From positions 1,550,001-1,614,000 of the forward strand of contig NZ_PYFT01000001.1 of assembly GCF_003023845.1 (NCBI RefSeq): 64,000 nucleotides of DNA, written 5' to 3'. This document shows, in pieces, positions 1 to 64,000 of the stretch. The DNA is from Adhaeribacter arboris. Its GTDB lineage: Bacteria; Bacteroidota; Bacteroidia; Cytophagales; Hymenobacteraceae. How positions within the stretch are numbered: the stretch's first letter is position 1; each line of letters begins with the position of its first letter. The notes under the pieces are model-generated. The model made no database searches, had not been told where the DNA came from, and saw nothing but the letters and a program-made list of their open reading frames with translations. The position numbers and the translations under genes were made by a program.

Positions 1-2
1 AT

Positions 3-245
3 TTTCCGAAAACTTCTTCCAGAACCTTATTAGAGGAAGATAATTGGTCATTTATGATTAAACTTCATGCTTTGATTGAAGCTGCCTGTGGTTCTTTATT
101 ACTCTATTATCTTGACGAACCTGGTCTAAAGTATATTATTTCCAGACTTGAACTTAGTAAGAAGACTAACGGGAAAATAGCATGCTTGTCAAATAAATCC
201 AGGGGCGCAACAAGTTTCCTGCTGAATGACAATATATTTTATTAA
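3..245 (+). pseudogene. Fragment of a possible HEPN-like protein, open to the left edge
   Basis: The frame is open from the first bases of the window to a stop at 243-245, so the gene may begin outside. The readable part holds WSFMIKLHALIEAACGSL and, later, ISRLELSKKTNGKIA. From memory these resemble the start of Bacteroidota HEPN-like proteins (HALIEA, then a RLELS and GKIA motif) that normally continue through an RNxxxH motif. Here the sequence degenerates after GKIACLS into an unconvincing tail and stops, so the C-terminal half is missing. The IS1 element begins about 50 bases downstream but does not interrupt the frame. Family assignment is weak and rests on motif memory only. Confidence 0.3.
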
Positions 246-283
246 TTATCTAAATAAATGAGTATTAGGTTTAACAAAAGTAA

Positions 284-292
284 AAACAAACA
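284..292. repeat. Left target-site duplication of the IS1 element
   Basis: AAACAAACA at 284-292 is repeated exactly at 1079-1087, immediately outside the two inverted repeats. Nine bases is the usual duplication length for the IS1 family. Confidence 0.75.
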
Positions 293-1078
293 GTTGTGGA
301 CTACAAAGTATGATGTTTGGCTTTATGTCTATTGCGATAGTCAAACATCAGGTTTAGACTTGCTAAATGGTTTTCCTTCTTTTTGGAGAAGCAGGTTGTT
401 TTTCTGACGAACCGTCTGTTTCTGGCTCTGATGCAAGTATTCACGCCTTCTATGTTTTTAGTGTAAGCTTTTCCTATCGTGTGCTTTGTCGGGGGGATTA
501 CCTGAGCAAACGCTTTCCAATGATCAGTACAATATTGTTCTATTTCCACTCCTTTTAGCTTTTTGAGTAGCTGGCGTACTGTTTTAGCGCTTCGGCCGCC
601 ACAACTATAAGCCAGTACTTCATCTGTTTGGGGACAGTAAGCATACAACAACCAGTATTTTCCTTTCTTGCGCTTTCCGACAAAGCTCCAGACTTCATCG
701 ATCTGTACGGATCTATAATGCTTTTGGGTTGGTTGAATCTTAAGGGCATTCCCCTGTCGGCACAAGTTGCTTAGCACACACTTTCTACTCACTTCCAGCA
801 ACTTTTCAATGTCACGAACACCATTATTTCTTTCCAGAAGACGCCGTATCAACCGCTTGGTAGTCGGATCCGCTCCTCTATAGCGATATATTGGCTGAAA
901 TTGCTTCTGGCAATTACGACATAGAAGGTTCTGAGAACCATTCTTTTTCTTGCCATTTTTTACTACCTTGCTGCTCTGGCAGTGGGGACAGTTTATTTTG
1001 ATCTGAACTTCGAACATTCCATCATCTTAAACACTTCACTGCCTCTTTTTATCCCATCATACTTTCTTTACCACTACC
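293..1078 (-). mobile_element. IS1-family insertion sequence, 786 bp, apparently intact
   Basis: The element is bounded by imperfect inverted repeats at 293-315 and 1055-1077 (18 of 23 positions match, with AAAGTATGATG identical at the inner side). Outside them sits a 9-bp direct repeat, AAACAAACA. The length is close to the 768 bp of classical IS1. One complete transposase gene on the minus strand fills the element. The insertion lies in a non-coding stretch between a gene fragment and the Gfo/Idh gene. The exact right end could shift by one base because the two repeats differ by one position at the tip. Confidence 0.8.
301..1017 (-). CDS. IS1-family transposase, single reading frame
   Basis: This 238-residue protein cuts and joins the ends of the surrounding insertion sequence. 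The N-terminus carries a zinc ribbon (Cys10, Cys13, Cys33, Cys36), followed by a helix-turn-helix-like region and a DDE domain with candidate catalytic residues Asp107 (IDEVW), Asp155 (CTDHW) and Glu180 (NIEGVN). The IS1 signature with RxxRFVRKT and FSKK follows. In classical IS1 the protein is made from insA and insB by a programmed frameshift, but here one continuous frame encodes both parts, as in several single-ORF IS1 relatives. No internal stop or truncation is seen, so the enzyme may be active. Confidence 0.9.
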   Translation of the reverse strand: MFEVQIKINCPHCQSSKVVKNGKKKNGSQNLLCRNCQKQFQPIYRYRGADPTTKRLIRRLLERNNGVRDIEKLLEVSRKCVLSNLCRQGNALKIQPTQKHYRSVQIDEVWSFVGKRKKGKYWLLYAYCPQTDEVLAYSCGGRSAKTVRQLLKKLKGVEIEQYCTDHWKAFAQVIPPTKHTIGKAYTKNIEGVNTCIRARNRRFVRKTTCFSKKKENHLASLNLMFDYRNRHKAKHHTL

Positions 1079-1087
1079 AAACAAACA
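1079..1087. repeat. Right target-site duplication of the IS1 element
   Basis: This is the second copy of AAACAAACA, matching 284-292. It directly follows the right inverted repeat. Confidence 0.75.
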
Positions 1088-1180
1088 ACTTTCTAACCTT
1101 AAAACCTTAGAACCTTACAACTTTTTAACTTGCAAGCTGCAACTCAAAACTCTAAACTTTTAACTCATAACTTATAAATC

Positions 1181-2332
1181 ATGTCTCCCACTATTCATAA
1201 AGTAGGTATTATCATGAATGGCGTTACGGGCCGGATGGGCACGAACCAGCACTTAATGCGTTCGATTGTCGAGATTATCAAACAAGGCGGAGTAAAAGTC
1301 AGTCCTTCGGAATTTATTATGCCGGACCCGGTCCTGGTAGGACGCGATGCCGTTAAGCTGCAAAAGTTAGCGGAACTTTCGGGGGTACCTACCTTTACTA
1401 CCGACCTGGAAAGTGTAATGAACAACCCGCATTACCAGATATACTTTGATGCCCAGACCACCGGCCGAAGAGCAGACGGGGTGCGACAAGCGGTAAAGGC
1501 CGGTAAACACGTATACTGTGAAAAACCCACCGCCGCCAGCACCGAAGTAGCTTTAGAACTATATGAGTTGTGTAAAAAAAACAACATTAAAAACGGCGTG
1601 GTACAAGACAAATTATGGTTACCGGGTTTGCTGAAGTTGAAGCGTTTAATTCAAAACGATTTCTTCGGTGAAATTTTATCGGTGCGGGGGGAATTTGGTT
1701 ATTGGGTTTTCGAAGGCCATACCATTGCGGCCCAACGTCCTTCCTGGAACTACCGCAAAGAAGACGATGGCGGAATTATCGTGGATATGCTTTGCCACTG
1801 GCGCTACGTACTCGATAATATTTTCGGAAAAGTAAAAGCGGTTTCCTGTTTAGGCGCCACGCACATTAAAGAACGAATTGATGAAAACGGCCAACCTTAC
1901 AAATGCACCGCCGACGATGCCGCTTATGCTACCTTTGAACTAGAAAACAACATTATTGCGCATTTCAACTCTTCGTGGACGGTACGCGTGCGCCGCGACG
2001 ATTTATTAACCTTGCAGGTGGATGGTACCAAAGGTTCCGCCGTAGCCGGCTTGCGGGAATGTTACACCCAGCATTACGGCAATACCCCTAAACCCGTCTG
2101 GAACCCGGATATTCCGCAACCCATTAACTTTCTGGAAGGTTGGTCGAAAGTACCCGAGCAGGAAGTATTTGAAAACGCTTTTAAAGTACAGTGGGAATTA
2201 TTTTTAAAGCACGTAGTAAAAGATACGCCCTTCCCCTGGGATTTACGCGAAGGAGCCAAAGGCGTGCAGCTCGCCGAAAAAGGCCTGGAAAGCTGGGCCA
2301 AACGCGGCTGGGTAGACGTTCCGGAATTGTAG
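1181..2332 (+). CDS. Gfo/Idh/MocA-family oxidoreductase, cytoplasmic
   Basis: The 383-residue protein is predicted to oxidise or reduce a sugar or polyol with NAD(P). It has an N-terminal Rossmann fold with GVTGRMG at residues 14-20, then the family's EKP motif (Glu114, Lys115, Pro116), where the lysine normally takes part in catalysis, and a C-terminal alpha/beta domain. No signal peptide is visible, unlike the related protein at 7672-9030. It is followed by an SDR dehydrogenase (296 bases on) and an MFS transporter on the same strand, suggesting uptake and stepwise oxidation of one sugar or sugar acid. The substrate cannot be read from the sequence. The upstream region is a low-complexity run of AACTTT/AACCTT words. 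Confidence 0.85.
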   Translation: MSPTIHKVGIIMNGVTGRMGTNQHLMRSIVEIIKQGGVKVSPSEFIMPDPVLVGRDAVKLQKLAELSGVPTFTTDLESVMNNPHYQIYFDAQTTGRRADGVRQAVKAGKHVYCEKPTAASTEVALELYELCKKNNIKNGVVQDKLWLPGLLKLKRLIQNDFFGEILSVRGEFGYWVFEGHTIAAQRPSWNYRKEDDGGIIVDMLCHWRYVLDNIFGKVKAVSCLGATHIKERIDENGQPYKCTADDAAYATFELENNIIAHFNSSWTVRVRRDDLLTLQVDGTKGSAVAGLRECYTQHYGNTPKPVWNPDIPQPINFLEGWSKVPEQEVFENAFKVQWELFLKHVVKDTPFPWDLREGAKGVQLAEKGLESWAKRGWVDVPEL

Positions 2333-2374
2333 TTTAGTCGATAGTCCATAGTCGATAGTCCATGGTCCACAGAT

Positions 2375-2384
2375 CCGCGCCATA
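2375..2384. repeat. Ten-base remnant matching the end of the 28812-28942 palindromic element
   Basis: CCGCGCCATA here equals the outermost ten bases of the right arm at 28933-28942. It follows a cluster of TAGTCCATAG-type words at 2338-2372, the same arrangement as at 28733-28812. It may be a solo end or decayed copy; the match is short. Confidence 0.35.
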
Positions 2385-2628
2385 GTGGAAGATAAAAACT
2401 ACCTGCTCTAATTGTAGCCAATTTAGGAGGAGAAGAGCTGGTAAATTCATTCCTCCGTTATGACTAGAGTTCGAGAAAGTAGTTTCTATTATTGAAGACA
2501 GTCAAACTTCATATTAGCAAATGGTTCTAGTAATAATTACGCCAATCCGGAAAGAGCGTAAAGCATTTCTCAAACTCTACGATCAACCACTAAATTTAAA
2601 ACTTTACAAAGAGTAATTAAACTAAAGA

Positions 2629-3399
2629 ATGAGACGTGTAGCATTTATAACGGGTGGCAGCCGGGGAATTGGATTGGGTATTGCTAGCCAATTGGCTCAA
2701 GCCGGATTTGATATTGCCATTAATGGAGTTCGCCCAGTTGAAGCGGTAACCGACGTTATTACGGACTTACAGCAACACGGCGGAAAAGTAATTTACTGCC
2801 AGGGCGATGTAGCCTCGGCCACCGACCGAAGCCGGATGGTACAGGAAATAAAATCTTACTTCGGGGCTTTACACGTGCTGGTAAATAATGCCGGCATAGC
2901 GCCCAAAGAAAGGAAAGATATTCTGGAAGCCACCGAAGCAAGCTTTACTCACGTGCTTACTACTAATTTGCAAGGGCCTTATTTCCTGACTCAAGCAATA
3001 GCCAACTGGATGATAGAACAATCAAACGAAACTCCGGATTTTTCCGGCTGTATCGTAAATGTATCTTCGGTTTCCGCCACGGTTGCTTCGGTAAATCGCG
3101 GCGAATATTGCATTGCTAAAGCGGGCGTAAGCATGGCTACGCAGTTGTTTGCTGCCCGGCTCGGCGAATATAATATTCCGGTTTACGAAGTGCGGCCCGG
3201 CATTATTAAAACCGACATGACGGCCGGAGTTACCGAAAAATACGATAAATTGATTGCGGACGGCTTAACCGTACAAAAACGCTGGGGCGAAGCCTTGGAT
3301 GTAGGAAAAGCCGTGGCCGCTTTGGCTTTAGGTTATTTTCCTTATTCTACCGGTCAGGTACTTATGGTAGATGGCGGCATGACTTTACCTCGCTTGTAA
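2629..3399 (+). CDS. Short-chain dehydrogenase/reductase (3-ketoacyl-ACP-reductase-like)
   Basis: The 256-residue protein is a classical SDR. The cofactor loop TGGSRGIG lies at residues 8-15 and NNAG at 96-99. The catalytic set is Ser in the VSSVS stretch (146-149), Tyr160 and Lys164 in the YxxxK motif. The C-terminal VDGGM matches family members named 3-ketoacyl-ACP reductase, but many of these act on sugars or polyols. Placed between a Gfo/Idh enzyme and an MFS carrier and away from fatty-acid genes, a catabolic sugar dehydrogenase role is more likely (inference). Length is typical and the ATG start is well placed. Confidence 0.88.
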   Translation: MRRVAFITGGSRGIGLGIASQLAQAGFDIAINGVRPVEAVTDVITDLQQHGGKVIYCQGDVASATDRSRMVQEIKSYFGALHVLVNNAGIAPKERKDILEATEASFTHVLTTNLQGPYFLTQAIANWMIEQSNETPDFSGCIVNVSSVSATVASVNRGEYCIAKAGVSMATQLFAARLGEYNIPVYEVRPGIIKTDMTAGVTEKYDKLIADGLTVQKRWGEALDVGKAVAALALGYFPYSTGQVLMVDGGMTLPRL

Positions 3400-3542
3400 G
3401 TTTCAAAAGAAGATATCCTCCTCAACAACTATAAAAACTGGATTTACCTAAATTCCTTAACTACTCCTAACTACTTTTCAGGGCAAATCAGTAAATTAAA
3501 GATTACCAACAGAATAAAGCTTAGTACTTAACTGTCCACTGT

Positions 3543-4838
3543 ATGACTTCTTCCTCCACGTTTCGGCAACTTTTAAAAATACCCGTACTGGTAGCCGCCT
3601 TAGGCTACCTGGTAGATATGTACGATTTGTTTTTGTTTAACATTGTGCGGGTACCCAGTTTAAAAGATTTAGGTTTAGCCGAGGAAGATTTGTTTCATAA
3701 AGGTTTACTTATCCTGGATGTGCAAATGGCCGGCATGCTGATTGGTGGTATTTTGTGGGGTATTTTGGGCGATAAAAAAGGACGTCTCTCGGTACTATTT
3801 GGTTCTATTTTATTGTATTCTCTGGCCAATATTGCCAATGGGTTCGTAACCTCTTACGAACAATATCTGCCTTTACGCTTTATTGCCGGCGTTGGCTTAG
3901 CCGGAGAGTTAGGAGCTGGTATTACTCTTGTTGCTGAAATTTTGCCTAAAGAAATCCGGGGTTGGGGTACTACCTTAGTGGCTACCGTTGGGGTATTTGG
4001 AGCAATACTCGCCTACTTTGTGGCGTCTACTTTCGACTGGCGGGTTTCTTACTTTGTGGGGGGTGGTTTGGGTTTATTATTACTATTGATGCGGGTACGC
4101 GTTTTTGAATCGGGCGTTTTTTTGCACCTGAAAAATAAACACGTAAAGCGCGGCAATTTTATAATGCTATTCTCCAGCGGTACCCGCTTCACCAAGTATT
4201 TGTACTCCATTTTAATAGGCACTCCCATCTGGTTTGTTTCGGGGGTTTTAATATTTTTCTCGCCGGAATTTGGGGCGGCTTTGGGAGTAACCGAACCTAT
4301 AGTAGCGGGTAAAGCGGTTATGCTGGCCTTTGCCGGCCAGGTAGCCGGCGATATGGTTTCTGGATACCTGAGCCAGCGTTTTAAAAGCCGCAAAAAAGGA
4401 ATGCTTATTTTTCTGCTGGGTTCTTATTCTTTCATGTTGGTGTACTTACTGGCTAAAACGCAAAGCTTAACCACCTTTTACATTTTTTGCGCCGCTCTGG
4501 GCTTTTTTAACGGGTACTGGACCTTGTTTATCACGATTGCCGCCGAGTTATTCGGTACTAATCTCCGGGCTACGGTAGCTACTACGGTTCCAAATTTTGT
4601 GAGAGCATCGGTTATTCCCATTTCGGCTTTGTTTGTATTTGCCAAAGGCCATTTCGGGCTTACTATTGGAGCTGCTTTGGTAGGAGCTTTAATTGTGGGC
4701 ATTGCCCTTTTGGCTTTATCCCGCTTAGAAGAAACCTTTCCCAAAGATTTGGATTACGAAGAATGGGAAGGAAAAGAGCCAAGCGTCACCTCTTCTTCGG
4801 ATTTGTTGCAGCCATCCAAAGTACGTGGAAGAAGTTAA
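3543..4838 (+). CDS. MFS transporter, sugar/organic-acid type
   Basis: The 431-residue inner-membrane protein has about twelve hydrophobic segments and the MFS loop signature GDKKGR near residues 78-83, between the second and third segments. A charged central loop separates the two halves. The acidic C-terminal tail (LDYEEWEGKEP) is cytoplasmic. It is the last gene of the row 1181-4838 and lies 143 bases after the SDR gene, so it probably imports the compound handled by the two dehydrogenases. Substrate is not identifiable by eye; aromatic-acid and sugar carriers of this family look alike at this level. Confidence 0.85.
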   Translation: MTSSSTFRQLLKIPVLVAALGYLVDMYDLFLFNIVRVPSLKDLGLAEEDLFHKGLLILDVQMAGMLIGGILWGILGDKKGRLSVLFGSILLYSLANIANGFVTSYEQYLPLRFIAGVGLAGELGAGITLVAEILPKEIRGWGTTLVATVGVFGAILAYFVASTFDWRVSYFVGGGLGLLLLLMRVRVFESGVFLHLKNKHVKRGNFIMLFSSGTRFTKYLYSILIGTPIWFVSGVLIFFSPEFGAALGVTEPIVAGKAVMLAFAGQVAGDMVSGYLSQRFKSRKKGMLIFLLGSYSFMLVYLLAKTQSLTTFYIFCAALGFFNGYWTLFITIAAELFGTNLRATVATTVPNFVRASVIPISALFVFAKGHFGLTIGAALVGALIVGIALLALSRLEETFPKDLDYEEWEGKEPSVTSSSDLLQPSKVRGRS

Positions 4839-4982
4839 AGTTTATTTCTTATTAGTTTCATAAGACTAATGTTTTCCCTTGAACTACCTTCCATAGGCCG
4901 GAAAAAGCAACATTTCCACCCCAGAATATTTTTTGGATTAAGATACCTAGCTGTGTAAGTATCAGTAGCTGTTGAGACTTAT

Positions 4983-5168
4983 ACCAGTTTGGCTGTTGAG
5001 GGCCTTTTAGCGTTCCGGTGCCGACGCAGGAGGCAGGGCGCAACGGCGTGAGCCAAGGTTCGCTAAACCGCCCGAAAGAGCCAAACGAGGCCTGCCGGCC
5101 AGGAGGAAAACGGGTTACTTCTCAAACCGCATGCGCACCTAAATCTGGAAACGGAAACTGACTCCACC
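4983..5168 (+). repeat. Dispersed ~180-bp repeat, copy A
   Basis: Copy A of a four-member family (others at 28986-29167, 34779-34960, 49022-49196). It starts ACCAGTTTGGCTGT, continues GGGCCTTTTAGCGTTCCGGT, has AGCCAAGGTTCGCTAAACCG in the middle and ends near GACTCCACC. No convincing reading frame covers it. It sits in the gap between the convergent MFS and GH31 genes (4839-5303). The rest of that gap shows nothing else clear. Confidence 0.8.
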
Positions 5169-5303
5169 GAAAAGACCTTTATTCAATTAAAATCTTCTTT
5201 CGCTTTTAGCCTAGTAAAAGAGATTGTAACTACTTCATACTATTTGGTATAAGTCTCAAAGTAGTATCTTTCATATTACTTGGAAAGAACAAGCTACGCC
5301 CTG

Positions 5304-7451
5304 TTAGTTGGAAGGAGTCATAAACTCCCAACGAATGTTCTTATAACGAAAATTCTTATTATTCGGCTTTGGAGTATTTCCTTTCAATAAACCTTTCTTA
5401 TTTTTAGTAACTTCCAGTTTGGTCCAGGTATAAGCGCCTTGTTCGTAATCAAAGGTTTCGCCATCATCGTCGTACAAATTCCAGCTACCTTCCTTCTCTC
5501 CGTAATGCCGGATGGTAAGAGGTAATACCGTTGCTTTAGTGGGGCTATGTAAAGCTGGTGGAATAAGCGGGATAATGCCGCCGTCTTTTACAAAAAGCGG
5601 CATTTTATTCCTCTCCGGCGTAACTCGAATTACTTCCCCGGCACCGGCCAATTTCCCGGAGTAAAAATCAAACCATTTGCCCGGCGGTAAAATAACTTTC
5701 CGGCTTTTTTCCCCGGCAAAAAGCGGAGCCACCAGTAAATAATCACCCAACATATACTGGTCTTTCATGTCTTCTTTCAGCGCCAAACCGTAAGGATTAT
5801 CGGTGGAGTTTAAGGCAGCCTTTTCCGATTTAGCGGCAAAAGAAAAACCTTCTACCAGGTTCATGGCTCGTATGGGTGGCTTTCCTTCATAGTGGTACTG
5901 CGCAAACGTGGTGTATAAATACGGTAGTAATTGCATCCGGAGTAACATTACTTGTTTTATTGGTTCGGCCACTGCCGGGTACGTCCAGGGCTTGGTACCA
6001 TCCGCCCAGGCGTTTAGCATGGCCATCGGTGAAAAACATACCGTTTGCATCCGACGCAGCCATTCTTCGTCGGTTTTAGAAGAACGGGCTTCGGGAGTCC
6101 ACAAAACCCCGATAAAAGAACTGTTGCACAATGCCGTAATAAAATCGCGGTGATCGTAATAATCATTATAGATAACAAAGGGTAAATTAGAAGCCCCCGC
6201 ATTAGAAGCCCGCACCAAACCGTAGGTACGCGTATTCTGTTCCCGAAACCAACCATCCACCATTTTCTGAAATTTCAAGCCGTAAATCTGCCGCATTTGC
6301 TCGGCGGGTATACCCGACGGAAAAGTTGCTACATCCGGCCAAAGCCATTTATCATAGCCATCTACCTCATCTACTTTATACCCGGCTACTCCCATTTTTA
6401 AATGTTCGGCCGTAAATAGTTTTCTGTATAAGTCCTGAACGGGCTTTAAAGTAAAATCGGGTACCAAACCAACCCATACGGTATGCGAAGCAGTATAAGG
6501 TTTAATTACTTCATAAACCGGAGATTTAGAACCTGGGTAAGGGTTAATCCATAAATTAACGCGAATATTCTTTTTTAATAACTCGTTTAAGAATGGTTTA
6601 GGCTGCGGAAAACGGGTTTTATCCCACACGAAGGAATTCGGATAAGAGGTGCTTTGCCAACCCGGTTCCAAGCCTACAAAACTTAATGGATAGCCCTTGC
6701 TCTCAAAAGCAGTTACTTCTTCCAGAATTTGTTCGTCGGTAAATAAAGTAGGTGTTCGATGGGTAAAACCCAAGCCCCATTTAGGCGGCAAAGTACCTCC
6801 ACCGTTGAACAAATTATAGCGCTGCACTACTTCTAAGGCGTTTTTACCGGCAAATAGGTAAACTTTCACGCCCTTAGCCGGCACCAAAACTTCTACCGCG
6901 TCCGAATACGGCTGCGCTTCCCAACCAGCCTGAGGATCGTTCCGATTTCGTTCGGGTGGAAAATCTTTGCTATCCGTCCGGACGCTAGTTCCGGCATAAA
7001 CCGTAAGGTAACGCGCCGAGTTTACCAGGATGCCGTAGCCTTTATCGGACACATAAAAAGGAACCGGCGCGTGCGTGCGGCCATCGTCTTGGCCATTATA
7101 ATGGTCCACGTGCAGGTTTTTGATGGTTCCTCGTTGCTGAACGGTTTTAAAATTCAACCCTAAACCAAATAATTGTTCTTCTTTCTGTAAGGGAAAGTGC
7201 AGGTAGGTCTTACCATCCGTCACTTCGGCCTTGCTTGATTTTATTTGCTCCGGAAAAAGAGGCTTACCTAACTTTTGCAGCGCATCCGTACGGGGTTTCG
7301 TTTCGGCTATCTGCAATAAGTCAATTCCTTCGGGATCACCAATAATTGATTCCCAAACGCCGGGTGTAATTTCTCGCCAATTTAATTCCTGTTTTTGGGC
7401 GTAAACGGTAGTAATGCAAAAAATAATCAGAAGGAAGACTAGTTTTTTCAT
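5304..7451 (-). CDS. Glycoside hydrolase family 31, exported alpha-glucosidase-like
   Basis: The 715-residue protein has a signal peptide (about residues 1-19, ending VYAQ) and is probably periplasmic or surface-bound. An N-terminal beta-sandwich is followed by the GH31 barrel. WINPYPG marks the barrel strand ahead of the active site, and GVAGYKVDEVDGYD carries the likely catalytic aspartate. A late beta-sandwich with a YDDDGETFDYEQG stretch is typical of the C-terminal part of GH31 enzymes. Members release terminal alpha-linked glucose, xylose or galactose. It is the last gene of the leftward block that includes the GH109-like gene and the GHMP kinase. The exact linkage is not deducible. Confidence 0.87.
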   Translation of the reverse strand: MKKLVFLLIIFCITTVYAQKQELNWREITPGVWESIIGDPEGIDLLQIAETKPRTDALQKLGKPLFPEQIKSSKAEVTDGKTYLHFPLQKEEQLFGLGLNFKTVQQRGTIKNLHVDHYNGQDDGRTHAPVPFYVSDKGYGILVNSARYLTVYAGTSVRTDSKDFPPERNRNDPQAGWEAQPYSDAVEVLVPAKGVKVYLFAGKNALEVVQRYNLFNGGGTLPPKWGLGFTHRTPTLFTDEQILEEVTAFESKGYPLSFVGLEPGWQSTSYPNSFVWDKTRFPQPKPFLNELLKKNIRVNLWINPYPGSKSPVYEVIKPYTASHTVWVGLVPDFTLKPVQDLYRKLFTAEHLKMGVAGYKVDEVDGYDKWLWPDVATFPSGIPAEQMRQIYGLKFQKMVDGWFREQNTRTYGLVRASNAGASNLPFVIYNDYYDHRDFITALCNSSFIGVLWTPEARSSKTDEEWLRRMQTVCFSPMAMLNAWADGTKPWTYPAVAEPIKQVMLLRMQLLPYLYTTFAQYHYEGKPPIRAMNLVEGFSFAAKSEKAALNSTDNPYGLALKEDMKDQYMLGDYLLVAPLFAGEKSRKVILPPGKWFDFYSGKLAGAGEVIRVTPERNKMPLFVKDGGIIPLIPPALHSPTKATVLPLTIRHYGEKEGSWNLYDDDGETFDYEQGAYTWTKLEVTKNKKGLLKGNTPKPNNKNFRYKNIRWEFMTPSN

Positions 7452-7539
7452 GAAAGAAAGCCTAAACAGTAAAATTAAAAAGCTTTTTAGCTACGCTGAA
7501 TGCAAGAAAATTAATGGATAAAGTTAGTGTAAAATAAAA

Positions 7540-7594
7540 CTGTCCTTCCAAAAACTATACTGCTGAATGGCAATATAGATTTTTGGAAGGACAG
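7540..7594 (-). terminator. Long stem-loop, likely terminator after the GH109-like gene
   Basis: CTGTCCTTCCAAAAACTATA at 7540 pairs with TATAGATTTTTGGAAGGACAG ending at 7594 around a 14-base loop. On the minus strand it is followed by a T-rich run (TTTTATTTTAC). It lies between the GH109-like gene (upstream) and the GH31 gene (downstream), so it could also attenuate read-through into GH31. Confidence 0.7.
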
Positions 7595-7671
7595 ATAATC
7601 AGCTAGTTTTAATTTTATTCTTCCGGGATGAAGAAAAATTTAATAATTAGATCAATTTCAGAAATCACAAA

Positions 7672-9030
7672 TCAAACTGCAAAAACCGGTTTCCGGTTTT
7701 TCCATTTGCCGCGGGTAAAATCCGGAATCGGAATAGAGGCGGAATTCTGAGCAATGGATTGTTCCGATAAAGGACTAATGGCCGACCACGCCGCGGCATC
7801 GTACACATCAATGGGTGGGGCTGTCTTGTTCCGGACGGCTTCCACAAAATCCCGCATCACGAAATAATCCATTCCGCCGTGGCCGGCGCCTTCGGCTTCT
7901 TTCTCGAATTGCTGCCAAAATTTATGGTCGTATTTTTTCATGTACTCGGTATCTGGTTCCCACTCATCGTTGGTTTTGCTCACTTTCTCGATGTAAATTT
8001 TGTCGCCATCATCCATCCAGAGGCCGTTGGTGCCTTGCACCCGGAAGCCCAAAGAATACGGGCGCGGCAAGTTGGTATCGTGGGTAATTAAAATGGTTTC
8101 GCCGTTAGCGCATTTTATCATGGTTTGCACGATATCGCCCAGCTTAAATTTCACTTTGGCATTCGGGTGGTTTTCGCCGCCGTTATCGACAATGTATTTA
8201 TGCAAGCCCAAACTTTTGGTAGCCATAGAAGTTAAGTACAAAAACTGGTTGCCCCGGTTAATGTTAATCATTTCGGCAACTGGTCCCAGGCCGTGGGTCG
8301 GATACAAATCGCCGTTACGGTCAACGGAGTGTTGCGTCCGCCATTTGGCTTCGCTAAAGGCTTTAGGCCCAAATTCTACCCCTACGCCGGCCGGTTGTTT
8401 TCCGTCGTTAAATTTAATACCCCGTAAGTCGTGCTGGTAACCGCATTGCAGGTGCACTATCTCCCCGAATAAGTTTTGGCGCACCATATTCAAAACGGCC
8501 ATTACATCGCGACGGTAACACACATTTTCGAGAATCATACAATGCGCACCCGTTTTTTCGAAGGTATCCACCAAAGCCCATGATTCTTCTAGTTTCACCG
8601 TAGCCGACACTTCTACCCCCGCGTATTTACGGGCATTCATGGCAGCAAGCGCCATGGGCACGTGCCATTCCCAGGGAGTAGCAATAATGACCCCGTCCAC
8701 ATCATCGCGCTTTACTAAGTTCTCGAAATCATGATCGTTTTTACCGTAAACTTTGGCTTCTTTGTGGCCTGCTTCGCGTAATATTTTTTGAGTGGCTGCA
8801 ATAGCTGCCGGATCAATATCGCAAATGGCGGTTATAGTTACTCCCGGGAAAGCCAAAGCATTATGCACATGATTGCGACCCCGCAAACCCACTCCAATAA
8901 ATCCTAAACGTACTTTAGGAGCCGCTTTTTGGGCTAATAAACCCGAAGGTAAAAAACTGGTGGCCGCTGTAGCCGCTAAAACCGTGGAACTCTTCCGGAT
9001 AAATTCTCGCCGGTTAACAAAATTTGTCAT
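7672..9030 (-). CDS. Gfo/Idh/MocA-family protein with Tat signal, GH109-like
   Basis: The 452-residue protein starts with a twin-arginine export signal (NRREFIRKSS, then a hydrophobic Ala-rich stretch to about residue 34). The Rossmann segment reads GFIGVGLRGRNH. The stretch YPTHGLGPVAEMININRGNQ matches the region that carries the catalytic histidine in GH109 enzymes, which use NAD to remove alpha-N-acetylgalactosamine. The family has broader members, so the substrate is uncertain. Export by Tat fits a protein folded around a tightly bound NAD. Neighbours are a GHMP sugar kinase 185 bases upstream and a GH31 enzyme downstream, consistent with glycan breakdown followed by sugar phosphorylation. 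Confidence 0.82.
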   Translation of the reverse strand: MTNFVNRREFIRKSSTVLAATAATSFLPSGLLAQKAAPKVRLGFIGVGLRGRNHVHNALAFPGVTITAICDIDPAAIAATQKILREAGHKEAKVYGKNDHDFENLVKRDDVDGVIIATPWEWHVPMALAAMNARKYAGVEVSATVKLEESWALVDTFEKTGAHCMILENVCYRRDVMAVLNMVRQNLFGEIVHLQCGYQHDLRGIKFNDGKQPAGVGVEFGPKAFSEAKWRTQHSVDRNGDLYPTHGLGPVAEMININRGNQFLYLTSMATKSLGLHKYIVDNGGENHPNAKVKFKLGDIVQTMIKCANGETILITHDTNLPRPYSLGFRVQGTNGLWMDDGDKIYIEKVSKTNDEWEPDTEYMKKYDHKFWQQFEKEAEGAGHGGMDYFVMRDFVEAVRNKTAPPIDVYDAAAWSAISPLSEQSIAQNSASIPIPDFTRGKWKNRKPVFAV

Positions 9031-9215
9031 TTGTTTGCAGATAATTTAAGTTTAAAATTGGTCCAATGAGAGTTTAGTTTCCATTGAACCTACTTGCGGA
9101 TGTATTCTGATTCTATCTGGAGCCAAGTGGAGGTTACGTACAAATTTGCTCCATTCCTTTTGGCTTCCGGCGGTCATCAAACCTGACATGGTTATACGTA
9201 ATAATTAGATTTAGC

Positions 9216-10313
9216 TCAAACTTCCTTTACCACTGGGGCTGTAAGGGGTTCTAACCTAGTACCTTCATCAACAGTAATAATATAAGCTTTACCGCCTTGC
9301 TGCTCAATGGCTTCTACTACTGCTTCGGGTTGCTCGGGCGCGTACGCAAACATACAGCCGCCGCCGCCCGAACCATTAATTTTGGCCCCTAGGGCACCAG
9401 CCCGTAGCGCTGCTTCAATCATAGCGTTTATTTTAGGGGTAGACACTCCTTTAGCATCCCGCAAATTATCCTGGTGTTGGTTTAACAAGCTACCGAGCGC
9501 CTCCGAATCTAATTTCCCTTGTTTTAGCAATTGTTTGGCTTCGCGCAAGATATCCCGATCCGATAAATTACTTTTAAAAAGTAACATTTCGTCATCCGTC
9601 AGCACCGAATGGTACTCGGGCGCACTGCTTAAAGGAGTTACGTGCAAATCAAAACCCGGATGGTACGCTTTAATTTTCCGGAGCGCCTCTAGCATACCAA
9701 ATTTTACTCTTTTTAAAATATTTAAAGTATCTTTTGGTTGTTGAGAATCGCCTAAAACAAAGGTACCGAGCGAGGGCCGGAACGTTTCGACGTAAATTTT
9801 AGGTTGCGATTCCAGGTAAATAATATTCCCCATGGCCGTGGAATAATGATCCATCATGCCGCCGGGTTCGCCAAATTCCAGCACTTCGGCCTGGTAAGCC
9901 AGCTCCCCAATTTCAGCCTGCGACTTTTGGATGGGTTGATCGGCGGTTTGTAAAAGAAAATTTATCCAGGAAACCTGTAAAGCCGAAGAACTCGAAGTAC
10001 CCGAATTAATGGGAATATTCCCCCGCACCGTTACCTCCAAGCCCCGCGAAAAACTAATTTTTTCCTGTCGTTGAATAATATTTATAGCACTCCGGAAATA
10101 ATCGCGCGGTTTTTCATACGTAAGCTCGGGGGCTAAATCGAAAACTTCCTGGTCATTAATATCCGGTAAATGCAGCAGTATTTTTTTATCCGGTCGATGC
10201 TGACCCGTCAAAAAAATCCGTCGGGAAATAGCGGCGGCAATAACCGGTAAGCCCAGGTAATCCTGGTGTTCTCCGAACAAGCAAATCCGGCCGGGAGTAG
10301 AAACACGGATCAT
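9216..10313 (-). CDS. GHMP-family sugar kinase (galactokinase-like)
   Basis: The protein (365 residues from ATG at 10313) should phosphorylate a free sugar in the cytoplasm with ATP. Near the start it has GRICLFGEHQDY, close to the galactokinase signature GEHxDY. Next comes the GHMP ATP loop INSGTSSSSAL, then GEPGGMMDHY, and the C-terminal motif KINGSGGGGCMFAY. A TTG start at 10340 would add nine residues ahead of this motif and is less likely. It is divergent from the LacI-type regulator, with an operator-like palindrome between them. It probably acts on a monosaccharide released by the GH31/GH109 proteins. Galactose, an amino sugar and a uronic acid all remain possible. Confidence 0.82.
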   Translation of the reverse strand: MIRVSTPGRICLFGEHQDYLGLPVIAAAISRRIFLTGQHRPDKKILLHLPDINDQEVFDLAPELTYEKPRDYFRSAINIIQRQEKISFSRGLEVTVRGNIPINSGTSSSSALQVSWINFLLQTADQPIQKSQAEIGELAYQAEVLEFGEPGGMMDHYSTAMGNIIYLESQPKIYVETFRPSLGTFVLGDSQQPKDTLNILKRVKFGMLEALRKIKAYHPGFDLHVTPLSSAPEYHSVLTDDEMLLFKSNLSDRDILREAKQLLKQGKLDSEALGSLLNQHQDNLRDAKGVSTPKINAMIEAALRAGALGAKINGSGGGGCMFAYAPEQPEAVVEAIEQQGGKAYIITVDEGTRLEPLTAPVVKEV

Positions 10314-10500
10314 ATTATTTGAATCAGGAGTGAACAACAATTTCGTAGCTTTAAGATTTAGTTTAACCTAGCCAAAAACAGCCTGGCCGGTATTCTGAAC
10401 GTGAATAGATTTGTTGAATATAAATATAATCCCGTATTTATTCAAGAGAAGGCTGCCGGTAAAAGCTATTCGATGAGCTTAATGAAGGCTATCGGGCTGT

Positions 10501-10512
10501 GCAACCGATTGC
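10501..10512. promoter_or_regulatory. LacI-type operator
   Basis: GCAACCGATTGC fits the palindromic core GCAAnCGnTTGC bound by LacI/PurR-family regulators. It lies between the divergent kinase and lacI-type genes, 95 bases before the regulator's start and just upstream of its -7 box. Confidence 0.6.
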
Positions 10513-10534
10513 GCAAATTACGGCAAAAGGAAAG

Positions 10535-10542
10535 TATTTTTG
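10535..10542 (+). promoter_or_regulatory. Bacteroidota -7 promoter element for the LacI-type regulator
   Basis: TATTTTTG matches TAnnTTTG. A weak -33 candidate (ATTG at 10508-10511) falls inside the operator, so binding of the regulator would block the promoter (inference). Confidence 0.5.
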
Positions 10543-10606
10543 ATTTACTAGCTTTATTGCCCGGAAGGCTGTATTTTTAAACAATCATCCTTTTACTCCC
10601 TCTGCT

Positions 10607-11611
10607 ATGGCCAATCATACCCCTACCATGAAAGAAATTGCCAAACATTTGGGGGTGTCGGTTACAACGGTTTCCCGGGCTTTGCAAAACCATCCGCGGA
10701 TTGGCTTACGTACCCGCGAACAAGTACACGCTTGGGTACAAAAAATAGGGTACGTTCCTAACTCGACGGCCATTTATTTAAAGAAGAAGTGCACTTTTAA
10801 TATTGGGGTGGTATTGCCTTTTTTAACCGAGCAGTTTTTTTCGCTGGCCATTTCCGGCATTGAAGATACCACCATGAGCCACGGCTACAGCGTATTGGTC
10901 GTGCAATCCCGGAATAATTTTGAGCGGGAACGAACCGCTATCACCTCACTCATTAAACACGGGGTAGATGGGATAATTGTATCGGTAGCTTCGGAAACGC
11001 AAACTTACCTGCACCTCGACGAAGCCCAGAAACACGGGGTTCCGGTAGTATTATTTGACAGGGTAATTAAGCGGGCTCCCAACAGCTGCGTGTATTCCGA
11101 TATTGTGGTGGGAGCTTACGAGGCCATTGCTTTTCTGATTGCCCGCGGTCTTACCCGGATTGCTTTATTAAACGGCCCGAACACTTTGCAGGCCACCGAA
11201 GAACGTTTGAAAGGCTACGTGAAAGCTTTGCAGGAACACCAGATTTCAATTAACATTCACTACATTAAAAGTGTGAACCTTACTAAGGAAGATACCATCC
11301 GGAAAACGCACGAATTATTAAACTTACCCGAAGTACCACAAGCCATTTTGGCCTTTCATGATTACGTGGCGTTGGATGCCATGCAAGTTTGTAAAGAACG
11401 GGGTTTGCACATTAATAAAGATATTTCGTTCGTTAGCTTTTCTAATCTTTCTTTTTGCTCTTACCTCGACCACCCTCCTATTGCTTCCATTGAACAGTTT
11501 CCGTACGAAATGGGCGAGAAAGCCGCTCAAATTTTAATGAACGCCCTCTCGCATCCGGAAACAGCTACCCGGCAGGAAGTAGTAATTAAATCGAAGCTGG
11601 TGCAACGTTAG
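10607..11611 (+). CDS. LacI-family transcriptional regulator
   Basis: The 334-residue protein has the LacI helix-turn-helix at residues 4-30 (TMKEIAKHLGVSVTTVSRAL), a hinge region and a periplasmic-binding-protein-like effector domain (NIGVVLPFL start, FDRV and VSFSN motifs). Length is normal for the family. It is transcribed away from the GHMP kinase, and an operator with the family core lies in the shared gap, so it likely controls itself and the GHMP kinase/GH109/GH31 block in response to a sugar. The effector is unknown. Confidence 0.92.
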   Translation: MANHTPTMKEIAKHLGVSVTTVSRALQNHPRIGLRTREQVHAWVQKIGYVPNSTAIYLKKKCTFNIGVVLPFLTEQFFSLAISGIEDTTMSHGYSVLVVQSRNNFERERTAITSLIKHGVDGIIVSVASETQTYLHLDEAQKHGVPVVLFDRVIKRAPNSCVYSDIVVGAYEAIAFLIARGLTRIALLNGPNTLQATEERLKGYVKALQEHQISINIHYIKSVNLTKEDTIRKTHELLNLPEVPQAILAFHDYVALDAMQVCKERGLHINKDISFVSFSNLSFCSYLDHPPIASIEQFPYEMGEKAAQILMNALSHPETATRQEVVIKSKLVQR

Positions 11612-11742
11612 GAAAGCACGCACTCATTAATACGCAACAAAGCTCGCTGGCCTGAAATCAACATACGAACCCTTTGCTGCATCAGCACCTTTGATCAGAA
11701 AAAGGAATTAGCTTCACCAATAAACATTTATTTATCTTTTAG

Positions 11743-11762
11743 GTTAGAGTTTAAATTCTAAC
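11743..11762. promoter_or_regulatory. 20-bp near-perfect palindrome upstream of the quinone-oxidoreductase-like gene
   Basis: GTTAGAGTTTAAATTCTAAC is symmetric at 18 of 20 positions and lies about 55 bases upstream of the -7 box at 11818. It may be an operator for an unidentified regulator. Other TTAGA/TCTAA words nearby (11766-11797) give the region a repeated look. Confidence 0.35.
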
Positions 11763-11817
11763 AACTTAGATTGGGTGTTAGAATCTATCATTTAGAAACT
11801 AATAAAATAGTGTGCTG

Positions 11818-11825
11818 TAACTTTG
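11818..11825 (+). promoter_or_regulatory. Bacteroidota -7 promoter element
   Basis: TAACTTTG fits TAnnTTTG. TTTA at 11791-11794 is a possible -33 element. The box overlaps an alternative TTG start at 11823, which argues that translation begins at the ATG at 11856. Confidence 0.6.
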
Positions 11826-11855
11826 CCAAGATATTCTAAACGGAAAATTGAAACT

Positions 11856-12821
11856 ATGAAAGCAATTATTACCACCGCTCCGGGTGGCGTCGAAAACTTA
11901 AAATTACAAGAAGTAGAAAAGCCCCAACCAGGACCCAACGAGGTGCTGATTAAGGTTTTGGCGCTAAGTGTAAATCCAGTGGATGTTAAGACCAGAAAAG
12001 GAGGTACTTTTTATAACCAGCTGAACGAAGAGCCTCCGGTAATTCTCGGATGGGACATTTCGGGTACGGTAGCTGCTATCGGCAGTGCGGTTACGGAGTG
12101 GCAAGAAGGCGACGAAGTATTTGGCATGATTAACTTTCCCGGCAAAGGCCGGGCTTACGCCGAATACGTGCTTGCTCCGGCCAATCATTTAGCGCGTAAA
12201 CCGCAAAACATTACCCATGCCCAGGCCGCTGCCACCACCTTGGCGGCCCTAACGGCGTACCAGGTACTGGTGCACGAAGCAAAGCTTCAAAGCGGTCAGC
12301 ATTTGCTCCTGCACGCCGCCGCCGGGGGAGTAGGTCATTTTGCGGTACAAATAGCCAAACATTTGGGAGCAACGGTAAGTGGTACAGCTTCGGCAGCAAA
12401 TGCTTCTTTTATAAAAGAATTAGGCGTAGACTACCCGATTGACTACAAGGCCCAACCTCTCGAAGAAGCTGTAAAAGAAGTAGATTTAGTTTTTGACCCA
12501 GTGGGCGGTGAAACTACCGCCACATCTATTAATTTGTTAAAAAAAAGCGGTATTCTAGTCTCGATTGTGGGAGGAGTAAAAGAACATTTAACCAGCCAGA
12601 TCAATGAAAAAGGCATTTCGGCCAAGAACTACCTGGTGCATTCCAGCGGTGCCGACATGGCAGCACTGGCCCGCTGGCTGGAACAAGGCATGTTAAAACC
12701 CGTGATTGAACACCAATTTAAGTTTGAAGAAATGGCAAAAGCCCACGCACAGATTGAAACCGGCCGAACCCGGGGCAAGGTGGTAGTAATTTTAACAGAT
12801 GAAATTGTTCCTTCTTCTTAA
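11856..12821 (+). CDS. NADP-dependent quinone-oxidoreductase-like MDR protein
   Basis: The protein (321 residues from MKAIITT) belongs to the zinc-independent branch of the medium-chain dehydrogenase/reductase family. It shows the family's GroES-like N-terminal domain and a Rossmann domain with HAAAGGVGHFAVQIAKHLGA, the AAxGGVG loop that binds NADP. The zinc-binding cysteines of alcohol dehydrogenases are absent. Members reduce quinones or activated alkenes. It is a single gene with its own promoter, convergent with the FMN reductase gene. The start was set by the promoter at 11818-11825. Confidence 0.88.
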   Translation: MKAIITTAPGGVENLKLQEVEKPQPGPNEVLIKVLALSVNPVDVKTRKGGTFYNQLNEEPPVILGWDISGTVAAIGSAVTEWQEGDEVFGMINFPGKGRAYAEYVLAPANHLARKPQNITHAQAAATTLAALTAYQVLVHEAKLQSGQHLLLHAAAGGVGHFAVQIAKHLGATVSGTASAANASFIKELGVDYPIDYKAQPLEEAVKEVDLVFDPVGGETTATSINLLKKSGILVSIVGGVKEHLTSQINEKGISAKNYLVHSSGADMAALARWLEQGMLKPVIEHQFKFEEMAKAHAQIETGRTRGKVVVILTDEIVPSS

Positions 12822-12828
12822 CTAAAGA

Positions 12829-12859
12829 GCAAGCACAAGGAAAAATATCTTGTTCTTGC
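12829..12859. terminator. Stem-loop between convergent genes
   Basis: GCAAGCACAAG and CTTGTTCTTGC pair with one mismatch around a short A-rich loop, just after the MDR gene stop. A clear T-run is lacking, so its role as a shared terminator is tentative. Confidence 0.4.
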
Positions 12860-12949
12860 GGAGGAAATAAGCAAGAAAGTACGCAAGAGTATCCATACTA
12901 AAGGAAAGCCTGGTCTCTCCTATCTTGATACTTATGCTTTTTTTATAAC

Positions 12950-13594
12950 TTAAAGAAATCTGGGAGAATTTAAATCTAAGTTTCCGGTCGCCGGCCATTC
13001 TCCATCCGGAATTTTAAGGGTGACATGGGGCCAGGAAACCCATACATCAGGCGGCAAGGAGGTGGCTTTAACTAAATTTTTAAGGACAATTTCCAGGTCC
13101 TCTACCCGCCAAACATCTTCGTTGGGGTCATCCACTTGCCCTTTAGAGGCTGAAATGGCCTCCTGCCCTACTCGGGATACCACTAAAGTGGAACACGGTG
13201 GACTCCAACAACCCAACCCGGAAAAAACCGATTGTATTCTGGACGCAACATCTGCTCCTCCAACAGAATCCATACTTACGGCACAGGCAACCGGCTTACC
13301 AAAAAGGGCGGGAGAATTTTCGAATGCCGAAATAATTTCAATAAATCTTTGCAACGAAGAACCATAATTATTCCAGTAAGTGCCCGTAATTATTAAGAAC
13401 CCGTGGCTGCTAGTAAGCAAATCGTAAACTTGCTGGATGCCAGGCATAGGTTCGGCGAGGGTGATTATAGAAGCAGTGGCGAAAAGTTTAGAATGTAAGT
13501 ATTGCTCGGCAGCTATTGAAAGCGCCCCCGAATTGCCTTGCTTACCCCGGATAGAGCCGTTTATAATTAAAATTTTCTTTTCTTCTTTTTGCAT
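12950..13594 (-). CDS. NADPH-dependent FMN reductase-like flavoprotein
   Basis: The 214-residue protein has the flavodoxin-like start KKILIINGSIRGKQGNSGAL, a phosphate-binding loop for FMN, and ITGTYWNNYGSSLQRFIE, which resembles the family's second FMN contact (T/S-P-x-Y-N). GKPVACAVS follows as a core strand. Members use NAD(P)H to reduce FMN, quinones or azo compounds in the cytoplasm. It stands alone on the minus strand, converging on the MDR gene. No partner gives a more exact role. Confidence 0.8.
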   Translation of the reverse strand: MQKEEKKILIINGSIRGKQGNSGALSIAAEQYLHSKLFATASIITLAEPMPGIQQVYDLLTSSHGFLIITGTYWNNYGSSLQRFIEIISAFENSPALFGKPVACAVSMDSVGGADVASRIQSVFSGLGCWSPPCSTLVVSRVGQEAISASKGQVDDPNEDVWRVEDLEIVLKNLVKATSLPPDVWVSWPHVTLKIPDGEWPATGNLDLNSPRFL

Positions 13595-13725
13595 AAACTT
13601 TCAACCCGAACAAATATTCTTTATTGCACTTTGTTTTAGATTAGTTTAGCGGGTATTTCCGGCAGAAATCAAGGTTGTATTCAGCTTCTACTAGTGCTCT
13701 TCCAGATTAAAAATTAAAAATGAAG

Positions 13726-13797
13726 AATTAGAAATTTAGGCTTTAAAGAGTTTCAGGCCAGAATAAATACTTATTTCCTTTCTCCGAATTGAATTGG
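13726..13797. repeat. 72-bp dispersed repeat, copy 1
   Basis: This begins AATTAGAAATTTAGGCTT and runs to about GAATTGAATTGG. It aligns over its whole length with 59986-60057 at roughly three of four positions. It lies directly downstream of the FkbM gene. Confidence 0.65.
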
Positions 13798-13804
13798 TCG
13801 TGCA

Positions 13805-14638
13805 CTAGGTTGCAGGTTGTAATACGTTGCTTTTTAATGACACATTAAACTTATCTAAAACATCGGGTCTAGAATGATGAATGCCTAATACATTTCCGTT
13901 GATTTTTCTAAAATTATTCACCCGAACTTTCTTTGGGTTAAACAAATTATAACCTAAGTCGTTTAATATTTGTATTACCTCATAATCATTTACCGTTACT
14001 TCAATCATTAAATTAGGTTTATACTTTTTTAAGGTTTCAGTCATTCCGGTTAAAGCAATTAATTCGGCCCCTTCAATATCCATTTTTATAAAATCGATGG
14101 TCGTATCGGGATAAAATTGCTTTAAATAGCTATCGAGCGTAACGGTTTCTACTTCTACCATTTTCTTACTTACTTTAACCCCCGAATTAGCTAAAGTAGC
14201 ATTAAACCGTTGGTAATCATTGATTAATGAATTGTTTTGACCGGTTAAATTTTCTAAATAAAAGTTGGCCACTCCATTCTGATTAGATACGGCTTTCTGA
14301 ACCAGTACTACATTATTTAATTTGGCAATATTTTTTTGTAGATAGGGAATGTTATTCGTACCCGGCTCAAAAATCAATATTTTACCTTTATCACCCGCCA
14401 AAAAACTAAAATACTGACTAATGTAACCGATATGCGCCCCAACTTCCACAATTGTGTTTCCGGGTGTTATAGTCTCCTGAAAAAAATTCATGGTTTCCGG
14501 CTCTCTTTTTTTACCATGATACCAATAACCTTTGTGCATGAAAGCATCTAAAAATAAAGGTTTGTGGGTATAATGATGACGGATTTTAATAGTACCCGGA
14601 TTTAATAATTTCAAAAGTCTTAAAACAAGCTTTCTCAT
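13805..14638 (-). CDS. FkbM-family methyltransferase
   Basis: From the ATG at 14638 the protein has 277 residues. A SAM-dependent fold is visible: NTIVEVGAHIGYISQYFSFL is motif I, followed by ILIFEPG and a DFIKMDIEGAE stretch that is characteristic of FkbM enzymes. These often O-methylate sugars of surface polysaccharides or secondary metabolites. An upstream start at 14668 (MLVALLIINKM) would add ten hydrophobic residues. No glycosyltransferase is adjacent, so the substrate is open. Codon use looks more AT-rich than neighbouring genes, which may indicate acquisition (impression, not measured). Confidence 0.85.
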   Translation of the reverse strand: MRKLVLRLLKLLNPGTIKIRHHYTHKPLFLDAFMHKGYWYHGKKREPETMNFFQETITPGNTIVEVGAHIGYISQYFSFLAGDKGKILIFEPGTNNIPYLQKNIAKLNNVVLVQKAVSNQNGVANFYLENLTGQNNSLINDYQRFNATLANSGVKVSKKMVEVETVTLDSYLKQFYPDTTIDFIKMDIEGAELIALTGMTETLKKYKPNLMIEVTVNDYEVIQILNDLGYNLFNPKKVRVNNFRKINGNVLGIHHSRPDVLDKFNVSLKSNVLQPAT

Positions 14639-15180
14639 TTTATTAATTATTAGAAGTGCAACCAACAAGCAGGCTTAAAGCTATTAAGCTATAAATCCAT
14701 TTAAAAAAATTTAGAAACTCCGGATGAAAACCGGCTTAGATGTGACTACAGGCACAAGGAGGGGTGGCATTCTACTATTTACAATATCCATACAGACATT
14801 CTAAATATGTACCTAGGGCGAAGGAGAACTTGTAAGGGCAAAGTAAAAACTTATCGTTCTTAAACCTAATAAATGCTTTAATTTTTGAAGAAACTTTGTA
14901 CTTTTTTATAGATTTCAAAGAGTTAGGCAGATTAATCATGGTTTAATATAATCTTACCGAATACTTTTTACATTGTAGCCGTTAAAATTCAGATAGAAAT
15001 ATTTACACTTACATCATTCACTCATGGCCCAAAATAAATCATCTGCCACCTTTACCCATCTAGCTGGGCAGGACATTCCAAGGTCTTCCTGATTTAGCAT
15101 TCGGAAGTACAAAATAGTATTAAGAAGTATGGTATACTTCATCTTCCCAGTTTTTACCAGCTGGAAAAAGTATGATATAT
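14639..15180. other. Non-coding gap
   Basis: I see no credible gene, tRNA or strong hairpin in these 540 bases. The stretch is AT-rich and probably holds the FkbM promoter and the 3' end signal of the symporter operon. Confidence 0.5.
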
Positions 15181-16713
15181 CTAAACTTTTCGATTTAAGC
15201 TAGCTGCTTCCCGGCTTTTAGAATTAGTCTTTCCGGTGCGGTTAAAAAGTTGCGCGGTACAAAAGCCCATTACAAAAATAGCGGTTGTACCAAACACAAT
15301 AGCCAAGTTAGGGTGTAAGGCGCTTTTTAAAGGTGACGCTGTTTTTTCAAAATAAGCCGGCGACAAGCTGATCCAGCAAATTACCAGTACCCCGGCAATT
15401 ACACCTATTAGGGCATCCCGTTTTAAGGCTTGCCGGGAAAAATAACCGAGTAAAAACAAACCTAACATTCCCCCGCTGAAAATAGAAGATAAAGCCCACC
15501 AGGCATCTAAAGCGCTTTTCACCTGCAGCATAGCCAAAGCGGCTAATACCCCCAGTATTCCCATTAACAAAGAAGCCAGGTAAAGCACCCACATCGAAGA
15601 TTTTTCGCTCGCGTTTTTTTGAAAATACCGCTGGTAGTAATCCGTAAGAATAATGGTAGCGGAGCTATTTAAACTGGTGGAAATAGTGCTCATACCCGCC
15701 GCGAAAATAGAAGCAATCAACAAACCAGTGAGGCCAGTCGGCAAGCCGTGAGCAATAAAGTAAGGAAATACCCTATCCGAAAGAGCCGGGTCCTGCAAAG
15801 CAACGGGCAGCAAATTGGGCTGCGCCTGGTAATACGCATAAAGCGCCGTACCAATAAAGAAAAACAAAGCCGACACGGGCACATACAACAAGCTCCCCAA
15901 CCAGGTAGAAAATTTAGCTTCTTTCTCGGATTTAGTAGTAAGATAGCGCTGCACGTAACTCTGATCAATCCCAAAATTCTGTAAATTAATAAATAAGCCG
16001 TAAATTAAGATTACCCAAAAGGTAGAATCCGACAAACTAGTACTCAGGCTGCCGAAGCTAAACTTATTCTGCTCCGCCGCTAGGGAAAAAAGTTGGCCCG
16101 GGCCAGCGGGTAAAGAGAAAAGTAAAACCAACGCACAAGCCAAGGCCCCGGCAATAAGAATAATAGCCTGAATAGCATCCGTCCAGATTACGGCCTGAAT
16201 ACCACCCATTAACGAATAAAGCAATACCCCGATGCCGGTTCCGATAATAATTAGTGGGACATCCCAACCAAACAACGCGTTCATGGGCAAGGCCAACAAA
16301 AACATGATCGACCCCATCCGGGCTAATTGCGTGAGCAAGTAACACGCCGAAGCGTAGATGCGCGCCCAGGCCCCAAAACGGGTCTCTAAGTAATAATACG
16401 CCGATACACTGTTAATGCTCCGGTAAAGCGGGACAAAGAACCGCACCGCCACGTACGAAGCCAGCGGAATAGAAAGACTAAACACAAATCCGTTCCAGTT
16501 GGTCTGGTACGCTTTGCCGGGTAACGCCAGAAAACTAATGCTGCTAACATAGGTGGCGAAAATAGATAAACCTACTACCCAGGCCGGCAAATTGCCGCTA
16601 CCCACCGTAAAAGCATCCGCCGATTTGTTCCGGAAATAAAAAGAACAGCCGTACAGTACAATGCCTGCCATGTACCCCAAAAAAACCAGCAGATCAATTA
16701 GAGGCAGTTTCAT
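15181..16713 (-). CDS. Sodium:solute symporter (SSS family)
   Basis: From the ATG at 16711-16713 the protein has 510 residues and about thirteen membrane segments. LSIFATYVSSISFLALPGKAY and the SLMGGIQAVIWTDAIQ stretch are typical of the family, the latter near the sodium-binding core. The start overlaps the stop of the aldolase gene in an ATGA arrangement, so the two are translationally coupled; a longer frame to 16848 would run deep into the aldolase gene and lacks family similarity. It probably imports the sugar acid split by the aldolase. Sialic-acid symporters belong to this family, but so do many others. Confidence 0.9.
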   Translation of the reverse strand: MKLPLIDLLVFLGYMAGIVLYGCSFYFRNKSADAFTVGSGNLPAWVVGLSIFATYVSSISFLALPGKAYQTNWNGFVFSLSIPLASYVAVRFFVPLYRSINSVSAYYYLETRFGAWARIYASACYLLTQLARMGSIMFLLALPMNALFGWDVPLIIIGTGIGVLLYSLMGGIQAVIWTDAIQAIILIAGALACALVLLFSLPAGPGQLFSLAAEQNKFSFGSLSTSLSDSTFWVILIYGLFINLQNFGIDQSYVQRYLTTKSEKEAKFSTWLGSLLYVPVSALFFFIGTALYAYYQAQPNLLPVALQDPALSDRVFPYFIAHGLPTGLTGLLIASIFAAGMSTISTSLNSSATIILTDYYQRYFQKNASEKSSMWVLYLASLLMGILGVLAALAMLQVKSALDAWWALSSIFSGGMLGLFLLGYFSRQALKRDALIGVIAGVLVICWISLSPAYFEKTASPLKSALHPNLAIVFGTTAIFVMGFCTAQLFNRTGKTNSKSREAASLNRKV

Positions 16714-17651
16714 ACTGGTACTTTTGTATTCAAAGCGGCCTGAATTTCTTGCAAATGTTGCCGGATTATTTTTTGTTCTTTTTCCCCAAATGGTTGCAAA
16801 GGCTCGGCTAAAATATTTCGGCAGATACCCATCAGAGAAAGGGCGCATTTTACTCCCTGCAGATAACTGGCCTGGGAATTTCCTACCGAATACAAGTGCG
16901 TGCTTATTTGTAGTACCCGTTGGTGCAAGGGTAGTAAACGATCTAAATCCCGGTTTACGGCTGCCTCGTATAAATCGACATACAGCCTTGGAAACAGATT
17001 AGCTCCACCGTTTATACCGCCGTGGGCACCCAGCAATACAACTTCGGCCGTTAATTCCTCCGGCCCAACGAGCAGCGAAAAATCCGGCTCATCTTTTAAT
17101 TGGTAGTGCAATAACTGAAAATTCACCCCGTTACCCGAACTATCTTTAATGCCTACAATATGGGGGTGCTGCGCCAATATTTTCACCGATTTTGGTGCCA
17201 GCGAAATTTTGGTGTGCGAAGGCATGTTGTACAAAAACAAAGGCAGCGGCAACTGATCGGCGAGGTGTTGGTAATAGCTCGTTAACTCGGCCTGATTTAA
17301 ACTGAAGTAATAAGGCGCGGCGGCTACTACTGCCGCAGCGCCGCATTTTTCGGCGGTTTGGGCTAATTGTATACTTTCGGGTAAAGCCGTATCCGTAATT
17401 CCTACTAACACCGGCACTCTCCCGGCCACCCACTCGCAGGTGCTTTCTACCATTTCGTGGCGGACGCGGTAACTTAAACTACTCAGTTCGCCGGTAGTAC
17501 CTAAAATAAAAATTCCGTGTACACCCCCGCCCAAAATATGCTCTACCAGCTTTGCCAAACCTGCCTTATCTAAAGTATCACGGGCGAGTAAAGGAGTGAT
17601 AATGGGCGGGATGATGCCGCGTAAAGGTTGCGGAAGTTCAGCTTTTTTCAT
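16710..17651 (-). CDS. DapA/NanA-family aldolase (sugar-acid lyase)
   Basis: The 313-residue protein is a (beta/alpha)8 class I aldolase. GTTGELSSLS corresponds to the substrate carboxylate loop, Tyr141 (FLYNMPS) is the catalytic tyrosine and Lys169 (VGIKDSSG) forms the Schiff base. Such enzymes release pyruvate from sialic acid or other 2-keto-3-deoxy acids, or make dihydrodipicolinate. The operon with a sialidase-like gene and a sodium symporter points to catabolism rather than lysine synthesis. It starts 66 bases after the sialidase-like gene and overlaps the symporter by four bases. Substrate remains an inference. Confidence 0.88.
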   Translation of the reverse strand: MKKAELPQPLRGIIPPIITPLLARDTLDKAGLAKLVEHILGGGVHGIFILGTTGELSSLSYRVRHEMVESTCEWVAGRVPVLVGITDTALPESIQLAQTAEKCGAAAVVAAAPYYFSLNQAELTSYYQHLADQLPLPLFLYNMPSHTKISLAPKSVKILAQHPHIVGIKDSSGNGVNFQLLHYQLKDEPDFSLLVGPEELTAEVVLLGAHGGINGGANLFPRLYVDLYEAAVNRDLDRLLPLHQRVLQISTHLYSVGNSQASYLQGVKCALSLMGICRNILAEPLQPFGEKEQKIIRQHLQEIQAALNTKVPV

Positions 17652-17717
17652 GGCAGAAAAGAGATTAAAGTAATCAGACTTCTTATTTACAAAAATTTTT
17701 AAAATGAAGCGGAATTT

Positions 17718-18758
17718 CTACCTCTTACTTTTTTCGCTGAGCACCACGTGTTTTATATTTTTCCGGTCGTAGGTATAGGTAAGGTGTACTTTCCCATCTT
17801 GGGTTTGTATTACGGCCGGATAGCTAAATTCACCCTCTGGTTTATCTTCCAAAGTAATAATGTCGTTCCACTGCTGGCCATCTTTCGAAATGGCTACGCT
17901 TAGTTTAGCCCGGCCTTTCGACCATTCGCTGCCCCGGATGGTCGGATTATACACCAACATTTGTAAGCCACTTTTTAGAGTAACGGCATCGGTGCCGGAG
18001 TTTGGATTGAGTAAATTGGTTTTAGTTAGCGGCCCCCAGGATTTACCATTGTCGTTTGACCAAGCTTCCACAATCCGGTCGTGCTTACTCCGGCACAAGA
18101 GCTGTAAACGGTTGTTCGGGTAAAACAAAATACTGGGCTGAATAACGTCTAGTGAAGTAGTGGGATCAACAGAGATTATTTGCCAGGTTTTACCTAAGTC
18201 CGTGGATTTTTCCAAGTGTACCCGCCACTTATCGTTGGTTTCGGTGCTGGTGGGAGATAATATGGTACCATCGGCCAGTTGCACGGGTTTGTTTTTGATG
18301 GGTCCTAATGTACCCTCCGGTAATCGTTCCGGTTTGGACCAGGTTTGGCCGTTATTGGTGGAAGTTTTAACCATCCCCCACCACTCGCTCGGCGACGGAC
18401 CTACTTTGTAAAACAGGAAAAGCTTGCCTTCTTTCGCTTTAAAAAGTACCGGATTCCAACAAGGATAGCGTAAAGTATCGTTTATTATACCATCGGCCAT
18501 TAAAGTAGGTTTGCTCCACTTCCCGTTTTCCTGAACGGCCAGCCAGATTTTTACGTCCGGGTGCCGCTCGTGGGTGCCGCCAAACCAGGCGACCAATAAT
18601 TTGCCGGGTTTAATTTCTACTAAGCTAGAAGCGTGGCACTGAGCAAAAGGCGGATTTTGAAAAATTAACTCTTCTTTTTCCTTTTGCCAGGCGCTTTGCC
18701 CCAAAACGGTGGCAGCAGTAGAAAATAATATTCCGAAAATGGCCGATAGAAGCTTCAT
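17718..18758 (-). CDS. Exported sialidase-family (BNR repeat) protein
   Basis: The 346-residue protein has a signal peptide (about residues 1-20) and a six-bladed propeller with Asp-box repeats near residues 133-140 (STNNGQTW), 185-192 (STDLGKTW) and 234-241 (SNDNGKSW). The early WFGGTHERHPDVKIW stretch is typical of the predicted-neuraminidase group (COG4692, from memory). Whether this group cleaves sialic acid is doubtful, since the canonical arginine-binding motif (FRIP) of sialidases is not evident. It leads the operon with a sugar-acid aldolase and a symporter, so it probably frees the acid sugar those two use. Confidence 0.83.
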   Translation of the reverse strand: MKLLSAIFGILFSTAATVLGQSAWQKEKEELIFQNPPFAQCHASSLVEIKPGKLLVAWFGGTHERHPDVKIWLAVQENGKWSKPTLMADGIINDTLRYPCWNPVLFKAKEGKLFLFYKVGPSPSEWWGMVKTSTNNGQTWSKPERLPEGTLGPIKNKPVQLADGTILSPTSTETNDKWRVHLEKSTDLGKTWQIISVDPTTSLDVIQPSILFYPNNRLQLLCRSKHDRIVEAWSNDNGKSWGPLTKTNLLNPNSGTDAVTLKSGLQMLVYNPTIRGSEWSKGRAKLSVAISKDGQQWNDIITLEDKPEGEFSYPAVIQTQDGKVHLTYTYDRKNIKHVVLSEKSKR

Positions 18759-18875
18759 AGTGGCTCCAAGTTATTCGGATAATTTAGAAAATTTAGAATA
18801 ATTTCAATTTTTCACCTCAACCAGGCAAAAAGGCGCGTACTAATTGCTGTTTTACTTTTCTTCATTTTAAAATTG

Positions 18876-20369
18876 CTATTCTATACAAACGCCTAAAAAA
18901 CTAAAATTTTCCCCGGATTGAGTGATAATACCGTTTACTTCAACGGTAATAGGACCACTGCCGGCGCTAAATGGAACTTCCACCTCAAGCTCAGTGGACG
19001 ACGCAGATCTTACTAAAGCTTGTACACCATTAAACCGGACTATATTCTCCGTTGCATTAGCGCTAAATCCATACCCGGTAATACTAACAGGTGTAAAGCA
19101 CGTTCCTTCATTGGGTGAGAAATTGGTTATGGCAAGATAGGTAAAAAGCCTGCTGTTGCTGATTTTAGATTTAACCTGAACCGTAACGTTCACGGGACCG
19201 CCACCTTGGGGTTCAGGTGGCACAACTACTATCAACTGGTTGGCGGAAGCAGCTTGTACATTGGCCGGAACTTTCCCAAAAAACACATTATTTTCATTTA
19301 GTACTTCGCTAAAACCAGATCCGTTTAGAGTAATAATTATTCCGGATGGCCCACTGGAAGCAGATAAATCAGAAATAATGACATCTGGCTGCAAATAATC
19401 AAACGGAACACTGTTACTTTTTTTGGCCTTTACCTGAACCGTTACCGCAACCTGGCCGCCTAAGCTTGGTCCCGGCGGTACTATTACTGTGAGTTGCGTA
19501 GTAGTAGCCGTTTGTACCTCAGCTGGTACGTTGGCAAACATTACCGTATTACCAGTCGCAATTCCGGCAAATCCGGAACCATTGATTGTGACAAGAGTGC
19601 CGCCAAATGCACTAGACGGCGACAAATCCGCAATAACTACGTCGGCCTGGTTCACCGGTGAATTAGTGTCTTGGAAAATTCGAATGGTGCCGGGATTGGC
19701 TACCTTGTCGTCCGGATCAGCGCCTTTTTCCAACATTATCATACATTTGGTAATATTGGTTACTTCGTCTACTTCCGGAAAATTAGAAACCGTACCGGAG
19801 ATAATCCAAATAGCGTTGTATGAAATCTGGTCGAAACGAGCGGTTTGCGTTTTAAAAAAAATCGTAAAATTATTCCCTTTGCCGGTTACGTAACCCGTAC
19901 CCGAGCCGGTATCCATACCTCTGGGATATTCCGGAAAGTTAGGGTCGCCCACCGAAGTATACGAAATATTTGCCGCGAAGCTGTTATCCGGGTTGCGGGT
20001 AATTTGAATAGATTGCTCGTATTTTCCGTAACTCGAACCTTGATTACCCGCATTCTTATCATCATAAATGCAGTTGTGTTCAATGGTAAAATTTAGCGCT
20101 CCGTTAGTAGAACCATTGGGTAAATATATTTCGGGCGGCTGGGTACCTTCCTGAATAACCATGCCCTTTTCTTTCATTTTATCCAACACTTTTTCGGCAT
20201 CCAATTTTTCGGTAATAAATATATCATTTAAAATACCTACCGGAATATCGTACTTCGAACTGGTTAATGGCACTGGATCGGGATCATCTTCTTTGGAACA
20301 ACCGTTAAACAATAAAAACACTAAGCCCAGTAGCAGGTAAGTTCGGTTCAAAATAGCGGGAGCTTGCAT
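18876..20369 (-). CDS. IPT/TIG-domain lipoprotein
   Basis: The 497-residue protein has a lipobox (LLFNGCSKED, acylated Cys near residue 24) and is probably surface- or periplasm-anchored. The first half (about 40-240) shows no domain I recognise and contains a beta-rich segment with an aromatic/Asn bias. The second half holds three IPT/TIG immunoglobulin-like repeats, each with the FGGTLVTINGSGF or similar start and a V(T/V)VPP(G/E)P end, at roughly 250-330, 335-415 and 417-495. Such repeats often present binding sites on polysaccharide-binding proteins. It follows a sialidase operon but is separated by 117 bases. Function unknown. Confidence 0.75.
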   Translation of the reverse strand: MQAPAILNRTYLLLGLVFLLFNGCSKEDDPDPVPLTSSKYDIPVGILNDIFITEKLDAEKVLDKMKEKGMVIQEGTQPPEIYLPNGSTNGALNFTIEHNCIYDDKNAGNQGSSYGKYEQSIQITRNPDNSFAANISYTSVGDPNFPEYPRGMDTGSGTGYVTGKGNNFTIFFKTQTARFDQISYNAIWIISGTVSNFPEVDEVTNITKCMIMLEKGADPDDKVANPGTIRIFQDTNSPVNQADVVIADLSPSSAFGGTLVTINGSGFAGIATGNTVMFANVPAEVQTATTTQLTVIVPPGPSLGGQVAVTVQVKAKKSNSVPFDYLQPDVIISDLSASSGPSGIIITLNGSGFSEVLNENNVFFGKVPANVQAASANQLIVVVPPEPQGGGPVNVTVQVKSKISNSRLFTYLAITNFSPNEGTCFTPVSITGYGFSANATENIVRFNGVQALVRSASSTELEVEVPFSAGSGPITVEVNGIITQSGENFSFLGVCIE

Positions 20370-20474
20370 ATATTTTTCCAGTCTGATAGAATTAACGAAA
20401 GATGAATATTTTGAAAACCTGGACTAAGAACGACCGATTCTGAAAAATGAACCGGCAGACTGGGAGTAATAAAG

Positions 20475-21074
20475 CTATTGGCCGGAAACCGCTTTCGTGT
20501 GTTTCATCGTGGTTCTACCATAATGCACCACCAAAACTTCGAGGAGAACGGAAATAATACCCACAAAAAATATAATGGTCAGGGAATAACTGGCTATTAA
20601 CTTTAAGGTATTATCCGTGATGGATTGTTCGGTCCAGACCAGGTGTTTTTTTTTCGGGCCCCCAAATCCTTCGAAAACTAGATCCTCATCGGAGGTAATG
20701 CGTGGATTTTCATTTTTAAACTTTAGAGCCTGAGCCGTGTATTCGTACCCTTTTACATAGTAACTCACCTTGTTATTAAAATCAGAATAAGAGAAGGTTC
20801 CTTCCATGAAAAATTTGGTATGCAAATACACGGTAGTGATCAACCCTAAAAAGAACAGCACACAAACAATTTTAACAATATTTTTCATGCGGGTAGTCCA
20901 TTTTCCTTTTAATAAAAAGGATACTAAGAGATTAACCACTAACCCAATAAGACTGGCTAAGGCGGTGTAATACCAGGTCATTTCATCAATTACCAATAAC
21001 TTAGAAAGGGCATTGCCAAATAGCCCAAAAAGGATGCTCATGAACAAGGCCCGGTATTGTAATAACTTAATCAT
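20475..21074 (-). CDS. Unknown four-helix membrane protein
   Basis: The 199-residue protein has hydrophobic segments near residues 8-28, 33-55, 65-85 and 165-187. A polar loop of about 80 residues between the last two is rich in Lys, Phe and Tyr (KGYEYTAQALKF). I recognise no family. The start codon overlaps the stop of the upstream gene (ATGA at 21071-21074), so it is made together with that secreted protein. An inner-membrane anchor or channel partner is one reading, but this is inference. Confidence 0.6.
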   Translation of the reverse strand: MIKLLQYRALFMSILFGLFGNALSKLLVIDEMTWYYTALASLIGLVVNLLVSFLLKGKWTTRMKNIVKIVCVLFFLGLITTVYLHTKFFMEGTFSYSDFNNKVSYYVKGYEYTAQALKFKNENPRITSDEDLVFEGFGGPKKKHLVWTEQSITDNTLKLIASYSLTIIFFVGIISVLLEVLVVHYGRTTMKHTKAVSGQ

Positions 21075-22354
21075 TTGGTTACATAAATCACGACTTTAAT
21101 CAAGTCATTTATTCGTTCTTCCCGGCTGTTCTGGAAAGCCTCTCTAAAATCGATTAAGGGATGCTGCAAAGGAACTACTTTATTGTTGCTATCTTTTACC
21201 ACAAAGTAAAACTTAGCCGGTGGTAACAAAGCCGTAGCGTACGTAGCCGGCTCCGATAAATGATGGTATGCTTCCGGGTCGCTTCTTAAAGCCGGGAGAG
21301 CATATTGAATAAAGTATTGCTTCTCTACTTCCGGGCCCTTAACAATTGGCTTTCCCGTTTCATTCAGCTTATAAATCGCAAAAGCAAATCCTTGCAGCAT
21401 GTTAGTTTTAGTAGGGTTGTCGGGGCGAGCAGCGGCGGAAATGGAACTCTCCGGCAGTAAGGTATTGCTGGGAGGGAGAAGAAGATTTGAAGCCGCAAAA
21501 TTGACGGAATTGGAATCCCGGGAAGCATATAACTTTCTCTCCTTTTCGGGTAAGTTATTAAAATAAAGGCGGCCACTTTTTTCAGGAATTTGGTTTTCCT
21601 TAACCTCCGGTAAAATTAACTCCGTTAAATTCTGCAGAATTTCCCGCAGAAAATTAGAATCTACGTCGCCCCAAATTTTAGTAGAAATTGTCCGCGAAAT
21701 AGTTTTGTTTAAAGCCCGGAATAAATCGGTTACTAACTGCGACTTTATCGCGTTGGTTTCTGCTTTATTTGTTTCGTGCGCGGTAATAATTCTCTCGATT
21801 TTGGTGAGAGTAGAATTAACGCTATCCAGATTAAAGTTAAATTTATTCGCATTTTTGAAGGAAATCTTGGTTTTGCGGTAAGTTTTAAGACCAGACTTAT
21901 ATAAATTAATTTGCTGTTTCAAATCGGCTGGAAGCGTGGTAGTGGTTTGCGCATTGGGACCACTCGTATTTATTTGCTCTTTGGGTACTTCCGGAAAATC
22001 GGGGTTATTTAATTTTTGCCGCGCCCGAATAACTTCCGACCGGTTTAAACGAGGATTAAGTTTTTGCATTAAGTCCAACGCGTCGGGGGTAGGTAAAATA
22101 TTGTGCCGTAATAAATAGGTTGGCAGATAATCCCGGACTGGAATTTTAGGACCGCGTAGCTTTAACATGTACAAACTGGCTGCTCCGCCTAAGGCCACTC
22201 CACCCCCAATAAGGATAGGGGTTAAATTAGGACCTGGGGGTGAAGGATTAGGTCCGCCCGTAGGTGGCTTTTGCGCCATAACACTTACACTCTGAACCAG
22301 TAATACCAGTACCAGAAAGTAAATTTTGGCAGAATGTAACCGGGGCATATTCAT
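21071..22354 (-). CDS. Unknown secreted protein with a LysM-like N-terminal segment
   Basis: The 427-residue protein has a signal peptide (to about residue 28), a Pro/Gly-rich linker (TGGPNPSPPGPN), a short hydrophobic stretch at about 46-66, and then YLPTYLLRHNILPTPDALDL with NPRLNRSEVIRARQKLNNP, which recalls the LysM pattern (NP, then a hydrophobic residue and Q-L). A helical, lysine-rich middle and a C-terminal domain beginning near ASNLLLPP follow. I recognise no family for the rest. It is coupled by ATGA to the membrane protein at 20475-21074, forming a two-gene unit of unknown role. Confidence 0.6.
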   Translation of the reverse strand: MNMPRLHSAKIYFLVLVLLVQSVSVMAQKPPTGGPNPSPPGPNLTPILIGGGVALGGAASLYMLKLRGPKIPVRDYLPTYLLRHNILPTPDALDLMQKLNPRLNRSEVIRARQKLNNPDFPEVPKEQINTSGPNAQTTTTLPADLKQQINLYKSGLKTYRKTKISFKNANKFNFNLDSVNSTLTKIERIITAHETNKAETNAIKSQLVTDLFRALNKTISRTISTKIWGDVDSNFLREILQNLTELILPEVKENQIPEKSGRLYFNNLPEKERKLYASRDSNSVNFAASNLLLPPSNTLLPESSISAAARPDNPTKTNMLQGFAFAIYKLNETGKPIVKGPEVEKQYFIQYALPALRSDPEAYHHLSEPATYATALLPPAKFYFVVKDSNNKVVPLQHPLIDFREAFQNSREERINDLIKVVIYVTK

Positions 22355-22631
22355 AATTTTAAAAATTTAAGCTGAATACTGGAATAGCAGTTCTGCAAGA
22401 CAAAACCTGCTACTTATCTAAGCCAGCTGCTTCATCAGCAGCCGTTTAGTAACTAAAGATAGGTATATAAATATAAGATATTTTTATCATCAAATCACGT
22501 TTTATCCAAAAAAATAAAATTTTAAGCCAATTTTTTAAGAAAATACCGGCTACCCGCATTAATACGGGTTCTGGACTTGTTAAAACCCTGGGGTAATAGA
22601 AGAATGGCGTCCGTCTAACGTTTAACGGATC

Positions 22632-22661
22632 TTTGCGTAATGCCAATAAAAATTATTTTTG
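22632..22661 (+). promoter_or_regulatory. Promoter of the M28 peptidase gene
   Basis: TTTG at 22632-22635 and TATTTTTG at 22654-22661 are separated by 18 bases, a full match to the Bacteroidota promoter. It overlaps an alternative ATG at 22640 and therefore favours the start at 22700. Confidence 0.7.
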
Positions 22662-22699
22662 CGCTTAATTTGTGTTACTTGGTTTTCTGCCCTAATTCT

Positions 22700-24337
22700 A
22701 TGAAAGTACCTCACCTTATTTTCTATTTCTGTTTTCTCCTGACGGGCACCGGCGTGGCGCAAACTTTAAAACCAGACAAAAATATCGAACAGGTTTTGCA
22801 AGTGGTGGATCCTAAAAATATTGAAGCGCACGTCCGCTATTTGGCGGATGATCGTTTACTAGGCCGCTTACCCGGTACCCCGGGCTATAAAATGGCCATG
22901 GATTACGTGGTGAGTCAGTTTAAAGCTGCCGGGGTGGAGCCGGCCGGTGAAAATGGTAGTTACCTGCAGCTGGTTCGGTTACGCAAAGCTTTCACCGGTA
23001 AAGAAGCTAGTTTTGCCTTATCGGATAAAAACGGGAAACAAGAAACGCTTCAAAGTGGCACCGATTTTATTTTATACCCGCATTTCGAAAATCCGCAAGT
23101 TAACCTGGCGGCTTCCCTGGCTTTTGTGGGCTCCGGCATTAGTGCCCCGGAACTGGGCTACGACGATTACGCTGGCATGAATGTTACCGGTAAAGTGGTG
23201 GTAGTCCGGCGCGGCGCTCCCCGGAGTTTTCCCTCCAGCGTGGCTGCTAGCAGCATGAACCTAAATACCATTTTAAATACGGCCCTTCAACACGGAGCCG
23301 TAGGGGTTATTATGGCATCCGCCAGTAACCAGTTGCGGGAATTACACGGGGTAAACAGTGTCCGTTTTCCGGATGGCAAAATTGCGGCAGCGGGTAGTTA
23401 CGTTTCCGATAAAATAAAACTGTTGAGTCTCTTTAGCCGGCGGCGCTTTAACCAACTTTTACTCAATGCCGGTTTAGATACCAGTCAAGTTTACGCTTCC
23501 TTAACCGCCGGAAAACCAGCATCAGCCAACTTGCCCAACCAGATAAAGGTATCGTACCAAAACACGTATCAGGATTTCGACAGCTACAACGTAATCGGAA
23601 AAATTACCGGCTCCGATGCTACCCTAAAAAGTGAATACGTGTTGCACACCGCTCACCTGGACCACATGGGCATTAGTACCCCGGTAAAAGGCGATTCAAT
23701 TTATAACGGCGCCCACGACAATGCTTCGGGCGTGGCTTGTTTGCTCGAGATTTCAAAAATGTACGCTAAACTGAAAGTAAAACCCAAGCGTTCTATTTTA
23801 ATTGCGTTGGTAACCGGCGAAGAAATGGGTTTACTCGGCTCTTCCTACTTAGCGGTAAGACCCGTAGTACCAGCTAAAAACATAGTAGCCAACATTAATA
23901 CCGATATGCCTACGCTTATTGCCCCGTTACTCTCGGTGGTAGCCCTAGGCGCCGAACATTCCACGCTTTACAATCCGGTAAAAGAAGCGGCAGCTTACCT
24001 GAATTTAGCCGTAGAACCTGACCCGGAACCCGAGCAAAACCGGTTTGTGCGCAGCGATCAGTACAGCTTTGTGCGGCAAGGCATACCGGCTCTGCACATT
24101 AAATACGGCAACAAAACTACTGATGGCGCCAATAATTTAAACAAAACCGTGCAGCAATGGCGCGCAACTTATTACCACAAACCCCAGGACGATAGCAATG
24201 GCATTTTTGATTTTAACGCGGGGAAAGTTTACACGCAGCTTAATTTTTTAATTAGCTACCAGGTAGCTCAAAATTCCTCCCGGCCCGCTTGGAACCCCGC
24301 TAGTTTCTTTTCTAAAAATGCTGCCTCAGACAAATAA
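22700..24337 (+). CDS. Exported M28-family metallopeptidase with PA-domain insert
   Basis: From the ATG at 22700 the protein has 545 residues with a clear signal peptide (MKVPHLIFYFCFLL to VAQ). The zinc ligands of M28 are visible: His in HTAHLDHMG, Asp in AHDNASGVACLLE, the Glu pair in VTGEEMGLLGSSYL, and Asp in NINTDMP. A region of about 130 residues before the catalytic core (YDDYAGMNVTGKVVVVRRG) is a PA-type insert. Family members are aminopeptidases or carboxypeptidases that act in the periplasm or outside the cell. The gene is monocistronic, with its own promoter and a downstream terminator. Confidence 0.9.
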   Translation: MKVPHLIFYFCFLLTGTGVAQTLKPDKNIEQVLQVVDPKNIEAHVRYLADDRLLGRLPGTPGYKMAMDYVVSQFKAAGVEPAGENGSYLQLVRLRKAFTGKEASFALSDKNGKQETLQSGTDFILYPHFENPQVNLAASLAFVGSGISAPELGYDDYAGMNVTGKVVVVRRGAPRSFPSSVAASSMNLNTILNTALQHGAVGVIMASASNQLRELHGVNSVRFPDGKIAAAGSYVSDKIKLLSLFSRRRFNQLLLNAGLDTSQVYASLTAGKPASANLPNQIKVSYQNTYQDFDSYNVIGKITGSDATLKSEYVLHTAHLDHMGISTPVKGDSIYNGAHDNASGVACLLEISKMYAKLKVKPKRSILIALVTGEEMGLLGSSYLAVRPVVPAKNIVANINTDMPTLIAPLLSVVALGAEHSTLYNPVKEAAAYLNLAVEPDPEPEQNRFVRSDQYSFVRQGIPALHIKYGNKTTDGANNLNKTVQQWRATYYHKPQDDSNGIFDFNAGKVYTQLNFLISYQVAQNSSRPAWNPASFFSKNAASDK

Positions 24338-24578
24338 TTTACCAGTAATTTTGGCATTAGAAAAATTAAGGAAAGTTGCTTAGGAGCAGTAAGGTTAGTC
24401 GGTAAAAGTTGATGAATCAGTAAAACTTATTTTGAAGAGATAGCTTATTGGATAAATAATTATTTGTTTTTGAAGCCTGTACCATTCATTAAACATTATT
24501 GCTGATTCGGATTGATCCGTAACTGGATTACGTCTCGTCTTGATGTTTACTTTTTAAATCAATTTGATTTTAGACTAA

Positions 24579-24612
24579 AAAATAAAAGGGTAGTAAAACC
24601 ACCCTTTATTTT
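24579..24612. terminator. Bidirectional terminator between convergent genes
   Basis: AAAATAAAAGGGT and ACCCTTTATTTT form a stem around AGTAAAACC. A-run and T-run flank both sides, so it can stop transcription from the M28 gene and from the PepSY-like gene. Apart from it the gap 24338-24698 shows no gene. Confidence 0.75.
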
Positions 24613-24698
24613 CGAAAAATAATCACATTAGAAATGTAAGCTTTACTTTTATTCAAACAGGTTCTTTTATACTAACCAGAAATTAACCGGAATATTTA

Positions 24699-25358
24699 TT
24701 AATGGCGCCCTTTGCCATGACCGCGCGGCAGGTCTTTTACGGTTACTTCGCTGGTAAATGCACCGGCCGCATCAAATACTAACCCGGCTACGGTAGCATC
24801 CGATTTTTTGATTAATACCAGCGTGTTACCCTGAGCATCTTTAATGGCTTTTTCGATGGTGGCACCGGCGTAATTCGTACTGATGTAAGTAGTTACTTCC
24901 GTTGGCAATTCACTTATTGTTACCGGGGTGCCGTGGGTAGCGCGGTGGCTTTTTTCGCTCACAAAAGTACCATTAGCATCAAAGAACAAACCAACCAAGG
25001 TACCGTCCGATTTTTTCACGTGCAAAATATACCCCCTATTGTTGGCTTTACCCGCTCTTTCAACGGTAGCTCCCGCGTAATTTTCTGCTACGTAAGCCGT
25101 AATGGCGGCAGGCAAATCGGTTACTTCTACCTCCTCCACCTGGCAATTCTTCCCGCTACCCCCGTGGTGATGGCCGCGACCGTAATGGGTACTATCCGGC
25201 GCCGTAGAATCGGCAACGGCGCTGGTAGCTAACAAAGCAAATTCCAGAGAGGAGGTATCGTCGTTCGGAATACTAGTGGAGTCAGCCTCATTTTTTTCGC
25301 ATCCAGACAAAGCAATCGTGCATCCTACCAGGACGGCAAATAGTGATCTTAATTTCAT
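24699..25358 (-). CDS. PepSY-like lipoprotein with two repeats
   Basis: The 219-residue protein has a lipobox (ALSGCEK, Cys20). After a low-complexity linker containing GRGHHHGGSGKN it carries two copies of a PepSY-like unit, each with LP, a (A/T)YIxxNYAGAT(V/I)E(R/K)A core and a GLxFDAxGxFxSE end (about residues 80-140 and 148-210). Such periplasmic domains (often called beta-lactamase-inhibitor-like, PepSY-like) are frequent in Bacteroidota and their role is unknown. The His-rich linker and the C-terminal GHGKGRH suggest metal binding (inference). Confidence 0.8.
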   Translation of the reverse strand: MKLRSLFAVLVGCTIALSGCEKNEADSTSIPNDDTSSLEFALLATSAVADSTAPDSTHYGRGHHHGGSGKNCQVEEVEVTDLPAAITAYVAENYAGATVERAGKANNRGYILHVKKSDGTLVGLFFDANGTFVSEKSHRATHGTPVTISELPTEVTTYISTNYAGATIEKAIKDAQGNTLVLIKKSDATVAGLVFDAAGAFTSEVTVKDLPRGHGKGRH

Positions 25359-25994
25359 TTTTTTAAATTAATTAGTTAGAGATAATTTACAGATAGTAGG
25401 GCGGCCGGCAATACTGGTAAAGGTTAATGCATAAAAAAATTTACGTTGTTATTAGTCCCGAAAGATTATTCTGACCGGGTTTATTTAAGATTACGCCGAG
25501 TCTTTAACTGGGCGTTGCCTGCTATTTTTATTTTTTTGAAAAAATTTTTAGAGTCTGGAAAAAAGATGAAATAAAAAACGCAAATCTTAATTCTAGCGCC
25601 TTGATTATTAATAAGTAACCTTATCCATATATTTTTAAATTTAATTTATTGAAAATATAAATTAGTGCTGTTCCATTTACCTTGCTGGTCCGAGCACTTA
25701 TTAACCCAATTTGTCATCCAAGCTTAATACAAGAATTTGTTCTGGTTTTTAATTTTATTTTAACTAAAGGCAGCGAATTGCCCCTGCACTTGCGTAAGGT
25801 TAACAAAGGCAGCAAGACTGATTCGGTTAAAACAAGGAACAGATCATTAAAAAATTGTTGGCTTGAACTAGTTGGGTAACAATAATTATATCCGGAAAGT
25901 GTTTCATTAAAAAATATCTTCCCAAAATTGATCAGACTAAAAGTTAAGCAATGTTATTAGCCTGATTCGTTGATTTTCACTAGCTTATTGCCCC
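25359..25994. other. Non-coding gap upstream of the sigma-factor gene
   Basis: These 636 bases are AT-rich. A 65-codon open frame at 25682-25879 lacks coding character. No strong hairpin or tRNA is visible. The divergent promoters of the PepSY-like gene and the sigma factor must lie here. Confidence 0.5.
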
Positions 25995-26588
25995 GTGTTT
26001 TTTAGAAAAAACAGCAAGACATTTGATTTACAGGATGCGCTGGATGGTTGCCTGAAAGGTAAACAAAAGGCGCAAAAGAAATTGTATGAGCAATACTATT
26101 CTTTTGCCAAAGGAATTTGTCTGCGCTATGCGGCCAACCAGGAAGAAGCCGAAGAAATGGTGAACGATGGCTTTTTAAGAGTATTTGCCAAACTGGAGCT
26201 TTACGATCGTTCCCAAACCTTCGAGGCCTGGTTCCGAACGGTAGTGGTACGAACCAGTATTGATTACTTCCGGCGCAATCATAGCAAAATAGTTTTAATG
26301 GATATTCAGGAGGCGCCCGAGGTAGAATTTGAGGATGCTTTACTCGAGAAATTATCTGCTGCCGAAATCATGGAACTGGTACAAAAATTACCTCCGGCTT
26401 ACCGGACCGTATTTTCGCTTTTTGTGGTGGAAGGGTATAATCACGCCGAAATAGGAGAAATGTTAGACATTAACGAAGGTACTTCCCGGTCTAACCTGGC
26501 GAAAGCCCGCGGGAAGTTACAGGATTGGATCCAAGTTTATCTATCCGAATCTAAAAAACAAGCTAACTATGTCCAGCGAGCAATTTGA
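25995..26588 (+). CDS. RNA polymerase ECF-type sigma factor
   Basis: The 197-residue protein starts at a GTG. Region 2 (about 20-90) has YEQYYSFAKGICLRYAANQEEAEEMVNDGFLRVF in pattern, and region 4 (about 130-185) has LPPAYRTVFSLFVVEGYNHAEIGEMLDI, a helix-turn-helix for the -35 element. No extra C-terminal domain is present. The next gene begins before this one ends (20-base overlap), and its product has a single membrane helix, the usual arrangement for a sigma/anti-sigma pair. The signal sensed is unknown. Confidence 0.9.
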   Translation: MFFRKNSKTFDLQDALDGCLKGKQKAQKKLYEQYYSFAKGICLRYAANQEEAEEMVNDGFLRVFAKLELYDRSQTFEAWFRTVVVRTSIDYFRRNHSKIVLMDIQEAPEVEFEDALLEKLSAAEIMELVQKLPPAYRTVFSLFVVEGYNHAEIGEMLDINEGTSRSNLAKARGKLQDWIQVYLSESKKQANYVQRAI

Positions 26589-27933
26589 TAAAAAAATCAA
26601 AAGCAAACTCGAGGAGGTGCAGCCACCTTACCGGGAACAAGCCTGGAAGAATTTTAAAAGTTTACTTCCGGCCCCGTGGTACGTTGCCTTATTTCAGCAA
26701 TATGGTAGCTGGTTGTATTCCGCAGTGGGTACCGTAGCCATTGTAACCACCTCGTATTTGTACTATCAGGAAAACAAAGAAAACAAACAATTGCATGCAA
26801 AAATTAGTACCCTTCAATCTCAAATAGCACAATCCGAAACAACTTCTACGCTTCCATCAGCCAAAATACCTTGGGATACTGTACCAGCTGTTCCACCTAA
26901 ACAACCAGCGCAACTCGTGCAAACGGAAATACAAGAAGTGCCCGCGGTTGAAAGATTAGATATAAAAACTAAGGCGAAGGCTAATAGATTTTCTCCTCTT
27001 GCTCCTTCTAACCAAACTACTGATAAAGGTAAACTTATCGGTAATGCAACAAAAAGAATATCAGCGCCTAAAATAACCCCTAATAAGGTAGCCGAATCAT
27101 TCGGCCCAGCTAAATCAAACCAGGGAAGTGCGGTAAAAGGAAATGCTGAAATAACTGTACCAGCCGCTACGGACAGTATTCAAACTCCTGCTTTAGATGG
27201 AACTACGGTAACCCAGCAAAAAGATCCGGCGGTTTTACCTAAATCTCCACCCGATAGTAGCGCCACTACAGCAAAAACGGATTCCACGCATTCTCCTCCT
27301 GCTCCGGAAACTATAAAGCCGGAAAAGTCTTCTCGCATTAGTTTGGTGCAGGCCCGTGTGGGCCTGCATTCCGATTTTAACGGTTTTCGTAAAGTTGCTG
27401 TGGGTCCGGTCTTCGAAGTTTTTTTGGGTAGGAATATAAGTTTAAATGCCGGTCTATTATTTAGTTCTCCCGAAGAAAGAAGATTGCCTTTGCCCCGCGA
27501 TTTTAACATGGCTACGGGCCGGCGCTTCGAAGATCAGTACCGCAAACACATTCCGCGCAACGATCGCTTACAAGGCATTGTCGTAAATACCTCCGTAGTG
27601 CAGCTGCCCCTTACTTTTCATTATTATGTGCCGGTTAACGAAAGATTATCCTTTATGGCCTTGGCTGGAACTCAGTTAAATGTATCGGTTTATCAAACGG
27701 TAGAGTTTCGAAGCTTTTTTGCCGGCGAAGAACAATTAAATAAATTTGAAACCAGGTACAAGACCCAAACTTTTAACAATTTATATTACGGCGTAGGCTT
27801 GCAGTACAAATTTGGCCGGTTAGTAGGCCAGCTTAATCCTTATTTGCAGACGTTTTACCGGGAGCCGGATTACTTTAATCAAAGCAAGAAGTTCGGCCTT
27901 AATGCTGCTTTGAAATTTAATTTAAAAAAGTAG
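26569..27933 (+). CDS. Putative anti-sigma protein fused to an outer-membrane beta-barrel-like domain
   Basis: The 454-residue protein overlaps the sigma-factor gene by 20 bases. Residues 1-45 are cytoplasmic and charged, 46-66 form a membrane helix, 67-85 are coiled-coil-like, and 90-250 are a long Pro/Thr/Lys/Ser-rich linker. Residues 260-454 look like a porin-like barrel of the PorT/outer-membrane-beta-barrel type with alternating strands (NISLNAGLLFSS, LPLTFHYYVPVN, NLYYGVGLQYKFG). A protein spanning from cytoplasm to outer membrane is an unusual single-chain layout. The barrel assignment is by pattern only; it may instead be a soluble periplasmic beta domain. Confidence 0.6.
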   Translation: MSSEQFDKKIKSKLEEVQPPYREQAWKNFKSLLPAPWYVALFQQYGSWLYSAVGTVAIVTTSYLYYQENKENKQLHAKISTLQSQIAQSETTSTLPSAKIPWDTVPAVPPKQPAQLVQTEIQEVPAVERLDIKTKAKANRFSPLAPSNQTTDKGKLIGNATKRISAPKITPNKVAESFGPAKSNQGSAVKGNAEITVPAATDSIQTPALDGTTVTQQKDPAVLPKSPPDSSATTAKTDSTHSPPAPETIKPEKSSRISLVQARVGLHSDFNGFRKVAVGPVFEVFLGRNISLNAGLLFSSPEERRLPLPRDFNMATGRRFEDQYRKHIPRNDRLQGIVVNTSVVQLPLTFHYYVPVNERLSFMALAGTQLNVSVYQTVEFRSFFAGEEQLNKFETRYKTQTFNNLYYGVGLQYKFGRLVGQLNPYLQTFYREPDYFNQSKKFGLNAALKFNLKK

Positions 27934-27980
27934 CTTTGTTGAAACTTAAAAGTAAGCTGAATAGGAAATAATCAGGAAAC

Positions 27981-28736
27981 ATGCGCTTCAATCCATTCAT
28001 TTTACTTATTTTTCTTTTATTCATAGCTTGTCAATCCCGCCAAAACAAACCGGGAACCTCCACCGACAAGGCGCAGGAAATACTAGATAAAGCCATTAAA
28101 GTACACGGCGGTAGTAAATTCGAAAACTTAGATTTAGCGTTCGATTTCCGGGAAAGGCACTACGAAGCGCAACGACGGAATGGTCTCTTTACTTATACCC
28201 GTGCTTTCACCGATTCTACCGGCCAGGTAAAAGATATTTTAAAGAACAATAGCTTTACCCGCTACATCAACGGACAGGTAAAAACTTTGCCCGACGAACG
28301 GGTGAAAGCATTTACTGCTTCCATCAATTCCGTCATTTATTTTGCTTTATTGCCCTATGGTTTAAACGATCCGGCGGTAAATAAAGAGTTGTTAGATACA
28401 GTTATAATCCGGAATATTCCTTATTATAAAATCAAAGTTACTTTTAACCAAGAAGGGGGCGGTGCCGATTTTCAAGATAAATTCTTGTATTATATCAACC
28501 AGAATACCAGCACAATGGATTATTTCGCCTACACCTACGCTACCGAAGGCGGCGGTATCCGCTTTCGACAAGCCATAAATCCGCGCGAAATAGGTAGCAT
28601 TCGTTTTCAGGATTATATTAATTATGAATCGGTGGGAAAAATTAATTTCTGGCAGATTGAAAAATTATTCGAAACCGGCCAGTTAAAAGAATTCTCCCGC
28701 ATTGAGCTAAAAAACATTCAAGTGTCTAATCCATAG
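27981..28736 (+). CDS. DUF6503-like lipoprotein
   Basis: The 251-residue protein has a lipobox (FLLFIACQSR, Cys near residue 17). The remainder shows KAIKVHGG near the start of the mature part and a beta-rich fold with YYKIKVTFNQEGGG and FLYYINQNT, similar to the DUF6503 family of Bacteroidota (from memory). Its fold resembles outer-membrane lipoproteins of the LolA/LppX type, which suggests lipid or lipoprotein handling (weak inference). It follows the putative anti-sigma gene by 47 bases and may share its transcript. Confidence 0.7.
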   Translation: MRFNPFILLIFLLFIACQSRQNKPGTSTDKAQEILDKAIKVHGGSKFENLDLAFDFRERHYEAQRRNGLFTYTRAFTDSTGQVKDILKNNSFTRYINGQVKTLPDERVKAFTASINSVIYFALLPYGLNDPAVNKELLDTVIIRNIPYYKIKVTFNQEGGGADFQDKFLYYINQNTSTMDYFAYTYATEGGGIRFRQAINPREIGSIRFQDYINYESVGKINFWQIEKLFETGQLKEFSRIELKNIQVSNP

Positions 28737-28745
28737 TCCACAGAC
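28733..28745 (-). repeat. 13-base word ATAGTCCACAGAC
   Basis: The reverse complement, GTCTGTGGACTAT, recurs at 42330-42342 and 52157-52169, and a degenerate cluster lies at 2338-2372. Here it overlaps the stop codon of the DUF6503-like gene. Confidence 0.5.
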
Positions 28746-28811
28746 GATAGTCCGTAGTTGTTTAACTATTAGCTTTGGAGCACTGTTAAGCCTTCAGTGT
28801 TTTAGCACCAC

Positions 28812-28942
28812 TATGGCGCGGAAGTTACTTCCGTGTTTTTCTATTTAAAGCAAGTCCTTGGTAGGCTAACAACTAAAAGAGTGCTTTACAAAGCAGCGAA
28901 GGTAGTGGTGGGGCAAGGCCCGGAAGTAACTTCCGCGCCATA
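28812..28942. repeat. 131-bp palindromic element with perfect 22-bp ends
   Basis: TATGGCGCGGAAGTTACTTC begins the left arm at 28812-28833, and 28921-28942 is its exact inverted copy over 22 bases. Each arm is itself nearly symmetric (CGGAAGT(T/A)ACTTCCG). The interior has no reading frame. It resembles a MITE or REP-type element and lies between convergent genes, next to repeat copy B. Confidence 0.75.
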
Positions 28943-28985
28943 ATGAGCCATCTTAAAAGAATTCAGAAGGCTAAGAGTAAACTTC

Positions 28986-29167
28986 ACCAGTTTGACTATG
29001 GAGGGCCTTTTAGCGTTCCGGTGCTGCGGAGCAGCATGGCGCAACGCAGTGAGCCAAGGTTCGCTAAACCGCCCGAGAGAGTGAAACGAGGTCCGCCGGT
29101 AAGGAGGCTAACAAGGACTGATGAACCGTATCCGCACCTAGAAATGGAGATTGGAACAGGCTCCATC
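28986..29167 (+). repeat. Dispersed ~180-bp repeat, copy B
   Basis: This is in the same orientation as copy A. The left end reads ACCAGTTTGACTATGGAGGG, the middle AGCCAAGGTTCGCTAAACCG, and the right end AGGCTCCATC. A small GCTGC/GCAGC hairpin is formed at about 29023-29035. It lies in the convergent gap before the TonB-receptor gene. An open frame of 77 codons through it appears to be chance. Confidence 0.85.
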
Positions 29168-29203
29168 AAAAATTAATTAATAAACTGTATTCAATTATTA
29201 CGT

Positions 29204-31957
29204 TTACAACAATTCATCAAACACCACCGAAACGTAATACAAACCGCCAATAGATGGACCCGCTACCATCTGGTTATAATACTGATTCAAGATGTTAGTG
29301 CCCCCTACTTTCCATTGTAGCTTTAATTGGGGAACTCTAAAACTAACCTGGGCATCCAAGTTGTGGTAAGCGGGCACCGGACCAGTTCCGAGGGAAGATT
29401 GCCACAGAAAAGCATCTTGCCAGTGCCAGTTCACCTGAAAACCTACATTTTTAAAAATCTTCGGGTTGCCCAAGCTCACATTAGAAATCCATTGCGGCGT
29501 ATTAAAAGCCTCTTCCAAACCATCATTAAATTTTTTCCGGTAAAGTTTGGCGTAGCTCAGGTTTCCGCTAAAGGTAAACTGGCGCCAGAAGTTGTATTTT
29601 ACCCCTAACGAAGAACCATAATTATACACCGTGCCCGAAGAGTTCGTCCAAAGCCGATAGCGATCTTGTTTGCTTTTATCGTAGAAGTAAAACGGAATCG
29701 AATCAGGAGTAACCGTGCGGCGGGAAATTTGATTTACTTCGACCTGGGCAATAAAATGGTTATAAAAATTAAAATAAAAATCACCGTCCACCAACAAGCG
29801 ATCATTCCAATAAAGACCTTTGTAGCCTAGTTCCAGTGAATTAATTCTTTCCGGCTGAATGTAATCGTAGGGTGATTTCTTCAATAAACTGGCCCGGTTA
29901 GTAATAGCCTGCGCCAAAGGCACACTCTTCTGATTAACGTCCTGGTTAACCGCCGCTTGAAAAGCATCGATGGAAGAGCGAATGTAACTGTCTTCAAAAA
30001 TACCGTTCGACATTAAACGCAGGCCACCAACCCGTTTCACGCCGCCGCTGTTTACGTTAGAAAAAGCTTCGAACAACGACGGAAAACGATAACCGTTTTG
30101 GTAGGAAATCCGCCAGAAATGTTTTTGCTGCAAATTATAAACCGCCGAAAACCTCGGGTTGAAAATACCCTTAAAGTACTCGTTCTTATCGTAACGCAGG
30201 GCCACGTTCAGTTGCAGATTATCGTTTAATAATTTTTTGGAAAGCTGGGCAAAGCCGCCGCCTTTGCGATACAATACGTTTTCACCTGACTCCACGGGAT
30301 TAATAAAATAATTACCATCCGGAAAAACCGAGTATAAGCGGTAATCAAAACCCACCAGTAAATTCACCCACTTTACCGCCGAAGTAAAATCATATTGCCC
30401 TTCCGCGTGAAACAAACTAGCTTTAGTCCGCAGTGCCGCTCCCATATCCCAGTTATTGATGTTTGTAATTTGCGCCACCGCACTATCGTAGCGCACGGTT
30501 CCCGGCTGAAATCTTCCTTGGTCGGCAAAAGAACGAGCCAGTTGGTGGCTTTCGGGCAAACTGATACCTTGCTGTTGGCTGTTCAGGAAACGGGTACTAT
30601 AATCCTTAAACCACGTATTATCACTTTTAAATTGCTTGTCCAGATTTTCGGCCAGCGAACGGATGTTGTACGATTTACCCGAAACTTCTCGGGTATAATA
30701 CGTTCGCAATTGAAAAACCGGACTTTTGAGTTGCAGTACTTGTTGCGAAATACGGTAATCATTTAGTTTAAACCGGTTGGTTCGCTGGTAAACGTTATCT
30801 AATTGGCCAATTTTATATTGGTACGACGCTTCTAATTTATCCGTGAACCGGTAATGTAAAGCCAAATCGGCTTTTAGATTTTGCAGTTGGTAATCGGTAA
30901 TATCTTTTTCGTAATAACCCGTGCGGGCCACCACGTAATTTTTTCCGTTTAAAGATAAGGTTCGCCGGTTAGAGCTTTCGTTGCCGTACGAACTAACGGG
31001 GTCGAGCGCCGGGTTTTGGTCGCCGAGTAAATTAACCGAAGCATTTGCCTTCGGATTTAAATCTTGCTGCTGATTGGCTATCCAGTCGAAGCCTTTAAAA
31101 TAAGCTAAGTTTACTTTAAAAGCAAGTTTGGAATGAATGACCTTGGCATAACGCAAAGCAGTTTCGGAAAGTACGTGCGGTTTGGTCTGTGAATCGTTCA
31201 GGTGATTCAGGCCGGTACGTTGGTACACGCTCAAACCTTGAAAATCGAAGGGATTTTTGGTAAAAAAACTGACTAGTCCGTTTAAAGAATTTATGCCGTA
31301 CAATGCCGAAGCCGTACCCGGAATAACTTCTAAACGTTCTACATCCAGTTCCGTAGGGCCAACGGCATTGGCAATGGAAGCCCCAATTACCGGAGCCTGG
31401 TTGTCCACGCCGTCCACCAATTGTAAAAACCGTACGTTGGTGGGATTGGTAAAACCGCGGGTATTAGGCACTTTAAACCCCAGACTGGCAGTAGTCATTT
31501 GCAGGCCTTTGACGCTTTCCAGGGCATCAAAAAAAGTAGGAGCAGGACTTTCGCGAAGAGCTTTGGCATCTAGTTGTTCGATGGTAATCGGTGATTCCAG
31601 GCGGCGCTCTTCGCGCCGCGAAGCCGAAATTACCACTTCGTTGGCCAAAACAGATTGCGGATTTAAATAAAATACCTGGTTGGTTTCGGCCGTAATAATT
31701 TGTTCCAAGGTCTGATATCCTACCGAACTTACCAGTAAAGTAACCGGAAATTCAATGACTGCTTTTAAAACAAAATTACCTTTTGCACTGGTACTTACAC
31801 CTACTCGGGTTTCTTTTAGCCGGATGCTGGCAAATGGAATAGGTTTCTGGGTGGTGTAGTCGAGCACATTGCCTGATAAAGTAACCTGAGTCTGCGCCAG
31901 GCTCCCAAAAGAGATAAATAAAAACAAAGAACATAAACCACGGTAAAAATAGACCAT
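29204..31957 (-). CDS. TonB-dependent outer-membrane receptor, probably for an oxyanion
   Basis: The 917-residue protein has a signal peptide (to about 21, SLAQ), a carboxypeptidase-like beta domain (about 25-105, TLSGNVLDYTTQKPIPFASI), a plug domain (about 120-240, starting with SASRREERRLESP) and a 22-strand barrel. It ends with a beta strand (VSVVFDELL) rather than the usual terminal Phe. It lies directly downstream of a ModE-type regulator gene, with a perfect palindrome 15 bases before its start, suggesting molybdate or tungstate uptake controlled by ModE (inference). No ABC transporter genes for molybdate are adjacent. Confidence 0.9.
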   Translation of the reverse strand: MVYFYRGLCSLFLFISFGSLAQTQVTLSGNVLDYTTQKPIPFASIRLKETRVGVSTSAKGNFVLKAVIEFPVTLLVSSVGYQTLEQIITAETNQVFYLNPQSVLANEVVISASRREERRLESPITIEQLDAKALRESPAPTFFDALESVKGLQMTTASLGFKVPNTRGFTNPTNVRFLQLVDGVDNQAPVIGASIANAVGPTELDVERLEVIPGTASALYGINSLNGLVSFFTKNPFDFQGLSVYQRTGLNHLNDSQTKPHVLSETALRYAKVIHSKLAFKVNLAYFKGFDWIANQQQDLNPKANASVNLLGDQNPALDPVSSYGNESSNRRTLSLNGKNYVVARTGYYEKDITDYQLQNLKADLALHYRFTDKLEASYQYKIGQLDNVYQRTNRFKLNDYRISQQVLQLKSPVFQLRTYYTREVSGKSYNIRSLAENLDKQFKSDNTWFKDYSTRFLNSQQQGISLPESHQLARSFADQGRFQPGTVRYDSAVAQITNINNWDMGAALRTKASLFHAEGQYDFTSAVKWVNLLVGFDYRLYSVFPDGNYFINPVESGENVLYRKGGGFAQLSKKLLNDNLQLNVALRYDKNEYFKGIFNPRFSAVYNLQQKHFWRISYQNGYRFPSLFEAFSNVNSGGVKRVGGLRLMSNGIFEDSYIRSSIDAFQAAVNQDVNQKSVPLAQAITNRASLLKKSPYDYIQPERINSLELGYKGLYWNDRLLVDGDFYFNFYNHFIAQVEVNQISRRTVTPDSIPFYFYDKSKQDRYRLWTNSSGTVYNYGSSLGVKYNFWRQFTFSGNLSYAKLYRKKFNDGLEEAFNTPQWISNVSLGNPKIFKNVGFQVNWHWQDAFLWQSSLGTGPVPAYHNLDAQVSFRVPQLKLQWKVGGTNILNQYYNQMVAGPSIGGLYYVSVVFDELL

Positions 31958-31971
31958 ATATAAAGTTTTTA

Positions 31972-32007
31972 AATAGCGTTATATTTGTAAATATATAACG
32001 CTATTTA
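31972..32007. promoter_or_regulatory. Perfect 14+14 palindrome, probable ModE operator
   Basis: AAATAGCGTTATAT (31972-31985) and ATATAACGCTATTT (31994-32007) are exact inverted copies around TTGTAAAT. The inner CGTTATAT/ATATAACG matches the ModE box of Enterobacteria as I recall it. It is 15 bases upstream of the TonB-receptor start, downstream of the modE-like stop, and not followed by a T-run, so it is an operator rather than a terminator. A -7-like TATATTTA on the minus strand lies inside it. Confidence 0.7.
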
Positions 32008-32021
32008 AAAAACCCCAATTT

Positions 32022-32375
32022 TTACAGCAATTCTGTTTCTTTTTGCAAGAATTCCCGAAAGCGTTGTTGCAAATTTCGGTAGGTTTGCATGGCGTTTTTA
32101 CCTTCTTCGGTAACTAAGGCCCCTCCCCCTTTCTTTCCTCCGGTTTGGGTAATTACCAAGGGTTGTTTGGCCTGGGTGTTCATGGAAGCAACTAAATCCC
32201 AGGCTTTTTTATAAGACATTTGCATGGCGCCAGCAGCTTTGGCAATAGAACCGAATTCGATTATTTTTTCCATTAATTCTACCCGGCCGGGACCTAAAAA
32301 ACGATCCTGTTCACTTTCAACCCATAAGCGGCCACTTACCCGAAAAGCTAAATTATCGTTAAACAACTCTTTCAT
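32022..32375 (-). CDS. ModE-type winged-helix regulator, DNA-binding domain only
   Basis: The 117-residue protein matches the N-terminal ModE domain: GPGRVELMEKIIEFGSIAKAA and MQMSYKKAWDLVASMN form the helix-turn-helix, and QTGGKKGGGALVTEEG the wing. In full-length ModE two C-terminal molbindin domains bind molybdate; these are absent, so the protein either senses through a partner or responds differently. It lies just upstream of the TonB-receptor gene on the same strand, with the palindrome between. Single-domain ModE-like proteins are common in Bacteroidota. Confidence 0.88.
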   Translation of the reverse strand: MKELFNDNLAFRVSGRLWVESEQDRFLGPGRVELMEKIIEFGSIAKAAGAMQMSYKKAWDLVASMNTQAKQPLVITQTGGKKGGGALVTEEGKNAMQTYRNLQQRFREFLQKETELL

Positions 32376-32883
32376 AAATTTTCTTTTAACAAGAGAGCGG
32401 TAAGTTAAGTATTTTCGTTTAACCCTAGGTTTCCTCCTGAAAACTTCATCGAAACTAATACATGAGAGCTTGCAGCTAATTATCCCTGCACGTCATTCTG
32501 CGAAAAACCACGCTTACGGATCAAAGATAATCTTACTATTAACGGAGTATTCTTACCGAAATGAGCCTAAAAAAAGACTTAGCATAAATACGATTAGTCG
32601 TACAGGTGATCATTAAAGTTACCCGTTAAAGCTGGCTACCAGGCAATACTTAGCTCAAACATCTAAGCCTTCTAAAAAAGAAGTAAGCCTAAAACAATAG
32701 AAATATAAATTATCGGCACCCTCTGGATACCAAAACTTCAATTGATTTGCTGTAAATATGAACGCCATAGCAATAAAAAAACTAGATTAGAGCCTAGGGT
32801 TTCTTACCTATTATTTTTAATTCTACATTTAGTAAATCCGCCAACCTACCAGAAGAAGGTTTAGAATTTAGTAATGGCTTAAA
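32376..32883. other. Non-coding gap between divergent genes
   Basis: About 500 bases lie between the modE-like gene (minus) and the ClC gene (plus). I see no gene or conserved structure. Promoters for both genes are expected here but no clean TAnnTTTG is evident. Confidence 0.45.
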
Positions 32884-34650
32884 ATGAGTAAACTCAACAA
32901 GTACCAAATTTTATTTTTTAAATGGCGTAAGCGGCAACAAAACAACCGCATGTTGCCTTTTTTGTTGAGTATTGTTACCGGTCTGGTGGTGGGCTTATCG
33001 GCCATTCTTATTAAAACCATTATTTCGTACATTGAAATTTACGCGGTTTATTTTTCGCCGAAAGTATTGTTCTTTTTCTTTCCGCTCATTGGTTTTTTTC
33101 TGGTTACTTTCCTGAATAAAACAATATTTAAAAACATAGCCTATTTCCAGGGTTCCCGGAACGCCATTGAAGCCATCGAACAAAAATCATCTATCATCAA
33201 CTTTCGCCTGATTTATTCTAAGTTTCTGACCACGGGTTTAACCATTGGCTTTGGGGGGAGTTCCGGCGTGGAAGCCGCTATTATTACCACCGGATCGGCC
33301 ATTGGCTCCAACATCGGCCAGTTTTTGGGCTTAGGGTATCGATTGCGTACTTTACTAATCGGGTGCGGGATTGCTGCCGGTATTTCGGCGGTATATAATG
33401 CTCCCACCGGTGGATTTATCTTTGCTCTCGAAACGGTACTGCCGGCTTTTACTCCTACTCTTTTAATACCCTTGCTGATTTCGGCGGCTACCGGTAAAAT
33501 TTTGTTTGAATTTATAATGGGCGAACATTTGCGCTTCGAGTCGAAAATAACTTCGTTCCCGTATGATCAAATTCCGCTGATAATTATATTAGGAATTTTG
33601 GCTATGCTGATGGCCAGTTATTTGAGCAGTACTTATAGAGCTTGCGCCCGCTACTTTACCAAAATAAAAAACGATTATCTGCGGGCATTAACCGGAGGAT
33701 TAGCTTTAGGTACGCTCATATTCTTTATTCCGCCCATGTACGGTGAAGGGTATATTAGTATTAATGCTTTGTTAAAGCAAGAGGAACAATCGCTTTTCTT
33801 AAATTCACCTTTTACTCAATTTTCAAATTTTGTTCCTTTCCGGCTGGTATTTTTTCTTTTCCTGACGCTCTTAAAACCGGTTAGTACGGGCATTTGCGTT
33901 AATTCTGGTGGCGAAGGCGGCTACTTTGCGCCTTCGTTAATTACCGGCGGATTTTTGGGTTATACTTTTTACAAAGTGGTGCTTTTACTATTTCCCACCC
34001 TCAACATAAATGCCGATACGTATATATTTATGGGAATGGCGGCCACTTTTGCCTGCGTGATGAATGCTCCGGTTACGGCTATTTTTCTCATTGCCGAAAT
34101 TACCCAAAGCTATCAACTCTTTGTACCCTTAATGCTAATTTGTGCGGTATCATATTTCCTTAAATATTACAAAGAAAACCTGCGGCCGAAAGATGACCCG
34201 ATAAGCGAAAAACAGAAATCATCCCGGTTAGACCGTATTATTTTAAATGAGTTAGATCTGGAACCCTTAATTGATAAGAATTACATTGAGGTAAAACCCA
34301 CCGATACGCTCCGGACCATTGTTGAGAAATTTACGAGTGCCCAACGGAATATTCTGCTCGTTTTAAATCAAGCCGGCAACTTAGAAGGCATTATTACCTT
34401 AAACGAAATCCGGAAACAGCTGCAAAATACTTCTGGTTATGATTCTGTTTTCGCTCAAGATATCATGCAGCCGCCTACCTTATTGGTTGAAGCAGATGAA
34501 TCCATTGCTGGTATAATGGAGAAGTTTGAAAAAAATAATATTTTTTATTTACCAGTGGTAAAGAAAGGGGTGTTTAAAGGCTTCATTTCTAAAAGTCAAT
34601 TACTGGCGCAATACCGGGATGAACTTATGCGTAACAACCGCTTTTTCTAA
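32884..34650 (+). CDS. ClC-type chloride channel/transporter with CBS domains
   Basis: The 588-residue inner-membrane protein carries the ClC core (about residues 20-430). GFGGSSGVEAAIITTG contains the gating glutamate in the position of the usual GxEGP motif, where the proline is replaced by alanine. GCGIAAGISAVYNAPTGG and NSGGEGGYFAPS are further ion-path motifs. Two CBS domains (about 455-505 and 520-580) complete the protein and may bind adenine nucleotides. The usual role is Cl-/H+ exchange or channel activity in acid or ionic stress. It stands alone, with repeat copy C after it. Confidence 0.9.
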   Translation: MSKLNKYQILFFKWRKRQQNNRMLPFLLSIVTGLVVGLSAILIKTIISYIEIYAVYFSPKVLFFFFPLIGFFLVTFLNKTIFKNIAYFQGSRNAIEAIEQKSSIINFRLIYSKFLTTGLTIGFGGSSGVEAAIITTGSAIGSNIGQFLGLGYRLRTLLIGCGIAAGISAVYNAPTGGFIFALETVLPAFTPTLLIPLLISAATGKILFEFIMGEHLRFESKITSFPYDQIPLIIILGILAMLMASYLSSTYRACARYFTKIKNDYLRALTGGLALGTLIFFIPPMYGEGYISINALLKQEEQSLFLNSPFTQFSNFVPFRLVFFLFLTLLKPVSTGICVNSGGEGGYFAPSLITGGFLGYTFYKVVLLLFPTLNINADTYIFMGMAATFACVMNAPVTAIFLIAEITQSYQLFVPLMLICAVSYFLKYYKENLRPKDDPISEKQKSSRLDRIILNELDLEPLIDKNYIEVKPTDTLRTIVEKFTSAQRNILLVLNQAGNLEGIITLNEIRKQLQNTSGYDSVFAQDIMQPPTLLVEADESIAGIMEKFEKNNIFYLPVVKKGVFKGFISKSQLLAQYRDELMRNNRFF

Positions 34651-34778
34651 AAAAGTGCTTAAATTTTTTCCCTTGCCAGTAGATAAAATTATAGATTTAG
34701 CGGTTTAGTTGCGGGTTTATCTGAGTAATCTAATACTAAATTTCAGTATAAAAAAGACGAACTAAGGGCAGTTTAACT

Positions 34779-34960
34779 TTGGAGCCTTTTCAAGTCTCCA
34801 GGCAATGGTGCTATCTTATTTGAGAAGTACCCTGTTTGCCTCATGGCCGGCGAGCCTCGTTTAACTCTCTCGGGCGGTTTAGCGAACCTTGGCTCGTTGC
34901 ACTACGCCATGCTGCTGGGCAGCACCGTAACGCTAAAAGGCCCTCCATAGTCAAACTGGT
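34779..34960 (-). repeat. Dispersed ~180-bp repeat, copy C
   Basis: This copy is inverted relative to A and B. On the plus strand it starts TTGGAGCCTTTTCAAGTCTC and ends AAAAGGCCCTCCATAGTCAA followed by ACTGGT. The ends thus form an imperfect inverted repeat (TGGAGCCTTTT against TGGAGGGCCTTTT). It occupies most of the gap between the ClC and Nei-like genes (34651-35087). Confidence 0.85.
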
Positions 34961-35087
34961 GGCAATTCTATTTAGCTAACTAATTCAAATTAAAACCAGT
35001 TAATATGTCTTATGTGTTTCAATTCGGTATAAATACAAACTTAACAATGAAAGTCATATTTGTATTTTTTATTCTCTATAAGTTAAG

Positions 35088-35831
35088 ATGCCTGAAGGTC
35101 CGCAAATAATTTTCCTGAAAGAACAGCTAGAACCTTTTATTGAGCAGGAAATCCTGGCAGCAAAGGGAACAGCTAAGAATATTCCTTATAGTGACTTACG
35201 GGGTAAGGTATTAACAGAAATTAAAACCTTTGGCAAAGAACTTCTATTGTGCTTTCCGGCTTTTACCCTGCGCCTACATCTAATGCTTTTTGGTAAATAC
35301 GCCATTAACCATCAATCAAAACGGGAACTACAATTGGGGCTGGAATTTGTTACCGGCGAAGTTAATTTTTATGCCTGCGATTGCCGGCTTATTCATGAAT
35401 CCTTAGATAAGGTATACGATTGGAGCACCGATGTCCTGCATCCTACTTTTGATTCGGACAAAGCTTTAGAGAAATTGTTTCGCCAACCCAAACGCCTAAT
35501 CTGCGACGCCTTATTAGATCAAAAAATTTTAGCGGGAGTGGGAAACGGCATTAAAAATGAAATTTTGTTCCGCCGGCATATTCACCCGGCTAGTCTGGTT
35601 GGCCAAATTCCGGAGGCTGATTTAATATACTTAGTTCGAGATTGTGCTTCGTTTAGTGCCGAATACCTTTCCTGGAAACAAGAAGGTACTGAAAAAGAAA
35701 GCTGGCAAGTATACCGGCAAAATACCTGTCCGCGGGATCAGGTTCCTTTACGGAAAGAGAAAATTGGAAAGTCGGGCCGCTCGTGTTATTACTGCGAGAA
35801 GTGTCAGATTCTCTATTTATCTAATTCCTAG
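35088..35831 (+). CDS. Fpg/Nei-family DNA glycosylase (endonuclease VIII-like)
   Basis: The 247-residue protein starts MPEGP, so Pro2 and Glu3 after methionine removal form the catalytic pair that removes oxidised bases. The helix-two-turn-helix with GVGNGIKNEILFRRHIHP is present near residue 155-175. The C-terminal zinc finger is atypical. The expected first pair CxxC reads Cys214-Pro-Arg-Asp217, while Cys236 and Cys239 form the second pair; an extra Cys233 could replace the missing ligand. Sequence suggests Nei rather than Fpg, but damage preference is not readable. A strong terminator follows. Confidence 0.87.
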   Translation: MPEGPQIIFLKEQLEPFIEQEILAAKGTAKNIPYSDLRGKVLTEIKTFGKELLLCFPAFTLRLHLMLFGKYAINHQSKRELQLGLEFVTGEVNFYACDCRLIHESLDKVYDWSTDVLHPTFDSDKALEKLFRQPKRLICDALLDQKILAGVGNGIKNEILFRRHIHPASLVGQIPEADLIYLVRDCASFSAEYLSWKQEGTEKESWQVYRQNTCPRDQVPLRKEKIGKSGRSCYYCEKCQILYLSNS

Positions 35832-35859
35832 AAATTAACTATTAAAAGTAATCCTTTTT

Positions 35860-35899
35860 AAAACTTGGGACAGCTTGTTTAAAAGCTGTCCCAAGTTTT
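35860..35899. terminator. Strong bidirectional terminator
   Basis: AAAACTTGGGACAGCTT and AAGCTGTCCCAAGTTTT pair perfectly over 17 bases around a short loop. It lies between the convergent Nei-like gene and the small acidic gene. Confidence 0.85.
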
Positions 35900-35971
35900 A
35901 AATCTAAAATTGTTTCTTAGCCTAGTAACAGGGCTACTTGTTCCAGTTAGGACAACTTTATTTTAAGCGGT

Positions 35972-36202
35972 TTACGCGCCACCCACTTTCTCCTGATCCG
36001 GTAATTCGTTGTAACCAGTCATTTCTTCTTTCGTGGTTTCCGTATTAGGGGTATATTCTTGTTCTTCTTTTTGGGCGTCCGGAGTACTGGCTTCTTCGGC
36101 GTTTTCTGCCTGGTTAGCCTCGGTACCACCCGTTACATTTTCACCTTCTTTCTCCACGTCTGGGGCCGGTATGTTATCGGTTTCTTGCGGGTTTGTGCTC
36201 AT
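35972..36202 (-). CDS. Small acidic, disordered hypothetical protein
   Basis: The 76-residue protein is rich in Glu, Asn, Thr and Pro with almost no hydrophobic residues (pattern such as ENVTGGTEANQAENAEEAS), so it is likely unstructured. No signal peptide, cysteine or known motif is seen. The ATG is well placed, codon use is ordinary, and a terminator lies downstream, so I take it as real. Function unknown; stress-associated disordered proteins look like this. Confidence 0.55.
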   Translation of the reverse strand: MSTNPQETDNIPAPDVEKEGENVTGGTEANQAENAEEASTPDAQKEEQEYTPNTETTKEEMTGYNELPDQEKVGGA

Positions 36203-36508
36203 AGTTTTAAGTGTAGTTTAATTCTTTTATGGATATATAAGCGTAAACGGCACTTTAAGGTTTTCGTAAAGCAGGCAAATACTTTAGAATAAGTAGCCTT
36301 TAAAAAGTTTATCCGTAAAAATGAAGCTACAGTCAAAATTAAAGTTATTGTACAATTCTAATTTAAGCAGAGCAACTAAGCAAGGTGAATAACAAAATAT
36401 AACAATTGCACATTTCTTCTCAGTAGATAATAAAAGCATTTATTACTTTTACAGTATCAAAACACAAACAAGAGATTAATTCCTAAACAAATAAAACAAA
36501 ATCAATCC
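36203..36508. other. Non-coding gap between two small divergent genes
   Basis: The stretch is AT-rich with several A-runs. No gene or strong hairpin is visible. A weak -7-like word (TACTTTTA) occurs about 55-60 bases before the next gene. Confidence 0.4.
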
Positions 36509-36790
36509 ATGAAGAAATTAATACGAAAAGTTATTAACCCTTTTTTACCTTCTTACGAAGTAGTATGCACCAACTACCAACTAATTCCTGGTATGCCAGT
36601 TAATAAAAATCAATCTCGTCATTCTTTCGGAAAAGGTGCTTCGCAGGAAGCGGCGGCCTTTTACAGCAAAGTAATTTCGTCGGATTTAACAAAAATGATG
36701 GCTCCCGTAGAAATTGAATTAACCAAAAGAGGCAAGACTATTCAACAAGCCAAATTTGGGCCGGTTGAAAATTTCAAAAGAGCCGCTTAG
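36509..36790 (+). CDS. Small basic hypothetical protein
   Basis: The 93-residue protein begins MKKLIRKVINPFLPSYEVVC, is basic and has no membrane segment. A stretch with SFGKGASQEAAAFYSKV may form a helix. I recognise no family, but the gene has an ordinary ATG, good codon pattern and a strong terminator right after it, so it is probably expressed. The neighbours, an acidic disordered protein and a GH2 enzyme, give no functional hint. Confidence 0.6.
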   Translation: MKKLIRKVINPFLPSYEVVCTNYQLIPGMPVNKNQSRHSFGKGASQEAAAFYSKVISSDLTKMMAPVEIELTKRGKTIQQAKFGPVENFKRAA

Positions 36791-36821
36791 TACTTTTCGT
36801 AAAAATTAATCAATCCAATCT

Positions 36822-36859
36822 AACCCTTCCGTTTCCGGCTAAACCGGAACGGAAGGGTT
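36822..36859 (+). terminator. Rho-independent terminator after the small basic gene
   Basis: AACCCTTCCGTTTCCGG pairs with CCGGAACGGAAGGGTT (one-base bulge), followed by TATTATTTTAC. It sits 32 bases after the stop. Confidence 0.85.
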
Positions 36860-37046
36860 TATTATTTTACCCGCTTTTAGTTATTGTTTTTTCTCTTCTG
36901 TAATTTAATAATTACAAGAATACGTATACCCATTCCGGCACTTTTGCGTTTTTTAACATTATAAAAATATGGCAAAAACAACAACCACAAATATTTATTT
37001 TTGCGTGGTTAGTATTCGGAAACGAGTAATACTTTAAATAAATTAA

Positions 37047-38870
37047 TCAGGAAGAGGCTAAAAGTCCCGGTGGAACAGTTAACGCACCGGTATGGGCATC
37101 AATTAAACCATTCCGTTCGTCTTCAATGTTGGTCGCTTGGGTATACACATCGCCGGCAATGGGCCGCTGCCGTAGTTCGTGTTTAAATTGCCGGATTCGT
37201 TGGGTTCGCTCCTCGGCATCTTTAGGTCCGCCATAATCCGGAAAACCAAATCCGCCCCATTCACTCACGATTAAAGGTACTTGCCGACGGTAAAAAAACG
37301 GATCGCCCACCACCAGTGGAAAGGCAGCTACGCCTTCTATTTCACCGTTTATCAACCGATCCAACAATTCCTGCCAATGATCCAGATTTGGCGTGTACAA
37401 ATGAGCCGTAAGCAAGTCTGATTTTAGTTTGCCTTCCCAGGAAATATGGTGCCAGCCATCATTATCTACCACTAAATACTGCGGATGTTTAATCAGCATA
37501 TAATGATACATATCCACAATGTATTGCCGGGTTTCGGGATTAGTGGCAATATCCTGCGCTCCCCAATCTTCGTTGTACAAACTCCAGATAATAACCGAAG
37601 GATTGGTCTCCAGTAGCGCTAACATCCGGATTAGTTCAGCCCGGTGGTTTTGCCGGCTGAGTGCCGTGGAACTATGCGGACTCGGTACTTCGACCCACAA
37701 GAGTAAACCAATTTCGTCGGCCAAATTATAAATGCGAGGATCCACTCCGGCAATATGTACCCGCACTAGGTTACAACCCAAGGCTTTCATGGCGTAAAAG
37801 TGCCGCTGCATTTCTTCGTAAGTTGCCGTACCGGGTTGATACAAAATGCCATCCAGATATATTTGCTGATTATTTAAATAAACGTAGCGGCCCCGGGCTT
37901 CAATTTTTCTTAAGCCGAACTGCGCTTCAATTTCCGCTATGTATCCATTCGGATCAATGAGCTGCGCCGTTACACAATACAGATTAGGCGTTTCCGGCGA
38001 CCATAATTTAGCATCCGGCACTTCTACCACTAGACGTTGTTCTTTTTGGCCCGCTTCTAGGGATAATACAAAGTCAGAAGTGGCGAGTGGTTCCGCTTCT
38101 TTATTTTGCGAGTACACTTTCAACCGGATCGTATACTTTCCGGGATCGTGGATGCGGGTAGTTAAGTTAAACCGGACCAGGTAATCTTCCACTACACTTA
38201 TTACCCCAATGCGCGATCGTAACCGGTTGCGCTCCACGGTTTCCATCCAAACACTGCGAACGGCCCCCGTATTGGTTTGGTACCAGATTCCCCCGCGCTT
38301 GTAAACGTGCGACTCTTGCTTTCCGCGGGGAATTTCGGCATCCATGGTATCGGCAATGCGCACGTTGAGCCGGTTAACGGGTAGTAAATCCTCTTCTTCA
38401 ATTTCGTAGGAAAAAGAAGAATATTCCCCGTAATGTACTTCTTCGCCTTCAATGGTACGCAATAAACGGCCATTCAGCCAAACCCGCGTTTCGTAACCAC
38501 AGGCTCCAAAGGTAAGCTGAAACATAGAAGGGGTTGGATCGCCGTTGTGCTCCGGCCGGGGAAATTCCCGTTCGTACCAAACTACTACTTTATCCTGCCA
38601 GGTAACCGGATCTTTTAACCCTTTCGCCGCGGCTAAGTGCATTTCTACACTGCCGGGCCAATGGGCGGTGGTAGTGCAATGCTGCCCCAGGTGCCACTCT
38701 TCGCTTAAGCCTTTATCCTCGGGGTCGTAACAAAATTTCCATTCTCCGTCGAGCAGTAAGTAAGTATTCGGGCGTAATACCACGCGGGGCAAAGGGTTCT
38801 TAAATTCTTCCGGAGCAGGTGCCGCGGTAGTACTTTTCGTTATCCCTAAATTAGGGCTGGGAACAGACAT
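37047..38870 (-). CDS. Glycoside hydrolase family 2 enzyme, cytoplasmic
   Basis: The 607-residue protein has no signal peptide. The layout is a sugar-binding sandwich (about 35-215), an immunoglobulin-like domain (about 216-330) and a TIM barrel (about 335-607). The acid/base glutamate is Glu434 (SLYNEDWG) and the nucleophile Glu537 (VSEWGG). Length is close to beta-glucuronidases, but the C-terminal NxK motif that recognises glucuronate is not seen, so beta-galactosidase, mannosidase or another activity is as likely. It is a single gene; the substrate is open. Confidence 0.87.
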   Translation of the reverse strand: MSVPSPNLGITKSTTAAPAPEEFKNPLPRVVLRPNTYLLLDGEWKFCYDPEDKGLSEEWHLGQHCTTTAHWPGSVEMHLAAAKGLKDPVTWQDKVVVWYEREFPRPEHNGDPTPSMFQLTFGACGYETRVWLNGRLLRTIEGEEVHYGEYSSFSYEIEEEDLLPVNRLNVRIADTMDAEIPRGKQESHVYKRGGIWYQTNTGAVRSVWMETVERNRLRSRIGVISVVEDYLVRFNLTTRIHDPGKYTIRLKVYSQNKEAEPLATSDFVLSLEAGQKEQRLVVEVPDAKLWSPETPNLYCVTAQLIDPNGYIAEIEAQFGLRKIEARGRYVYLNNQQIYLDGILYQPGTATYEEMQRHFYAMKALGCNLVRVHIAGVDPRIYNLADEIGLLLWVEVPSPHSSTALSRQNHRAELIRMLALLETNPSVIIWSLYNEDWGAQDIATNPETRQYIVDMYHYMLIKHPQYLVVDNDGWHHISWEGKLKSDLLTAHLYTPNLDHWQELLDRLINGEIEGVAAFPLVVGDPFFYRRQVPLIVSEWGGFGFPDYGGPKDAEERTQRIRQFKHELRQRPIAGDVYTQATNIEDERNGLIDAHTGALTVPPGLLASS

Positions 38871-39059
38871 AGGCGATTTAGTTTTACATACATTACGAAC
38901 AAGTGCTACTCGCGGATATTAATTTTTTGGTCGCTTTTATTTATTGTAAGGTATTCTAATAACCTAACTTACTATTTCTGCTTCTCTTAAATAAATCCTA
39001 AAGTACTAATTAAATAACGTTCGAGATTTAGTTTGGTATAGGTCTACTTGTACAAACAA

Positions 39060-39086
39060 AAAAGGATGACCATTGGCCATCCTTCT
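39060..39086 (-). terminator. Terminator after msrB
   Basis: On the minus strand AAGGATGGCC and GGTCATCCTT form a stem with a short AAT loop region followed by TTTTTTGTTTG. It starts 18 bases after the msrB stop. Confidence 0.75.
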
Positions 39087-39103
39087 TACATCAACTTTCA
39101 GTA

Positions 39104-39490
39104 TTATTGTTGTTCCGGAATAAAATTCATGGATATAGAATTGACGCAATGCCGGGTATTTTTAGGTGTAAACCGCTCTCCTTCGAACACGTGACCCAAA
39201 TGAGCTTGGCAATTCGCGCAAACGATTTCTTCGCGGTAACCATCTGCATCCAGCACCCGTTCTACGGCTCCAGGTATTTCATCGTCGAAGCTGGGCCAGC
39301 CGCAATGGGAATCGAACTTATCCGCAGAGCGGTAGAGCGGGGCATTGCAGCGGCGGCAGATGTACGTACCCGGTTGCTTGTTTTTGTTATACTTACCGGT
39401 AAACGGCATTTCGGTACCTTTGTACACAATAACGCGTTCTTCTTCGGGAGTTAGCTTATTATAATTAGTTGTTTTTTCCGGATTATTCAT
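39104..39490 (-). CDS. msrB: Peptide-methionine (R)-S-oxide reductase
   Basis: The 128-residue protein repairs methionine-R-sulfoxide in oxidised proteins. The catalytic Cys115 is in [11 protein letters not shown], the likely resolving cysteine is Cys63 (SHCGWPSF), and a structural zinc is bound by Cys45/Cys48 and Cys91/Cys94. Length is that of a stand-alone MsrB, with no MsrA fusion and no signal peptide. It probably receives electrons from cytoplasmic thioredoxin. A TlpA-like thioredoxin protein is divergent on the other strand, but it acts outside the cytoplasm, so a direct link is not implied. Confidence 0.93.
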
Positions 39491-39779
39491 GATCGGTTTA
39501 GTTAAGGGTAGTATATATTCATAACTAATTTAAGTTGTCTTTGGTTTGCGAATTAACTTATCGGATAAAATATGTTATCGTAATTAATTAGAAGTACAGG
39601 TTTAATAATGAAAGTTTAAACAAAAGTTAAATAATCTTACCCAACTATTTTGAGAAAACCAGCTAATTTCATATTTACTTAATTCTATATTTTCTAAGAA
39701 AACCTACTTAAAACCAAAAAATTACTAACCAAAATCGATAGTATAGGTAAACATTACAAAAAATCAACTGTTTCTTTTG
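39491..39779. other. Non-coding gap between divergent msrB and the TlpA-like gene
   Basis: The gap is very AT-rich. Apart from the -7 element at its right end I see no structure and no further gene. Confidence 0.45.
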
Positions 39780-39787
39780 TAATTTTG
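39780..39787 (+). promoter_or_regulatory. Bacteroidota -7 element of the TlpA-like gene
   Basis: TAATTTTG fits TAnnTTTG and lies 44 bases before the start codon. No clear -33 TTTG is seen upstream. Confidence 0.45.
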
Positions 39788-39831
39788 TCTGAAAGCAGGT
39801 TGTTTTTCAACGTTTTACTTAATTACTGTAT

Positions 39832-41091
39832 ATGAAATTATTTTCTGTTTCTATATTCCTCCGGAGCTTTGTATTGGTGGCGAGTTTATTTTTCGCTCTG
39901 AGTTGTAAAAGAGAGCCTAAAGAATTAAAATCGGGTATGTGGCGCGGGGTGCTTACCGTATCGAACCAGGAACTTCCTTTTTTGATGCAAGTTGCCAAAC
40001 AGGACAACGGTAAAACGGTAGCTTATTTAATTAATGGCGAAGAAAAAATTCTGCTCGACGAAATTTCTATAACCGGCGATTCAATTAAAATACTGCTCCA
40101 TATTTTTGATGCGGACCTAAAAGCCCACATTGATGACCAGCAGGATGGCTTGAAAGGCAAATGGATTCGGTATAATTTAAAGGAGCCCTACGCCGTACCA
40201 TTTAGCGCGAAATTAGGGCAAGATTATCGTTTCTCCGAAAAACCCAGTCCGGCTACTTTTAACTATACCGGCAAATGGGATGTACTTTTTAAATACAGTG
40301 ATGGAACCGAAGAAAAAGTTGTGGGGATATTTGAACAGCAAGGCAACAAACTAAAAGGCACTTTTTTGAGTACTACCGGCGATTACCGTTACCTGGACGG
40401 CGAAGTAAACAAAGAAGAATTAAGCCTTTCTACTTTCGATGGCTCGCACGCGTATTTATTTAAGGCCAAACCCAATGGGGAAGGTACGAATAATATTAAA
40501 GGCGATTATTGGGCGGGTAAATCCGGTTACGCTTCCTGGACGGGAGTGCGCAACGAAAAGGCGGTATTGCCTGCTGCCGACACCTTAACGTATTTGAAAA
40601 AAGGCTACAGCAAGATGAGTTTTTCTTTCCCCAATTTGAGCGGGGAGAAAATATCGCTCAATGACGAAAAATACCGCAATAAAGTAGTAGTGGTGCAATT
40701 ATTAGGTTCTTGGTGCCCCAACTGCATGGACGAAACTAAATTTTTGGCTCCTTATTACGAAAAAAATAAAAATCGCGGAGTGGAAATTATAGGCTTAGCT
40801 TATGAGCAAAGCCCGGAGTTTAACCAAGCCAAAGTGCGGGTAGAAAGAATGCGTGACCGCCTGGAGGTGGGCTACGATTTACTCATTGCCGGCACCCGCG
40901 ACAAAGAAGCCGCCGCCAAAACTTTACCCATGCTTAATCACGTTCTAGGTTTCCCGACCACTATTTTTATCGATAAAAAAGGGGATGTCCGGAAAATTCA
41001 CACGGGTTTTTCTGGGCCGGGTACAGGTAAATACTACGAAGAATTTGTGCAGGATTTTAACCAGACAATCGATAAGTTGGTAAAAGAATAG
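39832..41091 (+). CDS. TlpA-family thioredoxin-like lipoprotein
   Basis: The 419-residue protein has a lipobox (FFALSCKRE, Cys near residue 25), so it is membrane-anchored in the periplasm. The N-terminal half (about 35-250) is a beta-rich domain of unknown role with two similar beta segments. The C-terminal third is a thioredoxin fold with the redox motif SWCPNCMDE (Cys295, Cys298) and the cis-Pro stretch GFPTTIFID. Similar proteins reduce or transfer disulfides in the periplasm, or handle cytochrome c maturation. A promoter lies just ahead. Confidence 0.82.
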   Translation: MKLFSVSIFLRSFVLVASLFFALSCKREPKELKSGMWRGVLTVSNQELPFLMQVAKQDNGKTVAYLINGEEKILLDEISITGDSIKILLHIFDADLKAHIDDQQDGLKGKWIRYNLKEPYAVPFSAKLGQDYRFSEKPSPATFNYTGKWDVLFKYSDGTEEKVVGIFEQQGNKLKGTFLSTTGDYRYLDGEVNKEELSLSTFDGSHAYLFKAKPNGEGTNNIKGDYWAGKSGYASWTGVRNEKAVLPAADTLTYLKKGYSKMSFSFPNLSGEKISLNDEKYRNKVVVVQLLGSWCPNCMDETKFLAPYYEKNKNRGVEIIGLAYEQSPEFNQAKVRVERMRDRLEVGYDLLIAGTRDKEAAAKTLPMLNHVLGFPTTIFIDKKGDVRKIHTGFSGPGTGKYYEEFVQDFNQTIDKLVKE

Positions 41092-41163
41092 CATTTTTTA
41101 AATTTGCCATTAAACAGTGTATTACATTCCGTTTTTTAGTACACGTAAACTTTCGTTACCCGT

Positions 41164-42264
41164 TTGGCAACTACAACTGCTGTTTCTCCCGTTAAAAACA
41201 TTTATTTTCCGGCACTTACCGGCATTCGGGCAATAGCGGCTTACCTGGTTTTTAGCGGCCACGTTGATTTAGGAAAATCTATCCTCTCACCGGATTTATT
41301 TTTAGCTGTAAAAATGGCCGGGCATTCCAGCCTGGCCGTTTTTTACGTGCTAAGTAGCTTTGTAATTACAACCCGCTACTCCGAAATACTTACTTTCGCG
41401 AAGCACAGTTTTTTACCTTTTTACTTGAAACGTTTTGCACGGATTTATCCGGCTTTTTTTATTTTAACTTTAATAATATTATGCTGGCAAAAAGATTTTA
41501 ACGGCTGGCATTGGTTTTTAAATCTTACTTTTCTGAAAGGATATTTTATCCAAGAAAAATTTACCGGTATTGGACAAGCCTGGTCGATTTCGGTGGAAGA
41601 ATTTTTTTATTTACTCGCGCCGCTGCTTTTTATAGGCTTTCGGAAATATTCCTGGCAAACCATTATTAGTTTGTATGCCATTGGCTTAGCTATAGTTTAC
41701 CTGGCCCAGTTACTAGGAAGCAAATCTTTTATGCCAAATCCGGAATTTATGCTGGAGTATACTTTTTTTGGGCGTTGTTTTGAATTTTATTGCGGGTACT
41801 GGCTGGCTAAATATTATAAAAACCAACGCTTGAATGGAGTACCTGCTTTTAAATATTTTACTTTATCGGGGTTGATTTTATTAGGTGTTTGTTTAATTTT
41901 AATAACGTTTGCGGCGGGCAAGCATTTTCTACTTTTTAATAGCTTACCCGTTTCCATACTCCTGAATAACTTCTTACTCCCCCCGGCCATTGTAGTGTTT
42001 TTTTACGGCTTACTTACCGAAAGCACTTTCATTAACCAGGTATTGGGCAGCCGGCTTTTTCAAATTCTAGGCCGCCAATCTTACGCCTTCGCGCTGCTGC
42101 ACGCCGGGTTATTTTACGAATTTTTGTACTTTCATGTAAGCCCGAACAAGTTTGTTATTTTTCTGTTGCTCAACTTACTGGCAGCGGGTATGTATTACTT
42201 CGTAGAAGCTCCGATTTACCATTCGGTAAAACAAAAAATGCGGCTTACATTAATGAACAAGTAG
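41164..42264 (+). CDS. Membrane acyltransferase (OafA/YrhL type)
   Basis: The 366-residue inner-membrane protein has about ten hydrophobic segments. The family motif is seen near the start (PALTGIRAIAAYLVFSGHVD, with the catalytic-type His), followed by FYLKRFARIYPAFF and QAWSISVEEFFYLLAP, the latter the second conserved motif. Such enzymes acetylate or acylate surface sugars. The start is a TTG at 41164; the first ATG downstream would cut into the first motif. It follows the TlpA-like gene by 72 bases and converges on the polyprenyl synthase gene. Confidence 0.87.
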   Translation: MATTTAVSPVKNIYFPALTGIRAIAAYLVFSGHVDLGKSILSPDLFLAVKMAGHSSLAVFYVLSSFVITTRYSEILTFAKHSFLPFYLKRFARIYPAFFILTLIILCWQKDFNGWHWFLNLTFLKGYFIQEKFTGIGQAWSISVEEFFYLLAPLLFIGFRKYSWQTIISLYAIGLAIVYLAQLLGSKSFMPNPEFMLEYTFFGRCFEFYCGYWLAKYYKNQRLNGVPAFKYFTLSGLILLGVCLILITFAAGKHFLLFNSLPVSILLNNFLLPPAIVVFFYGLLTESTFINQVLGSRLFQILGRQSYAFALLHAGLFYEFLYFHVSPNKFVIFLLLNLLAAGMYYFVEAPIYHSVKQKMRLTLMNK

Positions 42265-42329
42265 TTGATTTTGTAAAATATCAAAGTATTAAGTCCGAAC
42301 CATCAGAAATCTTAAGTTGTATTTTTGAG

Positions 42330-42342
42330 GTCTGTGGACTAT
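42330..42342 (+). repeat. 13-base word GTCTGTGGACTAT
   Basis: Identical to 52157-52169 and to the reverse complement of 28733-28745. It lies in the short gap between the convergent acyltransferase and polyprenyl synthase genes. Confidence 0.5.
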
Positions 42343-42359
42343 GGAACTCCAACTCTGGC

Positions 42360-43337
42360 TTATTTATCGCGTTCAATTGTGAACCGGATCAGCTGTTCGA
42401 GCGAAGTACGGGAAGGCGAAGGTTCGAAGGTGTGCAGAATTTCCAAGGCTTCGTTGGCAAACCGGTGCATGAGTGCAATAGCGTATTCCAGCCCTCCGGA
42501 ATTTTTTACAAAATCAATTACCTTGGCTACTACCTGGTTTTTGCCGTTGTTATTTTTAACGTTATAAATCATTTGCCGCTTCGTAAGCCAGCTTGCCTGC
42601 TGCAACGCATAAATGAGGGGCAGGGTCATTTTTTTTTCTTTAATATCAATCCCTACTGGTTTACCAATTTCAGCGGTACCATAATCAAATAAATCATCTT
42701 TAATCTGAAAGGCAATACCCACTTTTTCGCCGAATAAACGGGCTTTCTCAATGTGAGCCAAATCGGCACCGGCCGAGGCCGCTCCTACTGCGCAGCAGGA
42801 TGCAATAAGAGAAGCCGTTTTTTGCCGGATAATATCAAAATAAACTTCTTCGGTAATATCCAGGCGACGGGCTTTTTCAATTTGCAGTAATTCGCCTTCG
42901 CTCATTTCGCGGACGGCGTTGGATACAATCTTTAACAAATCAAAATCATTATTATGCAGCGAAAGCAAAAGTCCTTTTGAAAGCAGATAATCGCCCACTA
43001 ATACAGCTATTTTATTTTTCCAGAGAGCATTTACTGAGAAAAATCCCCGGCGGTAATTAGCATCATCTACTACATCGTCGTGCACCAGGGTAGCGGTATG
43101 CAGTAGTTCAATGAGGGCGGCGCCGCGGTAGGTAGCATCGGAAATGCCGCCGGCAAACAAGTTAGCCGAAAAGAAAACGAACATTGGCCGCATTTGCTTG
43201 CCTTTTCGTTTTACAATGTAGCTCATTATCTTATCGAGCAATAACACTTTAGAACGCATCGATTGGCGAAATTTTGTTTCAAATTCGCGCATTTCCACTG
43301 CGATCGGGGCTTGTATCTCGTCTAAGGTTATATTCAT
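42360..43337 (-). CDS. Polyprenyl (long-chain) diphosphate synthase
   Basis: The 325-residue protein extends isoprenoid chains in the cytoplasm, most likely for menaquinone side chains or cell-wall lipid carriers. The first aspartate-rich motif DDVVDD is at residues 87-92 and the second at 214-218 (DDLFD). GKQMRPMF, near residues 46-53, binds the diphosphate. Product length depends on residues before the first motif; no call is made here. It is a single gene whose leader lies in the 280-base gap to 43615. Confidence 0.9.
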   Translation of the reverse strand: MNITLDEIQAPIAVEMREFETKFRQSMRSKVLLLDKIMSYIVKRKGKQMRPMFVFFSANLFAGGISDATYRGAALIELLHTATLVHDDVVDDANYRRGFFSVNALWKNKIAVLVGDYLLSKGLLLSLHNNDFDLLKIVSNAVREMSEGELLQIEKARRLDITEEVYFDIIRQKTASLIASCCAVGAASAGADLAHIEKARLFGEKVGIAFQIKDDLFDYGTAEIGKPVGIDIKEKKMTLPLIYALQQASWLTKRQMIYNVKNNNGKNQVVAKVIDFVKNSGGLEYAIALMHRFANEALEILHTFEPSPSRTSLEQLIRFTIERDK

Positions 43338-43568
43338 TTTGCAGGCGGCACAATATTACAATGCCCACTTATTGAATCCAAGTATCTGAAGGCAAAATAT
43401 CAAAACGGAAAGTTCTTCTAAGGAATAGGAGAAAATGAATGGCAAGTATATTATAGCCAGCAAAACGTTTTTAGTATTTTACTTCCCGAAACAATTTTAA
43501 TAATATGCTGCCTCCCCTTACTTGTTTTTAATGAAGATTTCTGGAAGGTGTAAAAAATATATTTGCAT

Positions 43569-43598
43569 AAAAAAAGCCTCCGGTTGGAGGCCTTTTTA
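43569..43598 (-). terminator. Terminator after the sorbosone-dehydrogenase-like gene
   Basis: On the minus strand, GGCCTCCAACCGGAGGC forms a hairpin followed by a T-run (TTTTTTTATG). It starts 17 bases after the stop at 43616. Confidence 0.85.
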
Positions 43599-43615
43599 TG
43601 AATGAAATTTAAATT

Positions 43616-44977
43616 TTATTTCGGACGAACTTGCCACAGGGTGTTGGCGGCGTCATCGGCTACTAATAAAGCTCCGCTTGGCAGAACCGCTAAACCTACT
43701 GGTCGGCCATATACTTCGCTTTTATCCGCATCGGCAATAAAGCCGGTTAAAAAGCTTTCGGGCTTACCGGCAGGTTTTCCATCTTTAAACGGAACATAAA
43801 CAACTTTATAACCGGCAAATTTAGAACGGTTCCAGGAACCATGCTGACCCACAAAGGCCCCGTTGCGGTACTTCTCCGGAAATAGTTTACCGTCGTAAAA
43901 AGTAAGGCCTAAGCTAGCCGTATGGGAGCCCAGCGGAACATCAGGCACCAACGTTTTTTTCACCATTTCGGGTTGTTGTTCTTTTTCCATGCGAGGGTCC
44001 GGGTGCGGGCCCCAGTAGGCAAATGGCCAACCGTAAAAGCCGCCTTCGCGCACGCTGGTTAAATAATCGGGTACCAAATCATCGCCTAGGTTATCACGTT
44101 CGTTTACTACGGTGTATAAGGTTTTGGTACCCGGCGCCCAGTCCATACCTACGGGGTTACGCAAACCGCTGCCGAAAACCCGTTCCCCAGAGCCATCCGG
44201 GTTTATTTCCAGAATATTAGCGCGCCGTTTTTCGTTATCCAAGCCGTTTTCGGCCACATTACTGCCCGATCCTACCGAAATATAAATCTTCGAGCCATCG
44301 GCATTCGCCACTATGTTACGGGTCCAGTGATTATTGTATCCGCCGGCGGGTAGGTCCAGGATTTTCTTACCCTCACCGGTGATGTGGTCTTGCCCGGTTT
44401 TATAAGGATATTTCCAGAGGCCGTCGGTATTTGCTACGTAAAAAGCATCGTTCAAAACCAGCATGCCTAAGGGCTGGTGCAGGTCTTCCAGAAAAGTAGT
44501 ATGCACTTCTGGCTTGCCGTCTTGGTTCGTATCCCGGAATAAGGTAATACGGTTAGCGCTACCGCCGGTATTTACCTTGGTACTTTTGCCGGTGCCCACA
44601 TTTTGCACTTTTTTAAAAATACTTTCTTCGGTACTGGATTCCGCTACTAAAATATCGCCGTTGGGGGCCACGTAAATCCAGCGGGGATTGCGCAATTTTT
44701 CGGCAAATTTAGTAACCGTAAAACCAGCCGGAGCTGTGGGTGTTTTACCCGCAGGCCAACCAATTACTTTACTGTTTTTAGCCGTAGGAGGCGTGGCAAA
44801 CGGCTTAGGCAAGGTGTCGTTTTCAGCGCTGGTGGCAGTGGCCGCAGTACTATCGCTGGAAGCAGCAGAGTCGGTATTGGTAATGGATTCGGTTTTCTGG
44901 TTAGAATTGCAAGCGGTAAAAGCAAGAGCAAACAAAATACTACAAAGGTTTAACGGAAATTTTCTCATAGCAGGCAT
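43616..44977 (-). CDS. PQQ-dependent sugar/sorbosone dehydrogenase-like lipoprotein
   Basis: The 453-residue protein has a lipobox (FTACNSN, Cys near residue 22; a second ATG at 44968 is equally possible) and an Ala/Ser/Thr-rich linker, so it is anchored in the periplasm. The remainder is a six-bladed beta-propeller of the soluble glucose/sorbosone dehydrogenase type (NPRWIYVAPNGDILVAESS, RNPVGMDWAPGT, FVGQHGSWNRS), where the last contains the typical HGSWNR. Such enzymes oxidise aldoses with PQQ or act as binding propellers. Substrate and cofactor cannot be verified by eye. Confidence 0.85.
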   Translation of the reverse strand: MPAMRKFPLNLCSILFALAFTACNSNQKTESITNTDSAASSDSTAATATSAENDTLPKPFATPPTAKNSKVIGWPAGKTPTAPAGFTVTKFAEKLRNPRWIYVAPNGDILVAESSTEESIFKKVQNVGTGKSTKVNTGGSANRITLFRDTNQDGKPEVHTTFLEDLHQPLGMLVLNDAFYVANTDGLWKYPYKTGQDHITGEGKKILDLPAGGYNNHWTRNIVANADGSKIYISVGSGSNVAENGLDNEKRRANILEINPDGSGERVFGSGLRNPVGMDWAPGTKTLYTVVNERDNLGDDLVPDYLTSVREGGFYGWPFAYWGPHPDPRMEKEQQPEMVKKTLVPDVPLGSHTASLGLTFYDGKLFPEKYRNGAFVGQHGSWNRSKFAGYKVVYVPFKDGKPAGKPESFLTGFIADADKSEVYGRPVGLAVLPSGALLVADDAANTLWQVRPK

Positions 44978-45325
44978 TTAAGTTTAAATTCATAATCATT
45001 TTTTGTACAAAATAAGCTTTAGAAGTACATAGCAATATATAGCTCATTTTGTTTGAAATTAAATACGAGTAACCCGACAAGTCGTTAAAATAAATTCCCG
45101 AAGTTTTATTATTTTTTTACATCAAGCCTCTTTCCATAGCATTAATGAGGAGATTAGTATGTCTTTAAACTTATTATCCATTATTTGGCATTGATTTTTG
45201 ATTTTATTTGTAAATAGCTGTTAATAAGGTAAGGCGCTGTTAAACTCCTTAGATTAAAAATTTTTACTAATACCGATAACTCATAATTATCTTTCAGTGC
45301 TCTATCGGACAGAAAAATCCTAAAA
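44978..45325. other. Divergent non-coding gap
   Basis: The gap separates the sorbosone-dehydrogenase-like gene (minus) and the glpD-like pseudogene (plus). TATCTTTC at 45289-45296 is a one-mismatch -7 candidate for the latter. No other structure seen. Confidence 0.4.
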
Positions 45326-46883
45326 TGAACAGAAATTCGGTCTTAGAAATAATACAAAAAGATATTACCTGGGATGTAATTATAATTGGGGGGGAGCTAC
45401 CGGCATCGGCGCAGCCTTAGAGTCATCAACCCGCGGATACAAAACTTTATTGCTCGAGCAATCGGATTTTACCAAGTCTACTTCCAGTAAAAGTACTAAA
45501 CTGGTGCACGGTGGGGTACGTTACCTGGCGCAAGGTGATATTAAACTAGTACGGGAGGCAAGTTTAGAACGGGGGTTACTTTGCCGCAATGCGCCCCATC
45601 TGGTCAAAAATCAAACTTTTATTATTCCGAGCTATAGTTGGTGGGAGCGTCCTTGGTTTACCATAGGTTTAAAATTATACGATTTACTAGCTGGCAAGCT
45701 CAGTCTGGGCCCATCGGTGGCCATTTCTGCTAAAGAAACTATTGCCTATATACCTACCATTAAAACGCAAAAACTACGGGGGGGTGTACTATACCACGAC
45801 GGGCAATTTGACGATTCAAGACTGGCGATTAATGTCCTACAAACTGTTTTTGAACAAGGTGGTTACGCTATCAATTACCTGCTGGTAACAAATTTGCTAA
45901 AAGATGAAAAAGGTAAATTAATCGGGTTGCAGGCTTACGATGCAGAAAATAACCAGCCGTATACGATACGCGGTAAAATAATTTTAAATGCTACCGGCGT
46001 TTTTACCGACCAAATCCTGAAAATGGACAATCCGGGTAATGCAACTTCTATTCGCCCGAGCCAAGGCGTGCATTTGGTATTAGATAAAGAGTTTTTACCC
46101 GGCGACCACGCGCTTATGGTTCCCAAAACGGACGATGGCCGGGTCTTGTTTTTAGTACCCTGGCACGGCAAAGTGATTGTGGGTACTACCGATACGCCTA
46201 TTACCGAATCTTCCCTGGAACCACGGGCCTTGGAAAGTGAAATTGATTTTATTTTAACTACCGCCGGACGCTATTTAACCCGACCTCCGCAAAGGGCGGA
46301 TGTACGCAGTGTATTTGCCGGCTTACGCCCGCTAGCCGCAGTAAACGGGAATTCTCAACGCACCAAAGAAGTATCGCGCAGTCATAAAATTATGGTTGCC
46401 CCATCCGGATTAGTATCTATCTTAGGCGGCAAATGGACTACTTTCCGGAAAATGGCCGAAGAGGTAATGGACGTGGTAGAAACAACCGCCAACTGGCCAC
46501 CTAAACCTTCGGTAACCCGGGAGTTAAAAGTACACGGGGCTGCTACTCCCGATCCTTTGAATATATTAAGTAATTATGGCACCGATGCGACTCGTATTCA
46601 GGCATTAATAGCCGAGCGGCCGGAATTAGAAGAATATCTAAGCAGTCATTTAAAAATTATAAAAGCGCAAGTAATTTGGGCGGTACGCGAAGAAATGGCC
46701 CGCACCGTAGAAGATGTGCTCGCCCGCCGAGCACGGGCCTTGTTGTTAGATGCCCGCGAAAGCATACGGTTAGCGCCCGAAACGGCTCGCTTAATGGCGC
46801 AGGAACTAGGCTATTCTGAAAAATGGCAACAGCAGCAAGTACAACAATTTACGCAGGTAGCACAAGGTTATTTATTAACATAA
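45326..46883 (+). pseudogene. glpD: Glycerol-3-phosphate dehydrogenase/oxidase, two frameshifts near the start
   Basis: The product should oxidise glycerol-3-phosphate with FAD at the inner membrane. From ATG 45326 the frame reads MNRNSVLEIIQK and then breaks. It continues one frame over as DITWDVIIIGG and breaks again, after which GATGIGAALESS and the rest (LVHGGVRYLAQGDIKLVREA and onwards) are intact. Both breaks fall in homopolymers: an A-run at 45357-45360 (four, five expected) and a G-run at 45388-45394 (seven, eight expected). Restoring one A and one G gives a 519-residue protein. The breaks destroy the FAD-binding glycine loop. A short form starting at TTG 45450 would lack this loop. 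Sequencing error is an alternative. Confidence 0.8.
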
Positions 46884-47084
46884 CCGTTCGTTGCCGGTAG
46901 CACCCGTATGCAATCAGGAACCACTTTACTTATATTTCAGCTGCCTTTAGTGGGTACTTTCAGGATAGAAAGTAATGATAATAAGTTTATGTCAGGCTTA
47001 TCCGGCGGAAAGTACTAATTAACCAACCTTGAGAGGCATACTTTTTCAGCCTAACCTACTTTTCTCTCCTTCGAATCTAGTTTA

Positions 47085-47792
47085 TCATTCTTTTAAATTA
47101 TCCGGCAACTCTTTTATGGCGATATTACGGAAACGGTGCATAGCGCCAGGGGCCCAGGAATCCAGAATATTCCAGCCTACAACCGTGGACGAATACAAAG
47201 CCGTCCAATGAGATTGAAAACCAATCATACCTTTGGTAGCGCCGGCCATAAAATCGTTTTTAGGTTGAGTTATGTCCCACATTTCCACGTTGTTTATCCA
47301 TAAAGTAATACGCGGCACCTCGCCTACCATCCTGATCCGGAAAGAATTCCAATCGTTGGCTCGCCAAACTTTGTTCCGGCCATTTGTTTTGGCTTCCCGG
47401 CCTACCGGCATGCGTTCGCCGAGCAAGTTACCGGTACTGCCGGCAGCTTCGTCCAACTCAATCTGGTAAGCAATGCCGCTTTCGGAAGATCGGATAAAAA
47501 TACCACCGTTGGTGAAAGAATCTATTCTGGCTTCGAGATAAAGCTCAAAATTTTTAAATTTTTTGTAGCTCAACAGCACTCCTCCCTGCCCGTAAGGATT
47601 CTGTCGGAGTACAATAGTACCCTTCTCAACCCGCACATCAGGGGTGGTACCCTGGTGGGTGGTGCGGCTAATGTGCCAGCCTTGCAAGTTTTTCCCGTTA
47701 AAAATAGATTTAAATCCAGCCGGTATTTGCGCCCAAGCCGGAGAAATTAATAGATTAGAAAGAAGTAGAATCAGAATTTTTTTTATTTGCAT
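47085..47792 (-). CDS. DUF1080 (3-keto-disaccharide hydrolase-like) exported protein
   Basis: The 235-residue protein has a signal peptide (to about 22, AWAQ) and the DUF1080 jelly-roll: GFKSIFNGKNLQGWHIS near the start, GGIFIRSSESGIAYQIELDE and RIRMVGEVPRITLWINNVEMWD later. Family members bind or split 3-keto-glycosides made by Gfo/Idh or GMC oxidoreductases. In this window such partners are several genes away. The protein likely acts in the periplasm. Single gene, minus strand. Confidence 0.85.
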   Translation of the reverse strand: MQIKKILILLLSNLLISPAWAQIPAGFKSIFNGKNLQGWHISRTTHQGTTPDVRVEKGTIVLRQNPYGQGGVLLSYKKFKNFELYLEARIDSFTNGGIFIRSSESGIAYQIELDEAAGSTGNLLGERMPVGREAKTNGRNKVWRANDWNSFRIRMVGEVPRITLWINNVEMWDITQPKNDFMAGATKGMIGFQSHWTALYSSTVVGWNILDSWAPGAMHRFRNIAIKELPDNLKE

Positions 47793-48075
47793 GTGCTGAA
47801 TTGGATTGGTAGAACGAACCTTGTAAATTTCTACTAATTGCGGCCGCTAATACTCAGAATAGCTACCTCCTATTAGTTTAAAGGCTACTTTTGTTAGTTA
47901 CAAACTGGTTACTATGGTTAGACACCAGATACGCTTTGCTATACCGGCGCCAGAGGAAGCTAGAAGTATCAACAGAACTAAAATTTTAAATATAGACAAC
48001 AATACCACAAAACTTTAGCCCAACCCAGGAAAACATGCCCGATTATATAGCAACGCATAACTTTCAACTCTTAAC

Positions 48076-48933
48076 TCACTTGTTTGCTTTCATCACTAGC
48101 CTAACACCGATATCAAAACCATTCCCAGGGCCAGCGGCATGGGTCAGGTACGTGGCATTTTTTACGTCGCCGGTGAAAGAAGCGCCTTTTAAAACGTGTT
48201 CTTTACCGGTACGGGGCGGTACCGGATCGGCAAATATTTTTTCGTTATAATAATCCTGCACCCATTCCCATACGTTGCCCAACATGTCGTAAATACCCCA
48301 GGAATTCGGCTTTTTCTGTCCAATCGGGCTGGTTGTTGTACCACCCAAAACGGCTACTTCGTTTATTTCGGACCAAGGAATGTCTTCTGTGGCACCGGCT
48401 CGGGCGGCGTACTCCCATTCAAATTCGGTAGGTAAGCGGTAAGTGTGTTGTTTATCTTGTGCATTTAATTTTTTCACAAAAGCTTGTGCCTCCTCCCAGG
48501 TTATATTTTCGACGGGGTGTTTAGCGGCGTTATCTTTCACCTTATTTTTTTGAAATAAAGCCGGATTGCTGCCCATAATTTTTTGCCATTGTTCCTGGGT
48601 TACTTCGAATTTACCAATGTAATAAGGCTGATTCAGGTTCACCGTAAAACCCGGTCTAGCCGATTTTTGCGCCATTGCAGCGGCAGTTTTGTAAGCGCTC
48701 GGGGGTAAAGTTGGTCGGTCTAGTTTCTCTTTGGGCGGCTCTCCTACTCCCGGCTGAAACTTCCCCACCACCATACTGCCCGGTTTTACTAGCACGAACT
48801 CCATCCCGAACTTATTGGTGAAGGTGGCGGGTTGAGCCAAGAGTTTTAATGGTAACAGCAAGAGGATGAAACCAATTTTTATTACTGGTTTGATGGAAAA
48901 CGTATGATAACATATTAAAGCTAAATCGAACAT
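48076..48933 (-). CDS. Formylglycine-generating-enzyme (SUMF1)-like exported protein
   Basis: The 285-residue protein has a hydrophobic N-terminal segment (IGFILLLLPLKLLAQ) used as signal or anchor; the 15 residues before it are unusual, and a later start may be real. The FGE fold is recognisable from MEFVLVKPG, YYIGKFEVTQEQWQKIM, HPVENITWEEAQAFVKKL, YRLPTEFEWEYAARAG and GNVWEWVQDYY. The two active-site cysteines of true FGEs are not evident, so this is probably a binding or nonheme-enzyme relative rather than a sulfatase activator. Repeat copy D lies upstream. Confidence 0.85.
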   Translation of the reverse strand: MFDLALICYHTFSIKPVIKIGFILLLLPLKLLAQPATFTNKFGMEFVLVKPGSMVVGKFQPGVGEPPKEKLDRPTLPPSAYKTAAAMAQKSARPGFTVNLNQPYYIGKFEVTQEQWQKIMGSNPALFQKNKVKDNAAKHPVENITWEEAQAFVKKLNAQDKQHTYRLPTEFEWEYAARAGATEDIPWSEINEVAVLGGTTTSPIGQKKPNSWGIYDMLGNVWEWVQDYYNEKIFADPVPPRTGKEHVLKGASFTGDVKNATYLTHAAGPGNGFDIGVRLVMKANK

Positions 48934-49021
48934 TTTTGGTTTACAATAAGATTTAATCCGAAGCTTCCCTCCTATAGATTAGGAGGGGCAGGGGTGATTG
49001 TCTTTATCATTATGTTTTTAC

Positions 49022-49196
49022 TTGGAGCCTTTTCCAGTCTCCAGGCACGGGTGCTATCTAGTTTGATGAGTAACCAGCTTGCCTCCTGGCCGGTGGGCCC
49101 CGTTTGGCTCTTCCGGGCTGGTCTAAGCTTCCTTCTCTCCTGCGTCGAGGTGCCTCGGCACCGGAACCTTAGAAGGCCCTCCACAGCCAAACGGGT
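49022..49196 (-). repeat. Dispersed ~180-bp repeat, copy D
   Basis: This is the most diverged copy, in the orientation of copy C. The outer parts are conserved (TTGGAGCCTTTTCCAGTCTC at the left, AGAAGGCCCTCCACAGCCAA at the right) while the centre has changed. It lies in the 459-base gap 48934-49392, which otherwise shows no gene. Confidence 0.8.
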
Positions 49197-49392
49197 ATTA
49201 GTTATTCTTAGCAAAAGTTTATACAATTATTAATACCCTAATTTTAAATTATTCTAAATTTATTAAGCGCGAAAGTAAGTTTAAGCTGTTGTATTCCACT
49301 TTTGAGCCGAGTTCAATTAACTATTCAACCAATTTTTAGTGAATAATAGCTATTGAAAACCGTGTTTCAGGTTGAAATCTGCAACCTCCTAC

Positions 49393-51705
49393 TTATTTTG
49401 CCCAGTTGGTGTTTTCGTTGCGGCCTAATTTAAAAATCTCGAGCATTTGCAGGGTCATGCCTTCGGGGATTTTTGGGGTATTGGCCCGGACATTCTTCAC
49501 TTCTTCCGCGGTTACCACCGAGGCATTATTCCCGATTTCGCCGCTGTTGCGCACGTAACTTAGCACCGAAGCAATCCATTCATCGTCGTTGTGGCCCATG
49601 GCCGGCATGATATCCGGATACGTTTTACCGTCAACTGGTCCCCTTAATCCGTTTAAAAGTAATTGGGTTAATAGAACCTTGTCTCCTTTTACCCGCGGCG
49701 AACCGGCTAATGGCGGAGCCGGCATTTCGCCACCACCCAATGACCGCCCCTTTCCATCCGGACCGTGACAACTCGCGCAAAGTTGTTTAAAAATTACCGC
49801 TCCTTTAGAGACCAGTTGGCGATCTGCCGGACTTAAATTCTTAGACCGAGCTTTTTCGGCGGCTAATGCTTTTTGCGTTTCCACGAAAGTAGTGTTGGAA
49901 TATTGCAGCAGCTCGTTATTAGGATTGGCCGCAATTAAGTCTTTTACGGTGGCTTGGGCTGCTTCACTTTTATTCGTCCGTAACGATAAAGCCAGTTGAA
50001 TCCGAACATCGGCGCTTGGGTCATTTTTTAAGGTGCTTAACTTTTGGATAACTTCCGGATCGTTTTTCGCCAGAAAATTTTCGCTAATCCAAACGGCCGT
50101 TTTTCTTACTTGTGGTTCTTCGTCGGCTAAAGCTTGAAATAACGTGACTTTATCTATCGCATTTAAACCTTCTAAAGTCCACAATGCGTGAATACGGGCC
50201 AAGTGATTGGGTTGCTCTTGGGCAGAAGTCATTTTCTTTAAAGCCGGAATTACCGATTGATCGTTACGCACAATCAGCAAAATCTGGGCATTGTCGCGCC
50301 ACCAGCCGTTCGGGTGATTTAAATATTTTACTAACTGGCTGCTGGGTTCGTTCAACATGTTGGGACGGCGGTTATCGGGTTTAAAATCTTTGTGTACAAC
50401 CCGGTAAATGCGGCCCATACCCCGGTTTTTGTCTAAGCCTTTTTCGGCTATAACCCCTCCTAGGTAGGAACCCGGCCCCGACCATTCGCTTTCCTGAATA
50501 ATACCGTGGTACATATCTACAAGGTAAAAACAACCGTCCGGGCCCGTATTGGTATTAATGGGCCGGAAGTTCATATCGGCGGAAGCCAGCCAATCCTTTT
50601 TCTCGTAAGCATCTTTAATGTAAATCTTGCCTTCTTTATTCGTGACTTTACCGCGTTTGATTACCCGGCCTACGGGTTCCGGAATAAAATAATCCCCCTG
50701 CATATCGGCGGGTAAGCGGTCGCCGCGAAAAATCGATTGGCCGCAGCCGGATGTAAAATGGTTGAGCGTATTATCTTCGGAGCGCAAAGCTTCTTTTCCG
50801 CCTTGGGCATCCACGGTACCAATAATCGGCCACGGAATCGCAAACTCGGGCGTGTACTGATCTTTAAAATTTAAAGCGCCATAAGCCGGCATCTGCTGAA
50901 TTTGCACCGCGGGCAAACCCGGACCCGCTTCCGAATAAAATAACCGGCCGTAATTATCAGCGGTTAGTCCCCACTGGCCAATCATATTATCGACCAAGGT
51001 ATCAGCGATTAACTTACCGTTCTGGTATTTGTAGCGCAGATTATCGCGCGTTGGATAGATCCAGTTGTCGAGGTTCCAGAGTAAGCCACCGTTTTGGTGC
51101 TCCAGGTTCCGTACATCCTGCACATCATTCCGGAACACAATCTTCTTCTCGTCGGCTTTGCCATCGTTATTCGTATCGCGGTAACTCCAGATATGCTGCA
51201 CATTGGTTTCCTGCACCAATAATTGGTCACCCACTGGTAGCACCACCCGGGGTAAAAGTAAGCTATCGATAAAAATGGTGTATTTATCCATTTTGCCGTC
51301 GCCGTTGGTATCTTCCAGGCGCTTAATGCGGCTGGTTCGTTCGTACTCGCCGGTGCCTACGGCATCCTTCATGTACGTATTCATTTCAGCCACGTACAAA
51401 CGGCCGTTACCGTCCCAAGCCATAGCTACCGGTTCCTGCACCATGGGTTCACTAGCGACTAAATCTAGGCTATACCCCGGCGGTAACTGCACTTTTTTCA
51501 TGCTTTCTTCCGGCGACAAGGGTGCCACCGGCGGATCTTTATCCACTACCACGCGCTCAAACGGTGGCTCGGCAGCAGTTTGAGTTTGGGCTACCGATTC
51601 CTTCTTGGCTGAAGAACAAGCACTCGCCAATAGACTCGCTGCTATCACAACAGCTAGAATTGGTTTAGAAATAAGATTTTTTTTAAATTTTAGATAGACG
51701 AACAT
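49393..51705 (-). CDS. PVC-type membrane-anchored dehydrogenase with HEAT repeats and cytochrome c domain
   Basis: The 770-residue protein has a lipobox (LLASACSSAKK, Cys near residue 30). It contains a beta-propeller (about 70-440, LPPGYSLDLVASEPMVQEPVAMAWDGNGRLYVAE start), HEAT-like helices (about 450-600), and a C-terminal cytochrome c domain with one haem motif CASCH and a distal Met in the DIMPAMGHND stretch. It is a known composite type that oxidises sugars or alcohols and passes electrons to the respiratory chain. Substrate unknown. No partner oxidase gene is adjacent. Confidence 0.88.
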   Translation of the reverse strand: MFVYLKFKKNLISKPILAVVIAASLLASACSSAKKESVAQTQTAAEPPFERVVVDKDPPVAPLSPEESMKKVQLPPGYSLDLVASEPMVQEPVAMAWDGNGRLYVAEMNTYMKDAVGTGEYERTSRIKRLEDTNGDGKMDKYTIFIDSLLLPRVVLPVGDQLLVQETNVQHIWSYRDTNNDGKADEKKIVFRNDVQDVRNLEHQNGGLLWNLDNWIYPTRDNLRYKYQNGKLIADTLVDNMIGQWGLTADNYGRLFYSEAGPGLPAVQIQQMPAYGALNFKDQYTPEFAIPWPIIGTVDAQGGKEALRSEDNTLNHFTSGCGQSIFRGDRLPADMQGDYFIPEPVGRVIKRGKVTNKEGKIYIKDAYEKKDWLASADMNFRPINTNTGPDGCFYLVDMYHGIIQESEWSGPGSYLGGVIAEKGLDKNRGMGRIYRVVHKDFKPDNRRPNMLNEPSSQLVKYLNHPNGWWRDNAQILLIVRNDQSVIPALKKMTSAQEQPNHLARIHALWTLEGLNAIDKVTLFQALADEEPQVRKTAVWISENFLAKNDPEVIQKLSTLKNDPSADVRIQLALSLRTNKSEAAQATVKDLIAANPNNELLQYSNTTFVETQKALAAEKARSKNLSPADRQLVSKGAVIFKQLCASCHGPDGKGRSLGGGEMPAPPLAGSPRVKGDKVLLTQLLLNGLRGPVDGKTYPDIMPAMGHNDDEWIASVLSYVRNSGEIGNNASVVTAEEVKNVRANTPKIPEGMTLQMLEIFKLGRNENTNWAK

Positions 51706-51992
51706 GAAAATTCAAGTTTTTAGTATTCTACTAACGATTTAATACTTTAGCCTTATACGGATGGAATATTATTTTAGAAATTTAAAAACCGATCGACTAA
51801 AAATAGTAACCATAATTAGAGCTTTAAAGGACAACCTGAATCAGAGATAAATATCTAAACTCCTGAAAATACCCGTTTTATGGCTAATCTTGTTAAGTTA
51901 TTTTCGATTTTACTAGTTCTGCCGCATCTATTTTTCATTCCTTTAGCACCTTAATAGTCAGATTTATTATGCTCTTTTTAATTTAAAGCTGG

Positions 51993-52129
51993 CGCGAGCG
52001 TCCTCGGTCGTGTCTACTATTGGGTAGGCCTCCGGCCGGGCGAACCGATAGCCTAATTTATATGTAATTAAGATAAATTTTTACCGACCAGAGGCCGGAC
52101 CATATTACTCCCGAACGAGGACGCTCGCG
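51993..52129. repeat. 137-bp palindromic element with 14-bp perfect ends
   Basis: CGCGAGCGTCCTCG at 51993-52006 and CGAGGACGCTCGCG at 52116-52129 are exact inverted copies; with one mismatch the stem extends to 18 bases. A second, inner pair (GGCCTCCGGCC against GAGGCCGGAC) is present. The centre has no reading frame. It lies in the 480-base gap 51706-52186, whose remaining part is AT-rich without a gene. Confidence 0.7.
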
Positions 52130-52156
52130 AGAGGAAAACTTATTGCTTGAAATGTG

Positions 52157-52169
52157 GTCTGTGGACTAT
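52157..52169 (+). repeat. 13-base word GTCTGTGGACTAT
   Basis: Exact match to 42330-42342 and to the inverted copy at 28733-28745. It lies 28 bases after the 51993-52129 element and 18 bases before the GH144-like stop. Confidence 0.5.
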
Positions 52170-52186
52170 CGTCCAGGGACTAAATA

Positions 52187-53536
52187 CTACTTTAACTCCG
52201 GGCTTTGAAAACCTAACTTTTTCAAACCTTGCTGCACATCCGGCGAACTCATAAATAGCTTCCAGATTAAACCGGTACGGTAATTTTCAATCATCACGAT
52301 AATGGGTCCCTGATCGATGGCGAGGTGCGATTGGGCGTACCAGTTTTCGGTTTCGTTAAAAGCATCCACAAAGCCGTATTTGCTCCAGATTTTATCTCCC
52401 AGATCGTTATAAAAATGTTTTAGCGCTTGCATGGAATACTCCGGTGTGTACGGGAAGGCAGAAAGGGCCGCAGTAGGAGTGATTACGCCTAAATCTTCGG
52501 CGGGGGAATGCGCACCGTAACCTTGGTGGTTATCGCTGGCGGTTAAACCCCAGCAGTTGGGTCCGTAGCCTTTAAACTTTTTCGGATTTTGGAGGCAATA
52601 AGCCCGGTTAATTAAGGTATGATTTACATTTTGCTGCCAGTAATCGGCGTACTGGTCTTTTAAACCTTTCGGGTTGAGCCCTAAAAACGAATAATGCGAA
52701 AAAAACAAAGGTCCGCCGTAATCAAACCCTAAAGGCAGCTTTATTTTAAAAAAATCCCGGTCGTTGCGAAAAAAATTACTGTTGGTCCAGCCCTGGTGGT
52801 AAACGTTGGGATCAATGGCAAATTTAGGCGAAGAGGCCGCTAACACGTAGGTAATCAAACATTCGTTCCAGCCCCGGATCTGGTGGTTCATGCTCCAGCC
52901 ATTATTGGGGCTCCAGTGCCAGTACAATACATTTTGGCCGCCCTGGGTGTGCCAGTTCCATTCCACGCCTTCCCACATCCACAATATTTTGTTACGCAGC
53001 TGGCTTTCGGTAGGATTGTTCTGGGTGAAATATTGCCGGGCACAAATCAGACCTTGAAACAAAAACGACGTTTCTACCAAATCACCCCCGTCATCCTTCG
53101 GGCTAAACCGAATAACTTTGCCGGTAGCCCCATCGAGCCAATGCGGAAACACGCCGTGAAACTGATCGGCTTTCCAAAGAAAGTTGACAATTTTTAACGT
53201 GCGCTCGGCGGCTTGCTGGCGCGTAATCCAGCCCCGCTCGGCGGCCACAATAATACCCATTAAGCCAAACCCGGTACCCCCAGTAGTTACCACTTCGTCG
53301 CCGTAATCAAAAGATTGGTTGCTGCGTTCGCGAGCCATGCCGCTAATTGGGTGGGCAAAATCCCAGAAATAAGCAAACGTTTGTTTTTGCACCAAGTCCA
53401 GCAACTGCTCGTCCGACAGGTTTTTAGGTCGCGAACTATCAAAAACATTCGTGTTTTTTTGGAACTTCGTTTTTTGTGCCTGCAGTAATCCGGGCGTTAG
53501 AACAAGGCCGATTAAAATAAGAAGAACGTTTTTCAT
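52187..53536 (-). CDS. GH144-type endo-beta-1,2-glucanase-like protein (glycoamylase domain)
   Basis: The 449-residue protein has a signal peptide (to about 20, LQAQ) and one (alpha/alpha)6-type domain of the glycoamylase family (Pfam PF10091, from memory). Marks are MARERSNQS, VTTGGTGFGLMGIIVAAERGW, NVLYWHWSPNNGWSMNHQIRGWNECLITY and AIDQGPIIVMIENYRTGL. A close relative stands next to it. Members of this group have been shown to cleave beta-1,2-glucan (GH144). It is in a leftward row with a second copy, SusD and SusC, so it likely belongs to a glucan-use locus. Confidence 0.85.
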   Translation of the reverse strand: MKNVLLILIGLVLTPGLLQAQKTKFQKNTNVFDSSRPKNLSDEQLLDLVQKQTFAYFWDFAHPISGMARERSNQSFDYGDEVVTTGGTGFGLMGIIVAAERGWITRQQAAERTLKIVNFLWKADQFHGVFPHWLDGATGKVIRFSPKDDGGDLVETSFLFQGLICARQYFTQNNPTESQLRNKILWMWEGVEWNWHTQGGQNVLYWHWSPNNGWSMNHQIRGWNECLITYVLAASSPKFAIDPNVYHQGWTNSNFFRNDRDFFKIKLPLGFDYGGPLFFSHYSFLGLNPKGLKDQYADYWQQNVNHTLINRAYCLQNPKKFKGYGPNCWGLTASDNHQGYGAHSPAEDLGVITPTAALSAFPYTPEYSMQALKHFYNDLGDKIWSKYGFVDAFNETENWYAQSHLAIDQGPIIVMIENYRTGLIWKLFMSSPDVQQGLKKLGFQSPELK

Positions 53537-53554
53537 AGGCGGATTTTTTTAAAT

Positions 53555-55165
53555 TTAATGCAAGTAAACGGCTAATTTCTTCTCCCCAGCTGCGCTGCCT
53601 AAGTGCAAAGTATATTTCCCAGGCGGTACATTTTCGCCGAATGTTACCGGGTACAAGCCAGGCGCTTTGGGCTCTTGCGGCCAGATATTTTCCGCTACGG
53701 TACCATCTTCCTTTTCCAAGTTTAAGGTAAAGCTTCCGGCTGTTTGTATGGCTACATCTAACGGGTATTTATTTTGGTCAGGGTGTTTTAGTAAATCGTA
53801 TAAACCAGATCTAATTTCGGGTATGGCCAAGTAAAAACCCGTTTCCGGTTTGGGTTGTTGAATGTTGGCTATTAGTAAACCATTCTGCACTTCGGGTATT
53901 TTAGTAAATAATTCCCAAAGTAACCTACTACGGTAATTTTCGATCATTATAATAATAGGTCCTTGGTCAATGGCCAGATAATCTTTAGCCACCCAACCTT
54001 TCGATCGGTTATAAGCATCGTAAAAGCCGTATTTGCCATAAAGCTGTTTACCTAAAGTAGTATACAAATGTCGCAGCACCTGCATGGAGTAATAAGGTGT
54101 ATAAGGCATGGAACTAATAGCTGCCGTGGGAGCTATGGTGCCATTATCGTCGGTTGGCTGATGCGCTTTGTAGCCATCCGGATCATCAGAAGCAGTAAGT
54201 CCCCATAAACTGGTATGATAGCCGTAAGCTTTGGGGGCTTCGTACAAGCAATAAGCGCGGTCAATGAGGGTATGTTTCACGTTTTGTTCCCAGTAAAAGG
54301 TGTACTGGTCTTGCATTTGGCGGGGATCCAGACTCAAAAAAGAATAATGGGCGAAAAATAAGGGGCCGCCGAAGCCAGGACCAATGTTAAGAGTATATCC
54401 CTCAGAAGGCAATCCATTGGTAAAACCCGGTGAGTGAAAAGTATTCTGATAAACTGTCGGCGAGATGGCATACGTGGGAGAACTTAAAGCTAGAATATAG
54501 GTAATCAGGCATTCGTTCCAGCCCCGGATGGGCATATTCATTTCCCAATTATAATCCGGACTCCAGTGCCAGTATAAAAGATTATCTCCGCGCGAGGCGT
54601 ACCAATTCCATTCTACGGTTTCCCACAATTGGGTTATTTTACTGCGTAATTCAGTTTCTTTGGCATCGGCATTATTAAAATAAGCCCGGGCCGTTAACAA
54701 GCCATTTATCAGGAAAGAAGTTTCTACCAAATCGCCGCCGTTATCTTTCGAGCTAAATGCAATTACTTTACCGGTACTCCCATCGAGCCAATGACTCCAG
54801 GCCCCGTGAAACCTATCTGCCGAATTTAAGAAATCGCACATTTTGGTAAGACGCTCAACGGCCTCCGACCGGGTAATCCAACTGCGGTTTACGCCCACAA
54901 TAATAGCCGAAATCCCAAAGCCAGTGCCGCCACTAGTAACTAAATCGCCGGAACCGGAACGTTCCCGGGCCATACCCGAAACAGGATGGCCATATTCCCA
55001 GAAATATTGGAGAGTAGCTTGCTGAACCTTATCTAAAATTTCTTTGTCGGGCGTAATTGGGATTACATCGGGCGTGATTACCGGCGGAGTAGGATTTTCT
55101 TCTTCTGCCTTACAGGAAATGAAGGTAATAAGTATTAAAAGGTAAAGCAGGCGAGAGTAGATCAT
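53555..55165 (-). CDS. GH144-type lipoprotein, paralogue with extra C-terminal domain
   Basis: The 536-residue protein has a lipobox (LITFISCKAEE, Cys near residue 18) and is anchored, probably on the cell surface. It has the same core as the next gene (MARERSGSG, VTSGGTGFGISAIIVGVNRSW, NLLYWHWSPDYNW, AIDQGPIIIMIENYRS). It adds about 85 C-terminal residues with a beta-rich look (PLDVAIQTAGSFTLNLEKED). The 18-base gap to the next gene suggests one transcript for both. A surface endo-acting enzyme followed by a soluble periplasmic one is the usual division of labour in such loci (inference). Confidence 0.85.
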   Translation of the reverse strand: MIYSRLLYLLILITFISCKAEEENPTPPVITPDVIPITPDKEILDKVQQATLQYFWEYGHPVSGMARERSGSGDLVTSGGTGFGISAIIVGVNRSWITRSEAVERLTKMCDFLNSADRFHGAWSHWLDGSTGKVIAFSSKDNGGDLVETSFLINGLLTARAYFNNADAKETELRSKITQLWETVEWNWYASRGDNLLYWHWSPDYNWEMNMPIRGWNECLITYILALSSPTYAISPTVYQNTFHSPGFTNGLPSEGYTLNIGPGFGGPLFFAHYSFLSLDPRQMQDQYTFYWEQNVKHTLIDRAYCLYEAPKAYGYHTSLWGLTASDDPDGYKAHQPTDDNGTIAPTAAISSMPYTPYYSMQVLRHLYTTLGKQLYGKYGFYDAYNRSKGWVAKDYLAIDQGPIIIMIENYRSRLLWELFTKIPEVQNGLLIANIQQPKPETGFYLAIPEIRSGLYDLLKHPDQNKYPLDVAIQTAGSFTLNLEKEDGTVAENIWPQEPKAPGLYPVTFGENVPPGKYTLHLGSAAGEKKLAVYLH

Positions 55166-55193
55166 TCATTAACAACTCAAAAACAATTAAAAT

Positions 55194-55230
55194 AAAAGCA
55201 GGAAGCCCGATATTCTGGCTTCCTGCTTTT
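55194..55230 (-). terminator. Terminator after susD
   Basis: AAAAGCAGGAAGCC pairs with GGCTTCCTGCTTTT over 14 bases, ending six bases before the susD stop at 55236. It separates the SusCD transcript from the two GH144-like genes, which must use read-through or their own promoter. Confidence 0.8.
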
Positions 55231-55235
55231 AATAC

Positions 55236-56702
55236 CTAGTAACCAGGATTTTGAGTGAGTTTTCCGCCGCTCAGTTCAATTTGATTTTGCGGAATGGCGT
55301 AAACTTCGTTTTTGCCGGGAGTAAAGCTTTTACCTTGCGCCCGCAATACTTCGGCCGCCCGTCCTTGCCGTACCAAATCAAAGAAGCGATCCCCATTTTC
55401 TAAAGCTAATTCCACCCGGCGTTCGTGCCAGATTGTATTTCTTAGTTGGGCCTGATCCGTTGTAGTAACTGGATCTAAACCGGCGCGTTCGCGAACGCGG
55501 TTTAAAGAACTTAATGCCTTATCGGTTTGACCTAACTCGTTAGCTGCTTCGGCGTGCATTAATAATACTTCGGCTAAGCGCAAAATCCGGATATTCTGGC
55601 CATGTCCGTAACCGCATTCTTTCGCCACGGAGCCGGGCACATAGGCTTTTTGATTATAACGAGGATTATCAGCTGTTTCGAGAATTTTATCACCTTCCGG
55701 AGTAACTTCCCCGCGGTATAAAATGGTGGCTTCTTTTCGAACATCTCCGGGTTCGAAGGCATTTTCTAAATCGGTGGTAGGAATACTAAAACCCCAGCCA
55801 AAAGTAGGCCGGGCACCTTGTACTTCCGCCCATTGACTGTTAGAAGCATCGCAGTTACCCGATATTACTTCCGCCTGAACTTCAAAAATAGACTCGGCAT
55901 TGTTCTCCCCCGCAAATCGGAAAATCTGGTAATAATCAGACGTTAAAGAATAAGGCAAAGCCATTACCTGCTCAGTCAGGCTTAAAACCTCGGTCCAGGA
56001 CTTTTGGTACATTTTTACTTTCGCCAGCATGCCTAAAGCGGCTCCTTTCGTAGCCCGTCCCACATTAGCAGCATCGTAACTTACCGGCAGTACCGCCGAT
56101 GCATCGGTCAGATCGCTAATAATTAGGGCGTATACCTCTTCCGCAGATGCTCGGGTGGGATTTAACTCTTCTGTTGTTTCCGGAATTTTAGTTACCAGTG
56201 GAACGCCGCCGAATGCCCGTACTAAGTTAAAATAATAAAAGGCTCGCAGAAATTTAGCTTCGGCCAGCAAGCGAGCCTTTAAGCTTTCATCCATGGTAAT
56301 GGCCGGTACTCTGGTGAGCACCTGGTTTGTTAGGTTTATGCCCGCGTATTGTCCGCTCCAGTAATCATTCAGCGTAAATTGGGTGGAGGTAAACGTGAAA
56401 TTATCAAAATCATTCATAAAGGAAGCATCACCCGGCGTACTCCCTTTTTCTGCATCATCAGACGCAATAGTGGTTAGCGCCAGGTGGGCAAAGGCAGCAA
56501 CCGGCCAAGACCGCAAGTGCGCGTAAATGGAATTCACTCCCATTACGGCTTGTTCCTGATTCACAAAAAATTCTGATTCTTCTGGCTTACCCTGCGGGTC
56601 TACATCTAGGAATTCTTCCTTACAGGAATAAAATCCTCCTAAAGCCAGAATACTAAAACTGATCAGAACTTTACATTTAGTTTTATAAAATATATTTTTC
56701 AT
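55236..56702 (-). CDS. SusD/RagB-family glycan-binding lipoprotein
   Basis: The 488-residue protein has a lipobox (LGGFYSCKEEF, Cys near residue 27), then FLDVDPQGKPEES, typical of SusD starts. TPR-like helices carry AKFLRAFYYFNLVRAFGGVPL, the most conserved family stretch, and the C-terminal part has RERAGLDPV and NGDRFFDLVRQGRA. It binds oligosaccharides at the cell surface and forms a lid on the SusC barrel encoded 17 bases upstream. Slightly shorter than the usual 500-550 residues. Confidence 0.93.
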   Translation of the reverse strand: MKNIFYKTKCKVLISFSILALGGFYSCKEEFLDVDPQGKPEESEFFVNQEQAVMGVNSIYAHLRSWPVAAFAHLALTTIASDDAEKGSTPGDASFMNDFDNFTFTSTQFTLNDYWSGQYAGINLTNQVLTRVPAITMDESLKARLLAEAKFLRAFYYFNLVRAFGGVPLVTKIPETTEELNPTRASAEEVYALIISDLTDASAVLPVSYDAANVGRATKGAALGMLAKVKMYQKSWTEVLSLTEQVMALPYSLTSDYYQIFRFAGENNAESIFEVQAEVISGNCDASNSQWAEVQGARPTFGWGFSIPTTDLENAFEPGDVRKEATILYRGEVTPEGDKILETADNPRYNQKAYVPGSVAKECGYGHGQNIRILRLAEVLLMHAEAANELGQTDKALSSLNRVRERAGLDPVTTTDQAQLRNTIWHERRVELALENGDRFFDLVRQGRAAEVLRAQGKSFTPGKNEVYAIPQNQIELSGGKLTQNPGY

Positions 56703-56719
56703 TTGAAAATAATGCTAGA

Positions 56720-59692
56720 TTAAAAATTAACGTTGACACCGAAATTATAGGTTGCCGAAAGAGGATAAACGTTTAAATCTATCCCGGCATTGGTTGGCGG
56801 CCCGCCCACTTCGGGAGTAAAGCCGTTATACTTGAAAAAGGTCACGGGATTCTGGGCATTCGCGTAAAAACGAATGGATTGTATTTTCCATTTACCGGTA
56901 AGATTAGTTGGCAGGGTATAACCCACTTGTAAATTTCTAATCCGGATATAATCGCCATTCTCTATGTACCAACTATTCGGATCTAAATTAACCCCGCTCA
57001 AATCGGCCGAAGGATAAGAGTTAGAGGTACCTGCCCCGTGCCAGCGATTCTCAAAGAAATCTTTGGTATAATTCTCATTACCAAATCGATTTCCTTTATT
57101 AGCATTGTAAATTTCTACTCCGGCCACTCCCTGAATATCTAGTTGCAAGTCGAAATTATAAAAATTAAAGCCCGAATTAATGCCGTAAATAAAACGGGGA
57201 TTAGGATTACCGATAATGGTTCTGTCCCGGTTATCTATTACCTTATCATTATTTAAATCGCGGTATCTGAAATCGCCCGGTTTAGCAGCAGGTTGAGCGG
57301 AACCCGTAACTTCCTGTTCGGTTTGATAAACACCATCCACGACAAACCCATAGAAAGAACCAATAGGATCTCCTAGCCGGGAAATAGTGGTTAAATTACC
57401 GGCAACTCCGCCGCTACCGCCATATTGGGGAATGGAAGTATCGATATTAGTAACTTCGTTTCGGTTATAAGCTACGTTAAAGCCCACATTGTACCTAAAG
57501 TTGGAAGTTGCTTCGGTATTCCAATTAGCAGCAAATTCAACCCCAGTATTTTTAAAACTGGCAAAATTTCCATTAATAGAACCTCCCAAACCAGATGAGC
57601 TTAAAAAAGGAACTCTAAAAATAGCATCTTCGGTTCTTTTATCGTACCAATCTGCTTCTACTGTTAAGCGGTTATTAAGGGTAACCATTTCAAATCCTAA
57701 ATCAGTTTCCTTTACCACTTCCCACAAAAGAGTAGGTGGAACTGCCTGATCAAAATTACCTCCGGTGTAAGGTATTCCTCCGAAGAAAGCAATATAACCA
57801 GGAATTAAACTAGCCGTTTGGTTAAAAACATTTGAAGGTATATTACTATTACCTAATTTACCCCAACTGGCCCGCACTTTCAGGTTATTGATGGCCGTCT
57901 GATTTTTCATAAAGGATTCTTCGGTTACCATCCAGCCTAATCCTACAGAAGGAAAAATATCGAACCGGTTGCCTTCCGGAAATTTAGAAGAACCATCGTA
58001 GCGCAGACTAGTAGTTAATAAGTATTTATCCTTAAAAGCATAGTTGATTCGCCCGAAATACGAAGCAAAAGTATACAAGTCGCCGGTATTCTGGATTCGG
58101 GCCGTTGCCTGATCGCCTAAAGAAAAATAATAAGAAGCTTCCGAATTATTAGGCACATCGTTGATGGTACCAATAACTTCTTCCCAGCGATCTCTTTGAG
58201 AGGATATCCCTAATAAAACCGTGAACCGGTTTGCGCCAATTTCTTTACTATACGTTAAGGTATTTTCCCAAAGCCAGCTGTTACTTTTTAGGTTTCCTTT
58301 AGTTAAAAGGCTTCTTTCGGCAAATTGAATGGAAGTTAAAGAATCGCGAGATTTATAATTCCGGTAATCACTTACGCCATAGTTTAAACCCAAACTGGTC
58401 CGGAAAGTAAAATCTTTTAAGAAAGTTAATTCGCCGAATACATTACCCGTTAACCGTTGGGAGCGATTGACTTGGTTAAACCAATCTAAACTGGCTTGTG
58501 GGTTAGAAAAATTACCTAAATTAATACTGGCCGGGTCTCCGTAGCGGCCATTTGCTTCTCTAACCGGTAAAATGGGGGGAGCAACATACGCCTGGTATAA
58601 AACTCCGGAAGGAATAGTATCGGTTTTGATGTTCGTGAATATTGCATTATATCCCACCTTAATATTGTTGGTTACTTTAAAATCGGTTTGCAACCGGGCG
58701 GTTATCCGTTCAAAATCGTTCTTTTTAACAATACCTTGTTGGTTCAGGTAACTACCACTAAAATTATACGTAATCCGCTCCGTTCCGCCCGACATACTCA
58801 ACTGATGGTTATGAACCTGGGCAGTACGTAATACCTGATCGTACCAATCCGTAGAAGGAGTAGTTAATGGTAAGGTGCGGGGCTCTTCAATAATGGCAAA
58901 TTTCTCGTTGATAAGAGTAGCGTATTCCTGGGCATTCGCCATTTCTAAACGGTTGGTTACCTTCTGAATACCCGCAAAACCATTGTAATTAATTCGAGGC
59001 GCTCCCGCTTTTCCTTTCCGGGTAGTAACTAACACCACCCCATTCGCGGCCCGCACCCCGTAAATAGAGGCGCTGGAAGCATCTTTTAAAACTTCCATCG
59101 ACTCAATATCGGCAGGGTTCAAAAAGCTTAAATCCGGCACAAAAGTACCGTCTACCACATAAAGCGGCTCTACTCCACCCTGCGCGGAGCCCACTCCCCG
59201 TATCCGGACCTGGGGAGAAGCGCCCGGTGTACCGGTGTTGGTAATTTGCACCCCGGCTACCCGGCCCTGGATAGAGCTCACCGGATTTTGAGAAGATTGT
59301 TTTATCAGTTCATCGCCTTTAACCGACGTAATAGAACCGGTTACGTCGCGCTTTTGCTGGGTACCATATCCCACTACTACTACTTCGTTTAACTGGGTAG
59401 CATCGGTAGCTAATTGTACGTTAATGGTAGTGCGGTTATTTACCGGCACTTCTTGTTGCTGATAACCAATGTAGCTAAAAACGAGAGTGGCATTGGCGGG
59501 AGCATTTACGGTAAAATTACCCTCCACGTCTGTTTGGGCGCCCGAAGTAGTACCTTTAACGAGCACGCTTACTGCAATCAGGGCTTCACCGGTTTTGGCG
59601 TCGGTAACCCGGCCCGAGATTGGCACGGCATCCTGGGCATAAAGTAAACGAACAGTAAACAGACACAATAATAGTAAAAGGTGTTTTTTCAT
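56720..59692 (-). CDS. SusC/RagA-family TonB-linked outer-membrane transporter
   Basis: The 990-residue protein has a signal peptide (to about 19, LYAQ), a carboxypeptidase-like beta domain (about 25-100, ISGRVTDAKTGEALIAVSVL), the TonB box region with NEVVVVGYGTQQKRDVTGS (about 103-121), a plug with VDGTFV and SIYGVRAANGVVLVTT, and the barrel ending in YNFGVNVNF with terminal Phe. It imports oligosaccharides with energy from TonB. It is the first gene of the glucan locus; no regulator of the HTCS or SusR type, and no extra sigma/anti-sigma pair, is next to it. Confidence 0.94.
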   Translation of the reverse strand: MKKHLLLLLCLFTVRLLYAQDAVPISGRVTDAKTGEALIAVSVLVKGTTSGAQTDVEGNFTVNAPANATLVFSYIGYQQQEVPVNNRTTINVQLATDATQLNEVVVVGYGTQQKRDVTGSITSVKGDELIKQSSQNPVSSIQGRVAGVQITNTGTPGASPQVRIRGVGSAQGGVEPLYVVDGTFVPDLSFLNPADIESMEVLKDASSASIYGVRAANGVVLVTTRKGKAGAPRINYNGFAGIQKVTNRLEMANAQEYATLINEKFAIIEEPRTLPLTTPSTDWYDQVLRTAQVHNHQLSMSGGTERITYNFSGSYLNQQGIVKKNDFERITARLQTDFKVTNNIKVGYNAIFTNIKTDTIPSGVLYQAYVAPPILPVREANGRYGDPASINLGNFSNPQASLDWFNQVNRSQRLTGNVFGELTFLKDFTFRTSLGLNYGVSDYRNYKSRDSLTSIQFAERSLLTKGNLKSNSWLWENTLTYSKEIGANRFTVLLGISSQRDRWEEVIGTINDVPNNSEASYYFSLGDQATARIQNTGDLYTFASYFGRINYAFKDKYLLTTSLRYDGSSKFPEGNRFDIFPSVGLGWMVTEESFMKNQTAINNLKVRASWGKLGNSNIPSNVFNQTASLIPGYIAFFGGIPYTGGNFDQAVPPTLLWEVVKETDLGFEMVTLNNRLTVEADWYDKRTEDAIFRVPFLSSSGLGGSINGNFASFKNTGVEFAANWNTEATSNFRYNVGFNVAYNRNEVTNIDTSIPQYGGSGGVAGNLTTISRLGDPIGSFYGFVVDGVYQTEQEVTGSAQPAAKPGDFRYRDLNNDKVIDNRDRTIIGNPNPRFIYGINSGFNFYNFDLQLDIQGVAGVEIYNANKGNRFGNENYTKDFFENRWHGAGTSNSYPSADLSGVNLDPNSWYIENGDYIRIRNLQVGYTLPTNLTGKWKIQSIRFYANAQNPVTFFKYNGFTPEVGGPPTNAGIDLNVYPLSATYNFGVNVNF

Positions 59693-59887
59693 ATTTGTGC
59701 TATAAGAATGAAAGTATAAAATGACATCATCTTTATACGCCCATTTTTAAATTTGATGCTTGCAGAAGGGCTATTTTTTACAGAATATCTAAATACAAAA
59801 ACCTGATGCGCTGAAAAACAGGAACTTTATTTGAATATTTTTATAATATCTACCTTAAAAAAGGCTTGTAGCAATTCTCATTTAAAA

Positions 59888-59915
59888 CCAAAAGCCTCCC
59901 GTAGGAGGCTTTTGG
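59888..59915 (-). terminator. Terminator downstream of dnaB
   Basis: CCAAAAGCCTCC and GGAGGCTTTTGG pair over 12 bases around CGTA; the stem's own T-run on the minus strand is followed by TTTTAAATG. It is 230 bases after the dnaB stop and before the susC gene. Confidence 0.75.
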
Positions 59916-59985
59916 CTAATTATAGATTTATTTTTACTACTTTATAGCTTAGCTTCTAATCATACTTGTGCTTCACCTAATTACA

Positions 59986-60057
59986 AATTAGAAATTTAGG
60001 CTTAAAAGGGTCTCAAGCTGGAATAAATGCTAATTTTTGTTTCTATAAATTAAATGG
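59986..60057. repeat. 72-bp dispersed repeat, copy 2
   Basis: Aligned with 13726-13797 from AATTAGAAATTTAGGCTT onward. It lies about 90 bases after the dnaB stop. The gap 59693-60144 otherwise holds only the terminator and the susC leader. Confidence 0.65.
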
Positions 60058-60144
60058 GACAAACATTAGTAGATACGAACTTTATATTTCATAACAGAAT
60101 CTAACTTTCAAACTTTTTAACTTTCTAACCTTTCAACCAGCAAC

Positions 60145-61716
60145 TTAAAAAGGTGGCTCTTCGGTATCAAAGCTGGATTTAGGTAAAGAATCGCCGTTCA
60201 TTTTGCTGGGTAAACGTACGGCATTGCCGCCGCCAAACGGATCGTCAAAATTACTGGGTGGTAAAGCATTGCCGCCACCAAACGGATCGCTGCCGAAGTC
60301 GCCTTCCAGGTCGCCGAACTTAGTAAACTTACCAATAAATTTCAGGTTAACGCTGCCGATAGAACCGTTCCGGTGTTTGGCAATAATTACCTCTCCCACA
60401 CCTTGGGTAGGGTTGCCGAGTTCGTCTTCGGTAATGCCGTAATACTCCGGGCGATACAAAAAGATTACCATGTCGGCATCCTGCTCAATGGAGCCGGATT
60501 CCCGTAAGTCGGAAAGCTGCGGTTTTTTATCGCCCCCGCGGGTTTCTACGGCCCGGCTGAGCTGCGACAGAGCAATGACCGGCACGCTTAATTCTTTGGC
60601 TAACATTTTTAAAGCCCGCGAAATAGACGCAATTTCTTGTTCCCGGTTACCGCCTACCCCTTTGCCTTCGTTCCCGGTCATCAGCTGCAAGTAGTCGATG
60701 ATGATCATTTGAATATCGTGCTGGGCTTTCAGGCGGCGGCATTTGGTGCGCAATTCCCGGATAGATAACCCCGGTGTATCATCAATGTAAATGGGGGCTT
60801 CAGATAACCGGGAAATTTTGTGGTTGAGCTGCGCCCATTCGTAATCGGCGAGATTTCCTTTTTTAATTTTTTCCCCTTCCAGTTCCGCTTCCGCCGAAAT
60901 TAAACGGTTAACCAACTGCAACGAAGACATTTCTAACGAAAAAATTGCTACCGGTTTCCGGAAGTCTACGGCCGCGTTCCGCATGGCAGATACGACAAAC
61001 GCGGTTTTACCCATCGCTGGCCTGGCTGCAAGTATCACTAAATCAGACGGTTGCCAGCCCGAAGTAACCCGGTCCAAAGCCGTAAAACCGCTGGGTACCC
61101 CGGTTAAGCCTTCTTTCTGGTTTTTCTTTTCCTCGAGTTCCTTAATGGCTTTGTGCATCAAGGAGCGCATATCGTCGAAGTTTTTGCGGATATTGGCTTC
61201 GGATACTTCAAACAACGATTTTTCGGCGTAATCGAGTAAATCAAACACGTCGGTAGTATCTTCAAAAGCTCGTTTTTCTACTTCGCTGGAAATTGAGATA
61301 AGGTCCCGCTTAATGGAATTTTCGGTAATAATGCGCGCGTGAAATTCCACGTTAGCCGCCGAGTGGATGCGCGTCGTCAGGTTCATGATGTAGTACGGCC
61401 CACCCACAAACTCCAATTCCCCGTCTTCCCGCAATTGCTGCGTAACCGTTAAAATATCAATGGGTTCTGATTTATCAAAAAGCGCCAGGATTGCCTTAAA
61501 AATTTTCTGGTGCGCATCTTTGTAAAAACTTTGCGGTTTTAAAATATCAATAACCGTAGTTAAGGCGTCTTTTTCGAGCATTAACGCTCCTAATACCGCT
61601 TCCTCTAAATCCAGGGATTGGGGCGGTATTTTACCTAAACCGGCAGTTATAGAACTCTTGCCATTCCAACGGGCATTTTTTCCATCACGGGAAAACTTTA
61701 CTTTACTCTCCTCCAT
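60145..61716 (-). CDS. dnaB: Replicative DNA helicase
   Basis: The protein (523 residues from the ATG at 61714-61716; a GTG at 61776 would add 20) unwinds DNA at the replication fork. It has the N-terminal DnaB domain (GKIPPQSLDLEEAVLGALM), a linker and the RecA-like C-terminal domain with Walker A ILAARPAMGKTAF, IDYLQLM and the arginine-finger region. The C-terminal tail has two DPFGGGNA repeats and is probably disordered. No intein is visible. It is divergent from mpl. Confidence 0.94.
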   Translation of the reverse strand: MEESKVKFSRDGKNARWNGKSSITAGLGKIPPQSLDLEEAVLGALMLEKDALTTVIDILKPQSFYKDAHQKIFKAILALFDKSEPIDILTVTQQLREDGELEFVGGPYYIMNLTTRIHSAANVEFHARIITENSIKRDLISISSEVEKRAFEDTTDVFDLLDYAEKSLFEVSEANIRKNFDDMRSLMHKAIKELEEKKNQKEGLTGVPSGFTALDRVTSGWQPSDLVILAARPAMGKTAFVVSAMRNAAVDFRKPVAIFSLEMSSLQLVNRLISAEAELEGEKIKKGNLADYEWAQLNHKISRLSEAPIYIDDTPGLSIRELRTKCRRLKAQHDIQMIIIDYLQLMTGNEGKGVGGNREQEIASISRALKMLAKELSVPVIALSQLSRAVETRGGDKKPQLSDLRESGSIEQDADMVIFLYRPEYYGITEDELGNPTQGVGEVIIAKHRNGSIGSVNLKFIGKFTKFGDLEGDFGSDPFGGGNALPPSNFDDPFGGGNAVRLPSKMNGDSLPKSSFDTEEPPF

Positions 61717-61886
61717 ACACAAATCTAACAAAGTTCTCGATTGGCTTATTAACAATTTATAAACCTTTTCGTCCACAAATCCTTTCGTGCTGGTACTGAA
61801 CCAAGTAAAACATTTTATACTCTTTTTTCAAAGTAAGCGCCAATAGCCATAAGTGTTTTCGCGTGTCCGAGAGTAAAAAAAATTTG

Positions 61887-61894
61887 TACATTTG
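61887..61894 (+). promoter_or_regulatory. Bacteroidota -7 element of mpl
   Basis: TACATTTG fits TAnnTTTG. It covers the alternative TTG start at 61892, so translation should begin at ATG 61916. Confidence 0.6.
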
Positions 61895-61915
61895 TCGTCT
61901 TACTCACTCGATTAC

Positions 61916-63295
61916 ATGCAAACAACGCAATTGCAACGCATTCATCTTATTGCTGTGGGCGGCAGCATCATGCATAACCTGGCGCTGGCGCTCCACCAAA
62001 AAGGCCTGCAAATTAGCGGCTCCGACGATGAAATATTTAATCCGGCGTACGACCGCTTACAGGCAGCGGGGATTTTACCCGCCTCAATGGGTTGGTTTCC
62101 CGAAAAAATTACGCCGGAGCTGGATGCGGTTATTCTGGGAATGCATGCCCGGTCCGACAACCCGGAATTGCAGCGAGCCCAGGAATTAAATCTTCCTATT
62201 TATTCTTTCCCGGAGTTTATTTACCAGCAATCAGTAAATAAACAACGCATTGTTATTGGGGGTAGCCACGGTAAAACGTCTATTACTTCTATTATCCTCC
62301 ACGTGTTGCAATACCACAACCGCTTGTTTGATTACGCTGTGGGAGCGCAGTTAGAGGGTTTTGATAATATGGTAAAGCTTACCGAAGAGGCTCCCATTAT
62401 TATTATTGAAGGCGATGAATATTTAGCTTCGCCCATTCAAAGAGTACCAAAATTTCATTTGTATCACCATCACATTGGCGTTATTAGCGGTATTAGTTGG
62501 GATCATATCAATGTATTTCCGGACCCTAAAGTTTACCGGGAACAGTTTCGGCTATTCGCCGACATGACTCCTAAGGCAGGTACTATTATTTATAACCAGG
62601 ACGATGAACAAGTGCTGCACATTTGCGTGCCCCGCAACGATTTAGTTAAATATATTGGCTATACCGCACACGAACACCAGGTGCATAACGGCATTACTTA
62701 TTTACGAACCAAAAAAGACGATATTCCGCTCCAGATTTTTGGCGAGCATAATCTGCGTAATATTTCAGCGGCTAAAGAAGTTTGTCGGCAGGTAGGAATT
62801 AAACCCCAGGCATTTTACGAAGCCCTTAAAACGTTTAAAGGCGCGGCCCGCCGGCTGGAGTTTTTAGGGGGAAATAATTTTACCCGCATTTACAAGGATT
62901 TTGCCCACGCTCCTTCTAAAGTAAAAGCTACCACCGAAGCCTTAAAAAAACAGTTTCCGGACCGAGCCTTAGTGGCTTGCCTGGAACTGCACACTTTCAG
63001 CAGTTTAAACAAAAATTTTCTACCGCAGTACAAAGGGGCTTTGGGTAATGCCGATCTGCCTATTGTTTACTTTAATCCTAAAACCTTGGAACACAAACGC
63101 CTGCCCGCCCTGCAGCCCGAGGACATAAAACAAGCTTTTGCCAACGATACTATCCAGGTGTTTAACGATAGTCAGCAACTAATTCAGTATCTTGAGTCCT
63201 TGAATTGGAAAAATCACAATTTGTTGCTGATGAGTTCGGGCACGTACGATAATATGGATGTACAATCATTGGCTACCAGCATTTGCCAGATATAA
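61916..63295 (+). CDS. mpl: UDP-N-acetylmuramate:tripeptide ligase (peptidoglycan recycling)
   Basis: From ATG 61916 the protein has 459 residues. It ligates recycled L-Ala-D-Glu-mDAP to UDP-MurNAc in the cytoplasm. The Mur-ligase layout is clear: Rossmann start HLIAVGGSIMHNLAL and SGSDDEI, the ATP loop IGGSHGKTSITS, EGDEYLASPI, and FAHAPSKVKAT, close to the FAHxPT motif of the family. Length and the GSIMHN start favour Mpl over MurC. The next gene follows seven bases after the stop. Confidence 0.9.
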   Translation: MQTTQLQRIHLIAVGGSIMHNLALALHQKGLQISGSDDEIFNPAYDRLQAAGILPASMGWFPEKITPELDAVILGMHARSDNPELQRAQELNLPIYSFPEFIYQQSVNKQRIVIGGSHGKTSITSIILHVLQYHNRLFDYAVGAQLEGFDNMVKLTEEAPIIIIEGDEYLASPIQRVPKFHLYHHHIGVISGISWDHINVFPDPKVYREQFRLFADMTPKAGTIIYNQDDEQVLHICVPRNDLVKYIGYTAHEHQVHNGITYLRTKKDDIPLQIFGEHNLRNISAAKEVCRQVGIKPQAFYEALKTFKGAARRLEFLGGNNFTRIYKDFAHAPSKVKATTEALKKQFPDRALVACLELHTFSSLNKNFLPQYKGALGNADLPIVYFNPKTLEHKRLPALQPEDIKQAFANDTIQVFNDSQQLIQYLESLNWKNHNLLLMSSGTYDNMDVQSLATSICQI

Positions 63296-63302
63296 AGCGC
63301 TC

Positions 63303-64000
63303 ATGAAACTTAACCTGCGTAAACCCATTGTTTTTTTTGATCTGGAAACTACTGGTCTGGATATTTGCCGCGACCGGATAGTGGAAATTTGTATGCTGAA
63401 AGTAATGCCTGCCGGAGAAGAAGTTCTCAAAACCATGCGCATTAATCCCACCATTCCCATTCCGCTGGAAACCAGTTTAATTCATAATATTTACGACGAA
63501 GATGTAAAAGATGCACCCACTTTTGCGAAAGTAGCGCACCAGGTAGATGCTTTTTTAAAAGGCTGCGATTTAGCGGGTTATAATTTAATAAAGTTTGATA
63601 TTCCGTTACTAGCCGAAGAGTTTTTACGCGTAGATATTGATTTTGATATCACCAACCGTTCTATTGTGGATGTTTGCCGCATTTTCCACCAGATGGAACA
63701 GCGCACTTTAACGGCGGCTTATAAGTTTTACTGCGGTAAACCCCTGGAAAATGCCCATACTGCCGAAGCGGATACCATAGCTACTTATGATATTTTAAAG
63801 GCACAATTAGAAAAATACGAAAACGTATCGGTTACCACGCCTGATTGCCAGGAAGAATTTCCGGTAATCAACGACATGACGAAGCTGCATAAATTTACGT
63901 TTCAGAATACCGCCGATTTATCGGGTCGTATTCTCTTTAATGCGGCTGGTCAGGAAGTATTTAATTTCGGGAAACATAAAAACGTACCCGTTGAAGAAAT
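63303..64000 (+). CDS. DnaQ-like 3'-5' exonuclease, cut by the right edge
   Basis: The readable part has 232 residues and continues beyond the window. It begins MKLNLRKPIVFFDLETTGL, where Asp14 and Glu16 (approximate numbers) form Exo I. Exo II is visible in the GYNLIKFDIPLL stretch, and Exo III in HTAEADTIATYDIL, with the metal-binding Asp/His residues. The fold is that of the epsilon proofreading subunit, but stand-alone exonucleases of this group also act in repair or RNA processing. It starts seven bases after mpl, so the two are probably co-transcribed. Residues after about 175 do not match a domain I recognise. Confidence 0.88.
   Translation, partial: MKLNLRKPIVFFDLETTGLDICRDRIVEICMLKVMPAGEEVLKTMRINPTIPIPLETSLIHNIYDEDVKDAPTFAKVAHQVDAFLKGCDLAGYNLIKFDIPLLAEEFLRVDIDFDITNRSIVDVCRIFHQMEQRTLTAAYKFYCGKPLENAHTAEADTIATYDILKAQLEKYENVSVTTPDCQEEFPVINDMTKLHKFTFQNTADLSGRILFNAAGQEVFNFGKHKNVPVEE

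What the first reader, a model, noticed from the sequence alone, without database searches (positions are those of the whole stretch)
4983..49196. Four-copy ~180-bp dispersed repeat with imperfect terminal inverted repeats
Copies at 4983-5168 and 28986-29167 (plus), 34779-34960 and 49022-49196 (minus) share long conserved blocks (CCAGTTTG ends, GGGCCTTTTAGCGTTCCGGT, AGCCAAGGTTCGCTAAACCG). Their ends read TGGAGGGCCTTTT and, inverted, TGGAGCCTTTT. The inner part can fold (TAGCG..CC against GG..CGCTA, with a GCTGC/GCAGC hairpin in copy B). All four lie at the 3' side of a gene and none encodes protein. It may be a non-autonomous mobile element, a 3'-end processing or structured RNA element, or both. 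The blocks and orientation are read directly; function is inference.
Basis: partly seen in the sequence, partly recalled or inferred. Interest (0 to 1): 0.72.

Follow-up and report, generated by a model that had tools for sequence, protein, structure and literature searches.

The report
Folded repeat family scattered between genes
The four repeats belong to a large family of folded, non-coding DNA repeats that sits between genes, mostly near gene ends, in several related bacterial genera, keeps its shape while its letters change, and at some sites seems to have traded its central hairpin with other copies.

Summary
A covariance model of 30 own-genome copies finds at least 143 matches in the window's genome, 1 to at least 150 in seven congeners, and matches in 60 of 204 genomes of the family, 4 of 6 genera, one being Pontibacter, Hymenobacteraceae. 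The fold is well supported: 23 of 30 pairs show double changes, 96.2% of cells pair against 85.8% shuffled and 26-49% slid, and other genera fold alike. Real outer tips (TWA-TACC) bound 300-310-bp units: 14 of 80 own copies reach both. Others form head-to-head doublets. Of 7 sites compared first between two congeners, 5 are kept and 2 look decayed; at 5 of 8 orthologous sites the G002 core is closer to at least 19 of 48 other G002 copies than to its ortholog, suggesting core exchange. No transposase was linked. Best reading: a structured, non-autonomous intergenic repeat of MITE/REPIN/BOX type, probably folding as plus-strand RNA; mobilisation is inferred. No Rfam match; eight literature searches listed nothing on it.

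The parts
4983..5173 (+). copy A, structured core, linker and 3' hairpin
   Evidence: R1 187.5 bits
5239..5252 (+). outer right tip ACTATTTGGTATAA of copy A (no left tip found, so probably a truncated unit)
   Evidence: 14 of 14 match to the tip motif
28986..29172 (+). copy B, structured core, linker and 3' hairpin
   Evidence: R1 186.9 bits; BLAST query
34731..35032 (-). copy C, 302-bp unit from left tip TTATACCGAATTGAAAC to right tip GAAATTTAGTATTA
34773..34960 (-). copy C, structured core, linker and 3' hairpin
   Evidence: R1 193.7 bits
49016..49196 (-). copy D, core of the second helix subtype (TAAGGTTCC/GGAAGCTTA), linker and 3' hairpin
   Evidence: R1 172.3 bits, not a training sequence; alignment
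11622..11723 (+). possible decayed remnant
   Evidence: R1 19.1 bits, E 4.6e-4 with a roughly calibrated model; sequence read
24464..24568 (-). possible decayed remnant
   Evidence: R1 19.6 bits, E 3.5e-4 with a roughly calibrated model; sequence read

Best explanation
The copies belong to a family of non-autonomous, non-coding, folded intergenic repeats. SHOWN: a ~120-nt core closed by helix P1 (GTTTGGC/GCCAAAC here, GTCTTTGGGT/GCCCGAAGAC in other genera) with nested helices, then a GGCC(NNNN)GGCC hairpin, a variable linker and a 3' hairpin; pairing kept through double changes; at least 143 copies in this genome; outer tips on a minority of copies; close pairs head-to-head. INFERRED: units were once spread by a transposase acting in trans on the outer ends; since then copies mostly stay in place, and cores are exchanged between copies by ectopic conversion or template switching through the hairpin. 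The fold probably forms in plus-strand RNA when neighbouring genes are read through, which would explain why copies sit mainly at gene ends.
For: Copy number and spread. Fold: 30 consensus pairs, 17 with double changes, in 30 copies; 23 of 30 in 150 copies, 96.2% of cells paired against 85.8% in shuffles and 26-49% when slid (that alignment is fitted to the structure); of the 16 column pairs with the highest APC-corrected mutual information 9 are at least 78% canonical; the same topology is predicted separately in 12 loci of other genera. Strand: GU/UG 109 cells against AC/CA 54 (20 pairs favour GU, 8 AC, 2 tie; p 0.036), and three mostly U-G pairs in other genera (9, 10 and 11 of 12). Ends: arm profiles reach the 5' tip in 20 of 80, the 3' tip in 19 of 80 and both in 14 of 80 own copies (6 of the 8 seeds of each profile are among those 80); tips flanked by TWA at 29 of 78 doublet ends against 15 of 326 control stretches. 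Doublets: 8 of 8 close pairs head-to-head in the own genome; related spacers in groups of 15, 7, 7 and 2 among 39 doublets. Place: 7 of 163 copies between divergent genes. Core exchange: at L253/L307 the core is 80% identical to its ortholog but 100% to another G002 copy, while the tail is 80% and the next 60 nt 89% identical to the ortholog; in 5 of 8 site pairs at least 19 of 48 other G002 copies are closer than the ortholog.
Against: No transposase could be tied to the element: one weak Y1_Tnp gene about 6.8 kb from the nearest listed copy, and the repeated DDE_Tnp_1 insertion sequence has an unrelated TIR. Flanking TWA trinucleotides agree in 5 of 8 doublets that have them at both ends, where 4 are expected by chance, so a target duplication is not shown. 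Of 7 G001 elements followed first in G002, 5 are kept and 2 look decayed (the decayed ones judged by eye): no recent jump seen. The own-genome arm profiles reach the tip in 0 of 80 (5') and 2 of 80 (3') copies of other genomes, and the loci read from other genera show no TTATACC ends, so these ends may be lineage-specific. Nearest-core analysis does not show genome-wide homogenisation: 4 of 13 G001 copies have their nearest core in G001, with 49 G002 copies in the set. In 3 of 8 site pairs only 0, 0 and 2 of 48 copies are closer than the ortholog. The wobble test is modest and uses a structure predicted on the plus strand.
Confidence: 0.58

Rival explanations
1. A host-useful family of 3'-end RNA elements: each copy, read through from a neighbouring gene, folds to protect, process or terminate the mRNA, and selection at each site keeps the fold.
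For: Copies are rare between divergent genes (7 of 163); at 8 orthologous sites paired columns differ at 32 of 470 positions against 191 of 926 unpaired; sites are shared between two species; other genera keep the fold.
Against: Among the flanking ORFs scanned no gene family stands out (at most 4 of 100); 2 of the 7 G001 elements followed first look decayed in G002; the 3' hairpin has no following U-run in the copies printed; copies take all orientations relative to their neighbours. Stem conservation may instead come from import of intact cores.
Confidence: 0.2
2. A DNA-structure element: a cruciform or hairpin bound by a nucleoid, gyrase or recombination protein, with no RNA role.
For: Palindromic core, head-to-head doublets and intergenic place resemble BIME-like elements (recalled); some G003 cores also match R1 on the opposite strand.
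Against: Wobble asymmetry and mostly-U-G pairs point to one strand as RNA, though modestly.
Confidence: 0.12
3. A REP/REPIN-type element moved by a RAYT (REP-associated tyrosine transposase) that recognises its hairpins in single-stranded DNA.
For: Singles and head-to-head doublets in non-coding DNA, a partly conserved GTAGCTA stretch upstream of the hairpin in this genus, compensatory changes; REPINs are described as inverted REP doublets with spacer and compensatory changes (passages of PMC3116915).
Against: One weak Y1_Tnp gene in the own genome, not flanked by the element; the core is several times longer than a 20-40 bp REP; GTAG is not constant in Pontibacter (GCGGCTATCG and the like); no orientation switch along the chromosome (p 0.52). 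RAYTs were not searched in other genomes.
Confidence: 0.07

Closest known systems
BOX elements of Streptococcus pneumoniae (PMC3049150, passages read)
   Same: many copies, modular, predicted RNA fold, low present-day transposition rate, mobilising enzyme unproven
   Different: no BOX sequence was compared; here a multi-helix core with covariation across genera, and head-to-head doublets
REPINs and GTAG/CGTC REPs (PMC3116915 and PMC3733652, passages read)
   Same: inverted head-to-head doublets with spacer, singlets, compensatory stem changes, extragenic
   Different: core about 120 nt against 20-40 bp REPs; no RAYT beside it in the own genome; no constant tetranucleotide tag
Prokaryotic MITEs such as Correia elements, Chunjie and QMITE (PMC10969869, passages read)
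   Same: a minority of copies have inverted outer arms around a non-coding middle, unit of a few hundred bp
   Different: no autonomous partner found, target duplication not shown, outer tips not found on most copies, internal fold conserved across genera
ERIC and other stem-loop families of PMC2267715 (passages read)
   Same: length class; folded intergenic repeats
   Different: no sequence was compared; the terms Bacteroid and Cytophaga do not occur in that paper's main text

Membership tests
MITE | terminal inverted repeats | tested here: inconclusive
   on a minority: 5' tip in 20 of 80, 3' tip in 19 of 80, both in 14 of 80 own copies; 29 of 78 doublet ends against 15 of 326 control stretches; not seen in the other-genus loci read
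MITE | target site duplication | tested here: inconclusive
   TWA on both sides of 8 doublets, agreeing in 5, 4 expected
MITE | autonomous partner with the same TIR | tested here: not met
   only DDE_Tnp_1 and Y1_Tnp were searched, in the own genome only; a tip-pattern scan of the own genome gave no insertion sequence in the loci looked at; other transposase families not tested
MITE | no protein coding | tested here: met
   no ORF of at least 100 aa spans 157 of 163 copies (crude ORF scan)
REP/REPIN | RAYT gene in the genome flanked by the repeat | tested here: not met
   one weak Y1_Tnp match in the own genome, about 6.8 kb from the nearest listed copy
REP/REPIN | 20-40 bp palindrome with GTAG or CGTC tag | tested here: not met
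   core about 120 nt with several helices; tag not constant
REP/REPIN | inverted doublets | tested here: met
   8 of 8 pairs closer than 900 bp head-to-head in the own genome; 39 of 39 in the fetched set, many of whose regions were chosen for holding pairs
any Rfam family | match at gathering threshold | tested here: not met
   0 matches in the 64-kb window; around copy C only CRISPR-DR2 at E 0.63, a chance level
BOX element | boxA-boxB-boxC modular sequence | not tested
   no BOX sequence was compared
structured RNA (general) | covarying helices beyond controls | tested here: met
structured RNA (general) | transcribed in cells | not testable with these tools
   no RNA-seq held

The most novel reading that the evidence does not exclude
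The P1-closed core is itself a copying unit: a folded RNA, or a hairpin of single-stranded DNA, that rewrites the cores of resident copies elsewhere in the genome, homing into existing copies rather than into new sites, so that a population of well over a hundred structured elements is kept intact with few or no new insertions.
Probability: 0.1. Interest if true: 0.85.

Novelty: new variant of a known kind. Interest (0 to 1): 0.52.

Why it matters
It adds a large folded repeat family in Bacteroidota, in at least four genera, with a fold supported by strong covariation and no Rfam match found. Orthologous sites with differing cores give a direct system for asking how dispersed bacterial repeats stay intact: by selection at each site, by new jumps, or by exchange between copies. 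It also warns that intergenic covariation in these genomes may flag a repeat rather than a riboswitch or sRNA gene.

Tried and rejected
(2) The five CAATACCTGGTTGAAACG sites as an autonomous element: they lie in an unrelated repeat of about 570 bp. (3) RAYT and DDE_Tnp_1 transposases as mobilisers in the own genome. (4) Association with a gene family (100 of 144 flanking ORFs, long ones cut to 350 codons; 25 of 189 families shown). (5) An empty site at window C: the best same-genus relatives of the neighbouring protein are 36% identical. (6) An empty site at a G001 doublet: G002 seems to hold a decayed remnant of the missing copy, judged by eye. (7) Orientation bias along the chromosome (120 of the 143 matches, those at 72 bits or more). 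(8) Phage or plasmid carriage: no match in the phage and plasmid collections at E 1e-5, none by exact pattern in viral contigs. (9) A genome-specific loop as proof of homogenisation: it occurs in 12 of 49 G002 and 3 of 13 G001 copies. (10) Genome-wide homogenisation (4 of 13). (11) An exact pattern of this genus's core in genome contigs: 0 stretches. Rows dropped: of 168 matches the five weakest were left out (163 used; one search used 160, those at 100 bits or more); 150 of the 168 are in A3. Three of the 13 G001 copies (L252:10139, L255:10161, L255:13787) have no G002 site in hand. Literature: eight searches listed no paper that by title or abstract start describes this family; the library lacks most subscription journals. 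Of those, passages were read in PMC3733652, PMC3116915, PMC2267715, PMC3049150 and PMC10969869; the rest were seen as listings only.
Full report
OBSERVATION. The four copies are present at the stated coordinates and strands. BLAST with copy B gives 40 matches in the window's 7.25-Mb genome (40 of 70 candidates scored) and matches in only 3 of 58 other genomes, all of the same genus. A 30-copy alignment (A2) was folded by RNAalifold and made into covariance model R1. R1 recovers copies A-D at 172-194 bits, D not being in the training set, and two weak possible remnants. In the whole genome R1 has 143 matches at E<=0.001 among 150 scored of 987 candidates, a lower bound. Same-genus genomes: G003 150 (all scored candidates), G004 115, G006 83, G002 59, G001 46, G005 5, G007 1. 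Over the family, 60 of 204 genomes in 4 of 6 genera match, with stricter filters. A pattern taken from genus g3 loci hit 36 stretches in genome contigs, all titled Pontibacter, which is in Hymenobacteraceae. The window's own genus is not named by any search; Adhaeribacter is only my guess.

FOLD. RNAalifold on 30 copies: 30 pairs, 17 with double changes. On 150 CM-aligned copies: 96.2% of cells pair (shuffled 85.8, slid 26-49), 23 of 30 pairs have double changes (shuffled 13.2), covariation score 0.300 (shuffled 0.121); this alignment was fitted to the structure and leans towards it. A single copy folds only slightly better than its shuffles (copy B, z -1.27), so the case rests on covariation. 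Mutual information with APC correction, on the same alignment but without reference to pairs, puts many of the same pairs near the top: 194-200 (98% canonical), 28-94 (90%), 195-199 (91%), 19-104 (96%), 33-89 (96%), 25-97 (98%), 14-109 (92%); 9 of the top 16 are at least 78% canonical, and non-canonical neighbours also rank high, probably because two core subtypes exist. Twelve loci of other genera, aligned and folded on their own, give the same order of helices: P1 of ten pairs, GCGC/GCGC, a long inner helix, and the GGCC hairpin; 10 of 34 pairs have double changes. Wobble asymmetry favours the plus strand as RNA but is modest (109 against 54 cells; p 0.036 over pairs); in other genera three pairs are mostly U-G (9, 10 and 11 of 12).

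UNIT AND ENDS. The core is not the whole unit. In G003 doublets (two cores head-to-head, mostly about 200 nt apart) homology runs past the 3' hairpins to outer tips resembling TWA-TACCAAAT. In the own genome, singles such as L186, L187, L131, L138 and window C are 302-310 bp with complementary outer arms; in L186 and L187 the two arms differ from each other's in matching ways. Profiles of these arms reach the tip in 20 of 80 (5'), 19 of 80 (3') and 14 of 80 (both) own copies, 6 of the 8 seeds of each profile being among the 80, and in 0 and 2 of 80 copies of other genomes, whose arms differ. Tips flanked by TWA occur at 29 of 78 doublet ends against 15 of 326 control stretches; of 8 doublets with TWA at both ends 5 agree, 4 expected if W is random. 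So the tips are real but a target duplication is not shown. Doublet spacers are related in groups of 15, 7, 7 and 2 among 39, which suggests that doublets multiply as units, although one group of 7 is tied together only by partial matches. All 8 pairs of copies closer than 900 bp in the own genome are head-to-head; in the fetched set it is 39 of 39, but most of the 20 regions were chosen because they held pairs.

PLACE. Of 163 copies (168 matches less the five weakest; several genomes), 74 lie between convergent genes, 82 in tandem, 7 between divergent genes (crude ORF calls, set enriched for doublets). No gene family stands out among 100 of 144 flanking ORFs. There is no orientation switch along the chromosome (p 0.52).

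MOBILISER. Y1_Tnp has one weak match in the own genome; the repeated DDE_Tnp_1 element there ends in GTGGCTGTTGCACAAC. Other transposase families, and other genomes, were not searched. Phage, plasmid and viral-contig searches were empty.

HISTORY AT SITES. G001 and G002 are largely collinear at about 80-93% identity around the elements followed. Of 7 G001 elements followed first, 5 have an R1 match at the same place in G002 and 2 do not but show what I read by eye as decayed remnants; at one of these two (L249:7916) G001 also holds about 2.8 kb that G002 lacks. Three more orthologous copies were found among further G002 regions, giving 8 pairs; 3 of 13 G001 copies remain unplaced. Core identity at the 8 sites varies from 73% to 100%, while several G002 cores have a near-identical twin elsewhere in G002. 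In 5 of 8 pairs at least 19 of 48 other G002 copies are closer than the ortholog; in 3 pairs it is 0, 0 and 2. The cleanest case is L253/L307: the next 60 nt downstream is 89%, the tail 80% and the 30 nt upstream 87% identical to the ortholog, yet the core is a different helix subtype, 100% identical to copy L278 and farther from its ortholog than 37 of 48 other copies; further upstream the two genomes part (54% against 48% shuffled) because G002 has about 1.4 kb more there. At L256:10945/L272:3276 the tail is 94% and the flank 90% identical but the core 73%. For L249/L267 and L254/L312 the nearest downstream flanks do not align (49% and 46%), so independent insertions into one intergenic region are not excluded there. 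Both genomes share subtypes, and nearest-core analysis does not show genome-wide homogenisation. Between orthologs, paired columns differ at 32 of 470 and unpaired at 191 of 926 positions; of 24 changed pairs 12 stay paired on both sides, 5 of them by double changes. This fits either selection at sites or import of intact cores.

READING. The evidence is strongest for a dispersed, folded, non-coding repeat family shared by several genera and kept in shape. That it is a mobile element is inferred from dispersal, outer ends and doublets; that it works as RNA is inferred from wobble asymmetry and position. In kind it is nearest to BOX, REPIN and MITE repeats (passages), but it fails tests that define REPINs (RAYT, tag, size) and meets those of MITEs only in part. 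Eight literature searches listed no paper on it.

Noticed in passing
28809-28945: A second palindromic repeat (CTATGGCGCGGAAGTTACTTCCG and its inverse 87 nt apart) lies just upstream of copy B; an 18-base motif from it also occurs twice in L032 (G004) and once each in L172, L174 (G003) and L232 (Pontibacter) among 315 loci.
   Followed up: partly
48961-48996: A CCCCTGCCCCTCCTA..TAGGAGGG hairpin just past the 3' end of copy D also occurs inside the spacers of several doublets.
   Followed up: no
L182-L185 (own genome): Five closely similar stretches of about 570 bp that contain CAATACCTGGTTGAAACG.
   Followed up: partly
L076, L164, L088 (G003): Some doublet cores carry inner helix strands that read like the opposite strand, and R1 matches some cores on both strands, as if the inner hairpin had been inverted or copied between arms.
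   Followed up: no
L158:7698-8411: An IS1-family transposase ORF lies next to the best-scoring own-genome copy.
   Followed up: no
L188 near 2605 (own genome): A 5' part of the unit with a clear outer tip runs into unrelated sequence: a truncated copy.
   Followed up: no
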